Assembly (NCBI RefSeq): GCF_000720925.1
Contig: NZ_JOEE01000006.1
Coordinates: 62,001 to 126,000 of the forward strand
Length of the DNA: 64,000 nucleotides
Origin: Phycicoccus jejuensis
GTDB taxonomy: Bacteria; Actinomycetota; Actinomycetes; Actinomycetales; Dermatophilaceae
Direction of reading: 5' to 3'
The translations under genes were made by a program, and so were the position numbers. The notes under the pieces are model-generated. The model was not told the DNA's origin and did no database searches. It saw only the letters and a program-made list of their open reading frames with translations. Below, in pieces: positions 1 through 64,000 of the stretch. Numbering within the stretch: the first letter of the stretch is position 1; each line of letters opens with the position of its first letter.

Positions 1-1
1 G

Positions 2-793
2 GCCACGGCCACGGCCCCGGCGCCGCTGCCGCCCGTCGCCCCGCGCGTCCGACCGCAGCCCGCGCCGTCCCGCGACCCGCTCCCGCCACCCCCGACCGGC
101 GCCGGCCGGCCGGGGCCGCCGCCCTACGCCCTGCCGCCCGCACCGCGACCGGACGACGACGACGTCCTCGAGGCGCGCGTCGACCCCCGCATCGGCCTGC
201 CCACGCGCTCGGGTGTGCTCCTCGCGCTGCTCGCCCTCCTCGCGGGGCTGACGGCCACCGCGCCGCTCGTCGCCCTCGCCGCGCTCGCGGTGTGGATGGT
301 CCTCGCGCGCACCGCCGACCGGTCCGTCACCTCCCTCGTCATGCGCCGCCACGACCGGGGGGCCCGCGGCAGCGACGTCGCGGTCGCCGTCGTCAGCAGC
401 CCGTGGCACGTCGTCGTCGGGGCCGTCGGCACCCTCGTCACCCTCGCGCTCCCGCTGCTCGTCGGGGTGTCGGCGATGTTCGCCGGGGCCCTCGTCGTCG
501 GCAGCGTGACCGGCGGGGCCACCCGGGCCGACGGCGTCGTGCCGCTGCTCGCGGCCGGTGTCTTCACCGCGCTGACCGCCTGGTGGGGCCCCGGCGGCGC
601 CGGCCTGCGCCGGGGCAGCCGCAGCCTCGTGCGCGGCGCGACCGGGCACCCGACCGTGCGGCAGGTGCTCGTCGTCGCGCTCCTCCTCGCCGGGGCGCTG
701 CTCACCGCGCTCACCGCCTCCCGGGGCGGGCCGGAGTGGTGGCCGCTGCCCGAGGCCCCGTCGTGGGTCGACCAGGTGGTGCCGCAGCTGTGA
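2..793 (+). CDS. C-terminal part of a proline-rich multi-pass membrane protein (5' end outside window)
   Basis: The frame is open from the first bases of the window, so the gene starts upstream. The visible part begins with about 45 residues rich in Pro/Ala/Arg, then an acidic stretch (four Asp in a row) and a motif EARVDPRIGLPTRSG. About 190 residues with four to five hydrophobic segments follow, ending shortly after a Trp-rich tail. A Pro-rich linker leading to a membrane domain is common in actinobacterial Ser/Thr protein kinases, but no kinase motif is in the window, so that is only a guess. The stop codon overlaps the GTG of the next gene (GTGA), so the two are translationally coupled. 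Confidence 0.6.
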   Translation, partial: ATATAPAPLPPVAPRVRPQPAPSRDPLPPPPTGAGRPGPPPYALPPAPRPDDDDVLEARVDPRIGLPTRSGVLLALLALLAGLTATAPLVALAALAVWMVLARTADRSVTSLVMRRHDRGARGSDVAVAVVSSPWHVVVGAVGTLVTLALPLLVGVSAMFAGALVVGSVTGGATRADGVVPLLAAGVFTALTAWWGPGGAGLRRGSRSLVRGATGHPTVRQVLVVALLLAGALLTALTASRGGPEWWPLPEAPSWVDQVVPQL

Positions 794-2250
794 CCGACCC
801 CCGCACCCGGCGGGCCCGCATCCTGCGCGGCGACCTGCCCACCGAGCCGATGCCGATGGCGGACCTGCTGCGCCGCACGCCCTACCGGCACGCCCGCATC
901 CCCGGCGCCTCCGCCCCGGACCCGACGATCGAGCGCGGGCTCGACCTCGCGCTGCGCGTCGGCGCGCTGATGCTGCGCTGCGGCGCCGGCGCCCCGCAGG
1001 TCGAGGGTGCGATCGCCGCGACGGCCGCGGCCGCCGGTGTCGACCAGGTCGAGCTCGACATCACCCTCCAGTCGATCCTCGTCCAGGCGCGCAGCGCGGA
1101 GGGGCGCCAGCACACGATGCTCAAGGTCGTGCGGCACACCCGCTTCGACTACGCGCGCCTCGTCGCGGTGCACCGGCTCGTCGAGTCGCTCGTCGCCGGC
1201 GAGGTGACCCCCGACGAGGCCTCCGACCGGCTCCGGCAGATCAAGCGGACCCCCCGCACCTACCCGAAGTGGGCCATCTCGCTCGCCAACGCCGTGCTGG
1301 CCTCCGCCGTCGCGGTCGTCATCGGCGCCAGCGCGCTCGCGGCCCTCGCGACCATCGGGGTGGTCCTCGCGGTCGCCGGGATCGCCCGGCTGCACGCCCG
1401 GGTCGACCTGCCCGAGTTCTACGGGAACGCCATGAACGCCTTCGCGGCGACCCTCCTCGCCGGCGGCCTCTACGCGATCGGCGCGACGGGGGCGATCCCC
1501 TTCACGGAGGCCGACTTCGCCTTCGTCGTCGCCGGCGGCATCGTCGCGATGCTGCCCGGACGCACGATGGCCTCCGCGATCGAGGACGTCATCTTCGGCT
1601 ACCCGCTGACCGGCGCCGGGCGCCTGCTCGCCGTGCTGCTGTCGCTGACCGGACTGATCATCGGCATCGCGTCCGGGCTCTCCGCGATGCTCATGCTCAC
1701 CCGCTGGACCAGCAGCAGCTTCGTCTCGCCGGACGTGCTGGACCTGCGGGTCAGCCAGGCCCCGATCGTCCCGGCCCTGCTCGCGTCCCTCGTCGTCGGT
1801 CTCGCCGCCGGGGTCACCGTGCAGAGCCGCCGGGGGCTCATCCTCCCGATGGGGCTGCTCACCATCGTCGGGGTCGCGGTCTCGGCGGTGCTCACCCGCG
1901 GCCCGGGGGTCGGGGCCGTCACGGCCACCGGCATCGCGGCCGTCGTGGTCGGCGTGCTCGGCCGGCTGCTGGCCCAGCGCATGGATGCCCCCTCCCTCGT
2001 CCTCGTCGTGCCCGCGAGCTTCGGCCTGCTGCCCGGTCTGACGATCTTCCGGGGCCTCTACGAGCTCGTCGCCCAAGGTCAGGACTCGGGGCTGCTCACC
2101 TTCCAGTCCGGCCTGTCGACGCTGCTGTCCGCCGGCGGCGTGCTGCTGGCCATCGCCACGGGGACCGTCCTCGGTGAGTACCTCGCCGCGCCGTGGGACC
2201 GCCACGTCCGGGGCTCGCGCCGGCCGCGCACCGACGCGGTCCCGCGCTGA
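790..2250 (+). CDS. thrE: threonine/serine exporter, ThrE family
   Basis: This 486-residue protein matches the ThrE architecture. A soluble N-terminal domain (about residues 40-155, with LDLALRVGALMLRCGAGAP and LDITLQSILVQAR) is followed from about residue 160 by roughly ten hydrophobic helices. The length is close to the approximately 490 residues of Corynebacterium ThrE. The family exports L-threonine and L-serine across the plasma membrane using proton motive force. The GTG start overlaps the stop of the upstream membrane protein; the frame is open much further upstream, but that part is shadow of the preceding gene. A hairpin follows within 15 bases of the stop. Substrate is inferred from family only. 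Confidence 0.88.
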   Translation: MTDPRTRRARILRGDLPTEPMPMADLLRRTPYRHARIPGASAPDPTIERGLDLALRVGALMLRCGAGAPQVEGAIAATAAAAGVDQVELDITLQSILVQARSAEGRQHTMLKVVRHTRFDYARLVAVHRLVESLVAGEVTPDEASDRLRQIKRTPRTYPKWAISLANAVLASAVAVVIGASALAALATIGVVLAVAGIARLHARVDLPEFYGNAMNAFAATLLAGGLYAIGATGAIPFTEADFAFVVAGGIVAMLPGRTMASAIEDVIFGYPLTGAGRLLAVLLSLTGLIIGIASGLSAMLMLTRWTSSSFVSPDVLDLRVSQAPIVPALLASLVVGLAAGVTVQSRRGLILPMGLLTIVGVAVSAVLTRGPGVGAVTATGIAAVVVGVLGRLLAQRMDAPSLVLVVPASFGLLPGLTIFRGLYELVAQGQDSGLLTFQSGLSTLLSAGGVLLAIATGTVLGEYLAAPWDRHVRGSRRPRTDAVPR

Positions 2251-2264
2251 CGCAGCCCGACGAC

Positions 2265-2284
2265 GGGTCCGTCGTGACGGACCC
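2265..2284. terminator. bidirectional hairpin between thrE and csrA
   Basis: A perfect 9-bp stem (GGGTCCGTC / GACGGACCC) with a 2-base spacer lies in the 45-bp gap between the convergent thrE and csrA. No U tract is seen, as is usual in this high-GC sequence. Confidence 0.6.
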
Positions 2285-2295
2285 CGGGAGCGGGG

Positions 2296-2634
2296 TCAGC
2301 CCCGACGCGGGTCGGTCGGCGGCCGCGGGGTGGCCGGAGCCGGGGACGCCGCCGGGGGCGCCGCCGGAGTCGAGGGGGCGGGGCCGGCCGGGCCGCGCGG
2401 AGCGGGGGCGCCGCCACCGAGGGCACGTGCGAGGTCGCCGGCGGCGCCGGGACGGGCCGTGGCCTCCTCGTTGGCCGCGCGCACCGCGAGGTAGATCTCC
2501 TCGCGGTGGATCTGGACGTCACCGGGCGCCTCGATGCCCAGGCGCACCTTGTCGCCGCTGATCTCGAGGACCGTCACGACGATGTCGTGGCGGATCCGGA
2601 TGGCCTCGTGGGGGCGTCGGCTCAGGACGAGCAC
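2296..2634 (-). CDS. csrA: carbon storage regulator CsrA with long Pro/Ala-rich tail
   Basis: The first 60 or so residues are a canonical CsrA fold: it starts MLVLSRRPHEAIRI, then VTVLEISGDKVRLGIEAP and VQIHREEIYLAV with the RNA-binding region. CsrA represses translation of flagellin and other mRNAs and is titrated by FliW. The protein is 112 residues, while most CsrA proteins are 60-75. The extra about 45 residues are Ala/Pro/Gly rich and low complexity. It uses a GTG start and is the last gene of the flgN-fliW-csrA arm, the usual fliW-csrA pairing. The fliC leader upstream of its AAGGAGG is a natural target candidate. Confidence 0.93.
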   Translation of the reverse strand: MLVLSRRPHEAIRIRHDIVVTVLEISGDKVRLGIEAPGDVQIHREEIYLAVRAANEEATARPGAAGDLARALGGGAPAPRGPAGPAPSTPAAPPAASPAPATPRPPTDPRRG

Positions 2635-2668
2635 GCGAGCACCCCCCGGCCGAGCAGCCCGGCGCCGG

Positions 2669-3085
2669 TCATGCGGCCACCAGGGGCGCCCGCAGGGGGA
2701 GGTCCTGCCCGGTGAGGACGACCTGCTCGGCGTCGGAGGTGCGGGTGTTGACGACGAGGGGGGCGAGGAGGTTGGCCGTCGAGCGGGTGATGTCTTCGGC
2801 GATCGTCACGACGACGAGGACGAGGGCGTCCTCGGCGGTGCTCAGGTGCAGCCGGTCGGCCGTCGCGTCGTCGATCTCGGGGTGGTAGTCGGGGAAGAAC
2901 GCGGCCGCGTCGGCGGTGACGAAGCTCGGGCCGGCGTCCCCGACGGGGGCGAGGTCGAACAGCCCGGTGGCGACCGCCCGCACCTCGTACTCGGTGGCGG
3001 GGAAGCCCACGAGGCCCTCGGGCAGGTGGATCCGACGGACGTCGAGGTCCGCCTCCTGGGTCGGCTGGGTCATCCGGTCCCTCAC
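2669..3085 (-). CDS. fliW: flagellar assembly factor FliW
   Basis: This 138-residue protein has FliW features: LPEGLVGFPATEYEV near the N terminus, a central segment with PSFVTADAAAFFPDY, and the C-terminal half VLVVVTIAED followed by TANLLAPLVVNTRT. FliW binds flagellin and, when free, binds CsrA allosterically to relieve repression of flagellin translation. The GTG start at 3085 overlaps the flgN stop (GTGA), which supports that start; an in-frame ATG four codons later is the alternative. csrA follows 34 bp downstream, giving a complete FliW-CsrA-flagellin partner-switch with fliC on the other strand. Confidence 0.93.
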   Translation of the reverse strand: MRDRMTQPTQEADLDVRRIHLPEGLVGFPATEYEVRAVATGLFDLAPVGDAGPSFVTADAAAFFPDYHPEIDDATADRLHLSTAEDALVLVVVTIAEDITRSTANLLAPLVVNTRTSDAEQVVLTGQDLPLRAPLVAA

Positions 3086-3594
3086 GTGGTCTCGTCGAAG
3101 AGGCGCCCGGCGGTGTCCCGGTCACGCCGTCCGCTGGCGGTGTAGGTGGAGCCGGCGCCGGCTCCGTGGAAGCGCGAGAGCGCCTCCTCGATGGCCTGCG
3201 CGCTCGAGGCGAGCAGCTCGCGGTTGGCGAGGGCCGCCTGGAGGAGCGCGGCGGTGGCCTCGCCCAGGGCGTGCCGGTGCTCGGCGAGCACCTGGTCCCA
3301 GGGCGCCGGCACGGCCTCGGCCAGCTCGCGCAGGCTGGCCTGCGGGGACAGGCCGAGGGCCTCGGTGAGGGGGAGGAGGTCGACCGAGCGCGCGAGCTCC
3401 GAGGAGCGGATCGTCGCGATCGTGTCGTCGACCTCGCGGGTCGAGCGGGCGAGCCAGCCGGAGCGCGCGGTCTCGACGAGGGCCCGCTGGACCTCGATGC
3501 GGTAGGCGAGCACGTCGAGCAGCTCGCGGGTGCGCCACAGCGACTCGGACAGGTCCGCGCAGGCGGCGGCGATGTCGGTCTGGCTGTCGGGCAC
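3082..3594 (-). CDS. flgN: FlgN-type chaperone for hook-filament junction proteins
   Basis: A 170-residue, mostly helical protein with the FlgN pattern: an N-terminal helix pair (LWRTRELLDVLAYRIEVQRAL), a central helix with DLLPLTEALGLSPQASLREL and a flexible C terminus. FlgN proteins hold FlgK and FlgL for export. The open frame continues far upstream, but the GTG at 3594 is chosen because a FliA-type -10 element (CCGATGAG on this strand) ends six bases before it. The predicted transcript therefore begins at or next to this GTG, with no room for a ribosome-binding site. It is the first gene of the flgN-fliW-csrA arm. Confidence 0.82.
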   Translation of the reverse strand: MPDSQTDIAAACADLSESLWRTRELLDVLAYRIEVQRALVETARSGWLARSTREVDDTIATIRSSELARSVDLLPLTEALGLSPQASLRELAEAVPAPWDQVLAEHRHALGEATAALLQAALANRELLASSAQAIEEALSRFHGAGAGSTYTASGRRDRDTAGRLFDETT

Positions 3595-3600
3595 GGTGTC

Positions 3601-3629
3601 CTCATCGGGTCGGGCGGGGCGGACTTGAG
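3601..3629 (-). promoter_or_regulatory. FliA (sigma-28) promoter of flgN-fliW-csrA
   Basis: Read on the minus strand: CTCAAGT (3629-3623), a 14-base spacer, then CCGATGAG (3608-3601). The same spacing occurs at five other flagellar operons in the window. The -10 ends six bases before the flgN GTG, predicting a leaderless mRNA. Confidence 0.85.
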
Positions 3630-3843
3630 CGGCTCCGCGGGACGGATCCGGCTCTGGGTGCTCCAGCCAGTCTGCCACGCGCGCGCGCACGCGTGGCGCA
3701 GGCGCGGATCGGCACGACAACCGGCCGTTCGGACGACCCCCGGTGACCGGTCGGAGACGCCCCCGGTGGCCGAAGGGATCGAAGTCGGCCCCGGAGCCTT
3801 CTACGGCTGGCGACATGCTCGGACGTCCCTCGACAGTGGACCC

Positions 3844-4707
3844 ATGACCACCACGGCCTCCCCTGCGGCCCCCCGTCACGACGTGGACGCGCTCTGCCGC
3901 GAGCACCTCCCGATCGTCAGCTACGAGGTGCGCGCCCTCAGCGCCCGCCTCCCCTCCCACGTGGCGACCGACGACCTGACGTCGGCCGGCCTCTTCGCCC
4001 TCGCGTCGGCCGCCGAGTCGTTCGACGCGAGCCGGGGCGTGCCGTTCGGCCGCTACGCGGCGACCCGCATCAAGGGAGCCCTCCTCGACGAGCTGCGCTC
4101 GATGGACTGGGCGACGCGCTCGGTCCGCACCCGGGCCCGCGAGCTCGACGCCATCCGGGGCGCGATGACCTCCGAGCTGGGCCGTGAGCCGGCAGAGCGC
4201 GAGCTCGCCGACCGCCTCGGCGTCGGGGTCGAGGCCGTGCGCCAGGTCTCCGAGGCGGTGCACCGCTCGGTCGTCGTCCGCCTCGACTCGCTCGTCGACG
4301 CCGGGGTCGCGGACGCGGCCCTGCCGCGCGACGAGCGCACCCCCGAGGACGTCGTGGTCCAGCGCGAGCGCGAGAGCTACCTCTCGGCCGCGGTCGCGGC
4401 ACTGCCCGAGCGGCTGCGCATCGTCGTCCAGGCCACGTTCTTCGAGGACCGGCTCCTCAAGGACGTCGCCGAGGAGCTCGGGGTCACCGAGTCCCGTGTC
4501 TCGCAGCTGCGCACGGAGGCCCTCGGGATGCTCCGCGACGGGATGCGCGCCACGCACGGCGAGGAGCGCCCCGCCGCCGCGGCCGCCGCGACGACCGCCG
4601 CCGCCCGCCGCCGCGCGGGCTACTACGCCGACATCGCCCAGCGCGCCTCCATGGCGCAGCGGGGCTCCGTCGCCGGCCGCCCGGCCGGCGTCCGGTTCGC
4701 GGGCTGA
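3844..4707 (+). CDS. fliA: flagellar sigma factor FliA/WhiG family (sigma-28)
   Basis: A 287-residue sigma-70 family protein with region 2 (about 15-95, with DDLTSAGLFALASAAESFD and FGRYAATRIKGALLDELRS), region 3 (LGREPAERELADRLGV) and region 4 near residues 180-240 (LPERLRIVVQATFFEDRLLKDVAEELGVTES). The RSMDWATRSVR segment is typical of FliA/WhiG. About 45 extra Ala/Arg-rich residues follow region 4. It directs RNA polymerase to flagellar promoters; six such promoters sit in this window. No copy of that promoter lies in the 249 bp before fliA itself, so its own expression seems to use another sigma factor. ATG 3844 is the first start consistent with the family. Confidence 0.93.
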   Translation: MTTTASPAAPRHDVDALCREHLPIVSYEVRALSARLPSHVATDDLTSAGLFALASAAESFDASRGVPFGRYAATRIKGALLDELRSMDWATRSVRTRARELDAIRGAMTSELGREPAERELADRLGVGVEAVRQVSEAVHRSVVVRLDSLVDAGVADAALPRDERTPEDVVVQRERESYLSAAVAALPERLRIVVQATFFEDRLLKDVAEELGVTESRVSQLRTEALGMLRDGMRATHGEERPAAAAAATTAAARRRAGYYADIAQRASMAQRGSVAGRPAGVRFAG

Positions 4708-4758
4708 CGCCCGCGCACCACCCCTGAACGGTCTCGGCGGAAAAAGTTCGCCGGGGCC

Positions 4759-4787
4759 CTCAAGTCCCTCACGGCGCCGCCGATGAG
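4759..4787 (+). promoter_or_regulatory. FliA promoter of fliC
   Basis: CTCAAGT (4759-4765), 14 bases, CCGATGAG (4780-4787). The start site is predicted near 4794, leaving a leader of about 70 bases with AAGGAGG just before the fliC ATG. This leader is long enough to hold CsrA sites. Confidence 0.88.
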
Positions 4788-4864
4788 GGGTGTGCCGCCC
4801 CGACTGGGAGCGGCACGGATCGCCACGGACGGCGGTCCGAGACCCCATCCAAGGAGGAAACATC

Positions 4865-5692
4865 ATGGGTCTGCAGGTCAACACCAACGTCGCCGCTCTG
4901 AACGCCTACCGGCACCTCAGCTCCACCCAGAGCTCGATGAACACCAGCCTCGAGCGCCTGTCCTCGGGTCTGCGCATCAACCGCGCCGCGGACGACGCCG
5001 CCGGCCTGGCGATCAGCGAGAAGCTGCGCGCCCAGACCAACGGTCTCTCCCAGGCCACGTCCAACGCCCAGGACGCGATCTCCCTCGTCCAGACGGCTGA
5101 GGGTGCGCTCAACGAGACGCACTCGATCCTCCAGCGCATGCGCCAGCTGGCGGTCCAGTCGGGCAACGACACGAACACCGCGGACGACCGCCTCGCCATC
5201 CAGAGCGAGGTGACCGCCCTCAACGACGAGCTCGACCGCATCGCCAACACCACCCAGTTCAACGGGCAGAACCTCCTCGACGGCACTGGTGGCACCGCCG
5301 GCACCTTCACGTTCCAGATCGGCGCCAACAGCGGCCAGACCGTCGACGTCGCGTTCGCGCAGGCCGACACGACGACCCTCGGCACCGACACCCTGGACGT
5401 GTCGACCTCGACCGGCGCGACGGCCGCGCTCACCGCGATCGACGCCGCCATCAAGACCGTCTCGGGCAACCGGGCCGACCTCGGTGCGGTGCAGAACCGT
5501 CTGCAGCACACCATCAACAGCCTGAGCGTCGCGTCGGAGAACGCGGCCGCCGCCGAGTCGCGCATCCGTGACACCGACATGGCGAAGGAGATGAGCTCCT
5601 TCAGCCGGAGCCAGATCCTCTCCCAGGCCGGCGTCTCGATGCTCGCCCAGGCGAACAGCGCCCCGCAGTCCGTCCTCAAGCTCCTCGGCTGA
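4865..5692 (+). CDS. fliC: flagellin
   Basis: A 275-residue short flagellin. The N-terminal D0/D1 (about 1-140) shows VNTNVAALNAYRHL, LSSGLRINRAADDAAGLAIS and TAEGALNETHSILQRMR. The C-terminal D1/D0 (about 195-275) shows SRIRDTDMAKEMSSFSRSQI and ends VLKLLG. Only about 50 residues lie between, so the outer D2/D3 domains are minimal. It is exported by the flagellar type III apparatus and polymerises into the filament. ATG 4865 has a strong AAGGAGG 6-7 bases upstream, in a leader from a FliA promoter. It is monocistronic up to a hairpin at 5716-5748. Confidence 0.97.
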   Translation: MGLQVNTNVAALNAYRHLSSTQSSMNTSLERLSSGLRINRAADDAAGLAISEKLRAQTNGLSQATSNAQDAISLVQTAEGALNETHSILQRMRQLAVQSGNDTNTADDRLAIQSEVTALNDELDRIANTTQFNGQNLLDGTGGTAGTFTFQIGANSGQTVDVAFAQADTTTLGTDTLDVSTSTGATAALTAIDAAIKTVSGNRADLGAVQNRLQHTINSLSVASENAAAAESRIRDTDMAKEMSSFSRSQILSQAGVSMLAQANSAPQSVLKLLG

Positions 5693-5715
5693 GCCTGAGC
5701 ACTGACTGACACCGT

Positions 5716-5748
5716 CGCCCGGGTCCGGCTCTCGCACGGATCCGGGCG
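5716..5748 (+). terminator. hairpin after fliC
   Basis: A 12-bp stem (CGCCCGGGTCCG / CGGATCCGGGCG, one mismatch) with a 9-base loop, 24 bases after the fliC stop and before fliD. It likely limits read-through into fliD. Confidence 0.65.
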
Positions 5749-5784
5749 AACGGTCAGCACCACCAGCGAGGAAGGAACAGGACC

Positions 5785-7650
5785 ATGGCGGGAGTCGACG
5801 GGCTGATCTCCGGCCTCAACACGACGCAGATCATCAGCCAGCTGATGACCGTCGAGCGGCAGTCGGGCGCGGGCCTGACGAAGGGCAAGACCGCCAGCCA
5901 GACGATGGTCAGCGTCCTCCAGTCGCTCAACACGCAGATGCTGTCCCTGCGCGACGCCGCGAAGTTCTTCGTCCCCGACCCGCTCCTCAAGACCTCGGGC
6001 TGGACGACCACGACCTCCACCTCCTCCGCGCCGAGCGCCGTCTCCGTCGTCACCGACGGCACGGCCCTGCCGGGGACCACGACCTTCACGGTGTCGAGCG
6101 TCGCCTCCGCCGGGTCCGCGGTCTCGAAGGGGTCGGTCGCCTCGACCTCCACCGCCGTCACCGCCGGCCCGGTCGTCGCCGCGAAGGGCCTCGGGGCGCT
6201 CGGCGCCTCCGCCCTCCTCGCGGGCACGACGCTCGCGGCCGGGTCCCACACCGTCAAGGTGACCCAGGCCTCGGGTGGCGCCACCCTCTCCGGCGTCCCC
6301 CTCGGCTCGACCGTGACCATCGGCTCCGGCGCCCAGCTCGTCGTCGACCTCGGGTCCGGCCCCCAGAGCATCAGCATCGCCGCCGGCACCTACACCCCGT
6401 CGCAGCTCGCGGCCGAGGTGACGCGCGCGGCCGGCGGCGGCCTCACCGCGACCGCCGGCGACGACGGTGCGCTGCGCCTGGCCACCACCCGCGAGGGCAG
6501 CGCCGCCTCGCTCCAGGTCGTCTCCGCCGACCCCGCGCTCGGCCTCACCGACACGACCACGACCGCCCACGGCACCGACGGCGTCGTCGAGCTCGACGGC
6601 GTCGCGACGACGCTCAGCGACCTCGGCCCCGGCTCCACCGTCACGCTCGCCGGGGCGGGCACGGACTCCGTGCAGCTGTCGCTCGCGGGCGGCCTGCGGG
6701 CCGGCACGGCGACCCTCGCGGACCTCGGCCTCGCGGCGGGGTCGAACATCGCCCAGGTCGCCTCGGCCGCGACCTCCTCGTCGCTCGGCCTCTCCGGCAC
6801 GACCATCAAGGTCGGCGACGCCGCCTACAAGCTCCAGCTCACCTCGTCGACCACCGGCGCCGCGTCCGACGTCATGGTCTCGGCCGGCGCGTTCGGGGCG
6901 AGCGGCCTCGGCGACCTCGTCGAGCTCCAGACCCCGACCGACACGGTGCTGCGCGTCGGCACCGGCCCGGGCGCCTTCGACGTCCGCTCGGCGAGCAAGG
7001 ACGTCACCGGACTGCTGCCGGGGACGACCATCACCGCGACGAAGGCCGACCCGACGACGCCGGTCACCGTGACCGTCGCCGGTGACTCCTCCGGCATCGC
7101 GGACAAGATGCAGGCCCTGGTCGACGCGGCGAACGCCGCCATCTCGTTCATCGGCGCGCGCTCCGGCTTCAACGGCGACACCAAGACCGCCGGTGTGCTG
7201 CTGGGCAACTCGCTGACCCAGAACATCGTGCGCCGGGTCACCGACGCCGCGGTCGGCGGCTCCGCCTCGCAGCCCTCCGCCGCCGGCATCACCGTCGGAC
7301 GCGACGGCAAGATCGCCCTCGACAAGACGGCCTTCCTCGCCGCCTACGCCAAGGACCCGGCCAAGGTGACGGCCAACCTCACGAAGATGGCGTCGAGCAT
7401 CGCCGACGTCGCCCAGCAGGCCGCCGACCCGCTCAAGGGCTCGATCACCAACGCGGTGAAGTCCGAGCAGGGCCGGATCCGCGACTACACGAACCAGATC
7501 GCGTCCTTCGAGACGCGGATGTCGCTGCGCGAGGACACCCTCAAGCGGCAGTACGCCGCCCTGGAGTCCCTCCTCGGGACCGTCAAGTCCCAGGGCGACT
7601 GGCTGACCGGCCAGCTGAAGACCCTCCCGACCAACTCGAGCTCGAACTGA
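5785..7650 (+). CDS. fliD: flagellar filament cap protein FliD
   Basis: A 621-residue FliD (HAP2). The N terminus reads VDGLISGLNTTQIISQLMTV, and the C-terminal coiled segment contains QIASFETRMSLREDTLKRQY, both typical. The middle is Ala/Thr/Ser-rich and long, making this larger than the usual 450-480 residues. FliD forms the pentameric or hexameric cap under which flagellin folds. ATG 5785 has GAGGAAGGA upstream. No CTCARGT promoter is visible between the fliC terminator and fliD. It is followed 16 bp later by fliS, forming fliD-fliS-fliT-like-flgK-flgL. Confidence 0.93.
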   Translation: MAGVDGLISGLNTTQIISQLMTVERQSGAGLTKGKTASQTMVSVLQSLNTQMLSLRDAAKFFVPDPLLKTSGWTTTTSTSSAPSAVSVVTDGTALPGTTTFTVSSVASAGSAVSKGSVASTSTAVTAGPVVAAKGLGALGASALLAGTTLAAGSHTVKVTQASGGATLSGVPLGSTVTIGSGAQLVVDLGSGPQSISIAAGTYTPSQLAAEVTRAAGGGLTATAGDDGALRLATTREGSAASLQVVSADPALGLTDTTTTAHGTDGVVELDGVATTLSDLGPGSTVTLAGAGTDSVQLSLAGGLRAGTATLADLGLAAGSNIAQVASAATSSSLGLSGTTIKVGDAAYKLQLTSSTTGAASDVMVSAGAFGASGLGDLVELQTPTDTVLRVGTGPGAFDVRSASKDVTGLLPGTTITATKADPTTPVTVTVAGDSSGIADKMQALVDAANAAISFIGARSGFNGDTKTAGVLLGNSLTQNIVRRVTDAAVGGSASQPSAAGITVGRDGKIALDKTAFLAAYAKDPAKVTANLTKMASSIADVAQQAADPLKGSITNAVKSEQGRIRDYTNQIASFETRMSLREDTLKRQYAALESLLGTVKSQGDWLTGQLKTLPTNSSSN

Positions 7651-7666
7651 GCCAGGAGACGACGAC

Positions 7667-8050
7667 GTGACCACCACCGCCACCCTGCGCCGCCTCTACC
7701 AGAGCGACTCCGTGACGACGGCCTCCCCGAGCCGCCTCGTCGTGCTGCTCTTCGACCGGCTCGTCAAGGACCTGCACCTCGCGATGATCGCCATCGAGAA
7801 GCGCGACATCCAGGGTTCGCACCACGCGCTGCGGCACGCGCAGGACGTCGTCACCGAGCTCTCGACCTCGCTCGACCTCGAGATGTGGCCCGAGGGTCGC
7901 GGCCTGGCCGCCCTCTACGACTACGTCGTCGAGCGCCTCGTCCGGGCCAACGCGACGAAGTCGCACGAGCTCGTGGCCGAGGTGCTCGAGCTCGTCGAGC
8001 CGCTGCGCGAGGCCTTCACGACCGTCTCGGCCACCGCGGAGGCGTCGTGA
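7667..8050 (+). CDS. fliS: flagellin export chaperone FliS
   Basis: A 127-residue helical protein with the FliS pattern: an N-terminal Leu-rich segment with RLYQSDSV, then SRLVVLLFDRLVKDLHLAM, and the C-terminal half with LYDYVVERLVRAN. FliS binds the disordered C-terminal D0 of flagellin and delivers it to FlhA. The GTG start lies 16 bases after the fliD stop with CAGGAG upstream. The stop overlaps the next gene (GTGA). In partner-switching bacteria FliS and FliW compete for flagellin; both are present here. Confidence 0.92.
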   Translation: MTTTATLRRLYQSDSVTTASPSRLVVLLFDRLVKDLHLAMIAIEKRDIQGSHHALRHAQDVVTELSTSLDLEMWPEGRGLAALYDYVVERLVRANATKSHELVAEVLELVEPLREAFTTVSATAEAS

Positions 8051-8361
8051 CCGTCGCCGACCTCTCCTGGGACGACGCACTCGACGCGGTCGAGGGCGAC
8101 CTCGCGCGCGCCGAGCACGCCGTGCGCTCGGGGGACCTCGTCGACCTCGCGGAGGTGCTCGGCCGCTCGCCGCGCGCCACCGGCCCGCTGCCGGAGCGGC
8201 TCGCCTCCCGCGCCACCGCCGCGCTCGAGCGCACGCGCGCGCTCGAGGCCGAGATCGGCGATCGGATGGCCGCCACGGTCCGTGCCCTCGGTGCCGACGA
8301 GCGCCGCCCGCACACCACCCCCGTCCGGCAGACGCCGGCCTACGTCGACGCGAGGGCCTGA
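8047..8361 (+). CDS. small helical flagellar protein in the FliT position
   Basis: A 104-residue protein coupled to fliS by a GTGA overlap and followed one base later by flgK. It is predicted mostly helical, acidic at the N terminus (LSWDDALDAVEGDLARAEHAV) and basic with His/Arg near the C terminus. Sequence identity to FliT is not evident by eye. The call rests on position (fliS-fliT in many clusters), size and helical character. FliT proteins chaperone FliD, whose gene is two upstream. It could equally be an unrelated short export adaptor. Confidence 0.5.
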   Translation: MTVADLSWDDALDAVEGDLARAEHAVRSGDLVDLAEVLGRSPRATGPLPERLASRATAALERTRALEAEIGDRMAATVRALGADERRPHTTPVRQTPAYVDARA

Positions 8362-8362
8362 G

Positions 8363-9733
8363 ATGTCCAGCGCCTCCTCCCTCGGCATGGGCCTGAGCGC
8401 CCTCCAGGCCGCCCAGCGCGGACTCGAGATCGCCGGCCAGAACATCAGCAACGTCAACACGCCCGGCTACACGCGCCAGCGCATCGACCAGGCCGCCGCG
8501 TCGAGCACCGACGTGCCGTCGATGTTCGGGCGCATCCCGGCGATCGGCGAGGGCGTCGTCGTGCTCGGCACGACCCGCATCCAGGACCAGCTCCTCGAGG
8601 TCCGTGCGCAGCAGACCCGCGGCGCCGCGACGGCGGCCACCCAGGTCGCCAACGGCTACTCGATGGTCGAGTCCGCCTTCGGCGAGCCGGGCGACACCGG
8701 GCTGCAGGCCGGCATGGCCGAGTTCTGGAGCACGTGGGGCGACCTCGCGACCGACCCGACGAGCAGCGCGGCCCGCACGAGCGTGCTCGAGGAGGGCGGC
8801 CGCCTCGCCTCGCAGTTCCGCGAGCTCGCCGGCCGGCTCTCGACCCAGTGGGGCGGCACCCGCGAGGCGCTCAGCTCCTCGGTCGACCGCGTCAACCGGC
8901 TCGCCCAGGACGTGGGTGACCTCAACGACGCCATCCGCGCCTCGAAGGTCGCCGGCGTCAACACCTCCGAGCTCGAGGACCGCCGCGGCCAGCTCATCGG
9001 CCAGCTCGGCGACGTCGTCGGTGCCATCGCGCAGCCGATGGAGGACGGCACGATGACGCTGACGGTCGGCGGCTCGGTGCTCGTCTCCGGCGCGCACGTC
9101 AGCAGCCTCGCCGTGTCCGGCCCGTCCACCGGCCCCGGTGGCGCGAGCCCGGTCTCGGTCGTCTGGGCGGCCAGCGGCACCCCGGCCACGGTCGGCGCCG
9201 GCGAGATCGGTGGGATGCTCACGACGCTGGACAGCACGATCCCGACCGTCATGTCGCGCCTCGACGCCGTCGCCGCGTCGCTCGCGAGCACGGTCAACGC
9301 CCAGCAGGCCGCGGGCTACGACGCGACCGGCGCGGCCGGGGCCCCGTTCTTCGCCGGCACCTCCGCGGCGTCGCTGCGCCTCGCGCCGCTCACCGCGGCC
9401 GGGGTGGCCGCCTCCTCCGCGCCGCCGCCGGCCAGCGACGGCAAGAACGCCGACGGGATGTCGGCCCTCTCGGAGCTGCAGTCCGGCCCCGACGCCACCT
9501 ACCGCGACCTCGTCGTCTCCATCGGCGTCCAGGTGCAGGGTGCCTCGCGGCGGGCCGACGTCCAGACCGCGCTCGCCGGCCAGGCCGAGTCGGCCCGGCT
9601 CGGGGTCTCCAGCGTGAGCGTCGACGAGGAGATGGTCTCGCTCATGGGCTTCCAGCACGCCTACGAGGCGGCCGCGCGCTTCATCAGCGCCGTCGACGAG
9701 ACGCTCAACACGCTCATGCAGATGGCACGATGA
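8363..9733 (+). CDS. flgK: hook-filament junction protein FlgK
   Basis: A 456-residue FlgK (HAP1). The N terminus carries GLSALQAAQRGLEIAGQNIS followed by NVNTPGYTRQRID, the conserved rod/hook/HAP helix. The C terminus has SVDEEMVSLMGFQHAYEAAA followed by SAVDETLNTLMQM. FlgK is the first junction protein between hook and filament. ATG 8363 lies one base after the preceding stop and precedes the motif directly; an upstream extension of the frame overlaps the previous gene and is not used. Its chaperone FlgN is encoded on the opposite strand at 3.1-3.6 kb. Confidence 0.94.
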   Translation: MSSASSLGMGLSALQAAQRGLEIAGQNISNVNTPGYTRQRIDQAAASSTDVPSMFGRIPAIGEGVVVLGTTRIQDQLLEVRAQQTRGAATAATQVANGYSMVESAFGEPGDTGLQAGMAEFWSTWGDLATDPTSSAARTSVLEEGGRLASQFRELAGRLSTQWGGTREALSSSVDRVNRLAQDVGDLNDAIRASKVAGVNTSELEDRRGQLIGQLGDVVGAIAQPMEDGTMTLTVGGSVLVSGAHVSSLAVSGPSTGPGGASPVSVVWAASGTPATVGAGEIGGMLTTLDSTIPTVMSRLDAVAASLASTVNAQQAAGYDATGAAGAPFFAGTSAASLRLAPLTAAGVAASSAPPPASDGKNADGMSALSELQSGPDATYRDLVVSIGVQVQGASRRADVQTALAGQAESARLGVSSVSVDEEMVSLMGFQHAYEAAARFISAVDETLNTLMQMAR

Positions 9734-9770
9734 CCATGTCCGACGCCTCGCCCGTCCCCGGAGCACCGCG

Positions 9771-10670
9771 ATGAACCGCGTCACGCCCAGCGCCACCCGC
9801 CAGCAGGTCGTCTCGTCGCTGCAGGCCAGCCTCGCGCGCCTGCAGGCGACCCAGGACCAGATCAGCTCGGGCAAGCGCCTCGGCAAGCCGTCGGACTCGC
9901 CGACCGACACCGCGACCGCGATGTCGCTGCGCTCCGAGAGCCTGCGCAACGAGCAGCTGCAGCGCGCGATGGACGACGGCGCCGGCTGGCTGGCCAGCGC
10001 GGACTCCGCCCTCATGCAGAGCGGCCCCCTGCTGCAGCGCGCGCGCCAGCTCGTGCTCGCGGGGACCAACGACACCAACAGCACCGACGAGCGCGCGGCG
10101 ATGGCCGCCGAGCTCGACCAGCTGCGCTCGAGCCTGCTCGACGTCGCCAACACCCGCTACCTCGGCCGCGCGGTCTTCGCCGGCACGCAGGACACCGAGA
10201 ACGCCTACGCGAGCAACGGGGCCTACCTCGGCAACACGACCGCGGTCGAGCGCCGCATCACGACGGGTCCGGACCGGCTGGAGGTCAGCATCGTGGGACC
10301 GCAGGCCTTCTCGACCCTCTTCGCCGACCCGAGCGACCCGGCCGGGGCCGGCATCCTGCAGCGGCTCTCCGACGCGCTGCGCAGCGGCGACAAGACGGCG
10401 ATGGAGCAGGGCCTGAGCGACCTCGACGCCGCGAGCTCGACGCTGCGCACGAGCCAGAGCATCATCGGGTCGCGCACGACGCGGCTGGAGTCGGTCCGCA
10501 GCGTCAGCGAGACCGCGGCGACCCGCGCGTCGGTGCAGCTGTCGACCGTCGAGGGCATCGACCTCGCGAAGGCGCTGACCGACCTCAGCGTGCAGCAGAC
10601 CGCCTACCAGGCGGCGCTCCAGGCGACGGCCAAGGTCGTCCAGCCGTCGATCCTCGACTTCCTGCGCTGA
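9771..10670 (+). CDS. flgL: hook-filament junction protein FlgL
   Basis: A 299-residue FlgL (HAP3), homologous to flagellin ends. The N terminus shows VTPSATRQQVVSSLQASLAR and QISSGKRLGKPSDSP, then VLAGTNDTNSTDERAAMA and VANTRYLGRAVFAGTQ. The C terminus has LTDLSVQQTAYQAALQAT. It joins FlgK to the filament. It begins 37 bases after flgK and is the last gene of this unit; two 28-33-bp palindromic repeats follow directly. Confidence 0.93.
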   Translation: MNRVTPSATRQQVVSSLQASLARLQATQDQISSGKRLGKPSDSPTDTATAMSLRSESLRNEQLQRAMDDGAGWLASADSALMQSGPLLQRARQLVLAGTNDTNSTDERAAMAAELDQLRSSLLDVANTRYLGRAVFAGTQDTENAYASNGAYLGNTTAVERRITTGPDRLEVSIVGPQAFSTLFADPSDPAGAGILQRLSDALRSGDKTAMEQGLSDLDAASSTLRTSQSIIGSRTTRLESVRSVSETAATRASVQLSTVEGIDLAKALTDLSVQQTAYQAALQATAKVVQPSILDFLR

Positions 10671-10680
10671 CCCCGGCCCG

Positions 10681-10768
10681 GTGCACATTTCGGGGTGACC
10701 CCGAAAAGTGCACGAGACAAGGGAACGGTTCCGGGGTCTCGTGGACATTTCGGGGTGACCCCGAAAAG
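10681..10768. repeat. two palindromic repeats exactly 60 bp apart
   Basis: Copy 1 (10681-10713) is a near-perfect 33-bp palindrome: GTGCAC at both ends and TTTCGGGGT / ACCCCGAAA around the centre. Copy 2 (10741-10768) keeps 27 of the first 28 bases but loses the right outer arm. They lie between flgL and the flgB promoter and could terminate the flgL transcript or be a dispersed repeat. The 318-bp gap 10671-10988 otherwise holds only the flgB promoter and leader. Confidence 0.75.
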
Positions 10769-10864
10769 GTGAGGCACCGGGAGGGGCTCCGCGCAAGCCG
10801 ACCGGGGAGGTCCGGCCGAGCGTCGGAACGTGACTCGGCCGTTCGGCCACACCGCGGTTGGCGC

Positions 10865-10893
10865 CTCAAGTCACCCGGGGGGACGCCGATGGG
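10865..10893 (+). promoter_or_regulatory. FliA promoter of the flgB operon
   Basis: CTCAAGT (10865-10871), 14 bases, CCGATGGG (10886-10893). The predicted start near 10900 leaves a leader of about 90 bases before flgB. It should drive flgB through flgE, about 10 kb. Confidence 0.87.
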
Positions 10894-10988
10894 GCAGTCG
10901 GTCATGGATGGCCGTCAGCCGCCAGGGACGCGCGGCGTACCCGACGCACCACCGTTCGCGGATGGTGCGTGACGCCTCCAGGAGAACC

Positions 10989-11345
10989 ATGATCGACCCC
11001 GTCGGCGACAGCACGTTCCGTGCTCTGGGCCGGGCGCTCACCGGTCTGTCGGTGCGCCAACGCACGATCGCGGACAACATCGCGAACCTCCAGACCCCCG
11101 GGTACACCGCGCAGCGCGTCGACTTCGAGAGCAGCCTCGCCTCCGCGTGGGCCTCCGGCGGCGACACCGGCTCGTCCTCCATCCGCACGATGGCGTCCTC
11201 CGACCCCGCCGGCCTCAACGGCAACAACGTCAACCTCGACGAGGAGACCCTCGCCGCCACCGAGACCGGACTGTCCTACCAGCTCGGCGTCCAGGCGATG
11301 ACCGACCGCTTCCAGCGCCTGCGCAACGCGATCGGCGGTGCGTGA
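10989..11345 (+). CDS. flgB: flagellar proximal rod protein FlgB
   Basis: A 118-residue FlgB: ALTGLSVRQRTIADNIANLQ followed by TPGYTAQRVDFE, and the C-terminal helix LSYQLGVQAMTDRFQRLRNA. It forms part of the proximal rod above the MS ring. ATG 10989 is preceded by CAGGAG and gives the normal short N terminus. It is the first gene of the long FliA-driven operon, and its stop overlaps flgC (TGATG). Confidence 0.92.
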   Translation: MIDPVGDSTFRALGRALTGLSVRQRTIADNIANLQTPGYTAQRVDFESSLASAWASGGDTGSSSIRTMASSDPAGLNGNNVNLDEETLAATETGLSYQLGVQAMTDRFQRLRNAIGGA

Positions 11346-11737
11346 TGGCCCTCTTCGGTGCGATGAACACCGCGGGCAGCGGTCTCCTGCTGCACCGCAC
11401 CTGGCTCGACGCGATCTCCGACAACATCGCCAACGTCAACACCGTCCGCCCGACGAGCGAGAACGCCTTCCAGGCGCGCTACGTCGTCGCCCAGTCCCGG
11501 GGCAACGGCACGGGCGTCGACGTCGCCGGCATCCAGCTCTCCTCCGCGCAGGGCCGGCTCATCCACGACCCGAGCAACCCGATGGCCGACGCGCAGGGCT
11601 TCGTCCGCGCCCCCGACGTCGACCTCGGCGAGCAGATGACCCAGCTGATCATGTCGCAGCGCGGCTACCAGGCGAACCTCGCGACGGTCGAGCGCGCCCA
11701 GGCCGCCTACCAGCAGGCGATCGGGCTGGGCCGCTGA
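11345..11737 (+). CDS. flgC: flagellar proximal rod protein FlgC
   Basis: A 130-residue FlgC. It starts MALFGAMNTAGSGLLLHRTW, then ISDNIANVNTVRPTSENAFQ, and ends with the rod/hook helix EQMTQLIMSQRGYQANLATV. The ATG overlaps the flgB stop and its stop overlaps fliE (both TGATG), so FlgB, FlgC and FliE should be made in near-equal amounts. No other rod genes (flgF, flgG) occur in the cluster. Confidence 0.94.
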   Translation: MALFGAMNTAGSGLLLHRTWLDAISDNIANVNTVRPTSENAFQARYVVAQSRGNGTGVDVAGIQLSSAQGRLIHDPSNPMADAQGFVRAPDVDLGEQMTQLIMSQRGYQANLATVERAQAAYQQAIGLGR

Positions 11738-12033
11738 TGAGCATCAGCCCGATCTCCTCGCTCGGCGCTCTGCCCCCCGTCGGGGCGACCCAGCGCGCCG
11801 CCGGCCCCCAGGCCGCCGGGTTCGGCGACGCCGTCACCCAGGGCCTCGAGAAGCTCGACCAGCTCCAGAAGGTCAGTGACACCAAGGCCGTCGAGGCCGT
11901 CACCGGCCAGCTGAGCGACGTCCACGACTACACGATCGCCGCCAACCAGGCCGCCGTCGCCACCCAGCTGACGGTCGCCGTCCGCAACAAGGCCGTCGAG
12001 GCCTTCACCGAGATCATGAGGATGCCCGTATGA
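11737..12033 (+). CDS. fliE: MS ring-rod junction protein FliE
   Basis: A 98-residue FliE. The N-terminal part is Ala/Pro-rich; the conserved C-terminal region has HDYTIAANQAAVATQLTVAV followed by RNKAVEAFTEIMRMPV, a close match to the family ending. It links the FliF ring to the rod and is exported with rod subunits. It overlaps both neighbours (TGATG with flgC, ATGA with fliF). Confidence 0.93.
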   Translation: MSISPISSLGALPPVGATQRAAGPQAAGFGDAVTQGLEKLDQLQKVSDTKAVEAVTGQLSDVHDYTIAANQAAVATQLTVAVRNKAVEAFTEIMRMPV

Positions 12034-13610
12034 CCGGCCCGGACCCCAAGGCCCTCCTCGCGCGCGGCGGGAAGATGTTCTCCGACCTCACCTCCGGCCA
12101 GAAGATGGTCGCGCTCGTGGCGGTCCTCGGGGTGGCCATCGGTGGGTTCTTCTTCGTCCGCTGGGTCTCCACGCCGGCCTACGCGCCCCTGTTCACCGGC
12201 CTCAGCGCCTCGGACGCCGGCGCCGTCACCTCCGCGCTCACCGACGCGGGGACGCCCTACCAGCTCGCCGACGGCGGCCAGACCGTCCTCGTGCCGCAGG
12301 CGCAGGTCTACCAGCAGCGCATCTCGCTCGCGGGCCAGGGCCTGCCGGCGGGCGGCGGCGAGGGCGCGACCGGCTACTCGCTCCTGGACCAGCAGAGCAT
12401 GACGAGCAGCGACTTCCAGCAGAAGGTCACCTACCAGCGCGCGCTCGAGGGCGAGCTGGCCAAGACCGTCCAGGCGCTCGACGGCGTGCAGTCGGCCGTC
12501 GTCCACCTCGCGGTCCCCCAGGAGGACGTCTTCACCTCCGACGCGACGAAGCCCACCGCCTCGGTCCTCGTCAAGACCGCCCCCGGCAAGACCCTCTCGA
12601 CGGGCGCCGTCGACTCGATCGTCAACCTCGTCTCCGGCTCCGTGCCGAAGCTCGCCGCGGCCGACGTCACCGTCTCGGACGCGACCGGCCAGGTCCTCAG
12701 CGCCGGCGGCAACGGCACCGGCGCCGGGGGCAGCGACGCCCGCCAGACCCAGCAGCGCGCCGTCTCGGACGCCGCCGCCGCCAACCTCCAGTCGATGCTC
12801 GACAAGGTCGTCGGCCCGGGCAAGGCCGTCGTCCGCGTCGACGCCACCCTCAACTTCGACGCACAGCAGACCGACCGCGAGACCTACATCCCGACCAAGC
12901 CGCAGACCACCACGCAGCTGCAGACCTCCAAGGAGACCTACACCGGCACCGGCGCCCCCGCCGGCGGTGTGCTCGGCGGCACGACGACCACGGGAGCCGG
13001 TGGCACGGGCTCGTACTCGAAGACCGAGACCAGCCAGACCAACGCGCTCGGCACCCTCAAGGAGTCGGTCAAGAGCACCCCGGGCAAGGTCGAGCGGATG
13101 TCCGTCGCGGTCCTCCTGGACTCCGCCGCCTCGGCCTCGGTCAGCTCCAACGACATCACCCGCCTCGTCACCGCGGCCGCCGGCCTCGACCCCAAGCGCG
13201 GCGACCTCGTCGAGGTCACCTCGCTGCCCTTCGACACCTCCGCGGCCGCCGCCGCGCAGAAGGAGCTCGAGGCCGCCGCCGCGGACGCCAAGCAGCAGAA
13301 CATGATCGACCTCGCCAAGACCGGCGGGCTCGCGCTCCTCGTCCTCCTGGCCCTCGTCTTCGGGTTCCTCCGCAGCCGCCGCCGCAAGGGCGACGCCGAG
13401 CCCGAGGAGATCGAGTACTACCGCGTGCCCGAGGGCCCGGCCCCCGCCGACGCCGTCCTCGAGATGGCCGAGGCCCGCGCCGCCCTGCCGATGCCCGCGG
13501 AGACCCAGCTCGTCACCGCCGGCTCCGGCGCCGTCGAGTCGATGGCCCGCGACAACCCCGACGACGTGGCCCGCCTGCTGCGCGGCTGGATCTCGGAGGG
13601 GGCGAAGTGA
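12030..13610 (+). CDS. fliF: flagellar MS-ring protein FliF
   Basis: A 526-residue FliF. An N-terminal TM helix (about 27-45) precedes ring-building motif 1 with YAPLFTGLSASDAGAVTSAL and a second domain containing TYQRALEGELAKTVQALDGV followed by SAVVHLAVP. A Gly/Thr-rich loop around 290-330 and a C-terminal TM helix (about 430-448, GLALLVLLALVFGFLRS) follow, then a cytoplasmic tail of about 75 residues ending DDVARLLRGWISEG, the FliG-binding segment. It forms the membrane ring on which the switch and rod assemble. Start and stop overlap fliE and fliG by 4 bp. Confidence 0.95.
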   Translation: MTGPDPKALLARGGKMFSDLTSGQKMVALVAVLGVAIGGFFFVRWVSTPAYAPLFTGLSASDAGAVTSALTDAGTPYQLADGGQTVLVPQAQVYQQRISLAGQGLPAGGGEGATGYSLLDQQSMTSSDFQQKVTYQRALEGELAKTVQALDGVQSAVVHLAVPQEDVFTSDATKPTASVLVKTAPGKTLSTGAVDSIVNLVSGSVPKLAAADVTVSDATGQVLSAGGNGTGAGGSDARQTQQRAVSDAAAANLQSMLDKVVGPGKAVVRVDATLNFDAQQTDRETYIPTKPQTTTQLQTSKETYTGTGAPAGGVLGGTTTTGAGGTGSYSKTETSQTNALGTLKESVKSTPGKVERMSVAVLLDSAASASVSSNDITRLVTAAAGLDPKRGDLVEVTSLPFDTSAAAAAQKELEAAAADAKQQNMIDLAKTGGLALLVLLALVFGFLRSRRRKGDAEPEEIEYYRVPEGPAPADAVLEMAEARAALPMPAETQLVTAGSGAVESMARDNPDDVARLLRGWISEGAK

Positions 13611-14623
13611 CCGTCACCGCCCAGCCGATGAGCGGCATCCGCAAGGCGGCGCTGCTGCTCATCCAGCTCGGCCCGGACCAGTCGGCGCCGGTGCTGCGCT
13701 CGCTGCGCCCGGAGGAGATCGAGGCCCTCATGGCCGAGGTCGCCGCGATGGACGTCGCCGACGAGGACTCGCGCGAGGCCGTCCTCGCCGAGTTCCACGA
13801 GATGGTGCGGGTCAGCAAGCAGCGCACCCGCGGTGGCTTCGACATCGCCGAGGAGATGCTCGTCAAGGCCGAGCACGAGCAGTCGCGCGAGATCCTCGGG
13901 CGGCTCTCCACGGCCATCACGCACGCCCCGTTCGCGTCGCTGCGCACGGTCGACGGCGCCCTGCTGCGTCCGTTCCTCGAGGACGAGCACCCGCAGACCA
14001 TCGCCCTCGTGCTCGGGCACCTCTCGAGCGAGCAGGCGGCCCTCGTCCTGTCCGGCCTGGCCGACGCGGTCCGCGCCGACGTCGCCCACCGCCTCGCGAC
14101 GATGGACAAGACGAGCCCCGAGGTCGTCCGGGTCGTCGAGTCGCACCTCGTCCGCAGCCTCGCGACCCTCGGCGACGCCCGCGACCACGTGACCGTCGGC
14201 GGCCTCGACCCCCTCGTCGGCATCATGAACCGCTCGCAGCGCGAGACCGAGCGCGCCATCCTCCTCGGTATCGAGGAGCGCGACCCCACCCTCGCCGAGG
14301 ACCTGCGCTCGAAGATGTTCGCCTTCACCGACATCGTCGACCTCGACGACCGGACGATCCAGCTCGTCCTGCGCCAGGTCGACGCCAAGGAGCTCGCGCT
14401 CGCCCTCAAGGGTGCGCCGCCGGCGGTGCGGGACAAGGTGTTCCGCAACATGTCCGAGCGCTCCGCGGCCGCCCTCCAGGAAGAGGTCGAGGTGCTCGGC
14501 CCGGTCCGCACGGCCCAGGTGGAGGAGGCCCGCTCCGCCGTCGTCAAGGGCATCCGTGCCCTCGAGGAGGCCGGCGAGATCGTCATGTCCCGGGCGGGAG
14601 GCAGCGATGACCTCGTCCACTGA
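13607..14623 (+). CDS. fliG: flagellar motor switch protein FliG
   Basis: A 338-residue FliG with the expected three domains: N-terminal (SGIRKAALLLIQLGPDQSAP), middle with the conserved EHPQT motif (DEHPQTIALVLGHLSSEQAA), and C-terminal torque domain (LRSKMFAFTDIVDLDDRTIQ, then VFRNMSERSAAAL). FliG transmits torque from MotA to the rotor. The GTG overlaps the fliF stop. The last 17 bases overlap fliH in another frame. Confidence 0.95.
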   Translation: MTVTAQPMSGIRKAALLLIQLGPDQSAPVLRSLRPEEIEALMAEVAAMDVADEDSREAVLAEFHEMVRVSKQRTRGGFDIAEEMLVKAEHEQSREILGRLSTAITHAPFASLRTVDGALLRPFLEDEHPQTIALVLGHLSSEQAALVLSGLADAVRADVAHRLATMDKTSPEVVRVVESHLVRSLATLGDARDHVTVGGLDPLVGIMNRSQRETERAILLGIEERDPTLAEDLRSKMFAFTDIVDLDDRTIQLVLRQVDAKELALALKGAPPAVRDKVFRNMSERSAAALQEEVEVLGPVRTAQVEEARSAVVKGIRALEEAGEIVMSRAGGSDDLVH

Positions 14624-15263
14624 CCTCCGCCCGACGACCCTCCTGCGCGGCGCGGACGAGCTGCGCCCGGCGAGCTTCGGCCGTCAGCTCGCGCCCGCCG
14701 GCGACCCCGCCGGCGTCGGCATCCCCGCCGAGTGGCTCGAGGGCCGCGAGGCCGGGATCGCCGCCGGCCGGCGCGAGGCCGCCGCCGAGCAGCTCGCCTG
14801 GCTGGAGCGCGCCGAGGCCGCCACCGCCGCCGAGCGCGCCGAGCAGGCCCGCCGCGTCACCGCGGCGCTCGCCGGCATCGGCCGCGCCGCCGAGGACGCC
14901 GTCGCCGGGCTCACCGTCCGTGACGTCCTCACCACCGCCGCGGCCCTCGCCGTCGACATCGCCGAGGCGCTCGTCGGCCACCACCTCGAGGTCGACGGCT
15001 GCGCTGCCCGCGACGCCGTCGCCCGGGCGCTCACCGAGGTGCCGCGCGGCGGCACCGTCCTCGTCCGCCTCAACCCGGACGACGCCGAGCTGCTCGCCGC
15101 CTCCGCCGAGGACCTCGGCGCTCTCGCCCCCACCTCCGTCCTCGAGCTCGTCGCCGACCCCGCCGTCGAGCGCGGCGGCTGCCTCGCCGACGTCGGCGAC
15201 CGCACCGTCGACGCGCAGCTCTCCTCGGCCCTCACCCGCGTCCGCGAGGTGCTCGCGCGATGA
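14607..15263 (+). CDS. fliH: flagellar export ATPase regulator FliH
   Basis: A 218-residue FliH-like protein. A divergent N-terminal half of Ala/Glu/Arg-rich helix (REAGIAAGRREAAAEQLAWL) is followed by a conserved C-terminal domain with ALVGHHLEVDGC and VRLNPDDAELLAASAEDLGA. FliH dimers hold FliI off or at the export gate. The ATG at 14607 gives a 17-base overlap with fliG, the largest in the operon; the next start would cut into the helical region. The stop overlaps fliI (ATGA). Function is inferred from position as well as sequence, because FliH is poorly conserved. Confidence 0.8.
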   Translation: MTSSTDLRPTTLLRGADELRPASFGRQLAPAGDPAGVGIPAEWLEGREAGIAAGRREAAAEQLAWLERAEAATAAERAEQARRVTAALAGIGRAAEDAVAGLTVRDVLTTAAALAVDIAEALVGHHLEVDGCAARDAVARALTEVPRGGTVLVRLNPDDAELLAASAEDLGALAPTSVLELVADPAVERGGCLADVGDRTVDAQLSSALTRVREVLAR

Positions 15264-16561
15264 CGACCACCCTCCACGACGAGCTCGTCGCCGCGGCCCG
15301 CCCCCGGGTCACCGGCCGGGTCACCCGCGCCGTCGGCGTCGGCCTCGAGGTCAGCGGCCTCGACGTCGCCGTCGGCGAGGCCGTGCGCGTCGTGGGGGAG
15401 CGCGGCTCGATCCTCGCCGAGGTCGTCGCCCTCGACGACGGCACCGCCCGCTGCATGCCGGTCGGCGAGCTGCGCGGCGTCCGCGTCGGCGACCGCGTCG
15501 AGGCCACCGGCGGCCCGCTGCGCGTGCCGGTCGGCGACGGCCTCGTCGGCCGCGTCGTCAACGCGCTCGGCCAGCCGATCGACGGTGGTCCGGCGCTGAC
15601 CGACGTCCAGTGGGTCGGCACCGACGGCACCCCGCCGCCGGCGATGACGCGCGAGCGCATCAACACCCAGCTCGGCCTCGGCATCCGCGCCTTCGACACG
15701 CTCATCCCGTGCGGCCGCGGCCAGCGCATGGGCATCTTCGCCGGCTCGGGCGTCGGCAAGTCGAGCCTGCTGTCGATGATCGTCCGCGGCACCGACGCCC
15801 CGGTCACGGTCCTCGCGCTCGTCGGCGAGCGCGGCCGCGAGGTGCGCGAGTTCGTCGAGCACGACCTCGGCCCCGAGGGCCTGGCCCGCGCCGTCGTCGT
15901 CGTGGCGACCTCCGACGAGCCGGCGCTCGTGCGCCTGCACGCGGCGTTCACCGCGACCCGGATCGCCGAGTGGTTCCGCGACCAGGGTCGCGACGTCCTC
16001 CTCGCGATGGACAGCGTCACACGCGTCGCGATGGCCCAGCGCGAGGTCGGCCTCGCCGCCGGCGAGCCCCCGACGACCCGCGGCTACCCGCCGTCGGTCT
16101 TCGGCATCCTGCCGCGGCTGCTCGAGCGCGCCGGCACCGCCGAGCGCGGCAGCATCACCGGCCTCTACACGGTGCTCGTCGAGGGCGACGACATGAACGA
16201 CCCCGTGGCCGACGCCGTGCGCTCCATCCTCGACGGCCACGTCGTGCTCGACCGCCGCCTCGCGACCGCCGGCCACTACCCGTGCATCGACGTCCTCGAG
16301 TCGGTCTCGCGCGCCAACCGCGCCCTCACCGACCCGCAGCAGCGCGCCGCCGCCGACACCCTGCGCAGCCTCCTCGCCGCGCGCCGCGACGCCAAGGACC
16401 TCGTCGAGATCGGCGCCTACGTCGCCGGCACCAACCCGCTCGTCGACCGCGCCCTCGCGCAGAGCGGCGCCATCGACGCCTTCCTGCGCCAGGACCTCGA
16501 CGACGTGACCGACGCCCGCGACAGCTGGGCCGCCCTCTCGAGCCTGGCGGGTGCGCTGTGA
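15260..16561 (+). CDS. fliI: flagellum-specific export ATPase FliI
   Basis: A 433-residue F1-beta-like ATPase. The N-terminal barrel is followed by Walker A GSGVGKSS at about 162-169, VTVLALVGERGREVREF, Walker B in DVLLAMDSVTRVAMAQREV, and GEPPTTRGYPPSVFGILPRL typical of type III secretion ATPases. It energises unloading of substrates at the flagellar export gate with FliH and FliJ. ATGA overlap with fliH and GTGA with fliJ. Confidence 0.96.
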   Translation: MTTTLHDELVAAARPRVTGRVTRAVGVGLEVSGLDVAVGEAVRVVGERGSILAEVVALDDGTARCMPVGELRGVRVGDRVEATGGPLRVPVGDGLVGRVVNALGQPIDGGPALTDVQWVGTDGTPPPAMTRERINTQLGLGIRAFDTLIPCGRGQRMGIFAGSGVGKSSLLSMIVRGTDAPVTVLALVGERGREVREFVEHDLGPEGLARAVVVVATSDEPALVRLHAAFTATRIAEWFRDQGRDVLLAMDSVTRVAMAQREVGLAAGEPPTTRGYPPSVFGILPRLLERAGTAERGSITGLYTVLVEGDDMNDPVADAVRSILDGHVVLDRRLATAGHYPCIDVLESVSRANRALTDPQQRAAADTLRSLLAARRDAKDLVEIGAYVAGTNPLVDRALAQSGAIDAFLRQDLDDVTDARDSWAALSSLAGAL

Positions 16562-16995
16562 GCACCCGCACCGAGCGCCTGAAGACCGTGCTGCGCGTCC
16601 GCACCATCCAGGAGGAGCAGCGCCGCGGCGACCTCGCCCGCGCCGCCGCCGCGCAGGGGCGCGCCGCCGAGGCCGCCGCCGAGGCCGCGGCCCGCTACGG
16701 CGCGCGCGACGTCTGCGGCGTCGGCGTGCCGGTCGACCTCGCGACCTTCCTCGGGACGCGCGCCGCCGAGACCCGCCGGGCCGACGGCGTGGCCCACGCC
16801 GTGCGCGAGCAGGCCCTCGCCGAGGGCGAGACCGACCGCGCTCGCGCCCTGCTCACCGAGGCCCGCACGCGCACCTCGGGCCTCGAGCGGCTCGTCGAGC
16901 GCGCGGCCGAGGAGCAGCGCCTCGAGGTCCTCGCGGCCGACGAGCAGACCGCCGAGGAGTCGGTGCGCGGCCGCCGGACGGAGGACGAGGGATGA
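16558..16995 (+). CDS. fliJ: FliJ-like coiled-coil export protein
   Basis: A 145-residue, almost wholly helical protein rich in Ala, Arg and Glu (RVRTIQEEQRRGDLARAAAA; GLERLVERAAEEQRLEVLAA). Size, coiled-coil character and the slot directly after fliI fit FliJ, the stalk-like partner of FliI that contacts FlhA. FliJ sequences diverge strongly, so identity rests mostly on position. It overlaps fliI (GTGA) and the next gene (ATGA). Confidence 0.78.
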   Translation: MSTRTERLKTVLRVRTIQEEQRRGDLARAAAAQGRAAEAAAEAAARYGARDVCGVGVPVDLATFLGTRAAETRRADGVAHAVREQALAEGETDRARALLTEARTRTSGLERLVERAAEEQRLEVLAADEQTAEESVRGRRTEDEG

Positions 16996-17999
16996 GCGTC
17001 GAGACCTCCGGCCCCGCCGCCGCATTCGCCCGGATGGCCGCCATCCAGGGCGCGATCGCCTCCGTCTCCGGCGGCGCCCGCACCCAGACGGCGGCCGCCA
17101 CCACCGGGGCGTCGTCCTTCGACTCCGTCTACGGCGCCGCGCTCGAGGGCGTCGAGGGCGGCACCGACCTCGCCGGCGGCTCGTCCGTCGGTGGCTCCGA
17201 CACCGGCTCGCGCGCGGTCGCCGCGGCCAAGAAGTACCTCGGCGTCCCCTACGTCTGGGGCGGCACCACGCCGAAGGGCCTCGACTGCTCGGGCCTGGTC
17301 CAGCTCGCCTACCGCGAGGTCGGCGTCGAGCTCCCCCGGGTCGCGGCCGACCAGGCGCGGCAGGGCACGGCGGTCCCGGACCTCGCCCACGCGCAGCCCG
17401 GCGACCTGCTCGCCTTCAACTCCCCGGTCACGCACATCGCGATCTACGTCGGCGACGGCAAGATGATCGCCGCTCCCAAGCGCGGGGACGTCGTGAAGAT
17501 CCAGGACGTCTACAAGACGCCGACGGCCATCCGCCGGATCGGCCCGACCGTCGCGGAGGGCGTCTCCGCCACCGGCCCCACCGCCGCCACCGGTGGTGTC
17601 GCGGCCCTCTCCGGCAGCGGTGCGCCCGCCGGCCTCCACCAGCTGTTCTCGGCCGCGACGGCGCGCTACGGCCTCCCGGCCGGCCTGCTCGACGCGGTCG
17701 CCAAGGCCGAGAGCGGGTACGACCCGCGGGCGGTCAGCGGCGCCGGCGCCCAGGGCCTCATGCAGCTGATGCCGGCCACCGCGCGCGGCCTCGGCGTCGA
17801 CCCGTTCGACCCGGCCCAGGCCGTCGACGGTGCGGCCCGGATGCTCAAGCGCGACCTCGCGCGCTTCGGCCGGCTCGACCTCGCGGTCGCGGCCTACAAC
17901 GCCGGGGCCGGTGCCGTGCAGCGCTACGGCGGCATCCCGCCGTACGCGGAGACCCAGCAGTACGTCCGCCGAGTCCTCGGCACCCTGGGGGTGAGCTGA
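16992..17999 (+). CDS. dual peptidoglycan hydrolase: NlpC/P60 peptidase + lytic transglycosylase, in the flgJ position
   Basis: A 335-residue protein with two wall-cutting domains. Residues about 75-190 form an NlpC/P60 Cys peptidase (YLGVPYVWGGTTPKGLDCSG with Cys99; His148 in VTHIAIYVGDG). Residues about 215-335 form an SLT-type lytic transglycosylase (Glu240 in AKAESGYDPRAVSGAGAQGL; MQLMPATARGLG; AVAAYNAGAGAVQRYGGIPP). No signal peptide is seen; the N terminus is low-complexity Ala/Ser/Gly, compatible with export through the flagellar apparatus. Lying between fliJ and fliK, it probably opens the thick wall for the rod, as FlgJ does in proteobacteria. Start and stop overlap neighbours. Confidence 0.9.
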   Translation: MSVETSGPAAAFARMAAIQGAIASVSGGARTQTAAATTGASSFDSVYGAALEGVEGGTDLAGGSSVGGSDTGSRAVAAAKKYLGVPYVWGGTTPKGLDCSGLVQLAYREVGVELPRVAADQARQGTAVPDLAHAQPGDLLAFNSPVTHIAIYVGDGKMIAAPKRGDVVKIQDVYKTPTAIRRIGPTVAEGVSATGPTAATGGVAALSGSGAPAGLHQLFSAATARYGLPAGLLDAVAKAESGYDPRAVSGAGAQGLMQLMPATARGLGVDPFDPAQAVDGAARMLKRDLARFGRLDLAVAAYNAGAGAVQRYGGIPPYAETQQYVRRVLGTLGVS

Positions 18000-19420
18000 T
18001 GTCCCTCGTCGTCACGCCGACCGTCGCGCCGCAGCCGGGCGCGTCGCGTCCCGGGCGGCCCGCCGCGTCCGACGACGGCTTCGCGGCCGTGCTCGCGGCC
18101 CGCTCCGGCGCCGCCTCCGACGAGGCGGCGCCCGCGCGCACCGACGACCGCGTCGACCCCGCCGACCCGCGTGAGCGGCGGCCCGTCGAGGCGAAGCCGG
18201 CCCGCGTCCGCGGCGAGCACGCCACCGACGGTCCGGCCGCCCGCACCACCCCGGACGACGGGGGAGCGGACCGCCCGGTCACCGCCGACGTCGACACCAC
18301 CGACTCCGCCGACGTCGCCACGACCCCTGCGGTCGACCCCACCGCCCCCGAGGCCACGGCGACGACGGTCGTGCCCGCCCCGGCCGCCCCGCCCGCGGGT
18401 CTCGTCCTCCCGGTCGTCGTCGGCGCCCCGGTGGCCGCCACCCCGGACCAGACCCCGGTCGACACCGTGGCGACGACCGCCGGCGCCGCCCCGGCCGGCG
18501 CGTCCACGACGACCGCTGCCACGACGGTCCAGGACCCGACGAGCGACGGCACGGCGACCCACGGAACCACGACCGGGGGCACGACGACCTCCGGCGCGAC
18601 CGTCCCGACCACGGACGCCGCGGCCACCGCGACCCCGGGTTCCGCGACCGCCACCACCGCGACCGCCACCACCGCCACCGACGCGGCGGCCCCGACGAGC
18701 GCTCCCGCCACCACGCCCGCGACCCCGGCCCCGGCCGGCGCGCCCGCACCGGAGGGTGCCACCGGCGACGCCGCCTCGGCGCCGACGACCGGTGCCCCGA
18801 CGACCGGTGCGCCCGCCCCGGCCGCGACCGACGTCCCCGCGCCCGCCCACGCCGCGGTGCACGAGGCCCTGACGACGGCCGTCGCGAGCACGCCCGACAC
18901 CACCCCGGCGCCGACCGTGGTGGCTCCCGCCCTCGCGGCGCCGGCGCCCGTCACCGGCGCGACGGCCACGGCGGCCACCCCGGCCGCCGCGCCCGTCCCG
19001 CAGCCGGCGCACACCCAGGTCCTCACCGCCGTGGGTCCGCTCCTCACGGGCGCCGACGGCAGCCACGAGCTGACCATCCGCCTCGACCCCGACGGCCTCG
19101 GCGCCGTGCACGTGCGCCTCTCGGTGAGCGGCGACGAGGTGCGGATGCACCTGACCGCCGCCGAGACCGGCACGCGGGACGCGCTGCGCGACGGCCTCAC
19201 CGAGCTGAAGGCCCGTCTCGAGGAGTCCGGCCTGCGAGCCACGAGCCTCGACGTGGGCACCGGCAGCACACCCGGCCGGAACGGCGCCGACGCGCAGGAC
19301 CTGCGGCAGCCGCGCCCGAGCGGGCACGCGACCGTCCGCCACGGCCCGGCGCCGCCGCTCGTGGCTCCGACGCCGGCATCCCTGCAGCACACCGACTCCC
19401 GACTCGACCTGAGGATGTGA
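17999..19420 (+). CDS. fliK: flagellar hook-length control protein FliK
   Basis: A 473-residue protein. The first about 330 residues are a low-complexity Thr/Ala/Pro/Val chain, as expected for a molecular ruler that is exported unfolded. Residues about 340-415 are the conserved FliK C-terminal domain (HELTIRLDPDGLGAVHVRLS; MHLTAAETGTRDAL; LEESGLRATSLDVGTG), which flips the FlhB gate from hook to filament substrates. It overlaps the hydrolase stop (TGATG) and flgD (GTGA). The tail after the domain is Arg/Pro-rich. Confidence 0.9.
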   Translation: MSLVVTPTVAPQPGASRPGRPAASDDGFAAVLAARSGAASDEAAPARTDDRVDPADPRERRPVEAKPARVRGEHATDGPAARTTPDDGGADRPVTADVDTTDSADVATTPAVDPTAPEATATTVVPAPAAPPAGLVLPVVVGAPVAATPDQTPVDTVATTAGAAPAGASTTTAATTVQDPTSDGTATHGTTTGGTTTSGATVPTTDAAATATPGSATATTATATTATDAAAPTSAPATTPATPAPAGAPAPEGATGDAASAPTTGAPTTGAPAPAATDVPAPAHAAVHEALTTAVASTPDTTPAPTVVAPALAAPAPVTGATATAATPAAAPVPQPAHTQVLTAVGPLLTGADGSHELTIRLDPDGLGAVHVRLSVSGDEVRMHLTAAETGTRDALRDGLTELKARLEESGLRATSLDVGTGSTPGRNGADAQDLRQPRPSGHATVRHGPAPPLVAPTPASLQHTDSRLDLRM

Positions 19421-19857
19421 ACCCGATGACCACGATCCCCACCGGCGCCGCCGCCGCGGGGCAGGCGGCCGCCGCCGGCTCGACGGCCGCGACGAGCTCA
19501 AACAAGAGCTCGATCGACTCCGGCGCCTTCCTCAAGCTGCTCGTCGCGCAGCTGAAGTACCAGGACCCGAGCAAGCCGGTCGACAGCTCCGCCTTCATGG
19601 CCCAGACCGCGCAGATGCAGATGGTCGAGAGCATGAACCAGCTCGTGTCCCAGAACGCCGCCATGATCGGCGGCCAGAACAGCCTGAGCGCCCTCGCCCT
19701 CGTCGGCAAGGACGTCAGCTGGACCGTCGACGGCGTCACCAAGTCCGGTGTGGTTCAGGCCGTCAAGCTCGACTCCACAGGACCGCTCCTCGTCGTCGGC
19801 AGCGCCGAGGTCCCCCTCTCCGTCGTCTCCCGCGTCAGCCAGCACGGCACGGCCTGA
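19417..19857 (+). CDS. flgD: hook cap (hook scaffolding) protein FlgD
   Basis: A 146-residue FlgD containing the family core: DSGAFLKLLVAQLKYQDPSK, PVDSSAFMAQTAQMQMVESM, then SALALVGKDVSWTVDG. FlgD caps the growing hook and is lost when FlgK arrives. It is short because only a small C-terminal beta region follows the conserved N-terminal part. The GTG at 19417 overlaps the fliK stop; an ATG three codons later is an alternative. flgE follows after 46 bp. Confidence 0.92.
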   Translation: MNPMTTIPTGAAAAGQAAAAGSTAATSSNKSSIDSGAFLKLLVAQLKYQDPSKPVDSSAFMAQTAQMQMVESMNQLVSQNAAMIGGQNSLSALALVGKDVSWTVDGVTKSGVVQAVKLDSTGPLLVVGSAEVPLSVVSRVSQHGTA

Positions 19858-19903
19858 GCCGCGCCGCCCCGACCTCGCACCACCGACCCCGAAGGACCCC
19901 ACC

Positions 19904-21130
19904 ATGCTCCGTTCGCTCTTCTCCGCCGTCACCGGCATGCGCAGCCACCAGACCGCGATGGACGTCATCGGCAACAACATCGCCAACGTCAACACCGCGG
20001 GCTTCAAGTCCAGCCAGACGCAGTTCCAGGACACCCTCAGCCAGGCGCTGCGCGCCGGCGGTGGCGGCGTCAACCCGGCCCAGGTCGGCCTCGGCGTCCA
20101 GGTCGCGGGTGTCGCGACGAACTTCAGCCAGGGCAGCGCCCAGACGACCAACCGCCCGAGCGACCTGATGATCTCCGGCGACGGGTTCTTCATCGTCCAG
20201 CAGGCCGGCTCGCAGGTGTACACCCGCTCCGGCGGCTTCTCGCTCGACGACCAGGGCAACCTCACCTCGCCCAACGGCGGTGTCGTGCAGGGCTGGCTGG
20301 CCGTCGACGGCCAGATCAACACCGGCACCTCGATGACCGGCCTGCGCGTGCCGACCGGCCTCATCATGGCGCCGACCCCGACGCAGGCGGTCGACGCGGG
20401 CGGCAACCTCTCCGCCGACGCCGCGGTCGGCGCGACGGTCGTCAACGGCATCGACGTCTTCGACCAGACCGGCCGCAGCATCCCGGTCACGCTGACCTAC
20501 ACCAAGACCGGCACGGACACCTGGTCCGCCGTCGCCACGGTGACCAACTCGGCCGGCAGCACCGCGACCGTCGGGTCGGCCAACCTCGCGTGGAACTCCA
20601 CGACGATGGCCTTCACGCCCGAGACGGTGACGATGACCAACGGGGCGCTCGCCTCCGCGGGCTTCGTCTTCCCCGGCGACGTCGCGGTCAACCTCGCCGG
20701 CGACGGCACGCCGCTCACGCAGTACGCCGGCGCCAGCACGGCGACCCTGCGCGGCCAGGACGGCTCCTCGGCCGGCCAGCTGCAGAGCTGGGGCGTCGGC
20801 GCCGACGGCGTCATCACCGGCTCGTTCTCCAACGGCCGCACCCAGTCCCTCGGCATGGTCGCCCTCGCGTACTTCGGCAACCCCGAGGGCCTCGAGAAGG
20901 CCGGCGACACCTCCTACCGCGTCTCCGCCGCCTCCGGCCAGCCGGCCATCGGTGTGCCGGGCTCCGGTGGGCGCGGGTCCATCGCGGCCGGCCGCCTCGA
21001 GATGAGCAACGTCGACCTCGCGCAGGAGTTCACCAACCTCGTGATGATCCAGCGCGGCTTCCAGGCCAACTCCCGCGTCGTCAGCGCCTCCGACGAGATC
21101 CTCCAGGACCTCGTCAACCTCAAGCGCTGA
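19904..21130 (+). CDS. flgE: flagellar hook protein FlgE
   Basis: A 408-residue hook protein. The N terminus reads MLRSLFSAVTGMRSHQTAMD and VIGNNIANVNTAGFKSSQTQ; PSDLMISGDGFFIVQQ follows; the C-terminal helix has DLAQEFTNLVMIQRGFQANS followed by VVSASDEILQDLVNLKR. FlgE forms the universal joint. No FlgG is encoded nearby, so this is the only long-chain FlgE/F/G family protein in the cluster. It has GAAGGA near its ATG and ends the long operon at a strong hairpin. Confidence 0.95.
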   Translation: MLRSLFSAVTGMRSHQTAMDVIGNNIANVNTAGFKSSQTQFQDTLSQALRAGGGGVNPAQVGLGVQVAGVATNFSQGSAQTTNRPSDLMISGDGFFIVQQAGSQVYTRSGGFSLDDQGNLTSPNGGVVQGWLAVDGQINTGTSMTGLRVPTGLIMAPTPTQAVDAGGNLSADAAVGATVVNGIDVFDQTGRSIPVTLTYTKTGTDTWSAVATVTNSAGSTATVGSANLAWNSTTMAFTPETVTMTNGALASAGFVFPGDVAVNLAGDGTPLTQYAGASTATLRGQDGSSAGQLQSWGVGADGVITGSFSNGRTQSLGMVALAYFGNPEGLEKAGDTSYRVSAASGQPAIGVPGSGGRGSIAAGRLEMSNVDLAQEFTNLVMIQRGFQANSRVVSASDEILQDLVNLKR

Positions 21131-21162
21131 GCCGGAGCCGGTCGATGACCGACGGTCCCTCG

Positions 21163-21193
21163 GCGGGCCCGCCCCCCTCGGGGGCGGGCCCGC
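21163..21193 (+). terminator. strong hairpin ending the flgB-flgE operon
   Basis: A perfect 14-bp stem (GCGGGCCCGCCCCC with its complement) around a 3-base loop CTC, 33 bases after the flgE stop and about 100 bases before the next FliA promoter. Confidence 0.85.
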
Positions 21194-21291
21194 TGGCGTG
21201 CCCGTCGGGCGACGGCACGCACGACCCCGCGCACGACCCCGCGGACGGCCCGCTCGCCCCCGCGATCCCCCTCGTCGGTACCCGCCCGGAC

Positions 21292-21320
21292 CTCAAGTCC
21301 TGGGCCCGGCTGCCGATGGG
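21292..21320 (+). promoter_or_regulatory. FliA promoter of flbD-motA-motB-fliL
   Basis: CTCAAGT (21292-21298), 14 bases, CCGATGGG (21313-21320). The start site is predicted near 21327, about 50 bases before flbD. Confidence 0.86.
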
Positions 21321-21375
21321 AACCCCGACGCGCCACGGACGGCGCATCCAGCACACCCAGGACGGACCCGGCCCC

Positions 21376-21645
21376 ATGATCATCCTCACCCGCCGCAACG
21401 GCACGCGCTTCGGGATCAACCCCGACCTCGTCGAGCGCGTCGACGAGACCCCGGACACCATCGTCCTGCTCGTCACCGGCTCGCGCTACGTCGTGCAGGA
21501 GACCCTCGACGAGGTCGTCTCGATCATGCGCGAGTCGCGCGCCTCGGTCCTGCACGCCGCCGAGGAGTCCGGCACCGGCCAGCCCGGGTCCCGCCCCGGC
21601 GCCGGCCGCGTGGCCCTGCGTGCCGTCCGCGGCCTGGAGGACTGA
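21376..21645 (+). CDS. flbD: FlbD/SwrD family protein
   Basis: An 89-residue protein. The first about 60 residues match the small FlbD/SwrD family (MIILTRRNGTRFGINPDLVE; ETPDTIVLLVTGSRYVVQET; LDEVVSIM). In Bacillus SwrD raises motor torque by acting on the stator. The last about 30 residues are a basic, Gly/Pro-rich tail beyond the family core. Its place directly before motA and motB, under one FliA promoter, fits a stator-related role. The ATG follows CGGACCCGGCCCC with no clear Shine-Dalgarno. Confidence 0.88.
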   Translation: MIILTRRNGTRFGINPDLVERVDETPDTIVLLVTGSRYVVQETLDEVVSIMRESRASVLHAAEESGTGQPGSRPGAGRVALRAVRGLED

Positions 21646-21648
21646 GCC

Positions 21649-22416
21649 ATGGAGCTCGCGACCATCGGTGGGATCGTCCTCGTCTTCGTGGCGGTCATCG
21701 TCTCGCTGATCATGGAGGGCGCCTCGCCCACCTCGATCATCCTCATCCCGCCGATCATCCTCGTCTTCCTCGGCAGCATCGGCGCCGCCGTCGCCGGTGG
21801 CTTCCTCTCCGACGTCTCCTCGATCCTCAAGCAGACGGTCAAGGCCTTCACGACCTCCGCCCCGAAGAGCGCCGACGCCGTAACCGAGCTCATCGGCCTG
21901 GCCGACATCGCCCGCCGCGAGGGCCTGCTCGCCCTCGAGGAGAAGGCCCGCAGCGCCGAGGACCCGTTCCTGCGCGAGGGCCTGGAGATGACGGTCGACG
22001 GCACCGACGCCGACGAGATCTACGACGTCCTCGCCGCCCGCATCAAGACGCGCAAGAAGGCCGACCAGCTCGGCATCAAGTTCTTCGCCGACATGGGCGG
22101 GTACGCGCCGACCATCGGCATCATCGGCACCGTCATCGGCCTCATCCACGTCCTGAGCAACCTCGACGCCCCCGAGGAGCTCGGCCACCTCATCGCCGGC
22201 GCCTTCGTCGCGACGCTCTGGGGCGTCATGACGGCCAACGTCATGTGGCTGCCGCTCTCGAGCAAGCTCAAGCGGATCAGCGAGGCCGAGGCCCTGCACC
22301 TCGAGATGGTGCTCGAGGGCATCATGTCGATCCAGGCCGGCACCAGCCCGCGCGTCGTCGAGAAGCGGCTGCGCGCCGTCATCGCCGGTGACGCCCCGCT
22401 CCAGGACGCGGCGTGA
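21649..22416 (+). CDS. motA: flagellar stator protein MotA
   Basis: A 255-residue MotA with four TM helices: about 4-22 (IGGIVLVFVAVIVSLIMEG), 28-48, about 150-170 and 180-205. A cytoplasmic loop in between (LADIARREGLLALEEKARSA) interacts with FliG. MGGYAPTIGIIGTVIGLIHV and AFVATLWGVMTANVMWLPLS carry the conserved prolines of the ion channel. It forms the stator with MotB; residues at the channel suggest a proton rather than sodium unit, but this is inference. It overlaps motB (GTGA). Confidence 0.96.
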   Translation: MELATIGGIVLVFVAVIVSLIMEGASPTSIILIPPIILVFLGSIGAAVAGGFLSDVSSILKQTVKAFTTSAPKSADAVTELIGLADIARREGLLALEEKARSAEDPFLREGLEMTVDGTDADEIYDVLAARIKTRKKADQLGIKFFADMGGYAPTIGIIGTVIGLIHVLSNLDAPEELGHLIAGAFVATLWGVMTANVMWLPLSSKLKRISEAEALHLEMVLEGIMSIQAGTSPRVVEKRLRAVIAGDAPLQDAA

Positions 22417-23303
22417 GCGGCCCCGGGCCCGGCGGCAAGCGTCGCAAGGGCCACGAGGAGGAGCACGAGGGCGGTCACGAGAACGCCGAGCGCTGGCTCC
22501 TCAGCTACGCCGACATGATCACGCTGCTCATGGCGCTGTTCATCGTCCTCTTCGCGATCAGCCAGGTCGACCAGCAGAAGCTCCTCCAGCTCTCCTCGGG
22601 CCTGCAGGAGTCCTTCGGCGCCCCGCAGATCACGAACCACACCAACGGCGTCCTCGACGGCACCTCAATCGACTCGGCCATCCAGGCGATCGCGCCGATC
22701 GCGCCGCAGGTGACGAGCGACATCGCGTCGGCCCCCGGCAAGTCGCAGACCTGCGTGCCGGTGGACGAGAAGGCCAAGCAGGCCTCCCGCGACCAGCTGA
22801 CCGCGGTCCGGCAGAAGATCACCAAGGCGCTCGCCGCCCAGGGGATGGCCAACGCCGCGCACTTCGAGGTGCGTGACGACGGGCTCGTCGTCGACATCGT
22901 CTCCGACCGGGTGCTCTTCGACCCGGGCCAGGCGACGCTGCGCGACGGCGGACGCAAGGTCCTCACCGCGATGGCCCCGACCCTGCGCCAGCTGTCGAAC
23001 ACGATGACCATCGAGGGCCACACCGACGACGTGCCGGTGGCCAGCTTCTACCGCTCCAACTGGGAGCTCTCCGCCTCCCGCGCGACGACGGTGCTCGAGT
23101 ACCTCATCGCCTCCGGCGTCCGCGGCAAGCAGCTCTCCGCCGCCGGCTACGCCGACCAGCGCCCGCTCGCGAGCAACACGACCGACGCCGGCCGGGCCCG
23201 CAACCGCCGGGTCGCCGTCGTGGTCCACGCCGCGACGACCGGCGCCACCTCCTCCACCTCGACCAGCGCCACCGCCACCGCCACCTCAGGAGGCTCCCGA
23301 TGA
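22413..23303 (+). CDS. motB: flagellar stator protein MotB
   Basis: A 296-residue MotB. A Gly/His/Glu/Lys-rich cytoplasmic N terminus precedes one TM helix with the ion-binding aspartate Asp34 (WLLSYADMITLLMALFIVLF). A plug/linker follows, then a C-terminal OmpA-like peptidoglycan-binding domain (SDRVLFDPGQATLRDGGRKV; MTIEGHTDDVPVASFYRSNW; LSASRATTVLEYLIASGVRG; RNRRVAVVV). It anchors the stator to the wall. The Thr/Ser/Ala tail is low complexity. GTGA overlap with motA, ATGA with fliL. Confidence 0.96.
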   Translation: MSGPGPGGKRRKGHEEEHEGGHENAERWLLSYADMITLLMALFIVLFAISQVDQQKLLQLSSGLQESFGAPQITNHTNGVLDGTSIDSAIQAIAPIAPQVTSDIASAPGKSQTCVPVDEKAKQASRDQLTAVRQKITKALAAQGMANAAHFEVRDDGLVVDIVSDRVLFDPGQATLRDGGRKVLTAMAPTLRQLSNTMTIEGHTDDVPVASFYRSNWELSASRATTVLEYLIASGVRGKQLSAAGYADQRPLASNTTDAGRARNRRVAVVVHAATTGATSSTSTSATATATSGGSR

Positions 23304-23770
23304 GCACCGCCACCGTCCCCGCCGCCGCGGCCGCCGCCGCCGCGCCGGAGAAGAAGAAGCCGATGATGCTCATCGCCGTCGTCGTGGCCCTCGTCATGGC
23401 CGGCGCCGGGTACTGGTTCTTCCTCAAGCCCTCGTCGGCCGAGGGGGCCGAGGCGCCCAAGCCCGAGCCGACCCCCGGCGTCGTCGTCGACCTCGACCCC
23501 CTGACCCTCAACCTCGCCGACGGCCGCTACCTCAAGATGGGCCTCTCGCTCGAGGTCACCGAGGAGGCCCAGGCCGCCGCCGGCAAGGAGGGCGTCAACG
23601 GTGCCAAGGCGCGCGACGCCGCCATTACCATCCTCGGCCAGCGCACCTACGAGCAGATGCTGCAGCCGAAGACCAAGGAGGCGGCCATCAAGACGCTCGA
23701 GAAGGAGATCAAGAAGCGTTACGACGGCGACGTGATGGACGTCTACGTGACGGAGCTGGTCATGCAGTGA
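23300..23770 (+). CDS. fliL: flagellar basal body-associated protein FliL
   Basis: A 156-residue single-pass protein. A short Ala-rich cytoplasmic start with EKKKPMM precedes a TM helix at about 23-43 and an extracellular domain with VVVDLDPLTLNLADGRYLKM followed by GLSLEVTEE. The end (LEKEIKKRYDGDVMDVYVTE) is typical. FliL rings around stators and supports torque. ATGA overlap with motB; it is the last gene of the flbD-motA-motB-fliL unit. Confidence 0.93.
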   Translation: MSTATVPAAAAAAAAPEKKKPMMLIAVVVALVMAGAGYWFFLKPSSAEGAEAPKPEPTPGVVVDLDPLTLNLADGRYLKMGLSLEVTEEAQAAAGKEGVNGAKARDAAITILGQRTYEQMLQPKTKEAAIKTLEKEIKKRYDGDVMDVYVTELVMQ

Positions 23771-23785
23771 CCCTGCACTGACCCT

Positions 23786-23799
23786 CGGCCTTCGGGCCG
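23786..23799 (+). terminator. small hairpin after fliL
   Basis: CGGCC and GGCCG around a TTCG tetraloop, 15 bases after the fliL stop and upstream of the fliM promoter. The stem is short, but the UUCG loop is stabilising. Confidence 0.45.
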
Positions 23800-23914
23800 G
23801 CACGGACAGGGAGCCGGCCCGCAGCCACCCGGTCGGGGGACGCCGCCCACTCGGGCGCTCGTCCCCCACCGGGTCGGCCGAACGGCCCTTGCTGCCCACG
23901 TGCGACACGAACCG

Positions 23915-23943
23915 CTCAGGTCCCCCCGGTGGGTGCCGATGGG
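23915..23943 (+). promoter_or_regulatory. FliA promoter of the fliM operon
   Basis: CTCAGGT (23915-23921), 14 bases, CCGATGGG (23936-23943). The -10 ends six bases before the fliM GTG at 23950, the same offset as at flgN, so a leaderless message is predicted. Confidence 0.85.
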
Positions 23944-23949
23944 CAGGCC

Positions 23950-24819
23950 GTGAGTGTGGAGCCACAGACGTACGACTTCCGGAGCCCGGACCGCCTCTCG
24001 CGACAGCGTGAGCAGGCGCTCCAGGTCGTCGTCGAGACCTGGGCGCGGCGCGTCTCCACCGTGCTGTCGACCGCCCTGCACACGATCGTGCCCGCGAAGG
24101 TGGTCGCGCTCGGCCAGTGCACCTACGGCGAGTACCTCGAGTCGATGGCCCGCCCCAGCGTGCTCGGCGCGCTCGCGGTCGAGAACCTCCCCGGCGGCGG
24201 CCACCTCCAGCTCTCGCTCGGTGACGCCATGGGCTTCGTCGACCGCATGCTCGGCGGCTCCGGCACCGGCGCGCAGCCCGAGCGGCCCCTCACGGAGATC
24301 GAGTCCGGTGTGGCCGAGCTGCTCCTGGCCCAGATGGTCGGCGAGCTGCCCTTCTCGTTCACCGTCATCGGCGACCTGCCCGTCGCGATGACCGGCCTGG
24401 AGTCGACGGTGCGCTTCCACCAGGTCGCCCGCACCACCGATCCCGTCGTCACGGTCGAGCTCGAGCTGCTCGTCTTCGAGCGGCCGGTCCCGCTGACCGT
24501 CGCGGTCACCCTCGCCACGCTCACCCCGCTGCTCACGTCCCTCGACAAGATGGCCGACGACGACGGCGCGGGGGAGCGGGCCGCGCAGGTCCGCCGCGTC
24601 GTGACCGACCGCCTCGGCCAGGTCGAGGTCGACGTCGCCGTCTCCTTCCGCGAGGTCACGCTGACCTCCGCCGAGGTCTTCGCCCTCTCCGTCGGTGACG
24701 TCGTCCCCCTGCGCCACCGCACCGCGGAGCCGCTCCTCGTGTCCGCCGGTGGCACCCGCGTCGCCCGCGCGACGCCCGGCAGCCACGGCCGCCGCCTCGC
24801 CGTCCAGATCGTCCCCTGA
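23950..24819 (+). CDS. fliM: flagellar motor switch protein FliM
   Basis: A 289-residue FliM: VEPQTYDFRSPDRLSRQREQ at the start, middle CheC-like domain (GHLQLSLGDAMGFVDRMLGG; LTEIESGVAELLLAQMV), and C-terminal SpoA-like domain ending GSHGRRLAVQIVP. It forms the C ring with FliG and FliN. The usual N-terminal CheY-P binding motif (EIDALL-like) is missing: the protein begins directly at the YDF-R-PDR segment. GTG 23950 is chosen because an earlier in-frame ATG at 23929 lies inside the promoter; GTG 23956 is also possible. Confidence 0.9.
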   Translation: MSVEPQTYDFRSPDRLSRQREQALQVVVETWARRVSTVLSTALHTIVPAKVVALGQCTYGEYLESMARPSVLGALAVENLPGGGHLQLSLGDAMGFVDRMLGGSGTGAQPERPLTEIESGVAELLLAQMVGELPFSFTVIGDLPVAMTGLESTVRFHQVARTTDPVVTVELELLVFERPVPLTVAVTLATLTPLLTSLDKMADDDGAGERAAQVRRVVTDRLGQVEVDVAVSFREVTLTSAEVFALSVGDVVPLRHRTAEPLLVSAGGTRVARATPGSHGRRLAVQIVP

Positions 24820-24844
24820 CCCCCGACCCGACCGGAGACCCGCC

Positions 24845-25246
24845 ATGAGCATCGCCGACACCCAGGACCCGTTCGCCGTCACCGGTGAGGAGGCGCCCGC
24901 CCCGACGACCGAGGCCGCGCCCGCGCTGCCGCCGCTCGGTGGTGCCGTGCCCGCCGCCGCGACGGCCGCGCCCGCCGCGGTCGACCCCCGCCGCCTGCAC
25001 CTGCTGCGCGAGGTGGAGCTCGGCATCAGCGTCGAGCTCGGCCGCAGCCGGATGACGGTGCGCGAGGTGCTCGGCCTGGCTCCGGGCGCCGTCGTCGAGC
25101 TCGACCGCCCCGCCGGCAGCCCGGTCGACGTCCTCGTCAACGGCACCCTCATGGCGCGCGGCGAGGTCGTCGTCGTCGACGACGAGTACGCCGTCCGCGT
25201 CACCGAGATCGTCAGCGCCGACCCGGCCCTGGGGCTCGGCGCCTGA
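24845..25246 (+). CDS. fliN: flagellar motor switch protein FliN
   Basis: A 133-residue FliN. About 45 Ala/Pro/Thr-rich residues precede a SpoA domain (LREVELGISVELGRSRMTVR; EVLGLAPGAVVELDRPAGSP; VDVLVNGTLMARGEVVVVDD; YAVRVTEIV), which is very close to the family consensus. It builds the lower C ring and docks FliH. It starts 25 bp after fliM with CCGGAG upstream, and its stop overlaps fliO (TGATG). Confidence 0.95.
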   Translation: MSIADTQDPFAVTGEEAPAPTTEAAPALPPLGGAVPAAATAAPAAVDPRRLHLLREVELGISVELGRSRMTVREVLGLAPGAVVELDRPAGSPVDVLVNGTLMARGEVVVVDDEYAVRVTEIVSADPALGLGA

Positions 25247-25848
25247 TGGACGGATCCGTCGTGCTCGTCGTGCTGCGGCTGCTCGTCTCCCTCGGCGTCG
25301 TCCTCACCCTCCTCGTGCTGCTCGCCCGCTGGGCGCGCAAGCGCGGCCTCGGGGGTGCGGTCGGCTCGCGTGCCGGGGTGCAGGTCGAGGTGCTGTCGCG
25401 GCGCGCGCTGGGCCGCGGGTCCGCCCTCCACGTCGTGCGCGTCGGCGAGCAGGTACTCGTCCTCGGCGTCACCGACCAGCACGTCTCGCTCCTGCGCGAG
25501 CTCGACCCGCAGGTCCTCGAGGTCGTCGAGCCGGAGCAGGAGGCCCCCGTGGTCACCGCCCCGACGGTCGCCATCGCGCCCGCCGCCGCGCCGGACTTCG
25601 CCGCCGCGCTGCGGGCGCAGGCCGACGGGACCGGCCTCGACCTCGGCCCCGCGGCCACCGTGCCGGTCGCCGTCGCCTCCGTCGCTCCCGCTGCTCCGGT
25701 CACCCGCAGCGGTCGCCACGCCGCGGCGCGCCGCCCCGTCCTGCCCCGCCCCGCCGCCCCCGCGGCCGGTGGCGCCCCGGTGCCGACCGGATGGCCGTGG
25801 AACGCCGCGAGCCTCGTCGTCGGCGCGATCAAGGGGAGTCGTGCCTAG
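25246..25848 (+). CDS. fliO: flagellar export gate scaffold protein FliO
   Basis: A 200-residue protein with one N-terminal TM helix (LVVLRLLVSLGVVLTLLVLL) followed by a cytoplasmic domain with VQVEVLSRRALGRGSALHVV and VGEQVLVLGVTDQHVSLLRE, the FliO/FliZ signature. A long Ala/Pro-rich tail follows. FliO assists assembly of the FliP ring and is encoded, as usual, just before fliP. TGATG overlap with fliN and 8-bp overlap with fliP. Confidence 0.88.
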   Translation: MDGSVVLVVLRLLVSLGVVLTLLVLLARWARKRGLGGAVGSRAGVQVEVLSRRALGRGSALHVVRVGEQVLVLGVTDQHVSLLRELDPQVLEVVEPEQEAPVVTAPTVAIAPAAAPDFAAALRAQADGTGLDLGPAATVPVAVASVAPAAPVTRSGRHAAARRPVLPRPAAPAAGGAPVPTGWPWNAASLVVGAIKGSRA

Positions 25849-26635
25849 TCCCCTCGCCCTCCTGCGGCGGGTGCGCCCGCTGCTCGTGACCGGCCTCGTG
25901 CTGTTCACGGCGTTCGGCCCCGGCGCCGCCCTCGCGTCGGCCGCGCCGAGCCCGAGCCCGTCGCCCACCCCCGGTGGGGTGTCGGTGACGCTCGACGGCG
26001 GCGCGACGCAGCCGAGCCAGACGGTGACGATCATCGTCCTGCTCACCGTGCTGTCGCTGGCGCCGGCGCTGCTCATCCTCACGACCGCCTTCACCAAGGT
26101 GATCGTCGTGCTGTCGCTGACCCGCAACGCGCTCGGCACCCAGACCATCCCGCCGAACCAGGTCTTGGTCGGCCTCGCGCTCTTCCTCAGCCTCTTCATC
26201 ATGGCGCCGGTCCTGTCGCAGATGAACGACCAGGGCATCCAGCCCTACATGAAGGGCGACATCACCCAGTCGCAGGCGATCGAGCGCACCGTCAAGCCGC
26301 TCCGGACGTTCATGGGCGAGCAGACCCGCCCGGCCGAGCTCGCGACGATGGTCAAGCTGAGCGGTGAGGAGAAGCCCGCGACGGTCGACGACGTGCCGCT
26401 GACGACGCTCGTGCCGGCCTTCGTCCTCTCGGAGCTGAAGTCCGCGTTCATCATCGGCTTCGTCATCTTCGTGCCGTTCCTCGTCATCGACGTCGTCGTC
26501 AGCTCCGTGCTCATGTCGATGGGCATGATGATGCTGCCGCCCGCGCTCATCTCGCTGCCCTTCAAGCTCCTGCTCTTCGTCATGGTCGACGGCTGGGGCC
26601 TCATCGTCACCGCCCTCGTCCAGAGCTACCGGTGA
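25841..26635 (+). CDS. fliP: flagellar export gate protein FliP
   Basis: A 264-residue FliP with a cleavable signal sequence (LLVTGLVLFTAFGPGAALAS), then TM helices with LTVLSLAPALLILTTAFTKV, IVVLSLTRNALGTQTIPPNQ, VLVGLALFLSLFIMAPVLSQ and, after the periplasmic-type loop, LVPAFVLSELKSAFIIGFVI and MGMMMLPPALISLPFKLLLF. It forms the core of the export channel with FliQ and FliR. The GTG at 25841 has AAGGGGAG upstream and overlaps fliO by 8 bp; the frame continues upstream only as shadow of fliO. Confidence 0.95.
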   Translation: MPSPLALLRRVRPLLVTGLVLFTAFGPGAALASAAPSPSPSPTPGGVSVTLDGGATQPSQTVTIIVLLTVLSLAPALLILTTAFTKVIVVLSLTRNALGTQTIPPNQVLVGLALFLSLFIMAPVLSQMNDQGIQPYMKGDITQSQAIERTVKPLRTFMGEQTRPAELATMVKLSGEEKPATVDDVPLTTLVPAFVLSELKSAFIIGFVIFVPFLVIDVVVSSVLMSMGMMMLPPALISLPFKLLLFVMVDGWGLIVTALVQSYR

Positions 26636-26645
26636 GGGGGAGGAC

Positions 26646-26915
26646 GTGACCGACGCCGACATCGTCCACATCGGGGTGCAGGCCATGATCGTCAGCGCGA
26701 AGCTGGCGATGCCCGTGCTGCTCACCGCCCTGGCCATCGGCTTCGTCATCTCGCTCTTCCAGGCGGTCACGCAGGTGCAGGAGGTGACGCTCAGCTTCGT
26801 GCCGAAGCTCCTCGGCGTCGCGCTCGTCCTCGTCGTCGCCGGCCACTGGATGCTCCAGGAGGCGGTGTCCTTCACCCGCGCCATGTTCGACCTCCTGCCG
26901 CAGCTGCTCACCTGA
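26646..26915 (+). CDS. fliQ: flagellar export gate protein FliQ
   Basis: An 89-residue two-helix hairpin protein: AMIVSAKLAMPVLLTALAIG, FVISLFQAVTQVQEVTLSFV, PKLLGVALVLVVAGHWML. Four copies surround the FliP-FliR core. The GTG has GGGGGAGG just upstream in the 10-bp gap after fliP. Its stop overlaps fliR by one base (TGATG). Confidence 0.95.
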   Translation: MTDADIVHIGVQAMIVSAKLAMPVLLTALAIGFVISLFQAVTQVQEVTLSFVPKLLGVALVLVVAGHWMLQEAVSFTRAMFDLLPQLLT

Positions 26916-27694
26916 TGACGATCGCGTTCGCCGCCGACTCGCTCGTCACGCTGCTGCTCGCGACGACGCGGCTCTCGGTGTTCTTCCTCCTCGCCCCGCC
27001 GTTCAGCAGCAAGGCCGTTCCGGCGCGCGTCAAGGCCGGTCTGGCCGTCGCGCTCTCGCTGGCGGTGCTCCCGGCCATCCGTGGGCAGGCGACGCCGGCG
27101 CTCGAGCTCTTCCCGCTGCTCGGCGCGGCCCTCTACCAGGCGGTCGTCGGCGCGGCGATGGGCTTCGTCGTCCTGCTGGCCTTCGCGGTCGTGCAGGCCG
27201 CCGGCGAGCTGCTCGACCTCGCGAGTGGCTTCACGCTCGCCTCGCTCTACGACCCGATGTCGAACGCGACGAGCAGCATCTTCGGGCGCATCCACCAGCT
27301 GCTCGCGATCACCCTGCTCTTCGCGACCGGCGGGCACCTCTTCCTCGTGCGCGGGCTCATCTCGACCTTCACGGTCCTGCCGCTGCACCCGATGGCCCTC
27401 GGCGACCTCGCCCGGCTCGTCACCGACGGGATCGGCACCTTCCTCGGTGGGGCGCTGCAGGTGGCGGCGCCGGTGCTCGTCGTGCTCTTCCTCTCGGAGA
27501 TCGCGCTCGGCCTGGTGTCGCGGGCCGTCCCGACGCTCAACATCTTCGCGATCAGCTTCCCCGTGAAGATCATCCTCGTCATCTCCTTCGCGGGAATGGC
27601 CTTCGCGCTGCTGCCCGGGGTCGTCAGCGAGCTGCTCGACCAGACCGGACGCGACATGACCTCGGTGGCGCGGATGCTCGGGGCGGGTGGGTGA
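26915..27694 (+). CDS. fliR: flagellar export gate protein FliR
   Basis: A 259-residue multi-pass FliR: TTRLSVFFLLAPPFSSKAVP, VKAGLAVALSLAVLP, GAAMGFVVLLAFAVVQAAGE followed by LLDLASGFTLASLYDPMSNA, and SRAVPTLNIFAISFPVKIIL. One copy completes the helical FliP5-FliQ4-FliR1 gate. It starts at the fliQ stop and ends just inside or before flhB, depending on the flhB start. Confidence 0.94.
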   Translation: MTIAFAADSLVTLLLATTRLSVFFLLAPPFSSKAVPARVKAGLAVALSLAVLPAIRGQATPALELFPLLGAALYQAVVGAAMGFVVLLAFAVVQAAGELLDLASGFTLASLYDPMSNATSSIFGRIHQLLAITLLFATGGHLFLVRGLISTFTVLPLHPMALGDLARLVTDGIGTFLGGALQVAAPVLVVLFLSEIALGLVSRAVPTLNIFAISFPVKIILVISFAGMAFALLPGVVSELLDQTGRDMTSVARMLGAGG

Positions 27695-27698
27695 GCCG

Positions 27699-28808
27699 GT
27701 GAGCGACAAGTCGCAGAAGACCGAGAAGCCCACCCCGCAGCGGCTCAAGAAGGCGCGCCGCGACGGGCAGGTCGCCCGCACCGCCGAGCTCAGCGCGTGG
27801 GCGGCCGTCATGCTCGCGTCCGTCGTCCTGCCGCACCTCGTCTCCGGGCTGTCCGAGCTGTTCGTCGGCACCCTCCAGGGGCTGCGCGAGGTCATCCTCG
27901 ACCCGCAGCCCGAGCGCGGCGTGACCGTGATGCGGCAGACGGGGATCGACGCCGTCAAGGTGCTCGCGCCGTTCCTCGGCGTCATGGTCGTGGCCGCGCT
28001 GGCCAGCAGCGCGGCGCAGGGCGGCATCCGCGTCTACCCCGGCAAGTTCAAGCCCAACTTCGGTGTGCTCAACCCGGCCAAGGGGCTCAAGCAGCTCGTC
28101 TCCGCGCACGCCGCGTGGACCCTCGGCAAGACCCTGCTGAAGTTCGTCATCTTCGGGTGGGTCGGGTACACCGAGCTGCGCGACGTCGCGATCCTCATGA
28201 CGACGCACGGCTCGTGGTCACTCGGGGCTGCGGCGTCCGCAGCGGTCGGGGCCGTGACGCACGTGCTCCGGCTCGTCGCCGGCGTCGGGCTCGTGCTCGC
28301 CGCAGCGGACTTCGTCATGGAGAAGCGGCGCATCGGCTCGCAGCTGAAGATGAGCCAGGACGAGATCAGGCGCGAGCACAAGCAGTCCGAGGGCGACCCG
28401 CTGCTCAAGGGCATGATCCGCGGCAAGCAGCGCGAGATGAGCCGCAACCGGATGCTCTCCAACCTCGCCTCGGCCGACGTCGTGCTCGTCAACCCGACGC
28501 ACGTCGCGGTCGCGCTCAAGTACGAGATGGGCCTCGGCGCGCCGCGGGTCGTCGCGCGCGGCGCCGGTGCGGCGGCGGCCCGCATCCGCGAGGAGGCGGC
28601 CGAGCTGCGGCTGCCGATGGTCGAGGACGTGCCGCTCGCGCGCACCGTCTACCGGATGTGCGACGTCGGCGACGAGATCCCGCCGGAGCTCTTCGATGCC
28701 GTCGCGGGCGTGTTCGTCTTCGTCCTCGGGCTCAAGCGCCGCGGCGTGACGAGCGGCTTCCACCGCAGCCCGTACGCGGGCACCGACCGGGCGGGGGTCG
28801 CCGCGTGA
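27699..28808 (+). CDS. flhB: flagellar export gate switch protein FlhB
   Basis: A 369-residue FlhB. It starts with SDKSQKTEKPTPQRLKKARR, the canonical N terminus, has four TM helices and a cytoplasmic domain with the self-cleavage site NPTH at 265-268 (VVLVNPTHVAVALKYEMG). It switches export from rod/hook to filament substrates together with FliK. GTG 27699 is chosen because it puts the conserved N terminus first; an in-frame GTG at 27687 would add four residues and overlap fliR. It is the last gene of the fliM operon. Confidence 0.94.
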   Translation: MSDKSQKTEKPTPQRLKKARRDGQVARTAELSAWAAVMLASVVLPHLVSGLSELFVGTLQGLREVILDPQPERGVTVMRQTGIDAVKVLAPFLGVMVVAALASSAAQGGIRVYPGKFKPNFGVLNPAKGLKQLVSAHAAWTLGKTLLKFVIFGWVGYTELRDVAILMTTHGSWSLGAAASAAVGAVTHVLRLVAGVGLVLAAADFVMEKRRIGSQLKMSQDEIRREHKQSEGDPLLKGMIRGKQREMSRNRMLSNLASADVVLVNPTHVAVALKYEMGLGAPRVVARGAGAAAARIREEAAELRLPMVEDVPLARTVYRMCDVGDEIPPELFDAVAGVFVFVLGLKRRGVTSGFHRSPYAGTDRAGVAA

Positions 28809-28838
28809 GCTCCGCGACCACCCCGGGCGCCCGGACCC

Positions 28839-28867
28839 CTCAGGTCACGTCCCCGCCTGCCGATGGG
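28839..28867 (+). promoter_or_regulatory. FliA promoter of flhA
   Basis: CTCAGGT (28839-28845), 14 bases, CCGATGGG (28860-28867). It lies in the 109-bp gap between flhB and flhA and points straight at a 14-codon reading frame starting nine bases after the -10. Confidence 0.83.
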
Positions 28868-28876
28868 AGTCCCGAG

Positions 28877-28921
28877 ATGACTGCCACCACCCGCTCCCGT
28901 CGCCACCGCGAGGTCCGATGA
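28877..28921 (+). CDS. possible 14-residue leader peptide coupled to flhA
   Basis: ATG at 28877 opens a 14-codon frame (MTATTRSRRHREVR) whose TGA overlaps the flhA ATG as ATGA. The start lies nine bases after the -10 of the FliA promoter, so the mRNA would be leaderless or nearly so. Five of 14 residues are Arg. Translational coupling to flhA is the simplest reading; chance cannot be excluded, since GAGG also occurs five bases before the flhA ATG. Confidence 0.45.
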   Translation: MTATTRSRRHREVR

Positions 28922-30990
28922 AGAACGCACGGCTGAGCCAGATCGGCATCCCGGCGGCCGTCGTCGGCGTCGTCGTCATGATGGTCGTGCCGGTGCCGAG
29001 CATGCTGCTCGACCTGCTGCTGGCCCTCAACCTCACGATCTCGGTGCTCGTCCTGCTCGTGGCCCTGCGCGTGACGCGGCCGCTGGACTTCGCGGTCTTC
29101 CCGTCGCTGCTGCTCGTCGCGACGCTCTTCCGGCTGGCGCTCAACATCAGCGCGACCCGCCTCGTGCTCGTCGACGGGTTCGCCGGCAAGGTCATCGAGG
29201 CGTTCGGTCACTTCGTCGTCGGCAGCTCGCTCGTCGTCGGCCTCGTCATCTTCCTCATCCTGGTCGTCATCCAGTTCGTCGTCATCACCAACGGTGCCGG
29301 GCGCGTGGCCGAGGTGGCCGCCCGCTTCACCCTCGACGCGATGCCCGGCAAGCAGATGGCCATCGACGCCGACCTCAACTCGGGCCTCATCGACGAGGAC
29401 GAGGCGCGGCGCCGCCGCAAGGAGGTCTCGGGCGAGGCGGACTTCTACGGCGCGATGGACGGTGCCTCGAAGTTCGTCAAGGGCGACGCGATCGCCGCCA
29501 TCGTCATCACGCTCGTCAACCTCATCGGCGGCCTCGTCATCGGCGTCGTCCAGAACGGCCAGGCAGTTGGGGACGCGATCCAGACCTACAGCCTCCTGTC
29601 GGTCGGCGACGGCCTCGTCTCGCAGATCCCCGCCCTGCTGCTGTCGATGTCGACCGGCATCATCGTCACCCGCGCCTCGACCGAGCGCGACATGGGCGGC
29701 GACATCATCCACCAGTTCGGCCAGCAGCGCGGCGCCATCCAGATCGCCGGCGTCGTCATCATGGCGCTGGCGCTCGTGCCGGCCCTGCCGAAGCTGCCGT
29801 TCATCCTCATCGGCGGCGGCGCGGTGCTCCTGGCCCGCGCGATGCCGAAGCTCGAGGAGCGCGAGGAGGCCCGCCGCGCCGAGGAGGCCGCCGCCGAGCG
29901 CGAGGCCCTGCCGTCTCCCGACAGCCCGCAGGTCCTCGCCCACGACATCCGCGTCGAGCCGCTCGAGCTCGAGCTGGCCTTCGACCTCATCGGCCTCGTC
30001 GACGCCGACAACGGTGGCGACCTGCTCGGCCGGGTCAAGGCGCTGCGCCGCAAGCTCGCGATGGAGCTCGGCGTCGTCATCCCGCTCGTGCGCACCCGCG
30101 ACAACCTCGACCTGCCCTCGCACACCTACGCGATCCGCGTCCACGGTGTCGAGGTCGCCCGCGGCGAGGCGCCCGCCGGGCACGTGCTCGTCATCGGCGA
30201 CGCCATCGCGCACCTCGAGGGCATCCCGACCCGCGAGCCGGTGTTCGGCCTCGAGGCCAAGTGGGTCGCCGCGCACCTGCGCGGACGCGCCGAGGCACTC
30301 GACGGCACGGTCGTCGACCGCTCGTCGGTCATCACCACCCACCTCGCCGAGACCGTCCGCCGGCACGCTGCGGACCTGCTGGGCCGCGAGGACGTCAAGC
30401 TGCTCGTCGACGCCGTGCGCTCCACGCACCCGCAGGTCATCGAGGAGCTCACCCCCAACCCGCTCGCGCTCGGCGAGATCCAACGCGTCCTCAAGGGACT
30501 GCTCGTCGAGGGCGTCGGCATCCGCGACCTCGTCCGGATCTTCGAGGCGATCTCGCTGCGGGCCCGGGTCACCACCGACCCCGACCAGCTCGTCGAGGCA
30601 GCGCGCCTGGCGCTCGGCCCGGCCATCGCGGCGTCGCACGCCTCCAACGGCGACCTCCACGTGCTCACCTTCGAGCCGCGGCTGGAGCAGAAGCTGCTCG
30701 AGTCGCTGCGCTCCGGTGACGGCGGCCCCCAGCTGCTGCTCGACCCGTACTTCGCCGACCGGCTGGCCACCGAGGCCGCCCGCGTCTCGCGCACGGTCGA
30801 GGAGGGCGGTGTGCAGCCGGTGCTCGTGTGCGCGCAGCCGCTGCGGCGGGCGGTGCGCCGGCTCGTCGAGGGCGCGGCCCCGCAGCTGCCGGTGCTGGCG
30901 TACCAGGAGCTCGGTGGCCACCTGCGCCTGACCACGGCCGGCGTCGTCGACGTCGCCGCCGCCGACGCGCTCGGCACGGCGGGGGTCTGA
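28918..30990 (+). CDS. flhA: flagellar export gate protein FlhA
   Basis: A 690-residue FlhA. Eight N-terminal TM helices include LDLLLALNLTISVLVLLVAL, VFPSLLLVATLFRLALNISA and GDAIAAIVITLVNLIGGLVI. The FHIPEP-type loop contains DAMPGKQMAIDADLNSGLID. The C-terminal cytosolic domain (about 325-690) includes LPSHTYAIRVHGVEVARGEA, EDVKLLVDAVRSTHPQVIEE and IRDLVRIFEAISLRARVTTD, which bind chaperone-substrate complexes. It forms the nonameric export ring. Its own FliA promoter separates it from flhB. Confidence 0.97.
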   Translation: MKNARLSQIGIPAAVVGVVVMMVVPVPSMLLDLLLALNLTISVLVLLVALRVTRPLDFAVFPSLLLVATLFRLALNISATRLVLVDGFAGKVIEAFGHFVVGSSLVVGLVIFLILVVIQFVVITNGAGRVAEVAARFTLDAMPGKQMAIDADLNSGLIDEDEARRRRKEVSGEADFYGAMDGASKFVKGDAIAAIVITLVNLIGGLVIGVVQNGQAVGDAIQTYSLLSVGDGLVSQIPALLLSMSTGIIVTRASTERDMGGDIIHQFGQQRGAIQIAGVVIMALALVPALPKLPFILIGGGAVLLARAMPKLEEREEARRAEEAAAEREALPSPDSPQVLAHDIRVEPLELELAFDLIGLVDADNGGDLLGRVKALRRKLAMELGVVIPLVRTRDNLDLPSHTYAIRVHGVEVARGEAPAGHVLVIGDAIAHLEGIPTREPVFGLEAKWVAAHLRGRAEALDGTVVDRSSVITTHLAETVRRHAADLLGREDVKLLVDAVRSTHPQVIEELTPNPLALGEIQRVLKGLLVEGVGIRDLVRIFEAISLRARVTTDPDQLVEAARLALGPAIAASHASNGDLHVLTFEPRLEQKLLESLRSGDGGPQLLLDPYFADRLATEAARVSRTVEEGGVQPVLVCAQPLRRAVRRLVEGAAPQLPVLAYQELGGHLRLTTAGVVDVAAADALGTAGV

Positions 30991-30991
30991 C

Positions 30992-31336
30992 ATGGGCCGC
31001 ACGAAGTCCGGGGGAGAGGCGAAGGCCAAGCCGGCCAAGGCGCACTCGCCGGAGCGCTTCGCGTTCGGCGCGCTCTTCGGCGTCGCGCTGTTCGTCCCCG
31101 CGGGGATGCTCGTCTACGCCGGCAACCTCTCGATCGACCAGGCCGTATACCGCTTCGGCCTCGCGTGGCTCGTCGCGGTCGTCGGCGTCGGCATCGTCGC
31201 CTCCACGCTCCACAACCCGGTCGTCCGCACACCCGCTGCGGCTCCCGTGCCGGTCGCCGCGCCGGCTGAGCAGCCGCCGGTCGACGAGACGATGGCTTTC
31301 CCCACGACCGACCCCGCGGACCCGCAGGCCGGCTGA
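30992..31336 (+). CDS. small two-TM membrane protein of unknown function
   Basis: A 114-residue protein starting one base after the flhA stop, so probably in the same transcript. A Lys-rich N terminus is followed by two TM helices (FGALFGVALFVPAGMLVYAG; FGLAWLVAVVGVGIVASTLH) and a Pro/Ala/Asp tail. I recognise no family. Its position at the end of the flagellar cluster suggests membership, but nothing in the sequence shows a role. Confidence 0.65.
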   Translation: MGRTKSGGEAKAKPAKAHSPERFAFGALFGVALFVPAGMLVYAGNLSIDQAVYRFGLAWLVAVVGVGIVASTLHNPVVRTPAAAPVPVAAPAEQPPVDETMAFPTTDPADPQAG

Positions 31337-31358
31337 GCCCCCTCCGCTGCGCCGGGTC

Positions 31359-31397
31359 GAGGTGAAAACCGACCACGTCAGGGTCGGTTCTCACCTC
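31359..31397 (+). terminator. strong hairpin ending the flagellar cluster
   Basis: A 16-bp stem with one mismatch (GAGGTGAAAACCGACC / GGTCGGTTCTCACCTC) and a 7-base loop, 23 bases after the last gene and before tRNA-Thr. Confidence 0.85.
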
Positions 31398-31502
31398 CAC
31401 CGGATGAGGTGCGCGGGGGTCTGTTACGCGCTGCCCTGAAGCCGCGCATCGGGCTGTGAAGCGGCCGATAGAGTGTGGGGCCGTCGGCCTCCGGGTCGGC
31501 CC

Positions 31503-31578
31503 GCTGGCGTGGCGCAATCGGTAGCGCACCTGTCTTGTAAACAGGGGGTTGGGGGTTCGAGTCCCCCCGCCAGCTCCA
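31503..31578 (+). tRNA. tRNA-Thr (anticodon TGT)
   Basis: Acceptor GCTGGCG pairs with CGCCAGC. The D arm (GCGC...GCGC), the anticodon stem CCTGT/ACAGG with loop CTTGTAA (anticodon TGT at 31536-31538) and the T arm GGGGGTTCGAGTCCCCC all fold. The discriminator T is followed by an encoded CCA at 31576-31578. It reads ACA threonine codons. Its 3' 45 bases (31534-31578) recur at 43706-43750, marking it as the attachment site of the island downstream. Confidence 0.97.
31534..31578 (+). repeat. left attachment core of the genomic island (3' end of tRNA-Thr)
   Basis: Forty-two of 45 bases match 43706-43750 in the same orientation. Together they bracket 12.2 kb of lower-GC DNA. The tRNA remains intact on this side. 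A 23-bp exact direct repeat also occurs 76 bases beyond this core (31654-31676) and 104 bases beyond the right core (43854-43876). Confidence 0.85.
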
Positions 31579-31811
31579 CCCCGCGTGTATTGCTTCGCCT
31601 GATGCTGGACGTTTCGTGGTCGGCTGATCCGCGACAGTGTTCCGCTTGAGGCTTGACAGGTGCTTCGGCTGATCCTCAACGCTCTTTCACAAGGAGTGAG
31701 TCGAGCTGCGGAGTGGCAGACACCGCCCGCTGCGCGGAGGGCCATCCGGTTGGTCACGCGGCACGGCATCCTGGATGGATCCTCGGGAGAGCCCTGAGGC
31801 GGAGGTGGCCC
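31579..31811. other. island left end, no gene; contains a 23-bp direct repeat
   Basis: No convincing gene. A block at 31629-31690 resembles 43829-43888 (identical over 31654-31676, centred on GACAGGTGCTTCGGCTGATC). It presumably holds the hsdM promoter near its right end, but no clear -35/-10 pair stands out. Confidence 0.6.
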
Positions 31812-33308
31812 ATGTCCAAGTCCATCGGGCAGGCCCCTACTAGGGTTGCGCCCGTGATCACGGGTGACTTGAAGAGCAACATCGACCGCGTCTGGGACGC
31901 CTTCTGGTCAGGGGGCATCAGCAACCCGCTCGAGGTCATCGAGCAGATCACCTACCTGCTCTTCATCCGTCGCCTCGACGACATCCAGACGCTGGCCGAG
32001 AAGAAGGCACGCGTGACCGGCGGCGCCGTCGAGAGCCCCGTGTTCCTGCCCGGCCATTCTCACCTGAGGTGGAGCCAGTTCAAGAACACCTCCCCCGAAG
32101 TGATGCACAAGACGATCGCCTACGAGGTCTTCCCATTCCTTCGCGGGATGGGCGACGGCACCACCTACAGCGAGCACATGAAGGATGCCCGCTTCACCAT
32201 CCCGACCCCGGCCCTGCTGTCCAAGGTCGTAGACATGCTCGACGACATCCCGATGGCGGATCGCGACACCAACGGCGACCTCTACGAGTACCTGCTCTCC
32301 AAGATCGCCTCAGCCGGCGTCAACGGTCAGTTCCGCACCCCGCGCCACATCATCGAGCTGATGGTCAAGATGACCGCTCCGCAGCCGGCCGACGAGATCT
32401 GCGATCCTGCCTGCGGCACGGCTGGCTTCCTTGTCGCCGCGGGCGAGTACGTCCGCGACACTCACGCCGACGCGCTCCTGGACCAGCTGGAGCGCAAGCA
32501 CTTCCACGCGTCGATGTTCCACGGCTACGACTTCGACTCGACCATGCTCCGCATCGGCAGCATGAACATGCTGTTGCACGGCATAGAGGCCCCCGACATC
32601 CGCTATCGCGACTCCCTGTCTGAGGGCGCGGCCGCGGACGCCGACAAGTACACGCTGATCCTGGCCAATCCGCCTTTCGCCGGGTCGCTCGACTATGAAT
32701 CCACGGCGAAGGATCTCCAGCGGGTCGTGAAGACAAGGAAGACCGAGCTGCTCTTCCTCGCTCTGTTTCTCAAGCTGCTCAAACCTGGTGGGCGGGCTGC
32801 TGTCATCGTGCCGGACGGCGTGCTCTTCGGTTCGAGCAGCGCGCACAAGGCGCTCCGCAAAATGCTGGTCGAGGATCAGAAGCTCGACGCCGTCGTGAAA
32901 CTGCCGTCCGGTGTCTTCCGCCCGTACGCCGGCGTCTCCACCGCGATCTTGTTCTTCACCAAGACCAACTCCGGCGGCACCGACCAAGTCTGGTTCTACG
33001 ACGTCCGCGCCGACGGCTTCAGCCTCGATGACAGGCGCAACCCGGTCGAAGCCAATGACCTCCCCGACGTGCTCGCCCGCTGGCAGACCCGCGACGACGA
33101 GAAGGATCGTGCCCGCGCCGAGCAGTCCTTCCTCGTGCCCAAGGACGACATCGTTGTCCAGGGGTACGACCTCTCCTTGAACCGTTACAAGGAGATCGTC
33201 CACGACGAGATCGAGCACCGCGCCCCGCTGGAGATCATCGCCGACATCGAGACGCTTGAGGACGAGATCGCCCAGGGCCTCGCGGAACTGAAGGCGATGC
33301 TCTCGTGA
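31812..33308 (+). CDS. hsdM: type I restriction-modification DNA methyltransferase subunit HsdM
   Basis: A 498-residue N6-adenine methyltransferase subunit. The N-terminal helical domain (about 15-150) includes [20 protein letters not shown] and [17 protein letters not shown]. The catalytic domain has the SAM motif [11 protein letters not shown] at 198-208 and NPPF at 286-289 ([14 protein letters not shown]), then [20 protein letters not shown]. With HsdS it methylates adenines in a bipartite site. ATG 31812 has GGAGGTGG just upstream. GTGA overlap with hsdS. Base composition is clearly lower in GC than the flagellar genes, consistent with transfer. Confidence 0.96.
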
Positions 33309-34438
33309 CAGTCATCGCACTGGGCAACGTCGTCGACATCGTTATGGGGCAGGCTCCGCCCGGCAACGCATGCAACAAGGATGGCGTTGGTGTTCCCTTC
33401 GTTAAGGCAGGCGAGTTTCAAAGTCGTCGGCCTGTTATCCGCGAATGGACCACTAAGCCGCTGAAGTTGGCTCAGCACGATGACACCCTTGTTTGCGTTG
33501 TCGGCGCGACCGCCGGCAAGGTCAACCAGGGTGTCGACTGTGCCATTGGACGATCAGTCGCAGCGATTCGTCCTCAGCCAAGCGAAATCGATCCTGAGTA
33601 CCTGTACCGGTTCCTCTCGACGACCGTCACCCGCCTGCGTGGAGGTAGCCAGGGCGCCGCTCAGGGCGTCATCACAAGGGAGATGATCGGCAACCTCGAG
33701 GTGGACCTCCCACCCCTCCCCGAGCAGCGCCGCATCGCCACGATCCTCGACCATGCCGACGCCCTCCGCGTAAAGCGCCGCCAAGTCCTCAGCCACCTCA
33801 GCTCCCTCACCCAATCGATCTTCACCGAAATGTTCCCGGACGAAGCGGAAGCTGAACGCGTCCCCCTTGGCGACCTCGCAACGCTCGTCACAAAGGGCAC
33901 TACCCCCACGAGTGTTGGCCTGAAGTTCTCACCCGAAGGGGTGCCATTCCTACGTGCCCAGAACCTGCAGTGCGGAACTGTGGCGTTCGGTCCCGGCGAC
34001 TTGTTCATCGATGAAGATTCAGATCTTGCGCTGAAGCGATCCAGGATCATGCCCCGCGACCTCTTGATCTCGATCGCAGGCACAATTGGCCGAGTTTCCC
34101 TCGTGCCTGAGGAATCCCCGACAATGAACTGCAACCAAGCCGTGGCCATTATCAGGCTCATCGAACCGGAGACCGGCCCGTGGCTTCGAGCATGGCTCGC
34201 GTCCAGCGATGCACTTTCACAAATCGGCGCTTCCACCGTGACTGGAACAATCTCCAATCTCAGCCTTGGTCAGATTCGGCAGCTGAAGGTCCCCATCGTC
34301 AGGGGAGACGAAGTCAGGGAGTTCAATCTGCGATCCGCATCCGTCGAAGCGGCAAAGGATTCCGCCGCTGCTGTTGCGGCTACTGAAGACGAACTTTTCG
34401 TCTCCATCGAGTACGGCGCCTTCCGAGGGGAGCTGTAA
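33305..34438 (+). CDS. hsdS: type I restriction-modification specificity subunit HsdS
   Basis: A 377-residue HsdS with two target recognition domains separated by a conserved helix. TRD1 is about 1-135, followed by LEVDLPPLPEQRRIATILDH and the spacer helix ADALRVKRRQVLSHLSSLTQ. TRD2 is about 185-320, followed by ISNLSLGQIRQLKVPI and a distal helix. It sets the DNA sequence recognised by HsdM and HsdR; TRDs are hypervariable, so the target cannot be read. It overlaps hsdM (GTGA), and the next gene begins 3 bp after its stop. Confidence 0.94.
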   Translation: MTVIALGNVVDIVMGQAPPGNACNKDGVGVPFVKAGEFQSRRPVIREWTTKPLKLAQHDDTLVCVVGATAGKVNQGVDCAIGRSVAAIRPQPSEIDPEYLYRFLSTTVTRLRGGSQGAAQGVITREMIGNLEVDLPPLPEQRRIATILDHADALRVKRRQVLSHLSSLTQSIFTEMFPDEAEAERVPLGDLATLVTKGTTPTSVGLKFSPEGVPFLRAQNLQCGTVAFGPGDLFIDEDSDLALKRSRIMPRDLLISIAGTIGRVSLVPEESPTMNCNQAVAIIRLIEPETGPWLRAWLASSDALSQIGASTVTGTISNLSLGQIRQLKVPIVRGDEVREFNLRSASVEAAKDSAAAVAATEDELFVSIEYGAFRGEL

Positions 34439-34441
34439 CCG

Positions 34442-35521
34442 ATGCCCGTTGAGATGAGGATGTGGCGCATCGACGGAGACGAGCCCAAGCCACTGACGGC
34501 GTCAGTGCTCCCTGCAGAGAAGGACCTGCACGAGTTCCTCAAGCGCGATCCCTCACTACTCGGCGAGCGCCTGCTGGTGATCGGCAGTGAGGTGATCACG
34601 CCGTACGGCCCGCGTCTCGACCTTCTTGCGATCGACGCCGACGGAAACCTGCACCTGCTGGAACTGAAGCGCGACAAGACGCCTCGCGAGGTTGTCGCTC
34701 AGGTGCTCGACTACGGCTCGTGGGCGTCGACGCTGTCGCGCGACGACGTTCTCGATATCGCCACCAAGCACCTCGACCAGCCGTTCGAGGCCGCGTTCGA
34801 GGACGTCTTCGGAAGCGCGCCGCCCGACGAGCTCAATGGCAACCTCAGCCTCACGATCGTGGCTGCCGAACTCGATGCCAGTTCCGAGCGAATCGTCAAC
34901 TACTTGCGCGACTTCGGTGTCCCCGTCAATGCGGTCTTCTTCTCCTACCTCGAAGACGACGACCGTCGCTACCTGGCCCGCTCCTGGCTCACCGCGTCAG
35001 ATGACGAGACTCCGCAGGGCCCCCCGGGAAGCAAGAAGAACAAGCGCGCCGCGTGGAACGGCAAGGACTGGTACATCTCCTTTGCCGGTGGCGACCGCGT
35101 ATGGGACGACGCCCGCCAACACGGCTTCGTCTCGGGTGGCGGCGGCAAGATGTTCTCGCAAGACATGAGGGCATTGCCCAAGGACGCTCGGATATGGGTC
35201 AACGTCCCGCCCATGCGCTACGTGGCGGTGGGGCGAGTCCTGGCACCGGCGGCACGTTTCGAGCACGCCCAGGTCCGCGTCGCCGGCAACTGGGTACAAC
35301 TGAGCGCGCAAGCGCTGCACGGCACTTACTCTGATGACCCGGCGACGCCGGACGACATTGCTGAGTGGGTCGTGCCGGTCGAGTGGATTGATGCGCGGCC
35401 CCTCGAGGCTGGGTTCTGGGAGAAGGGCATGTTCGCCAGCCAGCACAGCGCCTGCAAACTGCGCCAGGAGTTCACTCTTCAACGACTGGCCGACCACTTC
35501 AACATCGACGACGGCGAGTAA
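34442..35521 (+). CDS. DUF91/NucS-like PD-(D/E)XK nuclease-domain protein in the RM operon
   Basis: A 359-residue protein lodged between hsdS and hsdR. Residues about 15-130 carry a NucS/DUF91-like nuclease core: LHEFLKRDPSLLGERLLVIG, then Asp60 (GPRLDLLAIDADG), Glu74 and Lys76 (LHLLELKRDKTPREVVAQVL), then DYGSWASTLSRDDVLDIA. The C-terminal about 200 residues are unassigned, with Trp-rich segments (NGKDWYISFAGGDRVWDDAR; WVVPVEWIDARPLEAGFWEK) that look like a nucleic-acid or ligand reader. The intact D-E-K triad argues for activity. Such genes ride with some type I systems; its role here (extra effector or modulator) is inference. Confidence 0.8.
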   Translation: MPVEMRMWRIDGDEPKPLTASVLPAEKDLHEFLKRDPSLLGERLLVIGSEVITPYGPRLDLLAIDADGNLHLLELKRDKTPREVVAQVLDYGSWASTLSRDDVLDIATKHLDQPFEAAFEDVFGSAPPDELNGNLSLTIVAAELDASSERIVNYLRDFGVPVNAVFFSYLEDDDRRYLARSWLTASDDETPQGPPGSKKNKRAAWNGKDWYISFAGGDRVWDDARQHGFVSGGGGKMFSQDMRALPKDARIWVNVPPMRYVAVGRVLAPAARFEHAQVRVAGNWVQLSAQALHGTYSDDPATPDDIAEWVVPVEWIDARPLEAGFWEKGMFASQHSACKLRQEFTLQRLADHFNIDDGE

Positions 35522-35530
35522 TCGACGATC

Positions 35531-38500
35531 ATGGGGAACTTCGACTTCGTTCATCAGACGCTGCCGTCACTCCATGACGACTGCGCCCGGGCTGAGTCGT
35601 ACCTGTCGTCTGACCCGCGCTCGGCGTGCTTCTACAGCCGCCGGGTGGTCGAGGAGTTGGTGGGCTATCTCTACGACGTCCTCTCGCTACCACCCCCGTA
35701 CCGCAACGACCTCGCGGCGAAGATCAACGATGCCGCGTTCAAGGCCAAAGTGCCGCAGGGCATCACGCAGAAGCTGACGGCGATCCGGCGAATCGCCAAC
35801 ACCGCAGTGCACGAGAACAGGCAGATCCGCCCGGACGTGTCACTGGCCGTGCTGCGCGAGCTGTTCAACGTCGTCGTGTGGACGTCCTACCATCACTCCC
35901 CGGCGCCGACAGTGGTGCCGCTACAAGCCCAGTTCGACCCTGCTCTTGCAGCCAAAGCCGCGCCGCTGTCGCGCGAGGAGGTCGCCCGCCTCGCGGCGAA
36001 GTTCAAGGAGCAGGACGAGGCCCACGCCCGCGAGCTCGCCGAGAAGGACGAACGGCTGGCTGGCCACGAGGCGGAGATCGCCGAGTTGAAGGCTCAGATC
36101 GCAGCCGCCCAAGCAGCAGCAGCGCCGGACACGCGCGACTACGACGAGGCCGCCGCCCGGGACCTGTTCATCGACGTCTTGCTGCACGAGGCCGGGTGGA
36201 CGTTGGATGAGGAGCGGGACCGGGAGTACCCCGTCACGGGGATGCCCAACGCTGGGGGGAGCGGCTTCGTCGACTACGTCCTCTGGGGCGCCGATGGTCT
36301 GCCGCTGGCGGTGGTGGAAGCCAAGCGCACCGCCAAGTCGCCGGAAGTGGGTCAGCAGCAGGCCAAGCTGTACGCCGACTGCCTGGAGAAACAGTTCGGC
36401 CGACGACCCGTCATCTTCTACACCAACGGTTACGAGCACAGGATCTGGGACGACGCCGGCGGTTACCCACCGCGCGAGACCCAGGGCTTCTACACCCGCG
36501 ACGAGCTGGAGCTGCTCATCCAGCGCCGCCAGACCAAGCTCCCGTTGTCGTCCGCACAGGCGAACACCAACATCGCTGGCCGGCCGTACCAGGTGCAGGC
36601 CACCAAGGCAGTGGGCGTTGCCTTCGACCGCAAGCAGCGCGAGGCCCTCCTCGTGATGGCGACCGGCTCGGGCAAGACCCGCACCACCATCGCGCTCGTC
36701 GACCTGTTGCAGAAGGCGAACTGGGTCAAGCGCGTACTCTTCCTCGCTGACCGCACCGCTCTGGTCAACCAGGCCGCCAACGCGTTCAAGCAACACCTGC
36801 CTGGATCAACGACGGTCAATCTCGTCACCGAGAAGGCGATCGAAGGGCGCGTCTACGTCTCGACCTATCCCACGATGATGAACCTCATCAACGAGATCGA
36901 CGACGGCACTCGCCGCTTCGGGCCGGGCTACTTCGACCTCATCGTGGTCGACGAGGCGCACCGCTCCGTCTACGCCAAGTACGGAGCGATCTTCGACTAC
37001 TTCGACTCACTACTCATCGGCCTCACCGCGACGCCCAAGGACGAGGTCGACCACAACACCTACCGGCTGTTCCACCTCGAAGATGGTGTCCCCACCGACA
37101 ACTACTCCCTCGACGACGCAGTCGACTCCGGCTACCTCGTTCCCCCGAAAGGCATCAGCGTCGGCACCCAGTTCCTGCGCTCCGGCATCAAGTACGAGGA
37201 CCTCACCGAGGAGGAGAAGGACCAGTGGGACGCCCTCGACTGGGGCGAGGACGGTCCGCCCGACGAGGTCGGTGCCGAGGAGATCAACCGGTTCCTCTTC
37301 AACGAGGACACCGTGGACAAGGTCCTCGAAACCCTGATGGTGCAGGGCTACAAGGTGGCCGGCGGGGACCGCCTGGGCAAGACGATCATCTTCGCCAAGT
37401 CACAGAAGCACGCCGAGTTCATCGAGAAGCGGTTCAACTTCGCATACCCCGAACTCGCCGGCCACTTCGCCCGCGTGGTCACCCACGGCACGCCGTACGC
37501 CCAGTCGCTGATCGACGACTTCTCGATCAAGGACAAGGCGCCGCACATCGCGATCAGCGTCGACATGCTCGACACCGGCATCGACGTGCCCGAGGTCGTC
37601 AACCTCGTCTTCTTCAAGATGGTGCGATCGAAATCAAAGTTCTGGCAGATGATCGGCCGTGGCACTCGCCTCTGCCCGGGTCTCTTCGGTCCCGGAGAAG
37701 ACAAGCACGACTTCCTGGTCTTCGACTTCTGCGGCAACCTCGAGTACTTCAGCCAGGACCTCCCCGGATCCCAGGGGCAGACCCAGAAGTCACTCTCCCA
37801 GCGGCTCTTCGAGGCGCGGCTCGGGCTTCTCACAAGACTCGGCGATAACGAACCCGATCTGCGCTCGTCCAGCGTGAAGACGCTGCACGAGCTCGTCGCC
37901 GGAATGAATTTCGAGAACTTCGTTGTCCGCCCGCACCGCCGAGCCGTAGAGAAATACGCGTCCGCAGACGCCTGGAACCAGATCGTGCCCGAGGACTCGG
38001 AGGCGCTGCTCACTCTCGCCGGACTGCCGTCCTCTGTCCGCGACGACGACGAGGACGCCAAGCGCTTCGACCTCCTCATACTGCGGCGACAGCTCGCCCA
38101 GCTCGACGGCGATGCCGCGCTGGCCGAGAGGCTGCGCGAGTCCGTCCAGCAGATCGCCGCCGCGCTACTCGGCAAGACCACGATCCCGAGCGTCGCCGAG
38201 CAGGCGGTGCTTCTGGAGTCGGTGGCCGGCGACGAGTGGTGGATCGACGTGACGCTGCCGATGCTGGAGCTCGCCCGACTCCGCATCCGAGGCCTCGCGC
38301 GGTTCATTGAGAAGACGTCACGCAACCCGATCTACACCGACTTCGAGGACACTATCGGCGAGGGCGTCGAGGTGGTGCTGCCTCGCGTCACCCCCGGCAC
38401 CAACTTCGAGCGCTTCCGCGCCAAGGCCGAGGCGTACCTCCGCGAGCACCTCGACAACCTCGCCCTCCAGCGCCTCCGCCGCAACAAGCAGCTCACCGCG

Positions 38501-38881
38501 AACGACCTCACTGAGCTGGAGCAGATGCTGGTTGCTTCCGGTGGCGAGCAGGTCGACCTCGTCTGGGCCAACGAGCAGACCGGCGGCCTAGGCATTTTCG
38601 TCCGCGGACTCGTCGGCCTCGACCGCACCGCGGCCATCGAGGCGTTCGAGAACTACCTGGACGGCACGAAGTTCTCCGCCGATCAGGTCCGCTTCGTGAA
38701 TCTCATCATCGACGAGTTGACCAAGAACGGTGTCATGGAACCTGCGCGCCTCTTCGAGTCGCCTTATACCGACCATGCCCCGTCCGGCCCCGACTACGTC
38801 TTTCCAGACGTGGAAGTCGAGGTCATCGTTGAGACGTTGAAGGGCATCAAGCGCAACGTCCTACCTGAAGACGTCGCGTGA
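35531..38881 (+). CDS. hsdR: type I restriction endonuclease subunit HsdR with N-terminal DUF4145-like domain
   Basis: A 1116-residue HsdR. Residues about 1-125 form a helical DUF4145-like domain (CFYSRRVVEELVGYLYDVLS; IANTAVHENRQI), followed by a coiled coil at about 145-195. The nuclease domain has Asp248, Glu263 and Lys265 (GFVDYVLWGADGLPLAVVEA). Helicase motifs follow: Walker A ATGSGKT about 377-383, DEAH 474-477 (LIVVDEAHRSVYAKYG), LIGLTATPKDEVD, and MLDTGIDVPEVVNLVFFKMV with QMIGRGTRLCPG. It translocates and cuts unmodified DNA. It starts 9 bp after the previous gene and overlaps the next (GTGA). Confidence 0.95.
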   Translation: MGNFDFVHQTLPSLHDDCARAESYLSSDPRSACFYSRRVVEELVGYLYDVLSLPPPYRNDLAAKINDAAFKAKVPQGITQKLTAIRRIANTAVHENRQIRPDVSLAVLRELFNVVVWTSYHHSPAPTVVPLQAQFDPALAAKAAPLSREEVARLAAKFKEQDEAHARELAEKDERLAGHEAEIAELKAQIAAAQAAAAPDTRDYDEAAARDLFIDVLLHEAGWTLDEERDREYPVTGMPNAGGSGFVDYVLWGADGLPLAVVEAKRTAKSPEVGQQQAKLYADCLEKQFGRRPVIFYTNGYEHRIWDDAGGYPPRETQGFYTRDELELLIQRRQTKLPLSSAQANTNIAGRPYQVQATKAVGVAFDRKQREALLVMATGSGKTRTTIALVDLLQKANWVKRVLFLADRTALVNQAANAFKQHLPGSTTVNLVTEKAIEGRVYVSTYPTMMNLINEIDDGTRRFGPGYFDLIVVDEAHRSVYAKYGAIFDYFDSLLIGLTATPKDEVDHNTYRLFHLEDGVPTDNYSLDDAVDSGYLVPPKGISVGTQFLRSGIKYEDLTEEEKDQWDALDWGEDGPPDEVGAEEINRFLFNEDTVDKVLETLMVQGYKVAGGDRLGKTIIFAKSQKHAEFIEKRFNFAYPELAGHFARVVTHGTPYAQSLIDDFSIKDKAPHIAISVDMLDTGIDVPEVVNLVFFKMVRSKSKFWQMIGRGTRLCPGLFGPGEDKHDFLVFDFCGNLEYFSQDLPGSQGQTQKSLSQRLFEARLGLLTRLGDNEPDLRSSSVKTLHELVAGMNFENFVVRPHRRAVEKYASADAWNQIVPEDSEALLTLAGLPSSVRDDDEDAKRFDLLILRRQLAQLDGDAALAERLRESVQQIAAALLGKTTIPSVAEQAVLLESVAGDEWWIDVTLPMLELARLRIRGLARFIEKTSRNPIYTDFEDTIGEGVEVVLPRVTPGTNFERFRAKAEAYLREHLDNLALQRLRRNKQLTANDLTELEQMLVASGGEQVDLVWANEQTGGLGIFVRGLVGLDRTAAIEAFENYLDGTKFSADQVRFVNLIIDELTKNGVMEPARLFESPYTDHAPSGPDYVFPDVEVEVIVETLKGIKRNVLPEDVA

Positions 38882-41094
38882 AGTTCCGCCGGAAGGACCC
38901 GGTCACCCCACGCGTACCGAGGACCCTCGCACGGAAGACGAAGTCGCTCTATGCCGACGACGCTGACGGTCTTGATCGCGACGTCCTGAATCGAAAGAGG
39001 CTAGCAACGCAACTGGGGCGAGCCGTCAGGGACCTTGCGGAAGAGACCGAGAGCGCGGTTGTTGGGCTGGTTGGTCCGTGGGGATCCGGCAAGTCCAGTT
39101 TGCTCGGCCAGATCGAGAAGGACCTTGCCGAGAACGATTGGTACATCGGACGACATAACCCCTGGGCCTACTCCGATTTCGCAGGCTCGGCTGCCGGCTT
39201 CTTCGCGTCCGTACGTGACGCCGTCCCGGAGGATGTCCTCGGAAAGGAGTGGCGCGCGGTCGTGGGCGAGTGGGTCTCCAAGGCGGCGCCGCTTGGCGCG
39301 GCAGGTGGTGTTGCTGGCGTTGACGGATCCGGCGCCATCGGAGCGGTCGGTGCAGTCATCACCGGCGACCGCAGCCCGGCCCGTCTCCGCGAGGCTGCAG
39401 CTGAAGGCCTGACCAAGATCGATCACCCAGTCCTCATGGTGCTCGATGACCTTGACCGACTAGCGCCCGACGAACTCCTCTACACGTTCAAGCTCGTACG
39501 GCTCCTCGGCCGCCTGCCAAACGTGTACTACCTGCTCGCCTACGACGAGACGACTCTCACGGATCTACTCGAGGCGACCGATCTGGTGGGCAAGGGCACA
39601 GGTCGCGCGCAGCAGTACCTCGAGAAGATCATCCAGGTCCGCCTGGAAATGCCGCCCATGCTGCCCGAGCAGCAGGCAGCACTGGCGAACGCCGCAATGG
39701 ACGAGGTCTGTGCCCGGAGGGAAATAACGCTGTCAGCCAGCACCACGCGACGAATGCAACAGGTCTGGCAAGACTGCCTCTCGACCTATCTTGACCAACC
39801 CCGTTCAGTGAAGCGGCTGTTCACCCAGGTCGACGCTACGTGGCCAGATGTCGCGGGAGAGGTTGACTTCTCCGACTTCGTCGCCATCACGTTCCTGCGG
39901 GTCTTTGAGGGTCCGACGCTCGAACTGGTCATCAACCACCGCGCTGAGATTCTGGAGCAAGCCTCCGCCTTCAGCTTTGCCATGCGACAGGAGTCGCCAC
40001 AAGATCGGTGGCAGCGGTGGAGTCAGCGGATCGCCGACGCGGGACCGCGACACCCTGCTGCGATCGAGGCGCTACTGGCGCACCTCTTCATCTTCATCCG
40101 CGGCGCCCGAGAGGGTACGACGTACGCCGGCTCCTCCCACCAAGAGGATGTCAGGAAAAGGATGGGTGTCGGTACCTCCGAGCACTTCGACCGTTACGTC
40201 CAAGTCGGCGTCCCGGAGTCCGACCTACCCGAAGCGACAGTCAGGGCCGCAGCGGAGGAGCTGAGGGCCGGCCAGTCCGGCGAGGCGTTGGCCGACCTAG
40301 TCCGTCGGATGAACCAAGACGCCGCTCCTGTCTTGCGTAAGTTGCGCCGAGAACACCTTTCGTCGCCGTTGCCTGCTTCGACGACCCTGCCCCTGCTCAG
40401 CAGCGTCTATCTGCCAGCGATGGAGCAGAAGAGCGGTCTGTTCGGGCTCTCGCCAGATTTCAGTGTTATCGGTCTCGCTATCGACGTGCTCGACAGCACC
40501 GAAAGCGCGACCGCTGCTCCCTTAGTCGAGCAGATGGCCGTCTCGGACGCCGCCGGGCTCGCTCTGGCAGCCGCCTGCGTGCGGATGGCGCTTAAGGACT
40601 CGGACACACCGCGCCCGTGGGCAGCGGGCGCGAAGGCATCAATCGCGGCGGCGCTCGAAGATGGGATCAGGGCCTTCGCTACTCAGCCGGCCAGATCCCA
40701 CCCTCGTCTGGTGTCTTACGTCTACGACCACCTACACCTCGCGAAACCCGCAAACACCCGCGAGTTGCTCTGGGAGGCCATCGACTCCGGCGTGTGGGAC
40801 TTGCGCGAGGTGCTCGGACTGATGGTCCCCCTCGGACAAGCCAGCAACGGCGAAGCCAGCTGGACCTCGATGGGCGACTTCTCCGAAGGGATGGTCGAGG
40901 ACTTGCTGGGCGTTGACGCGGTGTTGGCCCGTATCCCCGAGCGTCCGGACTTGCTCGAGCGCCACAATTCTGATGACTACTTCGATCGGCGAGTTGACGC
41001 CGACGACCTCGAGGCGAGGATCGAGTACGCCCTTATCGGCCTTGAGCGCGTGAGGGCTAGGCGCCTGCGAGAAACAGAAACCACCGACGAATAG
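38878..41094 (+). CDS. KAP-family P-loop NTPase coupled to hsdR
   Basis: A 738-residue KAP NTPase. Walker A GPWGSGKSS (Lys72) is followed by HNPWAYSDFAGSAAGF, typical of KAP, a Gly/Ala/Val-rich stretch around 138-162 at the position where KAP proteins often have inserted membrane helices, and Walker B VLMVLDDLDRL (Asp190). YLEKIIQVRLEMPPMLPEQQ and LDQPRSVKRLFTQVDATW follow. The C-terminal 350 residues are helical and unassigned. GTGA overlap with hsdR means it is made with the restriction enzyme. KAP NTPases recur in defence loci, often as membrane-associated sensors. Its exact role is unknown. Confidence 0.88.
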   Translation: MKFRRKDPVTPRVPRTLARKTKSLYADDADGLDRDVLNRKRLATQLGRAVRDLAEETESAVVGLVGPWGSGKSSLLGQIEKDLAENDWYIGRHNPWAYSDFAGSAAGFFASVRDAVPEDVLGKEWRAVVGEWVSKAAPLGAAGGVAGVDGSGAIGAVGAVITGDRSPARLREAAAEGLTKIDHPVLMVLDDLDRLAPDELLYTFKLVRLLGRLPNVYYLLAYDETTLTDLLEATDLVGKGTGRAQQYLEKIIQVRLEMPPMLPEQQAALANAAMDEVCARREITLSASTTRRMQQVWQDCLSTYLDQPRSVKRLFTQVDATWPDVAGEVDFSDFVAITFLRVFEGPTLELVINHRAEILEQASAFSFAMRQESPQDRWQRWSQRIADAGPRHPAAIEALLAHLFIFIRGAREGTTYAGSSHQEDVRKRMGVGTSEHFDRYVQVGVPESDLPEATVRAAAEELRAGQSGEALADLVRRMNQDAAPVLRKLRREHLSSPLPASTTLPLLSSVYLPAMEQKSGLFGLSPDFSVIGLAIDVLDSTESATAAPLVEQMAVSDAAGLALAAACVRMALKDSDTPRPWAAGAKASIAAALEDGIRAFATQPARSHPRLVSYVYDHLHLAKPANTRELLWEAIDSGVWDLREVLGLMVPLGQASNGEASWTSMGDFSEGMVEDLLGVDAVLARIPERPDLLERHNSDDYFDRRVDADDLEARIEYALIGLERVRARRLRETETTDE

Positions 41095-41319
41095 TCGACA
41101 CCTGGTGAGCGTGACCAGCCCGGATCGGATAGCTGACCTTTCGAGGCGGCTGCCCTTGCCCATCAGCGTCCGCACGTGGGTACCAGATCACCACGTCAAC
41201 TCACCAAACCCGCCGCCATTTGGCATTCCCCCAGTAGCCCCTTGGATCCCTCGAGTTCAGTCGAATAAGCCGCTTCCATTGGCCCGGTGGGTCCTGACAA
41301 GTCCGCCCACTTGCATGTG

Positions 41320-41994
41320 CTATTGGCCGAACTTTGGCCAAATGTCGGCAGCGGTTACTGGTGAGTGCGGACCTTCGTAGTGACGCAGAAACATATCGAA
41401 GCTACGGTCAAGGACCGGGCTGGCGGTCGGCGCTAAAGAGCTTAGATCGAGAGCGGCTTTCAAGAACGCTAGGGATACCTTCTTCTCCTGAAGTCGTCGG
41501 CCCGTCTCGTCGAGCCCTTGGAAGACCCGGAACGCCAATACTGCGACCACAGTCCCCGCGGCGGTAGTCAGCGACGCCAGGCCAACGGAAGATCCCGTAA
41601 TGCTAGTCAGGTCGCTAGTCGACAGCAGCAGCGCAGTCGGCACAACAAACGCGACGACCATGGCGATTGCCGAAAAAGCCAACCATCTGTTCCGAGAGGT
41701 GCGCGAAGTCTTCAGTTGACTCTCAATCTGATCGCCAACCTGTTGCGCGAAAGTTTCAAGGCCGCTAATAATCGGCCTGGCTAGGTCTGGATCGGAAGGC
41801 AATAGGGTTTCCCGGCCCTGTTCGCGTTGCGTGACCGTCCGATAAATTTCCGCCAGTTCCGTTCTCGACCTTTGGTTATCAACATCGTTCGTTGAGGCGG
41901 TTTGAGCGAGAAGCTGCGTCGCAAGAGCCTTCTCTGCATCCGTTGCCACGATCGAGTTGAGGACGTGGTCAGCGAGCGGCTTCGCTCTCTCCAT
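41320..41994 (-). CDS. two-TM membrane protein of the island, unknown function
   Basis: A 224-residue protein. The N-terminal about 100 residues are soluble and helical (QLLAQTASTNDVDNQRSRTE; GLETFAQQVGDQIESQLKTS). Two TM helices follow (WLAFSAIAMVVAFVVPTALL; VGLASLTTAAGTVVAVLAFR), then a C-terminal cytoplasmic part with LQEKKVSLAFLKAALDLSSL. Its ATG directly follows the stop of the YrdC-like gene with no gap, so the two form an operon. GC is low compared with the core. No family is recognised; the layout (helical sensor plus two TM) is seen in membrane effectors of defence systems, but that is only analogy. Confidence 0.75.
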   Translation of the reverse strand: MERAKPLADHVLNSIVATDAEKALATQLLAQTASTNDVDNQRSRTELAEIYRTVTQREQGRETLLPSDPDLARPIISGLETFAQQVGDQIESQLKTSRTSRNRWLAFSAIAMVVAFVVPTALLLSTSDLTSITGSSVGLASLTTAAGTVVAVLAFRVFQGLDETGRRLQEKKVSLAFLKAALDLSSLAPTASPVLDRSFDMFLRHYEGPHSPVTAADIWPKFGQ

Positions 41995-42735
41995 TTAAGT
42001 CCATTCCTCAACGTCGCGCGACGAAATGCGCCCAGCTATGTCAATGACACGCTTACGCTCGACCGCGCCCTCTCGGAATACTATGAGCGCTTTGCGACCC
42101 TCGTCATCGCGAGAGAATCCAGCAACAGTGCTTACGTCGGTCGCCTTAATTGTGGGGTGCTGAATGGCAATGAGAGGAGTTTCTTCCCTCTGGAGACGCA
42201 TCAGTCCCGCCACGACAATCGCAATGGCGTCATCGATGCTTACGACGCGGCTACCATCGTCGTAGTAAATGGCCGTGCTCGTGATCGGCTCGTCCATCTC
42301 AGCCGAGAGTTGTCGTTCGATCCAGCTGTGCGGCAGGCGCACGCCAAGTTCCCCTCGGGTGTAGAGCGCAGATGGCAGCGCATCCTGTACGTGAGGGCTC
42401 AATTGTTGGCTGATGGGCGCGACGAGGGTCAAAGGAGTGTCCTTATCCGCTGCGTCTAGGATTCTGTGCTCCCTGAATGAGAGGTCCACGTAGCGCTCGA
42501 TCATGAGTTGGCTTGCGAAGCTGAGTGAGATCTTCTCTTCGTGCCTGTCGAGGATCGCATTGATCAACGCTGGAACGCCGTCTCGAGTGGGCTTTCCGGC
42601 GAGCGCGTAGCACGTGTCGGAGGGAACGATGCAGAGTCCCCCCTCGCGCAGCGTCCTTCTAACTTGGTGCACGTCGCCTGGGGGCAGCATGTCGCCGCGA
42701 GACTTGAGCTTGAAGATGGTCAGGTTGCGCTGCAT
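41995..42735 (-). CDS. divergent YrdC/Sua5-fold protein A
   Basis: A 246-residue protein with a YrdC-like start (VRRTLREGGLCIVPSDTCYA LAG; compare the PT-D/E-YGL pattern of threonylcarbamoyl-AMP synthases) and a middle with DTPLTLVAPISQQLSPHVQD and ELGVRLPHSWIERQL. The usual STSAN motif is replaced by ITSTAIYYDDGS, and the KRP segment by LDRHEEKISLSF. True Sua5/TsaC enzymes make the precursor of t6A in ANN-decoding tRNAs. The altered loop suggests changed chemistry or substrate. It forms an operon with the two-TM protein and is divergent from a second YrdC-like gene. Confidence 0.72.
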   Translation of the reverse strand: MQRNLTIFKLKSRGDMLPPGDVHQVRRTLREGGLCIVPSDTCYALAGKPTRDGVPALINAILDRHEEKISLSFASQLMIERYVDLSFREHRILDAADKDTPLTLVAPISQQLSPHVQDALPSALYTRGELGVRLPHSWIERQLSAEMDEPITSTAIYYDDGSRVVSIDDAIAIVVAGLMRLQREETPLIAIQHPTIKATDVSTVAGFSRDDEGRKALIVFREGAVERKRVIDIAGRISSRDVEEWT

Positions 42736-42795
42736 GCGGTCTCCAGAGGGCCTGACGGGTCACCGTGCCTGAGGTTCTACCACTAACCTAGCGGC

Positions 42796-43482
42796 GTGAC
42801 CCGCATCGTCGACTGGCGTGTATCGGATCCTGACATCCAACTGGCTGTGCAGTGCGTCCAAGACGGTGGGCTGTTGGTGCACCCAACAGACTCGTCTTAC
42901 GGGGTGGCTTGCGACGCCTTCAACCCCAACGCTCTCGAACGGCTGAAGTCATTGCGGGGGATGACCCCTGACACGGTCCCGGTTGTCCTTGTTTCCGATG
43001 TTCGGATGGCCCAGGGGCTGGTCGCTGAGGTCCCGCCGTACGCGCGTTCGCTGATGGAGCGTCACTGGCCTGGGCCCCTGACCATTGTCCTGAAATCCGC
43101 TCCCTCGCTCCTATGGGATCTGGGGGCAAGTGGCCACACGGTGCCTCTTCGCGTGCCCGATCACGACGCACTGCGCCAGTTGATTGCGGCTGCCGGCCCT
43201 ATCGTCGTAAGCGGGGCGCATCGAGTCGGCGATCGGCCAACCTTCTCACTTTCCGACGCCCTAGAGTCACTGGGAGTGAGCGTCGACCTCGCGATTGACG
43301 GCGGCTTGCTCCCAGATGCTCAGGCCTCGACCTTCGTTGATTGCACAGGTAAAACCTTGGACCTGGTCCGCCTGGGAGCGCTGCATCTCGATGACATCAT
43401 GGACACCGCACGAGCTGCAGGCGATGCTTTCGGGACGCCAGCAGGGTCAAACGAGGATGCTTCCGAAGGGGCCGACAACTGA
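42796..43482 (+). CDS. divergent YrdC/Sua5-fold protein B
   Basis: A 228-residue YrdC-domain protein: VQDGGLLVHPTDSSYGVACD, RLKSLRGMTPDTVPVVLVSD, RHWPGPLTIVLKSAPSLLWD, HTVPLRVPDHDALRQLIAAA. The conserved STSAN-x-SG loop reads VVSGAHRVGDRPTF, so Ser-Ala-Asn is lost, as in protein A, but in a different way. It starts at GTG 42796, 60 bp from the divergent gene A, sharing a promoter region. The acidic C-terminal tail is not conserved. A housekeeping Sua5 would be expected elsewhere in the genome. Confidence 0.78.
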   Translation: MTRIVDWRVSDPDIQLAVQCVQDGGLLVHPTDSSYGVACDAFNPNALERLKSLRGMTPDTVPVVLVSDVRMAQGLVAEVPPYARSLMERHWPGPLTIVLKSAPSLLWDLGASGHTVPLRVPDHDALRQLIAAAGPIVVSGAHRVGDRPTFSLSDALESLGVSVDLAIDGGLLPDAQASTFVDCTGKTLDLVRLGALHLDDIMDTARAAGDAFGTPAGSNEDASEGADN

Positions 43483-43705
43483 TAACGCGGGTCGCTCGCG
43501 CGACTCGCTTCCCAAGATCAGCGTGTTGCCACAGGCGTGCTTGTCACAAGGGAGCTCGTCGTGTGGTTCGCGCGCCATTCGAGTGAACAAAGTGGGGCAG
43601 CGGTGCCCTTACGCATGGCACGCAGGCGGCACGCCGCGGGCAGGCGAGCCTGTGATGGTGTCGTTTGTGCAGGCCAGAGCCTGCATGGGGTTGTTGACCC
43701 GTTGG
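43483..43705. other. island right end, no gene seen
   Basis: Between the stop of YrdC protein B and the right attachment core there is no reading frame with family character and no obvious RNA. No 5' half of a tRNA precedes the core. Confidence 0.5.
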
Positions 43706-43750
43706 CTTGTAGACAGGGGGTTGGGGGTTCGAGTTCCCCCACCAGCTCCA
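43706..43750 (+). repeat. right attachment core (tRNA-Thr 3' remnant)
   Basis: It matches 31534-31578 at 42 of 45 positions, including the T arm and the terminal CCA. Differences are A to G in the anticodon loop, C to T in the T stem and G to A in the acceptor. The upstream bases do not form a D arm or acceptor 5' strand, so this is not a tRNA gene. Confidence 0.85.
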
Positions 43751-43828
43751 TCTCTCTGTGTCGCTGCGCGCGTGGGTGTCTTCGATGGCGTCACAACCGG
43801 GGTGATGGCCCAGCTACGACGCCATGAG

Positions 43829-43888
43829 CCGCGACGGTGTTTCGCGTGAGATCTGACAGGTGCTTCGGCTGATCCTTGACGCTCTTCG
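43829..43888 (+). repeat. second direct-repeat block beyond the right core
   Basis: It resembles 31629-31690 inside the left end; 23 bases are identical (43854-43876 with 31654-31676, exactly 12,200 bp apart). It lies outside the right core, in what should be the chromosomal flank. Confidence 0.7.
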
Positions 43889-43953
43889 TAAGAGAGATGC
43901 GTGGGGCTGAGCAGTGGCGCGGGTCGGCCCTGTCGCCACCCTGACGAATGAAC

Positions 43954-43993
43954 AGAACACGCCGTCCGCGGCCCCCCGCAGACAGCGTGTTCT
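43954..43993. other. 9-bp inverted repeat in a gene-free stretch
   Basis: AGAACACGC at 43954-43962 and GCGTGTTCT at 43985-43993 with 22 bases between. The stretch 43889-44142 holds no supported gene; the repeat could be an operator or part of a short RNA hairpin. Confidence 0.4.
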
Positions 43994-44142
43994 ACTCACT
44001 CGACTCGGCCGAGCGTCCATCCGCTGCGAGCAGACCGAACGCCCGCTGGCGGACGGGGCCCACCCGCAGCCAGCGAAGGCGCGCTGCCCGGCGACCCGTG
44101 CCTCTTGCATCGCCTCGCCGGGTGGGCGTACTGATCTCTGTC

Positions 44143-44445
44143 ATGAACTGGGACGCTCTTGGCAAGGCCATCGGATGGCTTCCCGGCGCCGCGGTCGGAA
44201 GCCTGGTCGGCGGAGTGTTCGCGGCAGTCACGTTCGACTCCTTCGCGACGTCATGCCCCATCGGTGGCCCGTTCACCGGCATCGGAGGAGCCGTGACGCA
44301 GCTGAGCCAGGACTGCGTCCGGTCCCCGTTCGGCGACATGGGGTTGGTCGCCTACCTGACTGCGATGGCCTTCCTCGGGGCCGCGGTGGGCGTCGTGGTC
44401 CACGCTGCCCTTCATCGCGACGACGGCCACGAGTCCCCGCGATGA
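44143..44445 (+). CDS. small two-TM membrane protein, unknown function
   Basis: A 100-residue protein with two hydrophobic segments rich in Gly/Ala/Val (IGWLPGAAVGSLVGGVFAAV; VAYLTAMAFLGAAVGVVVHA). Between them a loop carries two cysteines (ATSCPIGGPFTGIG and LSQDCVRSPFG) that could form a disulfide outside the cell. ATG 44143 gives the first helix soon after the start; a longer frame upstream is Arg/Pro-rich and unlikely. The core-like GC content suggests the chromosome resumes here after the island. Confidence 0.6.
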   Translation: MNWDALGKAIGWLPGAAVGSLVGGVFAAVTFDSFATSCPIGGPFTGIGGAVTQLSQDCVRSPFGDMGLVAYLTAMAFLGAAVGVVVHAALHRDDGHESPR

Positions 44446-44521
44446 GCCCGGGACGTCGGACCGTGAACTGGTTGCAGCGCAGCGCTGGCCGGAGACTGCT
44501 GCCCGCCCTCAGTCGTGGCGC

Positions 44522-45271
44522 CTAACGCCTCGCGGCGATCAGGTGGCGGGTGGAGTGGGCCACGAAGGGGCGACCGGCGCGCATCCCCGCATCGAGCTCG
44601 CGCAACTGACGCTCGTACCGGTCGACGCCGAAGTCGGGGACCCACCAGACGCACTTGCGCAGGATCCAGACGACGGCGCCGATGTCGTGGAACTCCATCC
44701 GGCACCGGGCCGTCCGGAGGGTCTCGACGGTCAGCCCGGCGGCCTCGGCATCGCTCGCCTCGCGACGGGGGTCGCGTCCCCGGCGTTGCTCGGGGAGCGG
44801 CCCGAGCAGGTGCTCGATCAGCTCGAACGCGGAGGCCGGGCCGACGTGCTGGGCGAGGTAGAGCCCGTTCGGCCGCAACACCCGGTGGATCTCCGGCCAG
44901 TCGGGCCGGACCGGGTGGCGGGCCGTGACCAGGTCGAAGGACCGGTCCGGGAACGGCAGCGGTGCCCCGTCCGTCGTCTGGACGACCCGGACGCCGCGCG
45001 GTCCCAACGTCTCCCGCGCCCGCTCGACGTTCGGCGGCCAGGACTCGGTGATCACCATCGTCGCGGGAAGCGCCGGTGCCTCGTCGACGACCTCGCCGCC
45101 TCCGGTGTTGAGGTCCAGCGCGCGATCGACCGTCGCGAGCCGCTCCGCGAGGAGGCGGGCGAAACCCCACGGAGGGCGCTCCTCGACGGCCCGGCCCTGC
45201 AGCCATCCGAAGCCCCATCCGGTGACGTCGGCCGCCTCGGCCTCGGCCACCAGCTCGTCGAACGTGCGCAC
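44522..45271 (-). CDS. class I SAM-dependent methyltransferase
   Basis: A 249-residue methyltransferase of the UbiE/Methyltransf_11 type. Motif I is modified but recognisable (DRALDLNTGGGEV), then VITESWPPNVERARETLGPR and GAPLPFPDRSFDLVTARHPV, a good motif for the post-I region, then IHRVLRPNGLYLAQHVG. The substrate is unknown; a small molecule is most likely. The GTG start follows AGGGTG. It is divergent from the aminoglycoside phosphotransferase remnant, with a 62-bp gap. Confidence 0.85.
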   Translation of the reverse strand: MRTFDELVAEAEAADVTGWGFGWLQGRAVEERPPWGFARLLAERLATVDRALDLNTGGGEVVDEAPALPATMVITESWPPNVERARETLGPRGVRVVQTTDGAPLPFPDRSFDLVTARHPVRPDWPEIHRVLRPNGLYLAQHVGPASAFELIEHLLGPLPEQRRGRDPRREASDAEAAGLTVETLRTARCRMEFHDIGAVVWILRKCVWWVPDFGVDRYERQLRELDAGMRAGRPFVAHSTRHLIAARR

Positions 45272-45333
45272 GGCACCACACCCTCCCAGATATCCCGGCG
45301 CGCGGTGGTCGGGGGATCCGGGAGGATGGCTCG

Positions 45334-46231
45334 GTGGTGACCACGGCTCGTTCGTCGATCGATGCGGCCGTGCGGCGGGTGTGCGGACGAGCCGTCGACC
45401 GGTTGGTCGGCCTGACCGGTGGGGGCATGAACGAGACCTACCTCGCCGAGCTGTCCAGCGGGAGCGAGGTGGTCGTGCGGGTGGCCAGGCACCCGGTGCC
45501 GTGGATCACCGACGAGCCACTCCTGATGGAGCAGGCGCGCGCAGCGGGTGTTCCGGCGCCGACGCCGCTGGGGGTGCAGCACGTCGAGGACGAGACGGGC
45601 GTGCTGTCCTTCTGCGTGCTCGAGCTCATCCCCGGCCGGTCCCTGGACACGCGGGGCGCCGAGCTGCCGACCCGCGACCTCGAGCGGTTGACGGCCGACG
45701 CGGGCGAGCTCCTCGCGCGGATCCACACGCTGGCCCCAGCGGGTGGGGCCCGTCACGAGCTCCGCCCTCCGGACGACGCCGCGACGGCGCGGGCGCTGGT
45801 CACCGTGGGGCGGGAGGTCGGCGATGCCCGGGGTCGCGATCGTCGAACGGGGCGTCGAGCTCGCACGCCGGGTGGCGCACCGCGCTCTCGGCCCACTGCC
45901 CTTGGCGCACGGGGACTTCATGCCCACGAACCTCGTGGTCGACGACCGCAGGATCGTCGGCGTCATCGACTGGGAGTTCGCCGGGCCGGCGCCACCGGCC
46001 TTCGACCTCGCGCGGTGGGAGGTCTCCGCCGGCGACCCGTGGCACGACTGGTCGGAGGTGCTGTGCCGCGGTTACGCACGGGTCGCGGATCCGACATCGG
46101 CGGCAGCGGGGCTGGTTCCGGCCTTCGCCGTCGACTGGGCGCTGGAGAAGCTGGGCTGGAGGAACCCCGCCGGCGCCGTCCAGGTCCGGCGATGCCTCGA
46201 GGTGATCGACAGGTACGCGAACGCCGGGTGA
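45334..46231 (+). pseudogene. aminoglycoside phosphotransferase-family gene broken by a frameshift
   Basis: The N-terminal lobe is in one frame (VGLTGGGMNETYLAELSSGS; VLELIPGRSLDTRG; LERLTADAGELLARIHTLAP). The catalytic lobe is in the next frame (LPLAHGDFMPTNLVVDDRRI with the His-Gly-Asp and Asn of the active site; VGVIDWEFAGPAPPAFDLAR). The shift falls near 45800-45830 close to a G-rich run, equivalent to one extra base. Otherwise the protein would be about 298 residues and complete. It is either a recent pseudogene or a base-calling error in a homopolymer. Such kinases phosphorylate sugars, antibiotics or other alcohols; the substrate is unknown. Confidence 0.8.
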
Positions 46232-46280
46232 CGCGGCCCGGTCGGGGCCATGGGTCATTGACGCCACATCCGGCGTGCGA

Positions 46281-46577
46281 TCACCGTTGCTGGAGCCGCC
46301 ACGCAGCCTCGAGCGCGTCCTCGATGGCACCCGCATCACCGTTGGCGAGGTCCGACACGAACATCATGTGCGTGGCGAAGCGGGGCGGGATGCTGAACGT
46401 CGCGGGGAACTGCGTGACGATCTGGTCCCGGTAGTCGAGGTCCGCCCGGAGCACGACGTGGGAGTCGTCGAGCTGACGGGCGACCAACCTGCCGTCGTAC
46501 CGCCAGTGGGTCCGGCCCTCCGACCGGGTGGCCCGCACCCCCGCGAGGCCGGCCGCCAGCTCGTCCAGCTACGACAT
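46281..46577 (-). pseudogene. YjbR/MmcQ-like gene with an early nonsense codon
   Basis: The 85 residues after 46538 fit the C-terminal part of the YjbR (MmcQ) fold: GRTHWRYDGRLVARQLDDSH, then RDQIVTQFPATFSIPPRF and AIEDALEAAWRLQQR. The homologous N-terminal helix (LDELAAGLAGV) is encoded in frame just upstream, but an in-frame TAG (46571-46569) separates it from the likely ATG at 46577. Translation could still start at GTG 46538 and give a shortened protein. YjbR proteins are small DNA-binding-like proteins of unclear function. Confidence 0.6.
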
Positions 46578-46828
46578 CTCCACGTGTCGCACCTTCCCTC
46601 GGGCCCTGCCGTCGCACCTTAGCCAGAGCCGGCCGGCGTCGGGCGCTCGTGCCCTCCCGACCGGTCGACGCACACGTGGAGGCTCGGCCCCACGACGTCG
46701 GTCCTCGGCGTCCTGCGTGGTCCCGATCCCCATGCACCGATCACGCGACGTGACGGTGCCGTCGCCGAGACTCGACCCATGACACCTGCCTCCTGCGCCA
46801 TGCTCCTCGTCGTCGACGGGGTCCGCTG

Positions 46829-47455
46829 ATGGCGCTGCTCGACGCGGGGCGGGGGCTGCTGTTCACGGCCGCACCCGGCACGGCCAGCACGGCCCTGCGC
46901 GAGGCCCTGTTCGCGCAGGGCGGCGTCGTCGAGGTACCTGCCGCCGACGCAGTGCGGGTCGAGGGCATCGACGTCAAGCACGCGACCGCGGCCCAGCTCG
47001 TCGGTGCCGGGTTCCTGGCGCCGGACCACGGGCTGCGCGTGGTCACCACGACCCGCAACCCGTTCGACTTCTACGTCGCGGAGTACGAACGCACCCGCCG
47101 GCGCTGGGTGCACGAGCTGCGGCGGCCGGACTCCTGGGTGTACGCCACCCCCGGCGCGGTCGGGCGGATCGTGGATGCCGTGACGCTCGAGTTCGACCAG
47201 TGGCTGGCGCTGGCCGTCGACGGCCCCGGCGAGCGGCGCGTCAACCGCGGCCACGTCGACGAGGCCGACGTCGTGCTGCGGATGGAGCACCTCGAGGAGG
47301 ACCTCCGCAGCCTCCTCGGCCTCGAGCTCACGGTTGCGGCCACCAACGTCACCGACCGCGAGCGGGCCTACTGGCGGGCGTACGACGCCCGCAGCCGAGC
47401 TCTCGTGCAGACCGCCCACGCCGCGGACCTCGAGCGGTTCTCCTACGCGTTCTAA
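46829..47455 (+). CDS. sulfotransferase-family protein
   Basis: A 208-residue protein with the PAPS-binding loop of sulfotransferases near the N terminus (LLFTAAPGTASTALREALFA, in the position of PKTGTTSL) and the 3'-phosphate motif TTTRNPFDFYVAEYERTRRR. The C-terminal helix region has RERAYWRAYDARSRALVQTA. It would transfer sulfate to a sugar or other acceptor. It is convergent with three glycosyltransferase genes, so a glycan acceptor is plausible. ATG 46829 overlaps the stop of a 16-codon frame (46779-46829), which may be chance. Confidence 0.72.
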   Translation: MALLDAGRGLLFTAAPGTASTALREALFAQGGVVEVPAADAVRVEGIDVKHATAAQLVGAGFLAPDHGLRVVTTTRNPFDFYVAEYERTRRRWVHELRRPDSWVYATPGAVGRIVDAVTLEFDQWLALAVDGPGERRVNRGHVDEADVVLRMEHLEEDLRSLLGLELTVAATNVTDRERAYWRAYDARSRALVQTAHAADLERFSYAF

Positions 47456-48837
47456 CCGCGCGACCGACCCGGTCCCTCGGGTCCTGCGAGCCCGGCCTTG
47501 AGCAGACGACCCGCCACGCCGGAACCGGTCGGTGCGACGTCTGTCGCGGAAGCGGAAAGGCGCTGTGTGTCAACGAGGTCCGGACGATCCCACAGCGCGG
47601 CCCGGCGCAGCGCGCGCAACGACCGGACCTCGAGGAGGGGCCGGCCGTCGTGCTCGACGGTGACCTGTCCGGGGGCACCGGCGCGGTCCACGTCGGACAG
47701 CAGCCGGTGCCAGGTGGCGGGGGAGGCGTGGGCGGGCGCGTGGACGTGGACGTGGCGCCGGTAGCGCCCGGCCGCGTCCAGCAGCGCCACGTCGGGGACG
47801 CCGTCCGCGTCCCCGTCGGGTCGAGGACGCACCCGACGCTCGTGCTGCAGCAGCGCGGCGTGGGCATCGTCGAGGAGCAGTCGTGCGGTCGGGGCGGCCT
47901 GGAGGAGGGGGTCGAGCGTGATGACGAGGGCGGCGAGGTCGAAGCCGGGTGACACCGTCACGACCACGTCGTCCGCCCCCAGGTCGAGGGCGCGCGTGGT
48001 GACCCCGGGGACGCCGACGCGCCTGGCGACGGCGAGTGACTCGAGGTCCTTCGTGTGAGCGGCGTCCTCGCGTCCCCAGTCCCGGGGCTCCTCGCCCGCG
48101 TCGGGGCCGTCGTGCCAGACGGTCGCGTCGTGGGCGTGGGCGAGCAGGCCTCCGGCCTCCCACGCGCGCGCGGCCCACTCCCAGTCCTCGCCGCCGTAGG
48201 TGGTGAACCCCTCGTCGAAGCCACCGACGTGGTCGAACCACCAACGGCTGCACGCCACGGCCGCCGAGATCACGTGACGGAACGACAGTGCGTCCGCGTG
48301 GAGCAGGTCGGCCGAGCCGGAGTACGCCTCCCGCAGCCACGCCGGCTCGGCCAGCTCGTGCGCGGGCCCGCTGGTCTCGACGGGCGCCTCCACCGGGACG
48401 GTCGCGAGGTCGGCGTGCCGTCGCCGACCGACGACGACGGCCTCCGGCAGCAGCCGCGGGAGCCGGGTGACGGCACGGAGGAACGACGGCTCGGGGGTGG
48501 AGTCGGCGTCGAGGAAGACGAGCACGTCGGCCCGGGTCGACCGAGCGCCGGCGTTGCGGGCGGCGGCCGCCCGGAAGCCGCGGTCCTCCTGGGTCACCAG
48601 ACGCACGCCGTCGGGGACGCTCGGGGGCGGGTCGCTGCCGTCGTCGGTGACGACCACCTCGACCGCGTCCGCGGGGTAGTCCTGGCGCGCGAGCGCATGG
48701 AGGGTGCGGTCGAGCTCGCGCTGCTGGCGGTAGTGGAGCACCACGACACCGACGCTGCGGACCGGGGCGTCCTGCCCCTCGACGAGGTCCCAGCGGTTGC
48801 CCGGTACGGCTGCGCCCCAGGGGGGTTGCGGGCTCAC
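47452..48837 (-). CDS. family 2 glycosyltransferase
   Basis: A 461-residue protein with an N-terminal GT2 (GT-A) domain: VGVVVLHYRQQRELDRTLHA, VEVVVTDDGSDPP, GFRAAAARNAGARSTRADVL, then VFLDADSTPEP (DxD) and GGFDEGFTTYGGEDWEWAAR as in galactosyltransferase-like GT2 enzymes. The C-terminal about 170 residues are a separate domain of unknown function. It probably extends a surface glycan using a UDP- or GDP-sugar. The GTG start overlaps the stop of the next gene upstream (GTGA). Confidence 0.85.
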   Translation of the reverse strand: MSPQPPWGAAVPGNRWDLVEGQDAPVRSVGVVVLHYRQQRELDRTLHALARQDYPADAVEVVVTDDGSDPPPSVPDGVRLVTQEDRGFRAAAARNAGARSTRADVLVFLDADSTPEPSFLRAVTRLPRLLPEAVVVGRRRHADLATVPVEAPVETSGPAHELAEPAWLREAYSGSADLLHADALSFRHVISAAVACSRWWFDHVGGFDEGFTTYGGEDWEWAARAWEAGGLLAHAHDATVWHDGPDAGEEPRDWGREDAAHTKDLESLAVARRVGVPGVTTRALDLGADDVVVTVSPGFDLAALVITLDPLLQAAPTARLLLDDAHAALLQHERRVRPRPDGDADGVPDVALLDAAGRYRRHVHVHAPAHASPATWHRLLSDVDRAGAPGQVTVEHDGRPLLEVRSLRALRRAALWDRPDLVDTQRLSASATDVAPTGSGVAGRLLKAGLAGPEGPGRSRG

Positions 48838-49874
48838 CGCGCCCACCAGGACCGGTAGGCGTGCACCACGTCCTCCAGCGTGTGGGGCGGCCGGTAGTCG
48901 CGGGGCAGCCAGGTCCGCGCCGGGTCGTCCATGGCCAGGGCGACCTTGGCGGGCCAGGCGTCGAGAGGACGGACGAGGTGGGCGCCCGGACGGAGCTCGT
49001 CGAGCTCGATGGTGGAGGGGTTCTCCCGCAGGAGGGGTCGCCGGCCCGCGGCGACCCAGCTGTTGACCGATCCGGACGCCGACGGATGCCGGTGGGCGGC
49101 CACCGGCACCGTGGTCTCGTGCATCGCCCGGACCAGGGCGTCGTCGTCGAGGTACCCGGTGACGTGCCACGCCACCCCGAGGCGGTCGGCGAGGCGCGCC
49201 AGATCGTCCGCGAGCTCGTCGTGGCCGGCGACCACACCCCCGAGGGCGGCGACACCGAGGGCGCGGCCGGTCGAGTGCAGGGCCGCCGCGAGCTCGATGG
49301 CCTCCTCGTGACCCTTGTCGGGGTAGACCCAGCCGAGCACGCCGATCCACCCGTCCCGGGCCCGCGGTGCGTCGGCCGGCAGGACGGCCCAGCCTGCGCC
49401 CACGGCTCGCGTCGGACCGGTCGCCCGGGGCTCGAGCACGATGGGGAGCGGGATGACCTCAGGGCCGCGGGGCGCCTCCGGCAGGGCCGCCGCGGCGAGG
49501 GTCGCCTCCCAGCGGCTGTTGACCGCCCATGCGGACGAGCGCGCCACCAGGTGCGAGTAGACCGCCGCCCGCCGCCCCCATCGCGACCCCTCGGCCGGCT
49601 GCGGGACGTCGTGCAGGGTGAGGCTCAGCCGGGTCCCGGCCGCCCACGCGTCCACGACGTCCCGGGCCGCCTCCGGGGAGCCGAACAGGCCGGTGGAGAA
49701 ATGGAGATGGACCGGGCGGCCGTGGAGCCGGGCGGGCACCTCGTGGCCCCGGACGACCGGGGCGCCGGCCGCGTCGGCCACCTGGCGGGCCAGCAGGGTG
49801 ACCCCGTGCCGGTCGGGACCCGGGAGCCAGTGCACCGGCAGGTCGTCGACCTGCGGGGCCATCGCCTCGCTCAT
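48834..49874 (-). CDS. GT-B type glycosyltransferase (GT4-like)
   Basis: A 346-residue protein with N-terminal VHLHFSTGLFGSPEAARDVV and LSLTLHDVPQPAE, and a C-terminal Rossmann half with DGWIGVLGWVYPDKGHEEAI, WHVTGYLDDDALVRAMHETT and VNSWVAAGRRPLLRENPSTI, like GT4 enzymes though the E-x7-E motif is atypical. ATGA overlap with the gene upstream and GTGA with the GT2 gene downstream make a three-gene operon. The acceptor is unknown. Confidence 0.78.
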   Translation of the reverse strand: MSEAMAPQVDDLPVHWLPGPDRHGVTLLARQVADAAGAPVVRGHEVPARLHGRPVHLHFSTGLFGSPEAARDVVDAWAAGTRLSLTLHDVPQPAEGSRWGRRAAVYSHLVARSSAWAVNSRWEATLAAAALPEAPRGPEVIPLPIVLEPRATGPTRAVGAGWAVLPADAPRARDGWIGVLGWVYPDKGHEEAIELAAALHSTGRALGVAALGGVVAGHDELADDLARLADRLGVAWHVTGYLDDDALVRAMHETTVPVAAHRHPSASGSVNSWVAAGRRPLLRENPSTIELDELRPGAHLVRPLDAWPAKVALAMDDPARTWLPRDYRPPHTLEDVVHAYRSWWAR

Positions 49875-51100
49875 CCTGCGGACCCCCGGGCGAGGAGCGC
49901 GGCGTACACCTGCGCGTGCACGTCGCGCACCTCGGTGACCTGCCGCGCGCGGGCGTCGGCATCGGCACCCGGAAGACCTGCGGCGCGCGTCCTCAGGGCA
50001 CCCCCGACGGCGGCGAGCAGCGACGCCTCGTCGGCGCCGCCCGGGCGCCACCGATAGACGCCCTCCGGCCCCTGGTCGACGAGGTGCCCGACGTCCGGCG
50101 CGACCACGCTCGTCCCGAGGTCGTGGCACGCCTCCAGCCAGCCCGAGTGCGTCCCGTGCCGGTAGGGCAGGACGGCGACGTCGAGCGACGCCAGGTGCGA
50201 CCAGAGGGTGTCGTCGTCCATGGGCGGGTGGACGACGAGCCGGACGCCGTCGGCAGCGGCCTCGGCTAGGGCGCGGCACACCTGACGGGCCCGGTCGTCC
50301 GGCGGTGCGTTCCAGGTCCGCTCGTGCAGCCACACGCCGACGTCGGCCTCGGGCATCGCCCGGGCCAGGTGACGGAGGGCAGGGAGCAGGCCGAGAGCGT
50401 CAGTGCCGGCCCGCAGGTCCTTCAGCGTCGTCCCGACGACCGGGCGCGTCACAGGTGCGGCCGCCCGCGAGACACGCACTGCCCGCATCGTGGTCAGCGG
50501 GACGAGGTGCGGGTGCGGCACGACGACGGCCGGTCGGGCCCAACGTCGCTCGATCTCGGCCGCGGCCCCGGGGGTCAGCGTCAGCACCGTGTCGGCGGCC
50601 TCGACCAGGAGGGAGAGCCGCTCCTCGTGGCCGGCCTGCTCGTGCAGGTGGGGGTTCTCCAGGTCGTGGACGGTCTGTACGAGCGGTCGCCCCGTCTCCC
50701 GCAGGGCGCGGACCGTCTGCTCGAGGGTGGACAGCGGCACCTGCTCCACCCCGAAGTGGACGTGCATGAGGTCGAAGTCGGAGCGCGCGACCCACTCGGG
50801 GGTGAGCATCCGCGGCGGCCACCAGCGAGCCCCGGCCACCTCACCGTCCAGGTCGGGATGGGGGTCCGGCAGCGCGGCGAAGCCGGCCTCGACGGGCATG
50901 ACCGTCCGGGAGTACGCGTGCGCACCGGGCACCACCGCCACCGTGCGGACCCGTCCCGGCTGGTCGACGAGCACGCGGGGGGCGGCAGCAGGCGGGACAG
51001 CGAGGGGCACGGACGTCACTCCCGGGATGGTGGGACGGGGCGGCTGCCCCGCGGGTCGGTATCCCACCGGCTCTACCCACCGGCAGCGCAGGCCACGCAT
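49871..51100 (-). CDS. family 4 glycosyltransferase
   Basis: A 409-residue GT-B enzyme. The N-terminal half has YSRTVMPVEAGFAALPDPHP, FDLMHVHFGVEQVPLSTLEQ and PLVQTVHDLENPHLHEQAGH. The C-terminal half has VVGTTLKDLRAGTDALGLLP, ADVGVWLHERTWNAP, DDDTLWSHLASLDVAVLPYR and HGTHSGWLEACHDLGTSVVA with a Glu in the sugar-nucleotide site. It is the first gene of the three-glycosyltransferase operon. The ATG at 51100 gives an Arg/Pro-rich N terminus; a GTG near 51019 is an alternative start. Confidence 0.8.
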   Translation of the reverse strand: MRGLRCRWVEPVGYRPAGQPPRPTIPGVTSVPLAVPPAAAPRVLVDQPGRVRTVAVVPGAHAYSRTVMPVEAGFAALPDPHPDLDGEVAGARWWPPRMLTPEWVARSDFDLMHVHFGVEQVPLSTLEQTVRALRETGRPLVQTVHDLENPHLHEQAGHEERLSLLVEAADTVLTLTPGAAAEIERRWARPAVVVPHPHLVPLTTMRAVRVSRAAAPVTRPVVGTTLKDLRAGTDALGLLPALRHLARAMPEADVGVWLHERTWNAPPDDRARQVCRALAEAAADGVRLVVHPPMDDDTLWSHLASLDVAVLPYRHGTHSGWLEACHDLGTSVVAPDVGHLVDQGPEGVYRWRPGGADEASLLAAVGGALRTRAAGLPGADADARARQVTEVRDVHAQVYAALLARGSAG

Positions 51101-51119
51101 CCTGCCTCCGCCGGCCGGT

Positions 51120-51152
51120 GACGGGGCGCCCTCGGTGCGAGGGCGCCCCGTC
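51120..51152 (-). terminator. hairpin after the 51163-51807 membrane protein gene
   Basis: A perfect 15-bp stem (GACGGGGCGCCCTCG and complement) around a GTG loop, just downstream of the membrane protein gene and upstream of the glycosyltransferase operon. Confidence 0.85.
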
Positions 51153-51162
51153 CGGTCACGCG

Positions 51163-51807
51163 TCAGTCGCCGAGACCGGCGCGGTCGACCTTGCGGTGGA
51201 AGCGCATCCCGGCGAGGCCGCCGAGGACGGCCCCGAGCAGGCTGACGACGGCGACACCGACGAGCGCGAGGATGCCGGCGGTGCCGACGTCGCCCTCGCC
51301 GACGGGCAGCCGGGGGAAGCTGTTGAGCTGGCCCAGCACGTTGTACCGGTCACCGGCGACGAGGCCGAGGACGGCGACGACGAGCGCGATGACCAGGGCC
51401 CAGAGCCAGACGGCGAGGCCCTGCTTGGCGCCGTTGAACCGGGCCATCCGGCCGGCGACGTACCCGCCGCAGTAGTACGCGACGAAGAGGACGACGAGCA
51501 GGGCGATCCCGCCGGCCAGCCCCACGGTGGTGGGGTCGCTGGTGGCGCGGTCCGCGGCGTCCTGGACGTCGGTGCCCGTCGCGATGCCGACGCCGGTGCC
51601 GGCGGCGGCCACGAGCGCGGTGAGGAGCACGGCGGAGCCGGTGGCGGTCAGCCAGCCGAAGAAGGCCGAGCCGACCTTGATGCCGCCGTACCGCTCCTTC
51701 TCGGCGTCGAGCACCTCGTGGCGCGTGGGTGCGGCATCGCGCGGCACGGTGTCGCGGGGGGTCGCGGTGTGGCCCACGGTCGTCCTGTCCTCGTGAGGGG
51801 TGGCCAT
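51163..51807 (-). CDS. four-TM membrane protein, actinobacterial conserved hypothetical
   Basis: A 214-residue protein. A soluble N terminus (RHEVLDAEKERYGGIKVGSA) is followed by four TM helices: FFGWLTATGSAVLLTALVAA, VGLAGGIALLVVLFVAYYCG, GLAVWLWALVIALVVAVLGL and GILALVGVAVVSLLGAVLGG. The motif GGYVAGRMARFNGAKQG after the second helix is typical of a widespread actinobacterial membrane family without assigned function. It is followed by a strong terminator. The next gene upstream is also a membrane protein, 5 bp away, so the two may be co-transcribed. Confidence 0.8.
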   Translation of the reverse strand: MATPHEDRTTVGHTATPRDTVPRDAAPTRHEVLDAEKERYGGIKVGSAFFGWLTATGSAVLLTALVAAAGTGVGIATGTDVQDAADRATSDPTTVGLAGGIALLVVLFVAYYCGGYVAGRMARFNGAKQGLAVWLWALVIALVVAVLGLVAGDRYNVLGQLNSFPRLPVGEGDVGTAGILALVGVAVVSLLGAVLGGLAGMRFHRKVDRAGLGD

Positions 51808-51812
51808 GGCGG

Positions 51813-52580
51813 TCAGCGGGGGGTGCTGGCGTCGTACGCCGAGGTGGGCTGGGTCGCGGCGCGCGCCTGGCGCGCGGCGTCACGGGCCTGGTCCTCGACG
51901 CTCGGCGACGCGGCCACGTGGGCGCGCATCTTCGGGGCCTCGTCCTCGACCGTGCCGAGGTAGCGCTCCCAGCGCGACTGCATCGGCTTGACGAGCCCGC
52001 CACCGACACCGACGACGAGGATGCCGCCGATGGTCGCGAGGACCGCGACGAGCACGGGGGTCGTGACGGTCGTCGCGATGCCGACCTGGTTGAGCGCGGC
52101 GATGACGCCGAGGCCGAGGATGAAGACGCCGGCGATGTTCGCGAGGACCTTGCCGTACGACAGGCCGCCCAGCGTGTTCTGGATCAGGCCCTTGACCGCG
52201 GCCGAGATGGCGGCGGCCACGACGACGATGACGATGGCGACGAAGACGCGCGGCAGGAAGGCGATGACGCCGGTCAGCAGCTCGCTGATGGGGTTGGGCC
52301 CGAAGGCGCTGAAGGCCAGCTGCAGGGTGAAGAGCAGGATCGCGTAGTAGACGATCTTCGCGAGGATGTCGGAGGCGTCGTACGACGAGGACTCGAGCAT
52401 CCGGCCGATGCCGCCACGCTCGATGGCGCGGTCGAACCCGACGCGCGTGAGGACGGCCGAGACGGCTTTGGCCAGGGCCTTCGCGACGACGAAGCCGATC
52501 AGCAGGATGACGAGGAACAGGAGCAACCTGGGGACGAAGGTGGCGACCGCCGCCAGGGCGTCGCGCAGTGCGTCGTTCAT
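51813..52580 (-). CDS. mechanosensitive-channel-like protein with conserved TM-helix repeats
   Basis: A 255-residue protein with repeated TM helices of the CmpX/'TM_helix' type: PRLLLFLVILLIGFVVAKAL, VYYAILLFTLQLAFSAFGPN, IAFLPRVFVAIVIVVVAAAI and ILGLGVIAALNQVGIATTVT, then VLVAVLATIGGILVVGVGGG. The family is related to small mechanosensitive channels but lacks the MscS beta domain here. A short acidic tail follows. It is divergent from tetR across a 181-bp gap holding a perfect palindrome. Confidence 0.82.
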   Translation of the reverse strand: MNDALRDALAAVATFVPRLLLFLVILLIGFVVAKALAKAVSAVLTRVGFDRAIERGGIGRMLESSSYDASDILAKIVYYAILLFTLQLAFSAFGPNPISELLTGVIAFLPRVFVAIVIVVVAAAISAAVKGLIQNTLGGLSYGKVLANIAGVFILGLGVIAALNQVGIATTVTTPVLVAVLATIGGILVVGVGGGLVKPMQSRWERYLGTVEDEAPKMRAHVAASPSVEDQARDAARQARAATQPTSAYDASTPR

Positions 52581-52656
52581 GGAAAGCCTTTCGAAGGGGC
52601 CGCTGGAGGCGGCTCACGGGGCGCGCCGAGAGCGGCACCCTCGGGGCCTACCCCCA

Positions 52657-52675
52657 ATGTTTACGACGTAAACAT
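52657..52675. promoter_or_regulatory. palindromic TetR-type operator
   Basis: ATGTTTACGACGTAAACAT is a perfect 19-bp palindrome in the gap between the divergent channel-like gene and tetR. Its size and symmetry fit a TetR dimer site, so the neighbouring regulator probably controls itself and the membrane genes. Confidence 0.8.
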
Positions 52676-52761
52676 CGGACCGCCGCGGCCGGCCGCGTCC
52701 CGCTCCGGACCCCGTGTCGCGCCCCCGTGGCAGGGTGGGGTGACACCCGCGAGGAGGTCGC

Positions 52762-53490
52762 ATGCCGCCGACGGACGAGCTGTCGCCGCAGGAGAGGGCC
52801 GCGCCGCGCCGCGCGCTCGACCGGGCCGTGGTGGTCGAGGAGGCCATCGCGATGATCGACGCCGAAGGGCTCGAGGCGCTGACCATGCGCTCCCTCGGGG
52901 CGCGGCTCGGGGTCGAGGCGATGGCGCTCTACCGCCACGTCAACGGGCGCGAAGACCTGCTCGAGGCGATCGTCGACTCGCTCGTCGACTCCATCGCGGT
53001 CGACCCGGGCGACCTCTTCGAGCCGGCCGACGGCTGGCAGGCGTTCCTGCAGTGGATGGCGCACTCGGTGCGCTCGCTGGCCGTCGCGCACCCGGCCGTC
53101 TTCCCGCTGGTCGCGACCCGCCACCCGGCGGCGCCGTGGCTGCGGCCGCCGCTGCGCAGCCTGCGCGTGGTGGAGGGGTTCCTCGACGGGCTGACCCGCC
53201 GCGGCTTCACCGACGGCCAGGCCGTCGAGGCCTACCGCGTCTTCACGAGCTTCCTCCTCGGCCACCTGCTGCTCGAGGTCGCGACGCTCGGGGCCACGAC
53301 CTCGCCGGTCGAGGAGCCGCTCGACGAGGGCGGCGCTGCCGTCCGCCCGCCGGGTGAGGAGGTGTCGGTCGAGGACTTCCCCACGATCCTGCGGACCGCC
53401 CCGCTCCTTTCCGAGGACCACACGGTCGAGGAGTTCGAGCGGTCGCTCGAGGCGCTGCTCGACCGGCTTGACCTCGTCCTGTCGCAGTGA
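52762..53490 (+). CDS. TetR/AcrR family transcriptional regulator
   Basis: A 242-residue TetR protein. The N-terminal HTH (about 22-68) has VVEEAIAMIDAEGLEALTMR and SLGARLGVEAMALYRHVNGR; the C-terminal domain resembles TetR_C (GWQAFLQWMAHSVRSLAVAH; TSFLLGHLLLEVATLG). It is probably a repressor that releases DNA on binding a hydrophobic ligand. GAGGAGG precedes the ATG. The palindrome 87 bp upstream is its likely operator. Nothing downstream is co-directional. Confidence 0.92.
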   Translation: MPPTDELSPQERAAPRRALDRAVVVEEAIAMIDAEGLEALTMRSLGARLGVEAMALYRHVNGREDLLEAIVDSLVDSIAVDPGDLFEPADGWQAFLQWMAHSVRSLAVAHPAVFPLVATRHPAAPWLRPPLRSLRVVEGFLDGLTRRGFTDGQAVEAYRVFTSFLLGHLLLEVATLGATTSPVEEPLDEGGAAVRPPGEEVSVEDFPTILRTAPLLSEDHTVEEFERSLEALLDRLDLVLSQ

Positions 53491-53756
53491 CGGGACTGGG
53501 GGACCCTTTTCGACGGGGACGGTGCAGGGGTTGGTCTCAGCATCCAAGAGGCACGCAGCGCTCTCCACGGTCAGCCTCTCGGGGGCGATCCCGCTGCATC
53601 CGTGGCGGTCTCGGCACAATGCTTCGGAATGAGTGTACTCAGGTGGATATTTCTGACTCATCCGTTCGGCCGATCTTCGGGGCGGAGCCCATCCAATCCG
53701 AGCGCCGAGAGTAAAGGCCCGGTAAAGTCATCGTCAGCAGAAGGGCAGGACAGAGG

Positions 53757-53833
53757 GTCGCAGGGGCCCGACGAAATCCGGTCTGCGACAGCCCACAGGG
53801 CTTGGCAGGGAAGCCACCCGAGAAGTCTTCGGG
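53757..53833 (+). ncRNA. candidate structured RNA in a gene-free region
   Basis: Four hairpins follow one another: GTCGCAG/CTGCGAC (53757-53763 with 53783-53789), AGCCC-ACA-GGGCT (53790-53802), TGGC/GCCA (53803-53816) and CCCGA/TCGGG (53817-53833). I match it to no known riboswitch. The whole 53491-54004 stretch contains no supported gene and has lower GC. Strand is uncertain, because hairpins fold on both. Confidence 0.35.
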
Positions 53834-54004
53834 ACGACAAGTGAATCCAGCAGTTCGGGTCAGTACTCACCCACTCCGTGCAGGGCGGAACCGGTGAGGA
53901 CGGACGAACCACCAAGGGCGCAGGGGCTCGCGGTGGACCGGACTGGAGGCCAGGCGGCCTGGCCGGCTCCGCAGGGGGAGCTGACGCCACAGCCGCCGAA
54001 CCGA

Positions 54005-54052
54005 CACCACGGCGCCCCGTCCGACCACCAGGTCGGGCGGGGCGCCGTGGTG
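54005..54052 (-). terminator. long hairpin downstream of the MFS remnant
   Basis: A 22-bp stem with one mismatch (starting CACCACGGCGCCCCG) around a 4-base ACCA loop, 28 bases beyond the stop of the MFS remnant. Confidence 0.85.
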
Positions 54053-54080
54053 GGCCCCGCGGGCTCAGAGGTCGGTCCTC

Positions 54081-54720
54081 TCACCGCGTGCGACGGAGCA
54101 CCCCCGACCGGACCTGCGACGACATCGCGACGAGGGCGACGGCCGGACCGGCGGCCAGCGCGACGAACGCCCACCCCCACCCCGCGGCCGACTCCAACGC
54201 AGGGACCACCCAGACGATGGGGACGGTGACGGCGTACCCGATCGCCATCTGCAGGGTGAGCATGCTGCCGACATGGGTCTGGTCGGCCACCGTCGTCACG
54301 AGCGAGGAGAACTGCGCCGAGTCGGGGATCACGGACAGCCCCCGGACGAGGGCGACCCCGACGACGAGCCAGAGCGGGGCCGCGCCGAGCTACCCCGTGG
54401 CCAGAGCGCAGCTGCCGGACACCACCAGGCACAGCATCGCGACCCGGGCCGACCCCACGCGCTCCGCGAGGCGGCCGCCGGCCCAGCACCCGACGGACCC
54501 GATGCCGATGACGAGGAAGGCCAGCAGGCTGGCGGTGCGGCTGCCGGTGCCGCCCTGCCCGACGACACCGACGAGGAAGACCGAGATCCAGGCCCACATG
54601 GCGTACAGCTCCCACATGTGACCGAAGTAGCCGATGGAGGTGAGCAGCACCGGGCGCGCGCAGAAGGCACGGACGGTGCCGCGCAGCCGGAAGGTCCCGG
54701 CCCGGGAGGCCCGGAACCAC
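54081..54720 (-). pseudogene. C-terminal half of an MFS transporter, 5' truncated and with an internal stop
   Basis: The frame contains half a major facilitator protein, TM helices 7-12: FCARPVLLTSIGYFGHMWEL, VIGIGSVGCWAGGRLAERVG, ARVAMLCLVVSGSCALATG, then an in-frame TAG (54392-54390), then LSVIPDSAQFSSLVTTVADQ and MAIGYAVTVPIVWVVPALES. The first six helices are absent; sequence upstream of about 54720 belongs to a sortase remnant on the other strand. Both the truncation and the nonsense codon mark it as dead. Confidence 0.82.
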
Positions 54721-55299
54721 GTCGTCACCGACCGCGTCGGCCCCGGATGCCCCGGCGTCCGGCGGGGCGGGCGGGGCGGACGCGGCGCAGGGCGCGCCGG
54801 CCCGGGACGCCGGCTCGAACGACGCGTCCATCCCGGTGCCCGCCGCCGGCTCGGACACACCGGCGGCACAGCAGCCGGTCGCCATCCGCATCCCGGCCAT
54901 CGGGGTCGAGTCGCGGCTCATCGACCTCGGCATCGCGAAGGACGGCACCATGCAGGTGCCCACCGACCCGGCGCTCGCGGGCTGGCTGACCGGGGCTCCG
55001 GCGCCCGGCGAGCGCGGCCCGGCGGTCATCGCCGGCCACGTCGACACCCACGAGGGACCGGCGGTGTTCTACCGGCTGCGCGAGCTCGAGCCCGGTGACG
55101 CCATCGAGGTCGAGCGGCGCGACGGCACGACGCTGACGTTCACGGTCCGCCGGCTGGAGAGCTTCGCGAAGACGACTTCCCGACCGACCGCGTCTACGGC
55201 CCCGCCCCGGGCCCGGTGCTGCGCCTCATCACGTGCAGCGGGGACATCGACCCGGTGAGCGGGCACTACGTCGACAACACCGTGGTGTTCGCCTCCTGA
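54721..55299 (+). pseudogene. class F sortase remnant: 5' truncated and frameshifted
   Basis: An Ala/Pro/Gly-rich linker leads into a class F sortase domain (QPVAIRIPAIGVESRLIDLG; GERGPAVIAGHVDTHEGPAV with the catalytic His; YRLRELEPGDAIEVERRDG). At 55171 one base is missing, and the rest continues in another frame (DDFPTDRVYGPAPG; LRLITCSGDIDPVSGHYVDN with the catalytic Cys), ending VVFAS. The N-terminal TM anchor is missing because the gene abuts the truncated MFS gene. GTG 54836 could start the broken frame. Confidence 0.8.
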
Positions 55300-55318
55300 C
55301 CGTCCCGCGCCGTGCGGC

Positions 55319-55948
55319 TCAGGGGTCGGGGACGGCCTGGCTCGAGGCGGCGAAGTTGACGCTGATGCGCGGGCTCGACGCCGCGCCCTGCTTGGGGACG
55401 CAGTGCCGCCATTCGGTCTGGCAGCGCCCACCCATGACGACGAGGTCGCCGCTCGCCGGGCGCAGCCGCCGGCTCGGACCGCCCTCGGTCGGCCGGAGGA
55501 GGAAGTGCCTCGGCGCGCCGAGGCTGAGCACCGGGACGACGCACTCGCGCCGGCGGGCCGAGGCGCCGTCGCCGTGCCAGCCGGTGCTGTCGCGCTGGTC
55601 GCGGTAGAGGTTGAGCCAGAGCCGGTCGTAGTCGACCCCGTAGTGCTCGCCCAGCTCGCCGGCCAGCTCGCGCAGCCTCGACGGTGCCGCGCGCACGTCG
55701 GGGTACTCGGCGGTCAGCCGCGGCTCGGTGACGACCTCGTCGTACATCCGGCGCCGCCGCTGCTCCCACCCGGGCAGGGCGAGCAGCTCGGCGAACAGGT
55801 CGTCGGCGCCGGCGAGCCAGCCCGGCACGTGCTCGACCCACGAGTGCTCGTCCAGACGCAGCCGCTGCGCCGCCGCGAACGACACCCCGGAGCGCGCCCG
55901 GTCGGCGCCGTCCTCGTCCCCGAAGAGGGGGAGGGGCACGTCGGTCAT
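55319..55948 (-). CDS. alkB: alpha-ketoglutarate-dependent dioxygenase AlkB (DNA repair)
   Basis: A 209-residue Fe(II)/2-oxoglutarate dioxygenase. Iron ligands are His125 and Asp127 (STGWHGDGAS) and His182 (WRHCVPK); Arg194 in PRISVNF binds 2-oxoglutarate. The substrate-side segment DRLWLNLYRDQRDSTGWHGD is typical of AlkB. It removes alkyl lesions (1-meA, 3-meC) from DNA or RNA by oxidation. ATG 55948 gives a normal length. It lies downstream of and co-directional with the marR gene, 49 bp apart, so they may share a transcript. Confidence 0.93.
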   Translation of the reverse strand: MTDVPLPLFGDEDGADRARSGVSFAAAQRLRLDEHSWVEHVPGWLAGADDLFAELLALPGWEQRRRRMYDEVVTEPRLTAEYPDVRAAPSRLRELAGELGEHYGVDYDRLWLNLYRDQRDSTGWHGDGASARRRECVVPVLSLGAPRHFLLRPTEGGPSRRLRPASGDLVVMGGRCQTEWRHCVPKQGAASSPRISVNFAASSQAVPDP

Positions 55949-55997
55949 GCCCTCACGACTACCAGCGGGCACCGACACCCGCCGTGTGCCGGCTCGG

Positions 55998-56501
55998 TCA
56001 GCCCTGCGGGGCCTCCGGCGGGACGGCCCAGCCCCCGTCGTCCCGGATGGCCCGGACGATGCGCCGGCTGGCCTCGCGCAGCCCACGGGCCTGCGCCGCG
56101 GTGAGCCGGTCGAGCACCAGGTCGTGCACGAGCCGGACGTGCCCCGGCGTGGCCTGCTCGACCTTGTCACGCCCGGCGGCCGTCAGGGTGGCGAGGGTGT
56201 AGCGACCGTCCCGGGGGTCGGGCGACCGGCGCAGCCATCCGCGGGACTCCAGCCGGGTGGCCGCTCGGGACAGCCGCGAGAGCGTGCTGTTGGCGTACCC
56301 GGCGAGGACGCTCAGGCGCAGCTCCCCACCCTCGGCCTCCGCCAGCGCGTAGAGGACGCCGTACTCGAAGTGGGTGAGGTCGGCGTCCCGCTGGAGCTGC
56401 GCGTCGAGCGCCGCCGGCAGCCATTCCAGGACGGTGGCCAGCGCGGCCCAGGTCTCGAGCGCCTCGCCCGTGAGGCGCTGCGGGGCGGGGGAGTCCGGCA
56501 T
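55998..56501 (-). CDS. MarR family transcriptional regulator
   Basis: A 167-residue winged-helix MarR protein: LTHFEYGVLYALAEAEGGEL, RLSVLAGYANSTLSRLSRAA as recognition helix, then LESRGWLRRSPDPRDGRYTL as the wing with the typical DxRD/G. It is divergent from an SDR gene; two copies of a palindrome, TGACTTGC-N4-GCAAGTCA-like, lie in the 124-bp gap. It therefore probably represses the SDR and itself and responds to a small ligand related to the SDR substrate. Confidence 0.92.
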   Translation of the reverse strand: MPDSPAPQRLTGEALETWAALATVLEWLPAALDAQLQRDADLTHFEYGVLYALAEAEGGELRLSVLAGYANSTLSRLSRAATRLESRGWLRRSPDPRDGRYTLATLTAAGRDKVEQATPGHVRLVHDLVLDRLTAAQARGLREASRRIVRAIRDDGGWAVPPEAPQG

Positions 56502-56542
56502 CCCTGCAGCCTACGCATCCGCAGCCGGTCCGCGGCCGTCAT

Positions 56543-56562
56543 TGACTTGCCCGGGCAAGTCA
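56543..56562. promoter_or_regulatory. MarR operator 1
   Basis: TGACTTGCCCGGGCAAGTCA is a perfect 20-bp palindrome between the divergent marR and SDR genes. Confidence 0.82.
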
Positions 56563-56574
56563 TCCGGCCTACAT

Positions 56575-56594
56575 TGACTTGCTCAAGCAAGTGA
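56575..56594. promoter_or_regulatory. MarR operator 2
   Basis: TGACTTGCTCAAGCAAGTGA is a near-perfect second copy, centred 32 bp from operator 1 (about three helical turns), so two dimers would lie on the same face of DNA. Confidence 0.8.
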
Positions 56595-56625
56595 TTTCGG
56601 CCGGAGGCCGAGGACGGAGAAGAGC

Positions 56626-57417
56626 GTGGACCTGGACCTGGCCGGCAAGCGGGCGTTCGTCAGCGGTGCGACCCGAGGCATCGGGTACGCCGTCGCGCGA
56701 GGGCTGCTCGACGAGGGTGCGGAGGTGGTCGTCAACGGCCGGGACGAGCGGCGGGTGGCCGAGGCCGTCGAGCGGCTGCGCGCGCACCGCCCGGCCGGGC
56801 GGGTCAGTGGGATCGCGGCGGACCTCGCGGACGCCGCACAGGTGGAGGGGCTGATCGCGGCCCTCGGGCCGGTCGACGTCCTCGTCAACAACGTCGGGGT
56901 GTTCGAGGTCGCGCGCTTCGAGGACCTTCGCGACGAGGACTGGCTGCGGTACTTCGAGGTCAACGTCATGAGCGCGGTGCGCCTGTCGCGCAGCGTGATC
57001 GGGCCGATGCTCGAGCGCGGATGGGGACGCATCGTCTTCGTCAACACCGAGTCCGCGGTCGACGTCCCCGCCGACATGCTGCACTACGGCGTCACCAAGG
57101 CCGGGGCGCTCGCGCTCGCCAACGGCCTGGCAAAGCTGACCCGAGGGAGCCGCGTGACGGTCAACACCGTCCTCGGCGGGCCGACCTGGTCCGACGGCGT
57201 CGCCGACGCGGTGGCGGAGGTGAGCCGGACGCAGGGCGTCCCGGTCGACGACCTGCGTGCCGCGATCGTCGGGCCCGACCACCGCGGCCTCCTCCAGCGG
57301 TTCATCGAGCCCGACGAGATCGCCTCGCTCGTGCTCTACCTCGCGAGCCCGCGCTCCTCGGCGACGAACGGCGCGGCGCTGCGGGCCGACGGCGGGGTGC
57401 TGCCCACGATCGTCTGA
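56626..57417 (+). CDS. short-chain dehydrogenase/reductase
   Basis: A 263-residue classical SDR. Cofactor loop Gly14-x3-Gly18-x-Gly20 (VSGATRGIGYAVARGLLDEG), NNVG after VDVLV, Ser143, Tyr154 and Lys158 as the catalytic set (MLHYGVTKAGALALANGLAK). An Arg after the second strand (VVNGRDERR) favours NADP(H). It oxidises or reduces an alcohol/carbonyl; the substrate is unknown. The GTG start has GGAGAAGAGC upstream. It sits downstream of twin palindromes probably bound by the divergent MarR. Confidence 0.92.
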   Translation: MDLDLAGKRAFVSGATRGIGYAVARGLLDEGAEVVVNGRDERRVAEAVERLRAHRPAGRVSGIAADLADAAQVEGLIAALGPVDVLVNNVGVFEVARFEDLRDEDWLRYFEVNVMSAVRLSRSVIGPMLERGWGRIVFVNTESAVDVPADMLHYGVTKAGALALANGLAKLTRGSRVTVNTVLGGPTWSDGVADAVAEVSRTQGVPVDDLRAAIVGPDHRGLLQRFIEPDEIASLVLYLASPRSSATNGAALRADGGVLPTIV

Positions 57418-57470
57418 CGTGATGCTCCGCCGGGATGTCAGGTGGAGGAGGAGCGGCCGGCGTCCATCCG

Positions 57471-57597
57471 GCCCGCACGTGCGGGGTTGTCGCTGTCCGA
57501 ACCCCTGGCGGCGCGCGGAAAGCCCGCACGTGCGGGGTTGTCGCTGTCCGGACCCGCCAGAGACCGCGGAAAGCCCGCACGTGCGGGGTCGGTGGAG
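57471..57597. repeat. 51-bp tandem repeat with CCCGCACGTGCGGG palindrome, about 2.5 copies
   Basis: The palindromic unit starts at 57471, 57522 and 57573, exactly 51 bp apart, with about 80% identity across whole units (including TTGTCGCTGTCC in the first two). It lies between the convergent SDR and PGM1-like genes and can serve as terminator for both. The third unit is truncated at the downstream gene. Confidence 0.85.
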
Positions 57598-57602
57598 GGC
57601 CG

Positions 57603-59051
57603 CTAGGCCGTCCGGAGGGCGGCCGACGCGGCGTCGAAGAGCCGCTCGGCTTCTTCCGCGGTCCGCCCGATCGCCGTCGCCCCGACGGTTCCCCGATCGT
57701 CCAGCGAGGGGAACATGTGCAGGACCACGCCGGTCCGCGCGACCGGGTCGAACGCGAGCCCGGCGGCCTCCAGTGCCGCGATGACGTGCGCAGCCGTGAC
57801 GCCCCGCCCGACCTCGACGTCGTCGCTCGAGCGGTAGTGCCGCTCCCCGCCGTCGTCGGCCAGCCACCGGCCGCTCTGGGTCTCGTAGACGCCGGGCGCG
57901 AGATGGCGCAGCGCGGCGTACGAGTGGCTCGTCCCGCCCTTGCGCAGGTTGAGGTCGACGGCCACGAGCGTCCGCCCGCCCGCTCCCCGGGCCGCGACGA
58001 AGTCGACCGAGAGCCAGCCGACGGCGCCGCGCTCTGCCAGTCGGCGCGCCACGGCCGCCGCCTGCGTGGCGACCTCGGACGCGTGCGCCGCATCGGCCGG
58101 GAAGCGGCTGCCGACGAAGACCTGCCCGTCCTCTCCGCCGAGGAGCTGCTCGTGGGTCGAGCGGACGACGACCTCCCCGTCCCGGCCGATCTCGACCTGG
58201 GCGCTGGGGCTGCCCACGACCTCGCCGGTCACCAGCTCCTCGACGACGCCGCCGAGCGCCAGGTCCCGCAGGAACGCGGGTGGGGAGAGCCGCGCGAGAG
58301 CGGCCACGAGCGCGTCGTCGGGCAGCGATCGGCCCTCGTCGTCCCGCACCAGCAGGACGAGGTTGCCTTCTCCTGCACCGGAGTTGTCGAGCTTGACGAC
58401 CACCCGCTCGACCAGCGGCCTCTCCCGCAGGATGGTCCGGACGGCCACCGCCACCTCGTCGTTGCTGCGGACGTCCTCGACCCCCACCGGGACGGCCACG
58501 TCGCACTCGCGGAACAGGCGGCGCGAGGCGCTCTTGAAGCCCAGCGGCCACAGCTCGGCGGGACCGCCGTTGAGGGGGACGCCGAGGGCCTGCGCGACCG
58601 CGAGCTCGTCGTCGGTGACGTTCCACGGCTCGATGACGGCCGGGGTGGCGCCCACCTGCCGGCGCAGCCGGTCGAGGAGGTCGGGCCGGTCGAGCAGCTT
58701 GGCGGCGATGCCACGCGGGCCGTCGTCGGGCACGACGAGGCACGTGACCCGGCGGCGTGCGTCGTCGGGGTCGCCGGGACGGGCGAGGCGCGCGTAGTGG
58801 TCGAGGACGTCGGGCGCCGGCTCGCTGCTCGCCACGACGACCACCCGCGCCGAGGGGTCGTGCGCCGTGACGAGGCCGTCGAGGAGGGCTCGGTGCTCCA
58901 GGGCCGGCAGGTGCGACGCGTGCCGCTCGAGCAGCCGCGCCGGCATGCTGTGCGACGGCAGCGAGACGACGACATGGTCGCGGCAGGGCGACCCGTCGGA
59001 CGGGTCCGGGGAAGGGGCGGCCGCGACGTCGGCACGCTCGCGGGCGCTCAT
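57603..59051 (-). CDS. PGM1-like ATP-grasp peptide ligase
   Basis: A 482-residue protein resembling the ATP-grasp ligase family related to pheganomycin PGM1. It has RRVTCLVVPDDGPRGIAAKL, LGFKSASRRLFRECDVAVPV, VVVKLDNSGAGEGNLVLLVR as phosphate loop, a Glu-rich metal site (GGVVEELVTGEVVGSPSAQV) and LVAVDLNLRKGGTSHSYAAL, where the Asn-Arg-Lys-Gly motif ends the ATP-grasp core. The family joins amino acids or peptides by ATP-dependent amide bonds. The frame is open upstream but ATG 59051 gives the normal start. No partner biosynthetic genes are adjacent. Confidence 0.78.
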   Translation of the reverse strand: MSARERADVAAAPSPDPSDGSPCRDHVVVSLPSHSMPARLLERHASHLPALEHRALLDGLVTAHDPSARVVVVASSEPAPDVLDHYARLARPGDPDDARRRVTCLVVPDDGPRGIAAKLLDRPDLLDRLRRQVGATPAVIEPWNVTDDELAVAQALGVPLNGGPAELWPLGFKSASRRLFRECDVAVPVGVEDVRSNDEVAVAVRTILRERPLVERVVVKLDNSGAGEGNLVLLVRDDEGRSLPDDALVAALARLSPPAFLRDLALGGVVEELVTGEVVGSPSAQVEIGRDGEVVVRSTHEQLLGGEDGQVFVGSRFPADAAHASEVATQAAAVARRLAERGAVGWLSVDFVAARGAGGRTLVAVDLNLRKGGTSHSYAALRHLAPGVYETQSGRWLADDGGERHYRSSDDVEVGRGVTAAHVIAALEAAGLAFDPVARTGVVLHMFPSLDDRGTVGATAIGRTAEEAERLFDAASAALRTA

Positions 59052-59078
59052 CCGGACCACCCTAGGTGCTGGGCGCCC

Positions 59079-59110
59079 GCAGGGTCGGTCGCGACGGCGA
59101 CCGGCCCTGC
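59079..59110. terminator. hairpin, copy 1 of a repeated terminator
   Basis: GCAGGGTCGGTCGC and GCGACCGGCCCTGC around a GACG loop (14-bp stem with one G-T). It lies between the PGM1-like gene and the ABC permease remnant. The same sequence recurs at 61809-61840. Confidence 0.8.
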
Positions 59111-59122
59111 GTGGGCATGCGC

Positions 59123-59377
59123 TCAGACCGGCTGGGGGGCCTCGGCCACGAGGTGCGGCGCCACGAGGGCGGCGTAGCGCTCCCACATGTCGCCGGGGGA
59201 GGGCACGAGGTACCCGGGCAGGCTCGAGGTCACCGACGTGAGGAGCCACCAGAGCACGAGGACCGCCGCGACGAACGCGGCGGGTCGGCCGTACGACCGC
59301 AGCAGGGTCCCCGTGCGCGGGGTGCGTGGCCGGGGCGCCGGCGGGGCGGGTCGGGCGAGCGTGGAATTCGTCGTCAT
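59123..59377 (-). pseudogene. N-terminal fragment of an ABC transporter permease (SsuC/TauC-like)
   Basis: An 84-residue frame. A Pro/Arg-rich start precedes one TM helix (PAAFVAAVLVLWWLLTSVTS) and PGYLVPSPGDMWERYAALVA, the characteristic pre-domain segment of nitrate/sulfonate/taurine permeases. The next five TM helices and the EAA loop are absent; the frame stops after LVAEAPQPV, 13 bases upstream of a terminator hairpin. It is most simply a remnant after deletion. It is divergent from lacI, sharing the gap with a GGATAGCGCTTTCC operator-like site. Confidence 0.7.
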
Positions 59378-59419
59378 TGGCGAAGGCTCCTGGGGTGACG
59401 GGAGCGCGGCTCCTGTCGC

Positions 59420-59433
59420 GGATAGCGCTTTCC
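59420..59433. promoter_or_regulatory. LacI-type operator candidate
   Basis: GGATAGCGCTTTCC is a 14-bp palindrome with one mismatched pair and the central CG typical of LacI-family sites. It lies between the permease remnant and lacI. Confidence 0.65.
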
Positions 59434-59548
59434 CGAACGGGATGGTCTGCCCTGAGGCGTGTCAACCACGTCGTGGGACCCAGGTGGTCGCCCGACGACC
59501 ACCGACCCAGCACACTGGGCTCGGCCAGCGACGACGAAAGGGGCCGCG

Positions 59549-60559
59549 ATGGCGACGACGCTGCAGGAGGTCGCGCGGAGTGCCGGCGTCTCCCTCGCCA
59601 CGGCCTCCCGCGTCCTCAACGGGTCCGACCGCCATCCCGGCCCGGAGATCGCCTCCCGCGTCCGCGCCACCGCCGAGTCGCTGGGCTACGTCCCGCACGC
59701 CCAGGCGCAGGCCCTCGCGCGGGCGACGAGCGACCTCGTCGGGCTCGTCGTCCACGACATCGCCGACCCGTACTTCTCGACGATCGCCGGCGGTGTCCAG
59801 TCGGTCGCGCAGCCCCTGGGCAAGCAGACCCTCCTCGCGAGCACCGGCCGCGACCCGCAGCTCGAGACGGCCGCCGTGCGCTCCCTCGCCGCGCAGCGCA
59901 CCCAGGCGATCATCCTCGCGGGCTCCCGACGGCGCAGCGCCGACGGCGCCCACCGCGACCTCGTCGCGGCCTGCCGGATGTACGAGCGCAACGGCGGTCG
60001 CCTGGCGTTCGTCGGGCAGCAGTTCGAGGGGTTCCCGGCCGTCGTACCGGACAACGCCGGGGGTGCCCGCCGCCTGGCCCGGGCCCTCGTCGAGACCGGG
60101 CACCGGCGGTTCGCCGTCGTCGAGGGCCCTCGCTGGCTGCGCACCTCGGTCGACCGCGCTGACGCCTTCTGCCGGGAGGTCGGGCCGGAGCGGGTCGCGT
60201 GGTCGGTCCGCGGCGACTTCTCGCGCGCAGGTGGCTACGGCGCCGTGCGCTCGGTCCTCGAGGGTGGTGACGACCCCGGGCCCCTGTGCGTCTTCGCGGT
60301 GTCCGACGTCATGGCGCTCGGGGTCCTCGCCGCGTGTCGCGACCTCGGGCTGCGGGTGCCCGAGGACGTCGCCGTCGCCGGCTTCGACGCCATCCCGACG
60401 TTGCTCGACGTGACCCCCACGCTCACCACCGTGGCGCTGGACCTGCGCGCCATCGGCGCCCGGGCCGCCGAGCTCGCGCTGGACGGCGCCGCGTCGGCCC
60501 GCCGGGTGTCCGTGGCGGCGGAGGTGCGGTTGCGCGACAGCACCGCGCTCGGGGGCTGA
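59549..60559 (+). CDS. LacI family transcriptional regulator
   Basis: A 336-residue LacI/GalR regulator. The N-terminal HTH and hinge (TLQEVARSAGVSLATASRVL, NGSDRHPGPEIASRVRATAE) precede a periplasmic-binding-like effector domain (LVGLVVHDIADPYFSTIAGG; TGHRRFAVVEGP; VPEDVAVAGFDAIPTLLDVT). It binds a sugar or related metabolite. ATG 59549 has AAAGGGG upstream. It is followed by a glycerate kinase gene one base after its stop, so glycerate-type or sugar-acid metabolism is a likely theme. Confidence 0.92.
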   Translation: MATTLQEVARSAGVSLATASRVLNGSDRHPGPEIASRVRATAESLGYVPHAQAQALARATSDLVGLVVHDIADPYFSTIAGGVQSVAQPLGKQTLLASTGRDPQLETAAVRSLAAQRTQAIILAGSRRRSADGAHRDLVAACRMYERNGGRLAFVGQQFEGFPAVVPDNAGGARRLARALVETGHRRFAVVEGPRWLRTSVDRADAFCREVGPERVAWSVRGDFSRAGGYGAVRSVLEGGDDPGPLCVFAVSDVMALGVLAACRDLGLRVPEDVAVAGFDAIPTLLDVTPTLTTVALDLRAIGARAAELALDGAASARRVSVAAEVRLRDSTALGG

Positions 60560-60560
60560 C

Positions 60561-61715
60561 GTGCATCCCAAGGCCGCCGCGGGCCACGCCCCGCGGCAGC
60601 GCAGGGTCGTCGTCGCGTCGGACAAGTTCAAGGGTTCGCTCTCGTCCGACGGTGTGGGAGAGGCGGTCCGGCGCGGCCTGCTGTCGGTCCGACCCGATGT
60701 CGAGGTGGACGTCGTCCCCGTCGCGGACGGCGGTGACGGCACCCTCGCGGCCGCGGTGGCGGCGGGCTACGAGCTGGTGCCGGTGACCGCGGCCGGACCC
60801 ACCGGAGAGCCGGTGGCGACCGCCTACGCCCGTCGCGGCGACCGGGCCGTCGTCGAGCTCGCGCACACCAGCGGCCTGGCGCTGCTGCCCGGGGGTCGAC
60901 CGGCCCCGTGGGCGGCGACGACGCGCGGCACCGGCGAGGTGCTCGCCGCGGCCCTCGACGCCGGGTGCCGCGACATCTGCCTCGGCGTCGGCGGCAGTGC
61001 GAGCACCGACGGCGGCGCCGGCCTTCTCCTCGGGCTGGGCGCCGGCCTCGTCGGCGCCGACGGCGCGCCCGTCCCCGACCCGGGTGCCCGGCCCGACCGG
61101 GTCGCGGCCCTCGACCTGCGGACGCTGCACCCGGGGCTGTCCGAGGCCCGCCTGGTGCTGGCGTGCGACGTCGACAACCCGCTGCTCGGACCGCGCGGTG
61201 CGGCAGCGGTGTACGGCCCCCAGAAGGGTCTGCGTCCCGACGACCTGCCGGTCGTGGAGCGCGCGCTGGAGGCGTGGGCGGACGTGGTCGACGCGGCCAC
61301 CGGGACCGACCACCGGGCCACGCCGGGGGCCGGTGCCGCGGGCGGTGTGGGCTTCGCCGTCCTCGCGGCGCTGGGCGCCGAGGTCCGGTCCGGCGTGGAG
61401 GTCGTCCTCGAGCTGGTCGGGATCGACGAGCGGCTGCGCGGCGCCCCGCTCGTCGTGACGGGGGAGGGGGCGCTCGACGTGCAGACCCTCGCGGGCAAGG
61501 CCCCCGCCGGGGTCGCGGCGCGGGCGCGCGCCGCGGGGTGCGACGTCGTCGCGGTGTGTGGCGCACGGCAGCTCGACGAGGCCGGGCTGCGCTCGATGGG
61601 GGTGGGTGCGGCGTACGCGCTGCTCGACATCGAGAGCGACCTCGCCCGGTGCCTCGCGGAGCCCGAGGTGCTGCTCGAGGAGCTCGGCCGCGCCATCGCC
61701 CGCGCCCACCTCTGA
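60561..61715 (+). CDS. glxK: glycerate kinase (GlxK/GarK type)
   Basis: A 384-residue glycerate kinase family protein: VVVASDKFKGSLSSDGVGEA, VVPVADGGDGTLAAAVAAGY, ICLGVGGSASTDGGAGLLLG, LVLACDVDNPLLGPRGAAAV, YGPQKGLRPDDLPVVERALE and VVTGEGALDVQTLAGKAPAG, all close to the family consensus. It phosphorylates D-glycerate, probably to 2-phosphoglycerate. The GTG start lies one base after the lacI stop, so the two are co-transcribed. Confidence 0.93.
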   Translation: MHPKAAAGHAPRQRRVVVASDKFKGSLSSDGVGEAVRRGLLSVRPDVEVDVVPVADGGDGTLAAAVAAGYELVPVTAAGPTGEPVATAYARRGDRAVVELAHTSGLALLPGGRPAPWAATTRGTGEVLAAALDAGCRDICLGVGGSASTDGGAGLLLGLGAGLVGADGAPVPDPGARPDRVAALDLRTLHPGLSEARLVLACDVDNPLLGPRGAAAVYGPQKGLRPDDLPVVERALEAWADVVDAATGTDHRATPGAGAAGGVGFAVLAALGAEVRSGVEVVLELVGIDERLRGAPLVVTGEGALDVQTLAGKAPAGVAARARAAGCDVVAVCGARQLDEAGLRSMGVGAAYALLDIESDLARCLAEPEVLLEELGRAIARAHL

Positions 61716-61808
61716 GGGTCGTCGGGGGCGGTGGTCCGCCGTGCCGGCGAGCCCGGGACGTCCTCGCCGTTCGGATGCGGGAATGGCTCGCGCAGAGACG
61801 AGTACGCC

Positions 61809-61840
61809 GCAGGGCCGGTCGCGACGGCGACCGGCCCTGC
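61809..61840. terminator. hairpin, copy 2 of the repeated terminator
   Basis: A perfect 14-bp stem (GCAGGGCCGGTCGC and complement) with a GACG loop, between the convergent glycerate kinase and M15 peptidase genes. It differs by one base from the copy at 59079-59110. Confidence 0.88.
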
Positions 61841-61863
61841 GGTGGGTGTGCGGGGAGCGGCGG

Positions 61864-63021
61864 TCAGCGGCCGCGCTCCGAGACCTCGACCTCGTCGCCC
61901 ACCGAGCCGACGTACCCGTCGGCCCCGGCGAACACGAAGCGGTAGGTGGAGTCGACGTCGCGGTCGACACGGGCCCACACCCAGCCGTCGTCGTTGGTCT
62001 CGAGGGTGTCCTCGGTCGTCCAGGTGGACGAGCCGTCGACCCGGCGCTGCAGGGTCACGGTCCGGCCGTCGAGGCGGTCGCCGGCGGGCGTCGTCAGGCG
62101 CCCGACGACGAGCGGGTGGCGACGTCCGTCGGTGAGACGGCTGCGGAGCCGGGTCACGGTCGTCAGCGTCGTGGTCCCGGTCGCCGGCTTCGCGGTGCTC
62201 GAGCCGGCGAACGTGAAGCGGACGACGGTCGGCGTCTCGGGCGCCTGGGTCCAGGCCACGCGGCCGGCGGAGTCGGTCGTCGCCGTCCGCACGGTCCTGA
62301 ACTGGGTCGAGCCGAGGTCGCGGGTGTCGATGCTGACGCGCGCGTTGGCCACGGCCTTGCCGGTGCTCTTGACGCGCAGGGTGAACGTCGCCGTCCGCGG
62401 CCAGGTGCCGGTGACGGAGAGCGACCCGGTGGTGACCGCCGGGGCCGGCGGCGCCGGCGGCTTGGGAGCCGGCGGCTTCGGCGCGGGCGGCGGCGGGGTG
62501 GGCAGGGCCGTCCCGAAGAACTGCCAGTGCCACGGCTCGGGGTTCGAGCCCTTGGCCACGGCCCAGGTGGGCTGCGCCCATCCGTACTTGCGGCCGACGC
62601 TGGCCATCCACTTGTAGCGGGCGCCGCTGTAGGCGCCGACGCCGCAGCCGAGGTCGACGGCCAGACCCCAGCCGTGGGTCGAGGTGCCGGGCTTGGCCGC
62701 GCGCGGCGACCCGTACTTCTTGTAGAGCGCGACCTGCTTCGTGTACGAGCGGTACGCGTCGTTGATGCAGAGGTTGGCGCCGAAGCGGGCCTTGTAGGCC
62801 GTGTTGAGCGAGGTGAGCTTGCGCGTCGCGTCGCAGCGCAGGCTGTCGGTCCTGTCCCAGGGGATGGCGCACAGCGCGGACGCGGGGATCTTGCCGTTGG
62901 TGTGGCCGCCCCACCCGAGGGAGGAGCCGGCGGCGGTGGCGGTGGGCGCGGCGGCGGTGGCGAGGCCGAGCGCGAGCAGGGGGACGGCGAGCAGGGTGGT
63001 GGGTCGTCTGAGGGCGGACAT
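61864..63021 (-). CDS. secreted M15-family D-Ala-D-Ala carboxypeptidase-like protein with Ig-like repeats
   Basis: A 385-residue secreted protein. A signal peptide (LLAVPLLALGLATAAAPTAT, cleaved near AXA) precedes an M15 peptidase domain (about 40-170) with zinc ligands His116 and Asp123 (GTSTHGWGLAVDL) and His165 (PEPWHWQFFG). A Pro/Lys-rich linker follows, then two beta-rich Ig-like domains (about 195-270 and 275-380). It trims peptidoglycan stem peptides. It is preceded by a c-di-AMP riboswitch, as are other cell-wall hydrolases in actinobacteria, with GGAAGGAA close to the ATG. Confidence 0.92.
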   Translation of the reverse strand: MSALRRPTTLLAVPLLALGLATAAAPTATAAGSSLGWGGHTNGKIPASALCAIPWDRTDSLRCDATRKLTSLNTAYKARFGANLCINDAYRSYTKQVALYKKYGSPRAAKPGTSTHGWGLAVDLGCGVGAYSGARYKWMASVGRKYGWAQPTWAVAKGSNPEPWHWQFFGTALPTPPPPAPKPPAPKPPAPPAPAVTTGSLSVTGTWPRTATFTLRVKSTGKAVANARVSIDTRDLGSTQFRTVRTATTDSAGRVAWTQAPETPTVVRFTFAGSSTAKPATGTTTLTTVTRLRSRLTDGRRHPLVVGRLTTPAGDRLDGRTVTLQRRVDGSSTWTTEDTLETNDDGWVWARVDRDVDSTYRFVFAGADGYVGSVGDEVEVSERGR

Positions 63022-63044
63022 TCGGGCACGTTCCTTCCGGGTGG

Positions 63045-63200
63045 GCCGCCTACGGAACGTGACCTGTCGGGTTGGGACGCCGGTGCGCCCCGCCCTCGTG
63101 AGAGGACTTCACCCCGAGGAGCGACTCCATGTGCCTGGGCGCCCCGCCCCCACCATCACAGGGATCGCGAGGGCCCCGGGTGCTGGTGGGGTTCGGCGAC
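63045..63200 (-). promoter_or_regulatory. ydaO-type c-di-AMP riboswitch upstream of the M15 peptidase
   Basis: Reading the minus strand, GTCGCCGAACCCC (from 63200), CTCGGGGTGAA (near 63119-63109) and the closing block AACCCGACAGGTCACG followed by GTAGGCGG (63054-63047) match the conserved segments of the ydaO-yuaA (c-di-AMP) aptamer. The aptamer ends about 25 bases before the ATG. In this class, c-di-AMP binding lowers expression of wall hydrolases and osmoprotection genes. The rest of the gap up to 63435 shows no gene. Confidence 0.85.
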
Positions 63201-63435
63201 ACCCGGGCCGGTCGGAGCAGGGGTTCCGGCCGACGATGGTCCTCGACCAACGACGCTACGAGCGGGTCCCGGCGCGCGGGCGGGACCGGGCGGCGGGTGG
63301 GCCGAACGGCCCAGCGGTTCACCCGTTCAGCCCTCTGACCATTGCGTTTGCCCTGGAGCGCCACATCCGCGGGCGGCACGCCCCACGCTCGGGGGTCGAC
63401 GCCGCACGCACGCCCGGCCGGCGGGCACGAGCCGG

Positions 63436-64000
63436 TCAGGTCTCGACCTCGTCGAGGATGCGCGGCAGGCGCGACACGAGGTCGCGGGCGAGAAAGCCGA
63501 CCCGACCGACCTCGGACGTCAGCCGCTCGCCCGCGCCGTCGTGGAGGTAGGCCCCCCACACGGCGGCCTGGGTGGGCTCGGCCCCGCGTGCCAGGAGCCC
63601 GGCCACGACCCCGGCCTTGACGTCCCCCGACCCGGCCGAGGCCGACCCGGGCGCCCCGGACCCGAGCGTCCAGGTGCGGCCGTCCGGTGCGACGACGTGC
63701 GACACGTCCGACCCGGCGAGGACGGTCGCGCCGGTGGCGCGGGCCATCCGGGAGGCCGCCGCCGGCACGTCGGCCGCCACCTCGTCCTCGTCGGCGCCGA
63801 TGACGAGCGAGAGCTCGCCGATGTTGGGGGTGACGACCGATCCCGCCGCGAGCGCGCCGAGGCCGTCGGGGTGCTGCGTGAGGAAGGCCGTGGCGAGGGC
63901 GTCGACGACGAGCGGCACCTCGAGCAGCGGCACGAGCGCCTCGAGCAGCGCGAGCGCAGCGTCGGGGTCCCCGATGCCGGGGCCCACGAGCACCGCGTCG
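63436..64000 (-). CDS. nnrD: ADP-dependent NAD(P)H-hydrate dehydratase, C-terminal part (5' end beyond window)
   Basis: The frame is open to the window edge. Visible residues fit the YjeF/NnrD ribokinase-like fold: VLVGPGIGD, PLVVDALATAFL, VVTPNIGELSLVIG, HVVAPDGRTWTLGSG, then SAGSGDVKAGVVAGLLARG with the catalytic Asp of the GTGD-like motif (GSGD here), and AAVWGAYLHDGAGERLTSEV. The enzyme dehydrates damaged NAD(P)H hydrates using ADP. Lys in place of Leu after GSGDV is slightly unusual. Confidence 0.88.
   Translation of the reverse strand, partial: DAVLVGPGIGDPDAALALLEALVPLLEVPLVVDALATAFLTQHPDGLGALAAGSVVTPNIGELSLVIGADEDEVAADVPAAASRMARATGATVLAGSDVSHVVAPDGRTWTLGSGAPGSASAGSGDVKAGVVAGLLARGAEPTQAAVWGAYLHDGAGERLTSEVGRVGFLARDLVSRLPRILDEVET

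Follow-up and report, generated by a model that had tools for sequence, protein, structure and literature searches.

How are flagellar operons put in order when early and late ones carry the same type of promoter? The question is raised by a 64,000-nucleotide stretch of the Phycicoccus jejuensis genome (here called the window), where promoter-like sites of a single architecture precede six flagellar genes (Table 1). According to the cited portion of a study on Kineococcus (PMC2587704), no flgM ortholog was found in four flagellated Actinobacteria, nor any homologue of known master regulators in the Kineococcus motility island, so that the ordering of flagellar assembly was open at that time.

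The pattern CTCARGT-N14-CCGATGRG was scanned across the whole genome (3,985,545 bases in 97 contigs, including the window). Within the window there are precisely six zero-mismatch matches, the same six that a preliminary description had placed there, all with the rigid 14-base spacer that it had proposed and each directed toward the gene behind it (flgN, fliC, flgB, flbD, fliM, and flhA by Pfam assignment). Base composition predicts 0.0004 chance matches per window and 0.03 per genome. Genome-wide, the full pattern yielded 7 exact matches and 2 with one mismatch, compared with 1 match at up to one mismatch for the reversed pattern. Six of the 7 exact matches lie before flagellar genes and the seventh is upstream of a PAS-GGDEF-EAL gene; the expectation that targets would be mainly motility genes was thus borne out, with c-di-GMP genes added to the flagellar ones. 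The shorter form TCARGT-N14-CCGATG has 9 exact matches, and at up to two mismatches it loses specificity (1015 matches versus 460 for the reversed control). A one-mismatch site of the full pattern within an AidB-like acyl-CoA dehydrogenase gene (C8:112478) and an exact match of the shorter form in a long open frame that has a sub-cut-off Wzy_C match (C7:220755) look like chance matches. As described earlier, fliA itself has no such site: the plus-strand interval that separates the flgN site from fliA contains no match at up to three mismatches.

Table 1. Flagellar genes of the window with their putative promoters and predicted leader elements
Feature	Positions	Strand	Evidence or remark
csrA	2296..2634	-	PF02599; NF002469 over cut-off; L at position 4, R at 44
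fliW	2669..3085	-	PF02623; overlaps flgN end
flgN	3082..3594	-	PF05130
Putative sigma-28 type promoter of flgN-fliW-csrA	3601..3629	-	exact match
fliA, FliA/WhiG-type sigma factor	3844..4707	+	best NCBIfam match TIGR02479
Putative sigma-28 type promoter of fliC	4759..4787	+	exact match
Predicted CsrA-type hairpin, fliC leader, loop ACGGAC	4817..4838	+	model rank 1, 20.9 bits, E 0.0063
Second A(N)GGA site, over fliC Shine-Dalgarno (CCAAGGAGG)	4849..4857	+	
fliC (flagellin)	4865..5692	+	PF00669/PF00700
Putative sigma-28 type promoter of flgB	10865..10893	+	exact match
Predicted CsrA-type hairpin, expected flgB mRNA 5' end, loop AUGGAU	10896..10917	+	model rank 2, 20.4 bits, E 0.0088
flgB, basal-body rod protein	10989..11345	+	PF00460; TIGR01396 over cut-off
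Putative sigma-28 type promoter of flbD-motA-motB-fliL	21292..21320	+	exact match
Predicted CsrA-type hairpin, flbD leader, loop ACGGAC	21327..21348	+	model rank 3, 20.3 bits, E 0.0094
flbD	21376..21645	+	PF06289
Putative sigma-28 type promoter of fliM	23915..23943	+	exact match
fliM	23950..24819	+	PF02154
Putative sigma-28 type promoter before flhA	28839..28867	+	exact match
flhA (FHIPEP)	28918..30990	+	PF00771

The sites combine a TAAA-like −35 with a CCGAT-like −10 at fixed spacing and lie before flagellar or motility genes genome-wide, both as in promoters of the FliA/WhiG class. The fliA product has FliA_WhiG (TIGR02479) as its best family (E 2.7e-55), with 187.6 bits, 2 below the curated cut-off of 189.6, and its second-best match to a solved chain is named FliA (6pmi). 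That slight shortfall, together with the 25 Sigma70_r4 matches in the genome, would leave room for another sigma factor as the main reader, or for a bound regulator in place of FliA. We consider this very improbable. Among the 12 loci taken from the 25 matches, one being fliA, 10 other sigma factors were tested; they reach at most 90.7 bits where FliA_WhiG is among the matches listed, and otherwise score below their last listed match, at most 113.1 bits. Moreover, the motif equals a FliA site in the E. coli table cited below (PMC4183435) and is similar to the flagellar consensus that the cited part of PMC8325347 applies to actinobacterial WhiG. Judged from sequence, the six sites are therefore very probably FliA (sigma-28) promoters of the conventional type, in line with the sigma-28 identity first proposed for them.

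The proposal that their −35 differs from the enteric one did not hold. In the promoter table of PMC4183435, E. coli flgKL (TCAAGTCCGGCGGGTCGCTGCCGATAAT) itself reads TCAAGT-N14-CCGATA; since this sequence and that of fliLMNOPQR (TCAAGACGCAGGATAATTAGCCGATAAG) are both listed, the enteric set includes a −35 that is identical or almost so, at equal spacing. E. coli flgKL, fliLMNOPQR, and tar share the rigid geometry, with TCAAGT, TCAAGA, or TAAAGT placed 14 bases from CCGAT; the P. jejuensis −10 continues GRG, whereas these three continue AAT, AAG, or AAC. A further difference from E. coli, as represented there, is that the early operons of P. jejuensis (flgB, fliM, and flhA) share their promoter type with the late ones. 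Rubrobacter WhiG/FliA promoters, in the part of PMC8325347 used here, likewise belong to an actinobacterial sigma factor of the flagellar clade, carry a GCCGAT −10, and include diguanylate cyclase/phosphodiesterase genes among their targets; type IV pilus genes are prominent there, whereas P. jejuensis has flagella and two c-di-GMP genes.

Promoters were compared across 30 flagellated genomes of the order Actinomycetales, P. jejuensis included. The suggested actinobacterial consensus stood as to sigma-28 type and was overstated as to CTCARGT: the general elements are CT(C/T/A)A and CGAT(R), in most cases separated by 17 bases, with CTNA-N17-CGAT as the core. CT.A-N17-CGAT was found before fliC, flgB, flbD, and fliM in most genomes, and a CT.A-to-CCGAT spacing of 17 occurs at fliC in 27/30, flgB in 21/30, and flbD in 28/30 (own genome included in each). 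The flhA promoter was found in the 4 flagellated genomes of the family in the sample, again including our own. As an order-wide consensus CTCARGT was rejected, the form TCARGT-N14-CCGATR having matched 266 of 297 genomes when flagellin is present in 89, and thus being without discriminating power. A FliA consensus of the CTCA/GCCGAA type was reportedly given in a 2020 paper on FliA1-3.

Downstream of the fliC, flgB, and flbD promoters lie candidate CsrA-type hairpins, with the A(N)GGA loop upstream in the leader as in operators of the hag type. Both the fliC and the flbD hairpin are present in the minimum free energy (MFE) folds of their window leaders; the flgB hairpin is absent from the MFE fold of its leader. 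That fold pairs the flgB leader with the start codon. Across the 30 genomes, A(N)GGA-loop hairpins occur in leaders of fliC (29/30), flgB (29/30), flbD (17/30), and flhA (3/30), and in none of 30 for fliM; shuffled leaders gave mean counts of 0.4 to 0.9 with maxima of 2 to 5. For flbD, no stem of at least 4 pairs was found in 13/30 genomes. When the loop was left unconstrained, hairpins opened with A.GGA in 31/61 cases for fliC, 42/83 for flgB, 15/62 for flbD, 0/56 for fliM, and 3/54 for flhA. In the 22 nt before the start codon, ANGGA was present for fliC in 29/30, flbD in 23/30, flgB in 1/30, and flhA in 3/30 genomes, AAGGA being also a common part of Shine-Dalgarno sequences. Against Rfam at gathering scores, the window yielded a tRNA and nothing else.

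The loop counts bear on whether these are ordinary 5' mRNA stabilizers or translation-initiation structures unrelated to CsrA. Their place near the predicted 5' end would suit such a role, but a stabilizer has no need of an A.GGA loop, yet about half of the unselected loops before fliC and flgB open with it and none before fliM; we regard that reading as quite improbable.

Covariation was assessed in an alignment of 44 of the 60 possible fliC/flbD hairpins. Left out were two duplicate fliC rows (genomes G173 and G108), fliC of G260 and G043 (weak stem or another site picked), weak flbD stems (G017, G108, G246, G041, G088, and G292), flbD of G087 (a good hairpin, omitted inadvertently), and five flbD leaders that lacked a usable A.GGA; because of these omissions the covariation leans toward structure, and the invariance of A.GGA is by construction, the copies having been picked by that word. 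The covariation score was 0.467, compared with 0.160 for shuffled and 0.169 for the best slid alignment, and 66 cells had changed on both sides versus 24.9 in shuffles. Both-side change affected 7 of the 8 pairs, as much as 56 of 500 shuffles reached. Leaders unselected for a stem were also examined (25/30 fliC, 26/30 flbD, and 23/30 flgB, the others being without a promoter match or A.GGA): fliC pairs 3 and 4 were formed in 24/25, where 13 to 14 were expected. Compensatory stem changes are thus seen for fliC and more weakly for flbD; for flgB, covariation was not seen in the 23 leaders.

These data also bear on a reading in which only the sigma-28 promoters matter and a transcription factor or RNA polymerase reads the leader element as DNA, either as an operator or as a downstream promoter element. 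The near-fixed distance of the hairpin from the −10 (22 nt in 12/25 fliC leaders, 18 to 19 nt in 21/23 flgB leaders) would be expected of such an element. However, the compensating arms and the A.GGA loop openings suit RNA better than a palindrome bound as DNA, there is a further ANGGA close to the fliC start, and csrA tracks flagellin across genomes; we hold the DNA reading to be unlikely and prefer an RNA element that CsrA would bind.

A covariance model was built from 38 hairpins, namely, the alignment minus four from the family and minus flbD of G028 and G173 (mismatched stems). Although built without the family of P. jejuensis, it has as its three best matches in the window the leaders of fliC, flgB, and flbD, in that order. 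When 150 of 3460 candidates from the genome were scored, matches at other loci outscored the three leaders, with as many as 24.7 bits, and the leaders were not among the matches listed. The hairpin alone was rejected as a regulon finder: of the 19 listed rows, 8 (7 loci) were inspected, and these lie in long open frames. Frames of that kind also arise by chance at the G+C content of this genome; one locus, L317, is near a possible gene start. A composite promoter-plus-GGA pattern gave 136 matches in the 297 genomes, 93 in 51 of the 89 flagellated genomes and 43 in 37 of the 208 without flagellin, versus 10 in total for the reversed control; in flagellated genomes, at least 72 of the 93 lie within 60 kb of a flagellar anchor. 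Its matches in P. jejuensis are limited to flgB and flbD, since the gap at fliC falls beyond its range. The composite pattern is enriched in flagellated genomes and far from clean.

Two of the six genes appear to begin without a leader. The first base of the GTG of both flgN and fliM is the 7th base after CCGATGRG, in agreement with the prediction, made when the sites were first described, that transcription starts 6 to 8 bases downstream. For fliM, the first in-frame start lies 9 to 11 nt past the end of the CGAT-like −10 in 24/30 genomes; the flgN layout from promoter to start recurs in every flagellated genome of the family in the sample (4, counting our own). From this spacing, fliM, and flgN within the family, are predicted to be leaderless, and mRNAs starting on the gene could not carry a leader hairpin. 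Neither the leader hairpins nor the leaderless starts figured in the earlier interpretation.

The proteins for such control are encoded in the genome, with flgN, fliW, and csrA adjacent in the window. Across 297 genomes of the order, flagellin is present in 89, csrA in 87, and both in 85, so that csrA occurs almost only alongside flagellin. Residues L4 and R44, to which a figure legend of PMC7652899 draws attention, are both present in P. jejuensis CsrA. In the portion of that paper cited here, B. subtilis, which likewise has csrA and fliW, carries a pair of CsrA sites in the hag leader, one of them covering the Shine-Dalgarno sequence; the fliC leader of P. jejuensis would be comparable, with a predicted upstream site and a candidate second one. 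Unlike there, similar hairpins also precede the flgB rod operon and flbD-motAB, and leaderless mRNAs are predicted for fliM and flgN. For an actinobacterial flagellin, a CsrA-like site over the ribosome site was suggested in 2008 in Kineococcus radiotolerans (PMC2587704, in the portion cited). That was one site in one species, whereas here an upstream covarying hairpin is considered in three operons and 30 genomes. Beyond the Kineococcus flagellin site, we found no print record of the remaining CsrA-leader picture.

We consider the following explanation probable as a whole. FliA would read the six promoters through CTCARGT, the fixed spacer, and CCGATGRG, and so drive flgN-fliW-csrA, fliC, the flgB rod/MS-ring operon, flbD-motAB, fliM onward, and flhA, along with two c-di-GMP enzyme genes elsewhere in the genome. 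The fliC, flgB, and flbD transcripts would present A(N)GGA in a short hairpin near the 5' end, and the motif recurs over the fliC ribosome site and, in most relatives, near the flbD start. CsrA bound to these leader sites would block translation, and FliW, released upon flagellin export, would remove CsrA and lift the block; the leaderless fliM and flgN mRNAs would escape CsrA. Early and late operons would then share one sigma factor for their transcription, and CsrA-FliW would sort them at the level of translation.

From their sequence, the promoters themselves are of the ordinary sigma-28 type; the main point is that, across an order, three flagellar operons have a conserved RNA element at their start. 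We suggest only tentatively, and with more doubt than confidence, that the flagellar hierarchy of flagellated Actinomycetales, with its near-identical promoters for early and late operons, may be mainly post-transcriptional, set by whether an mRNA begins with a GGA hairpin or with the start codon, with leaderlessness as a built-in exemption from the repressor. If a CsrA-FliW layer does extend to the operons for rod and motor, it would directly answer the question of assembly order.

The preliminary description held that six flagellar promoters share the exact architecture CTCARGT-N14-CCGATGRG and that a genome-wide scan would find this pattern mainly before motility or chemotaxis genes. All six sites were recovered without mismatch where they had been placed, and the window contained no other exact match (0.0004 expected from base composition; 0.03 in the genome). 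A pattern scan of the organism's own genome returned 7 exact matches, and allowing up to one mismatch gave 9 places, six before flagellar genes, two before c-di-GMP genes and one chance-like. The seventh exact match lies upstream of a gene for a 1038-residue PAS, GGDEF and EAL protein, and a correctly oriented one-mismatch site precedes the gene for a 598-residue MASE1-PAS-GGDEF protein by 49 bases. Judged by these FliA-type sites, the arrangement suggests that c-di-GMP enzymes are part of the flagellar regulon. The other one-mismatch site, within an AidB-like acyl-CoA dehydrogenase gene, looks like a chance match.

Positions of promoters, leader hairpins and neighboring features (G000, own genome; gene rows list genes with Pfam support, intervening genes having been tested in part)
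Feature	Sequence	Position	Strand
Promoter, flgN	window	3601-3629	minus
Promoter, fliC	window	4759-4787	
Promoter, flgB	window	10865-10893	
Promoter, flbD	window	21292-21320	
Promoter, fliM	window	23915-23943	
Promoter, flhA	window	28839-28867	
Seventh exact match	G000, contig C8 (L010/L011 loci)	155974	
One mismatch, MASE1-PAS-GGDEF	G000, contig C6 (L010/L011 loci)	238302	
One mismatch, AidB-like	G000, contig C8	112478	
Hairpin, fliC leader	window	4817-4838	
Hairpin, flgB leader	window	10896-10917	
Hairpin, flbD leader	window	21327-21348	
flgN-fliW-csrA	window		minus
fliA, fliC, flgK, flgB, fliF, fliG, fliH, fliI, fliK, flgD, flgE	window		plus
then flbD, motA, motB, fliL, fliM, fliN, fliO, fliP, fliR, flhB, flhA	window		plus
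NlpC/P60-SLT protein	window	16551-17999	
14-codon ORF	window	28877-28921	
tRNA and restriction region	window	31503-41094	
Paired FliA-type sites	Austwickia chelonae, locus L117	6620, 9015	

The -35 element had been called different from that of enteric bacteria; this did not hold, because the E. coli FliA sites reported before flgKL (TCAAGT-N14-CCGATA) and fliLMNOPQR (TCAAGA-N14-CCGATAAG) include TCAAGT and TCAAGA (PMC4183435). The promoter belongs to a known kind. In best matches from 30 of the 89 flagellated genomes found, own included, CT.A stood at a distance of 17 from CCGAT in 27 fliC, 21 flgB, 28 flbD and 21 fliM regions and in only 13 of flhA, counts that lean upward since the best-match score favors the motif and, slightly, that distance. 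Many low-scoring flhA matches outside the family look like chance. The window's FliA-type sigma factor has FliA_WhiG as its best family, 2 bits below the cut-off; 10 other sigma factors tested (the genome has 25 region-4 matches) scored at most 90.7 bits against that family where it was listed.

In many of the regions inspected, GCCC-ACGGAT-GGGC stands about 20 bases past the -10 upstream of fliC, and similar elements precede flgB, often twice, and flbD. Hairpins were counted within a fixed 130 bases upstream when A.GGA opened a loop of 6-7 on a stem of at least 4.

Leader hairpins in the 30 flagellated genomes
Measure	fliC	flgB	flbD	fliM	flhA
A.GGA hairpins, genomes	29/30	29/30	17/30	0/30	3/30
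Mean of 200 shuffles	0.85	0.68	0.75	0.42	0.43
Maximum of 200 shuffles	5	4	4	2	4
A.GGA opening the loop, loop-unconstrained hairpins	31/61	42/83	15/62	0/56	3/54
A.GGA on longest-stemmed hairpin, leaders	17/29	18/28	9/25	0/25	1/27

Of the flgB leaders (loci L195-L224), 18 of the 26 from outside the family have a tandem pair of hairpins whose A.GGA loops measure 6 to 8; the first hairpin would start near the predicted transcription start. In Austwickia chelonae, the leaders behind two FliA-type sites start identically and share one hairpin, as though by duplication of the flagellin leader.

Structural support came from 44 aligned fliC and flbD copies, picked by A.GGA and leaning towards structure, in which covariation scored 0.467 (shuffled, 0.160; best slide, 0.169). 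Cells changed on both sides numbered 66 vs 24.9 shuffled, and 7 of 8 pairs changed on both sides, a number that 56 of 500 shuffles also reached. In leaders taken regardless of their stems, fliC formed pairs 3 and 4 in 24 of 25 (13-14 expected) and flbD formed pair 3 in 22 of 26 (12 expected); pairing in flgB leaders so taken was near expectation. A model trained on 38 hairpins, all from outside the family and none from flgB, ranked the window's fliC (20.9 bits), flgB (20.4) and flbD (20.3) elements first to third, the next at 17.1. Used alone it was not specific in a genome-wide search, and the window's flgB hairpin is absent from the minimum-energy fold.

CsrA sites have been described as a single-stranded GGA within a hairpin loop, and B. 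subtilis hag carries two, one covering the Shine-Dalgarno (PMC7652899). ANGGA occurred at most 22 bases from the start in 29 of 30 fliC and 23 of 30 flbD genes, there often within CAAGGAYGG, a non-canonical Shine-Dalgarno, and in 1 flgB and 3 flhA genes of 30. Across 297 genomes, flagellin was found in 89, csrA in 87 and both in 85 (exceptions G032, G129, G163, G185 and G012, G171). The window's CsrA retains L4 and R44, and its best solved-structure match is 5dmb, a FliW-CsrA complex. A CsrA site was suggested in 2008 at an actinobacterial flagellin, with flgM noted as missing (PMC2587704), and a list of groups with possible use of FliW includes Actinobacteria (PMC4682653). Among the matches listed from open-licence literature, a set without the main A. 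missouriensis flagellar papers, none was seen to describe the upstream hairpin, to give flgB and flbD as targets or to report a leaderless fliM in Actinobacteria.

In 24 of 30 genomes, some with weak -10 elements (e.g., ACGAC), the first in-frame start codon downstream of the fliM promoter lay 9-11 bases past the final base of the CGAT-like -10; G292 and G293 had a codon at this distance as well as an earlier one, and 4 of 30 gave no usable promoter call. flgN shared this layout in the 4 flagellated genomes of the family. Provided that transcription begins at the start codon, fliM and flgN mRNAs would lack a leader. At flhA, a 14-codon ORF follows the promoter, its TGA overlapping the flhA ATG (ATGA); by eye, short ORFs overlap flhA likewise in 3 other flagellated family genomes.

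Flagellin and csrA are present in 4 of 24 family genomes sampled, own included; two other genomes of the genus have neither, and the closest named flagellins come from Austwickia and Mobilicoccus, which suggests that the family is Dermatophilaceae. Between fliI and fliK lies a protein that combines an NlpC/P60 with an SLT transglycosylase domain and may serve to open the wall for the flagellum. Soon after the cluster come a tRNA gene and, beyond it, genes for type I restriction-modification and a KAP NTPase, a possible tRNA-associated island.

What has been demonstrated is the sequence features; the roles of FliA, CsrA and FliW are proposed. Transcription of all six operons would fall to FliA, CsrA would keep fliC, flgB and flbD mRNAs untranslated, and FliW would relieve this repression while flagellin leaves; the predicted leaderless fliM and flgN mRNAs would escape CsrA. 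Because flgN-fliW-csrA is also among the predicted targets of FliA, the repressor and its antagonist would be made alongside the genes they sort.
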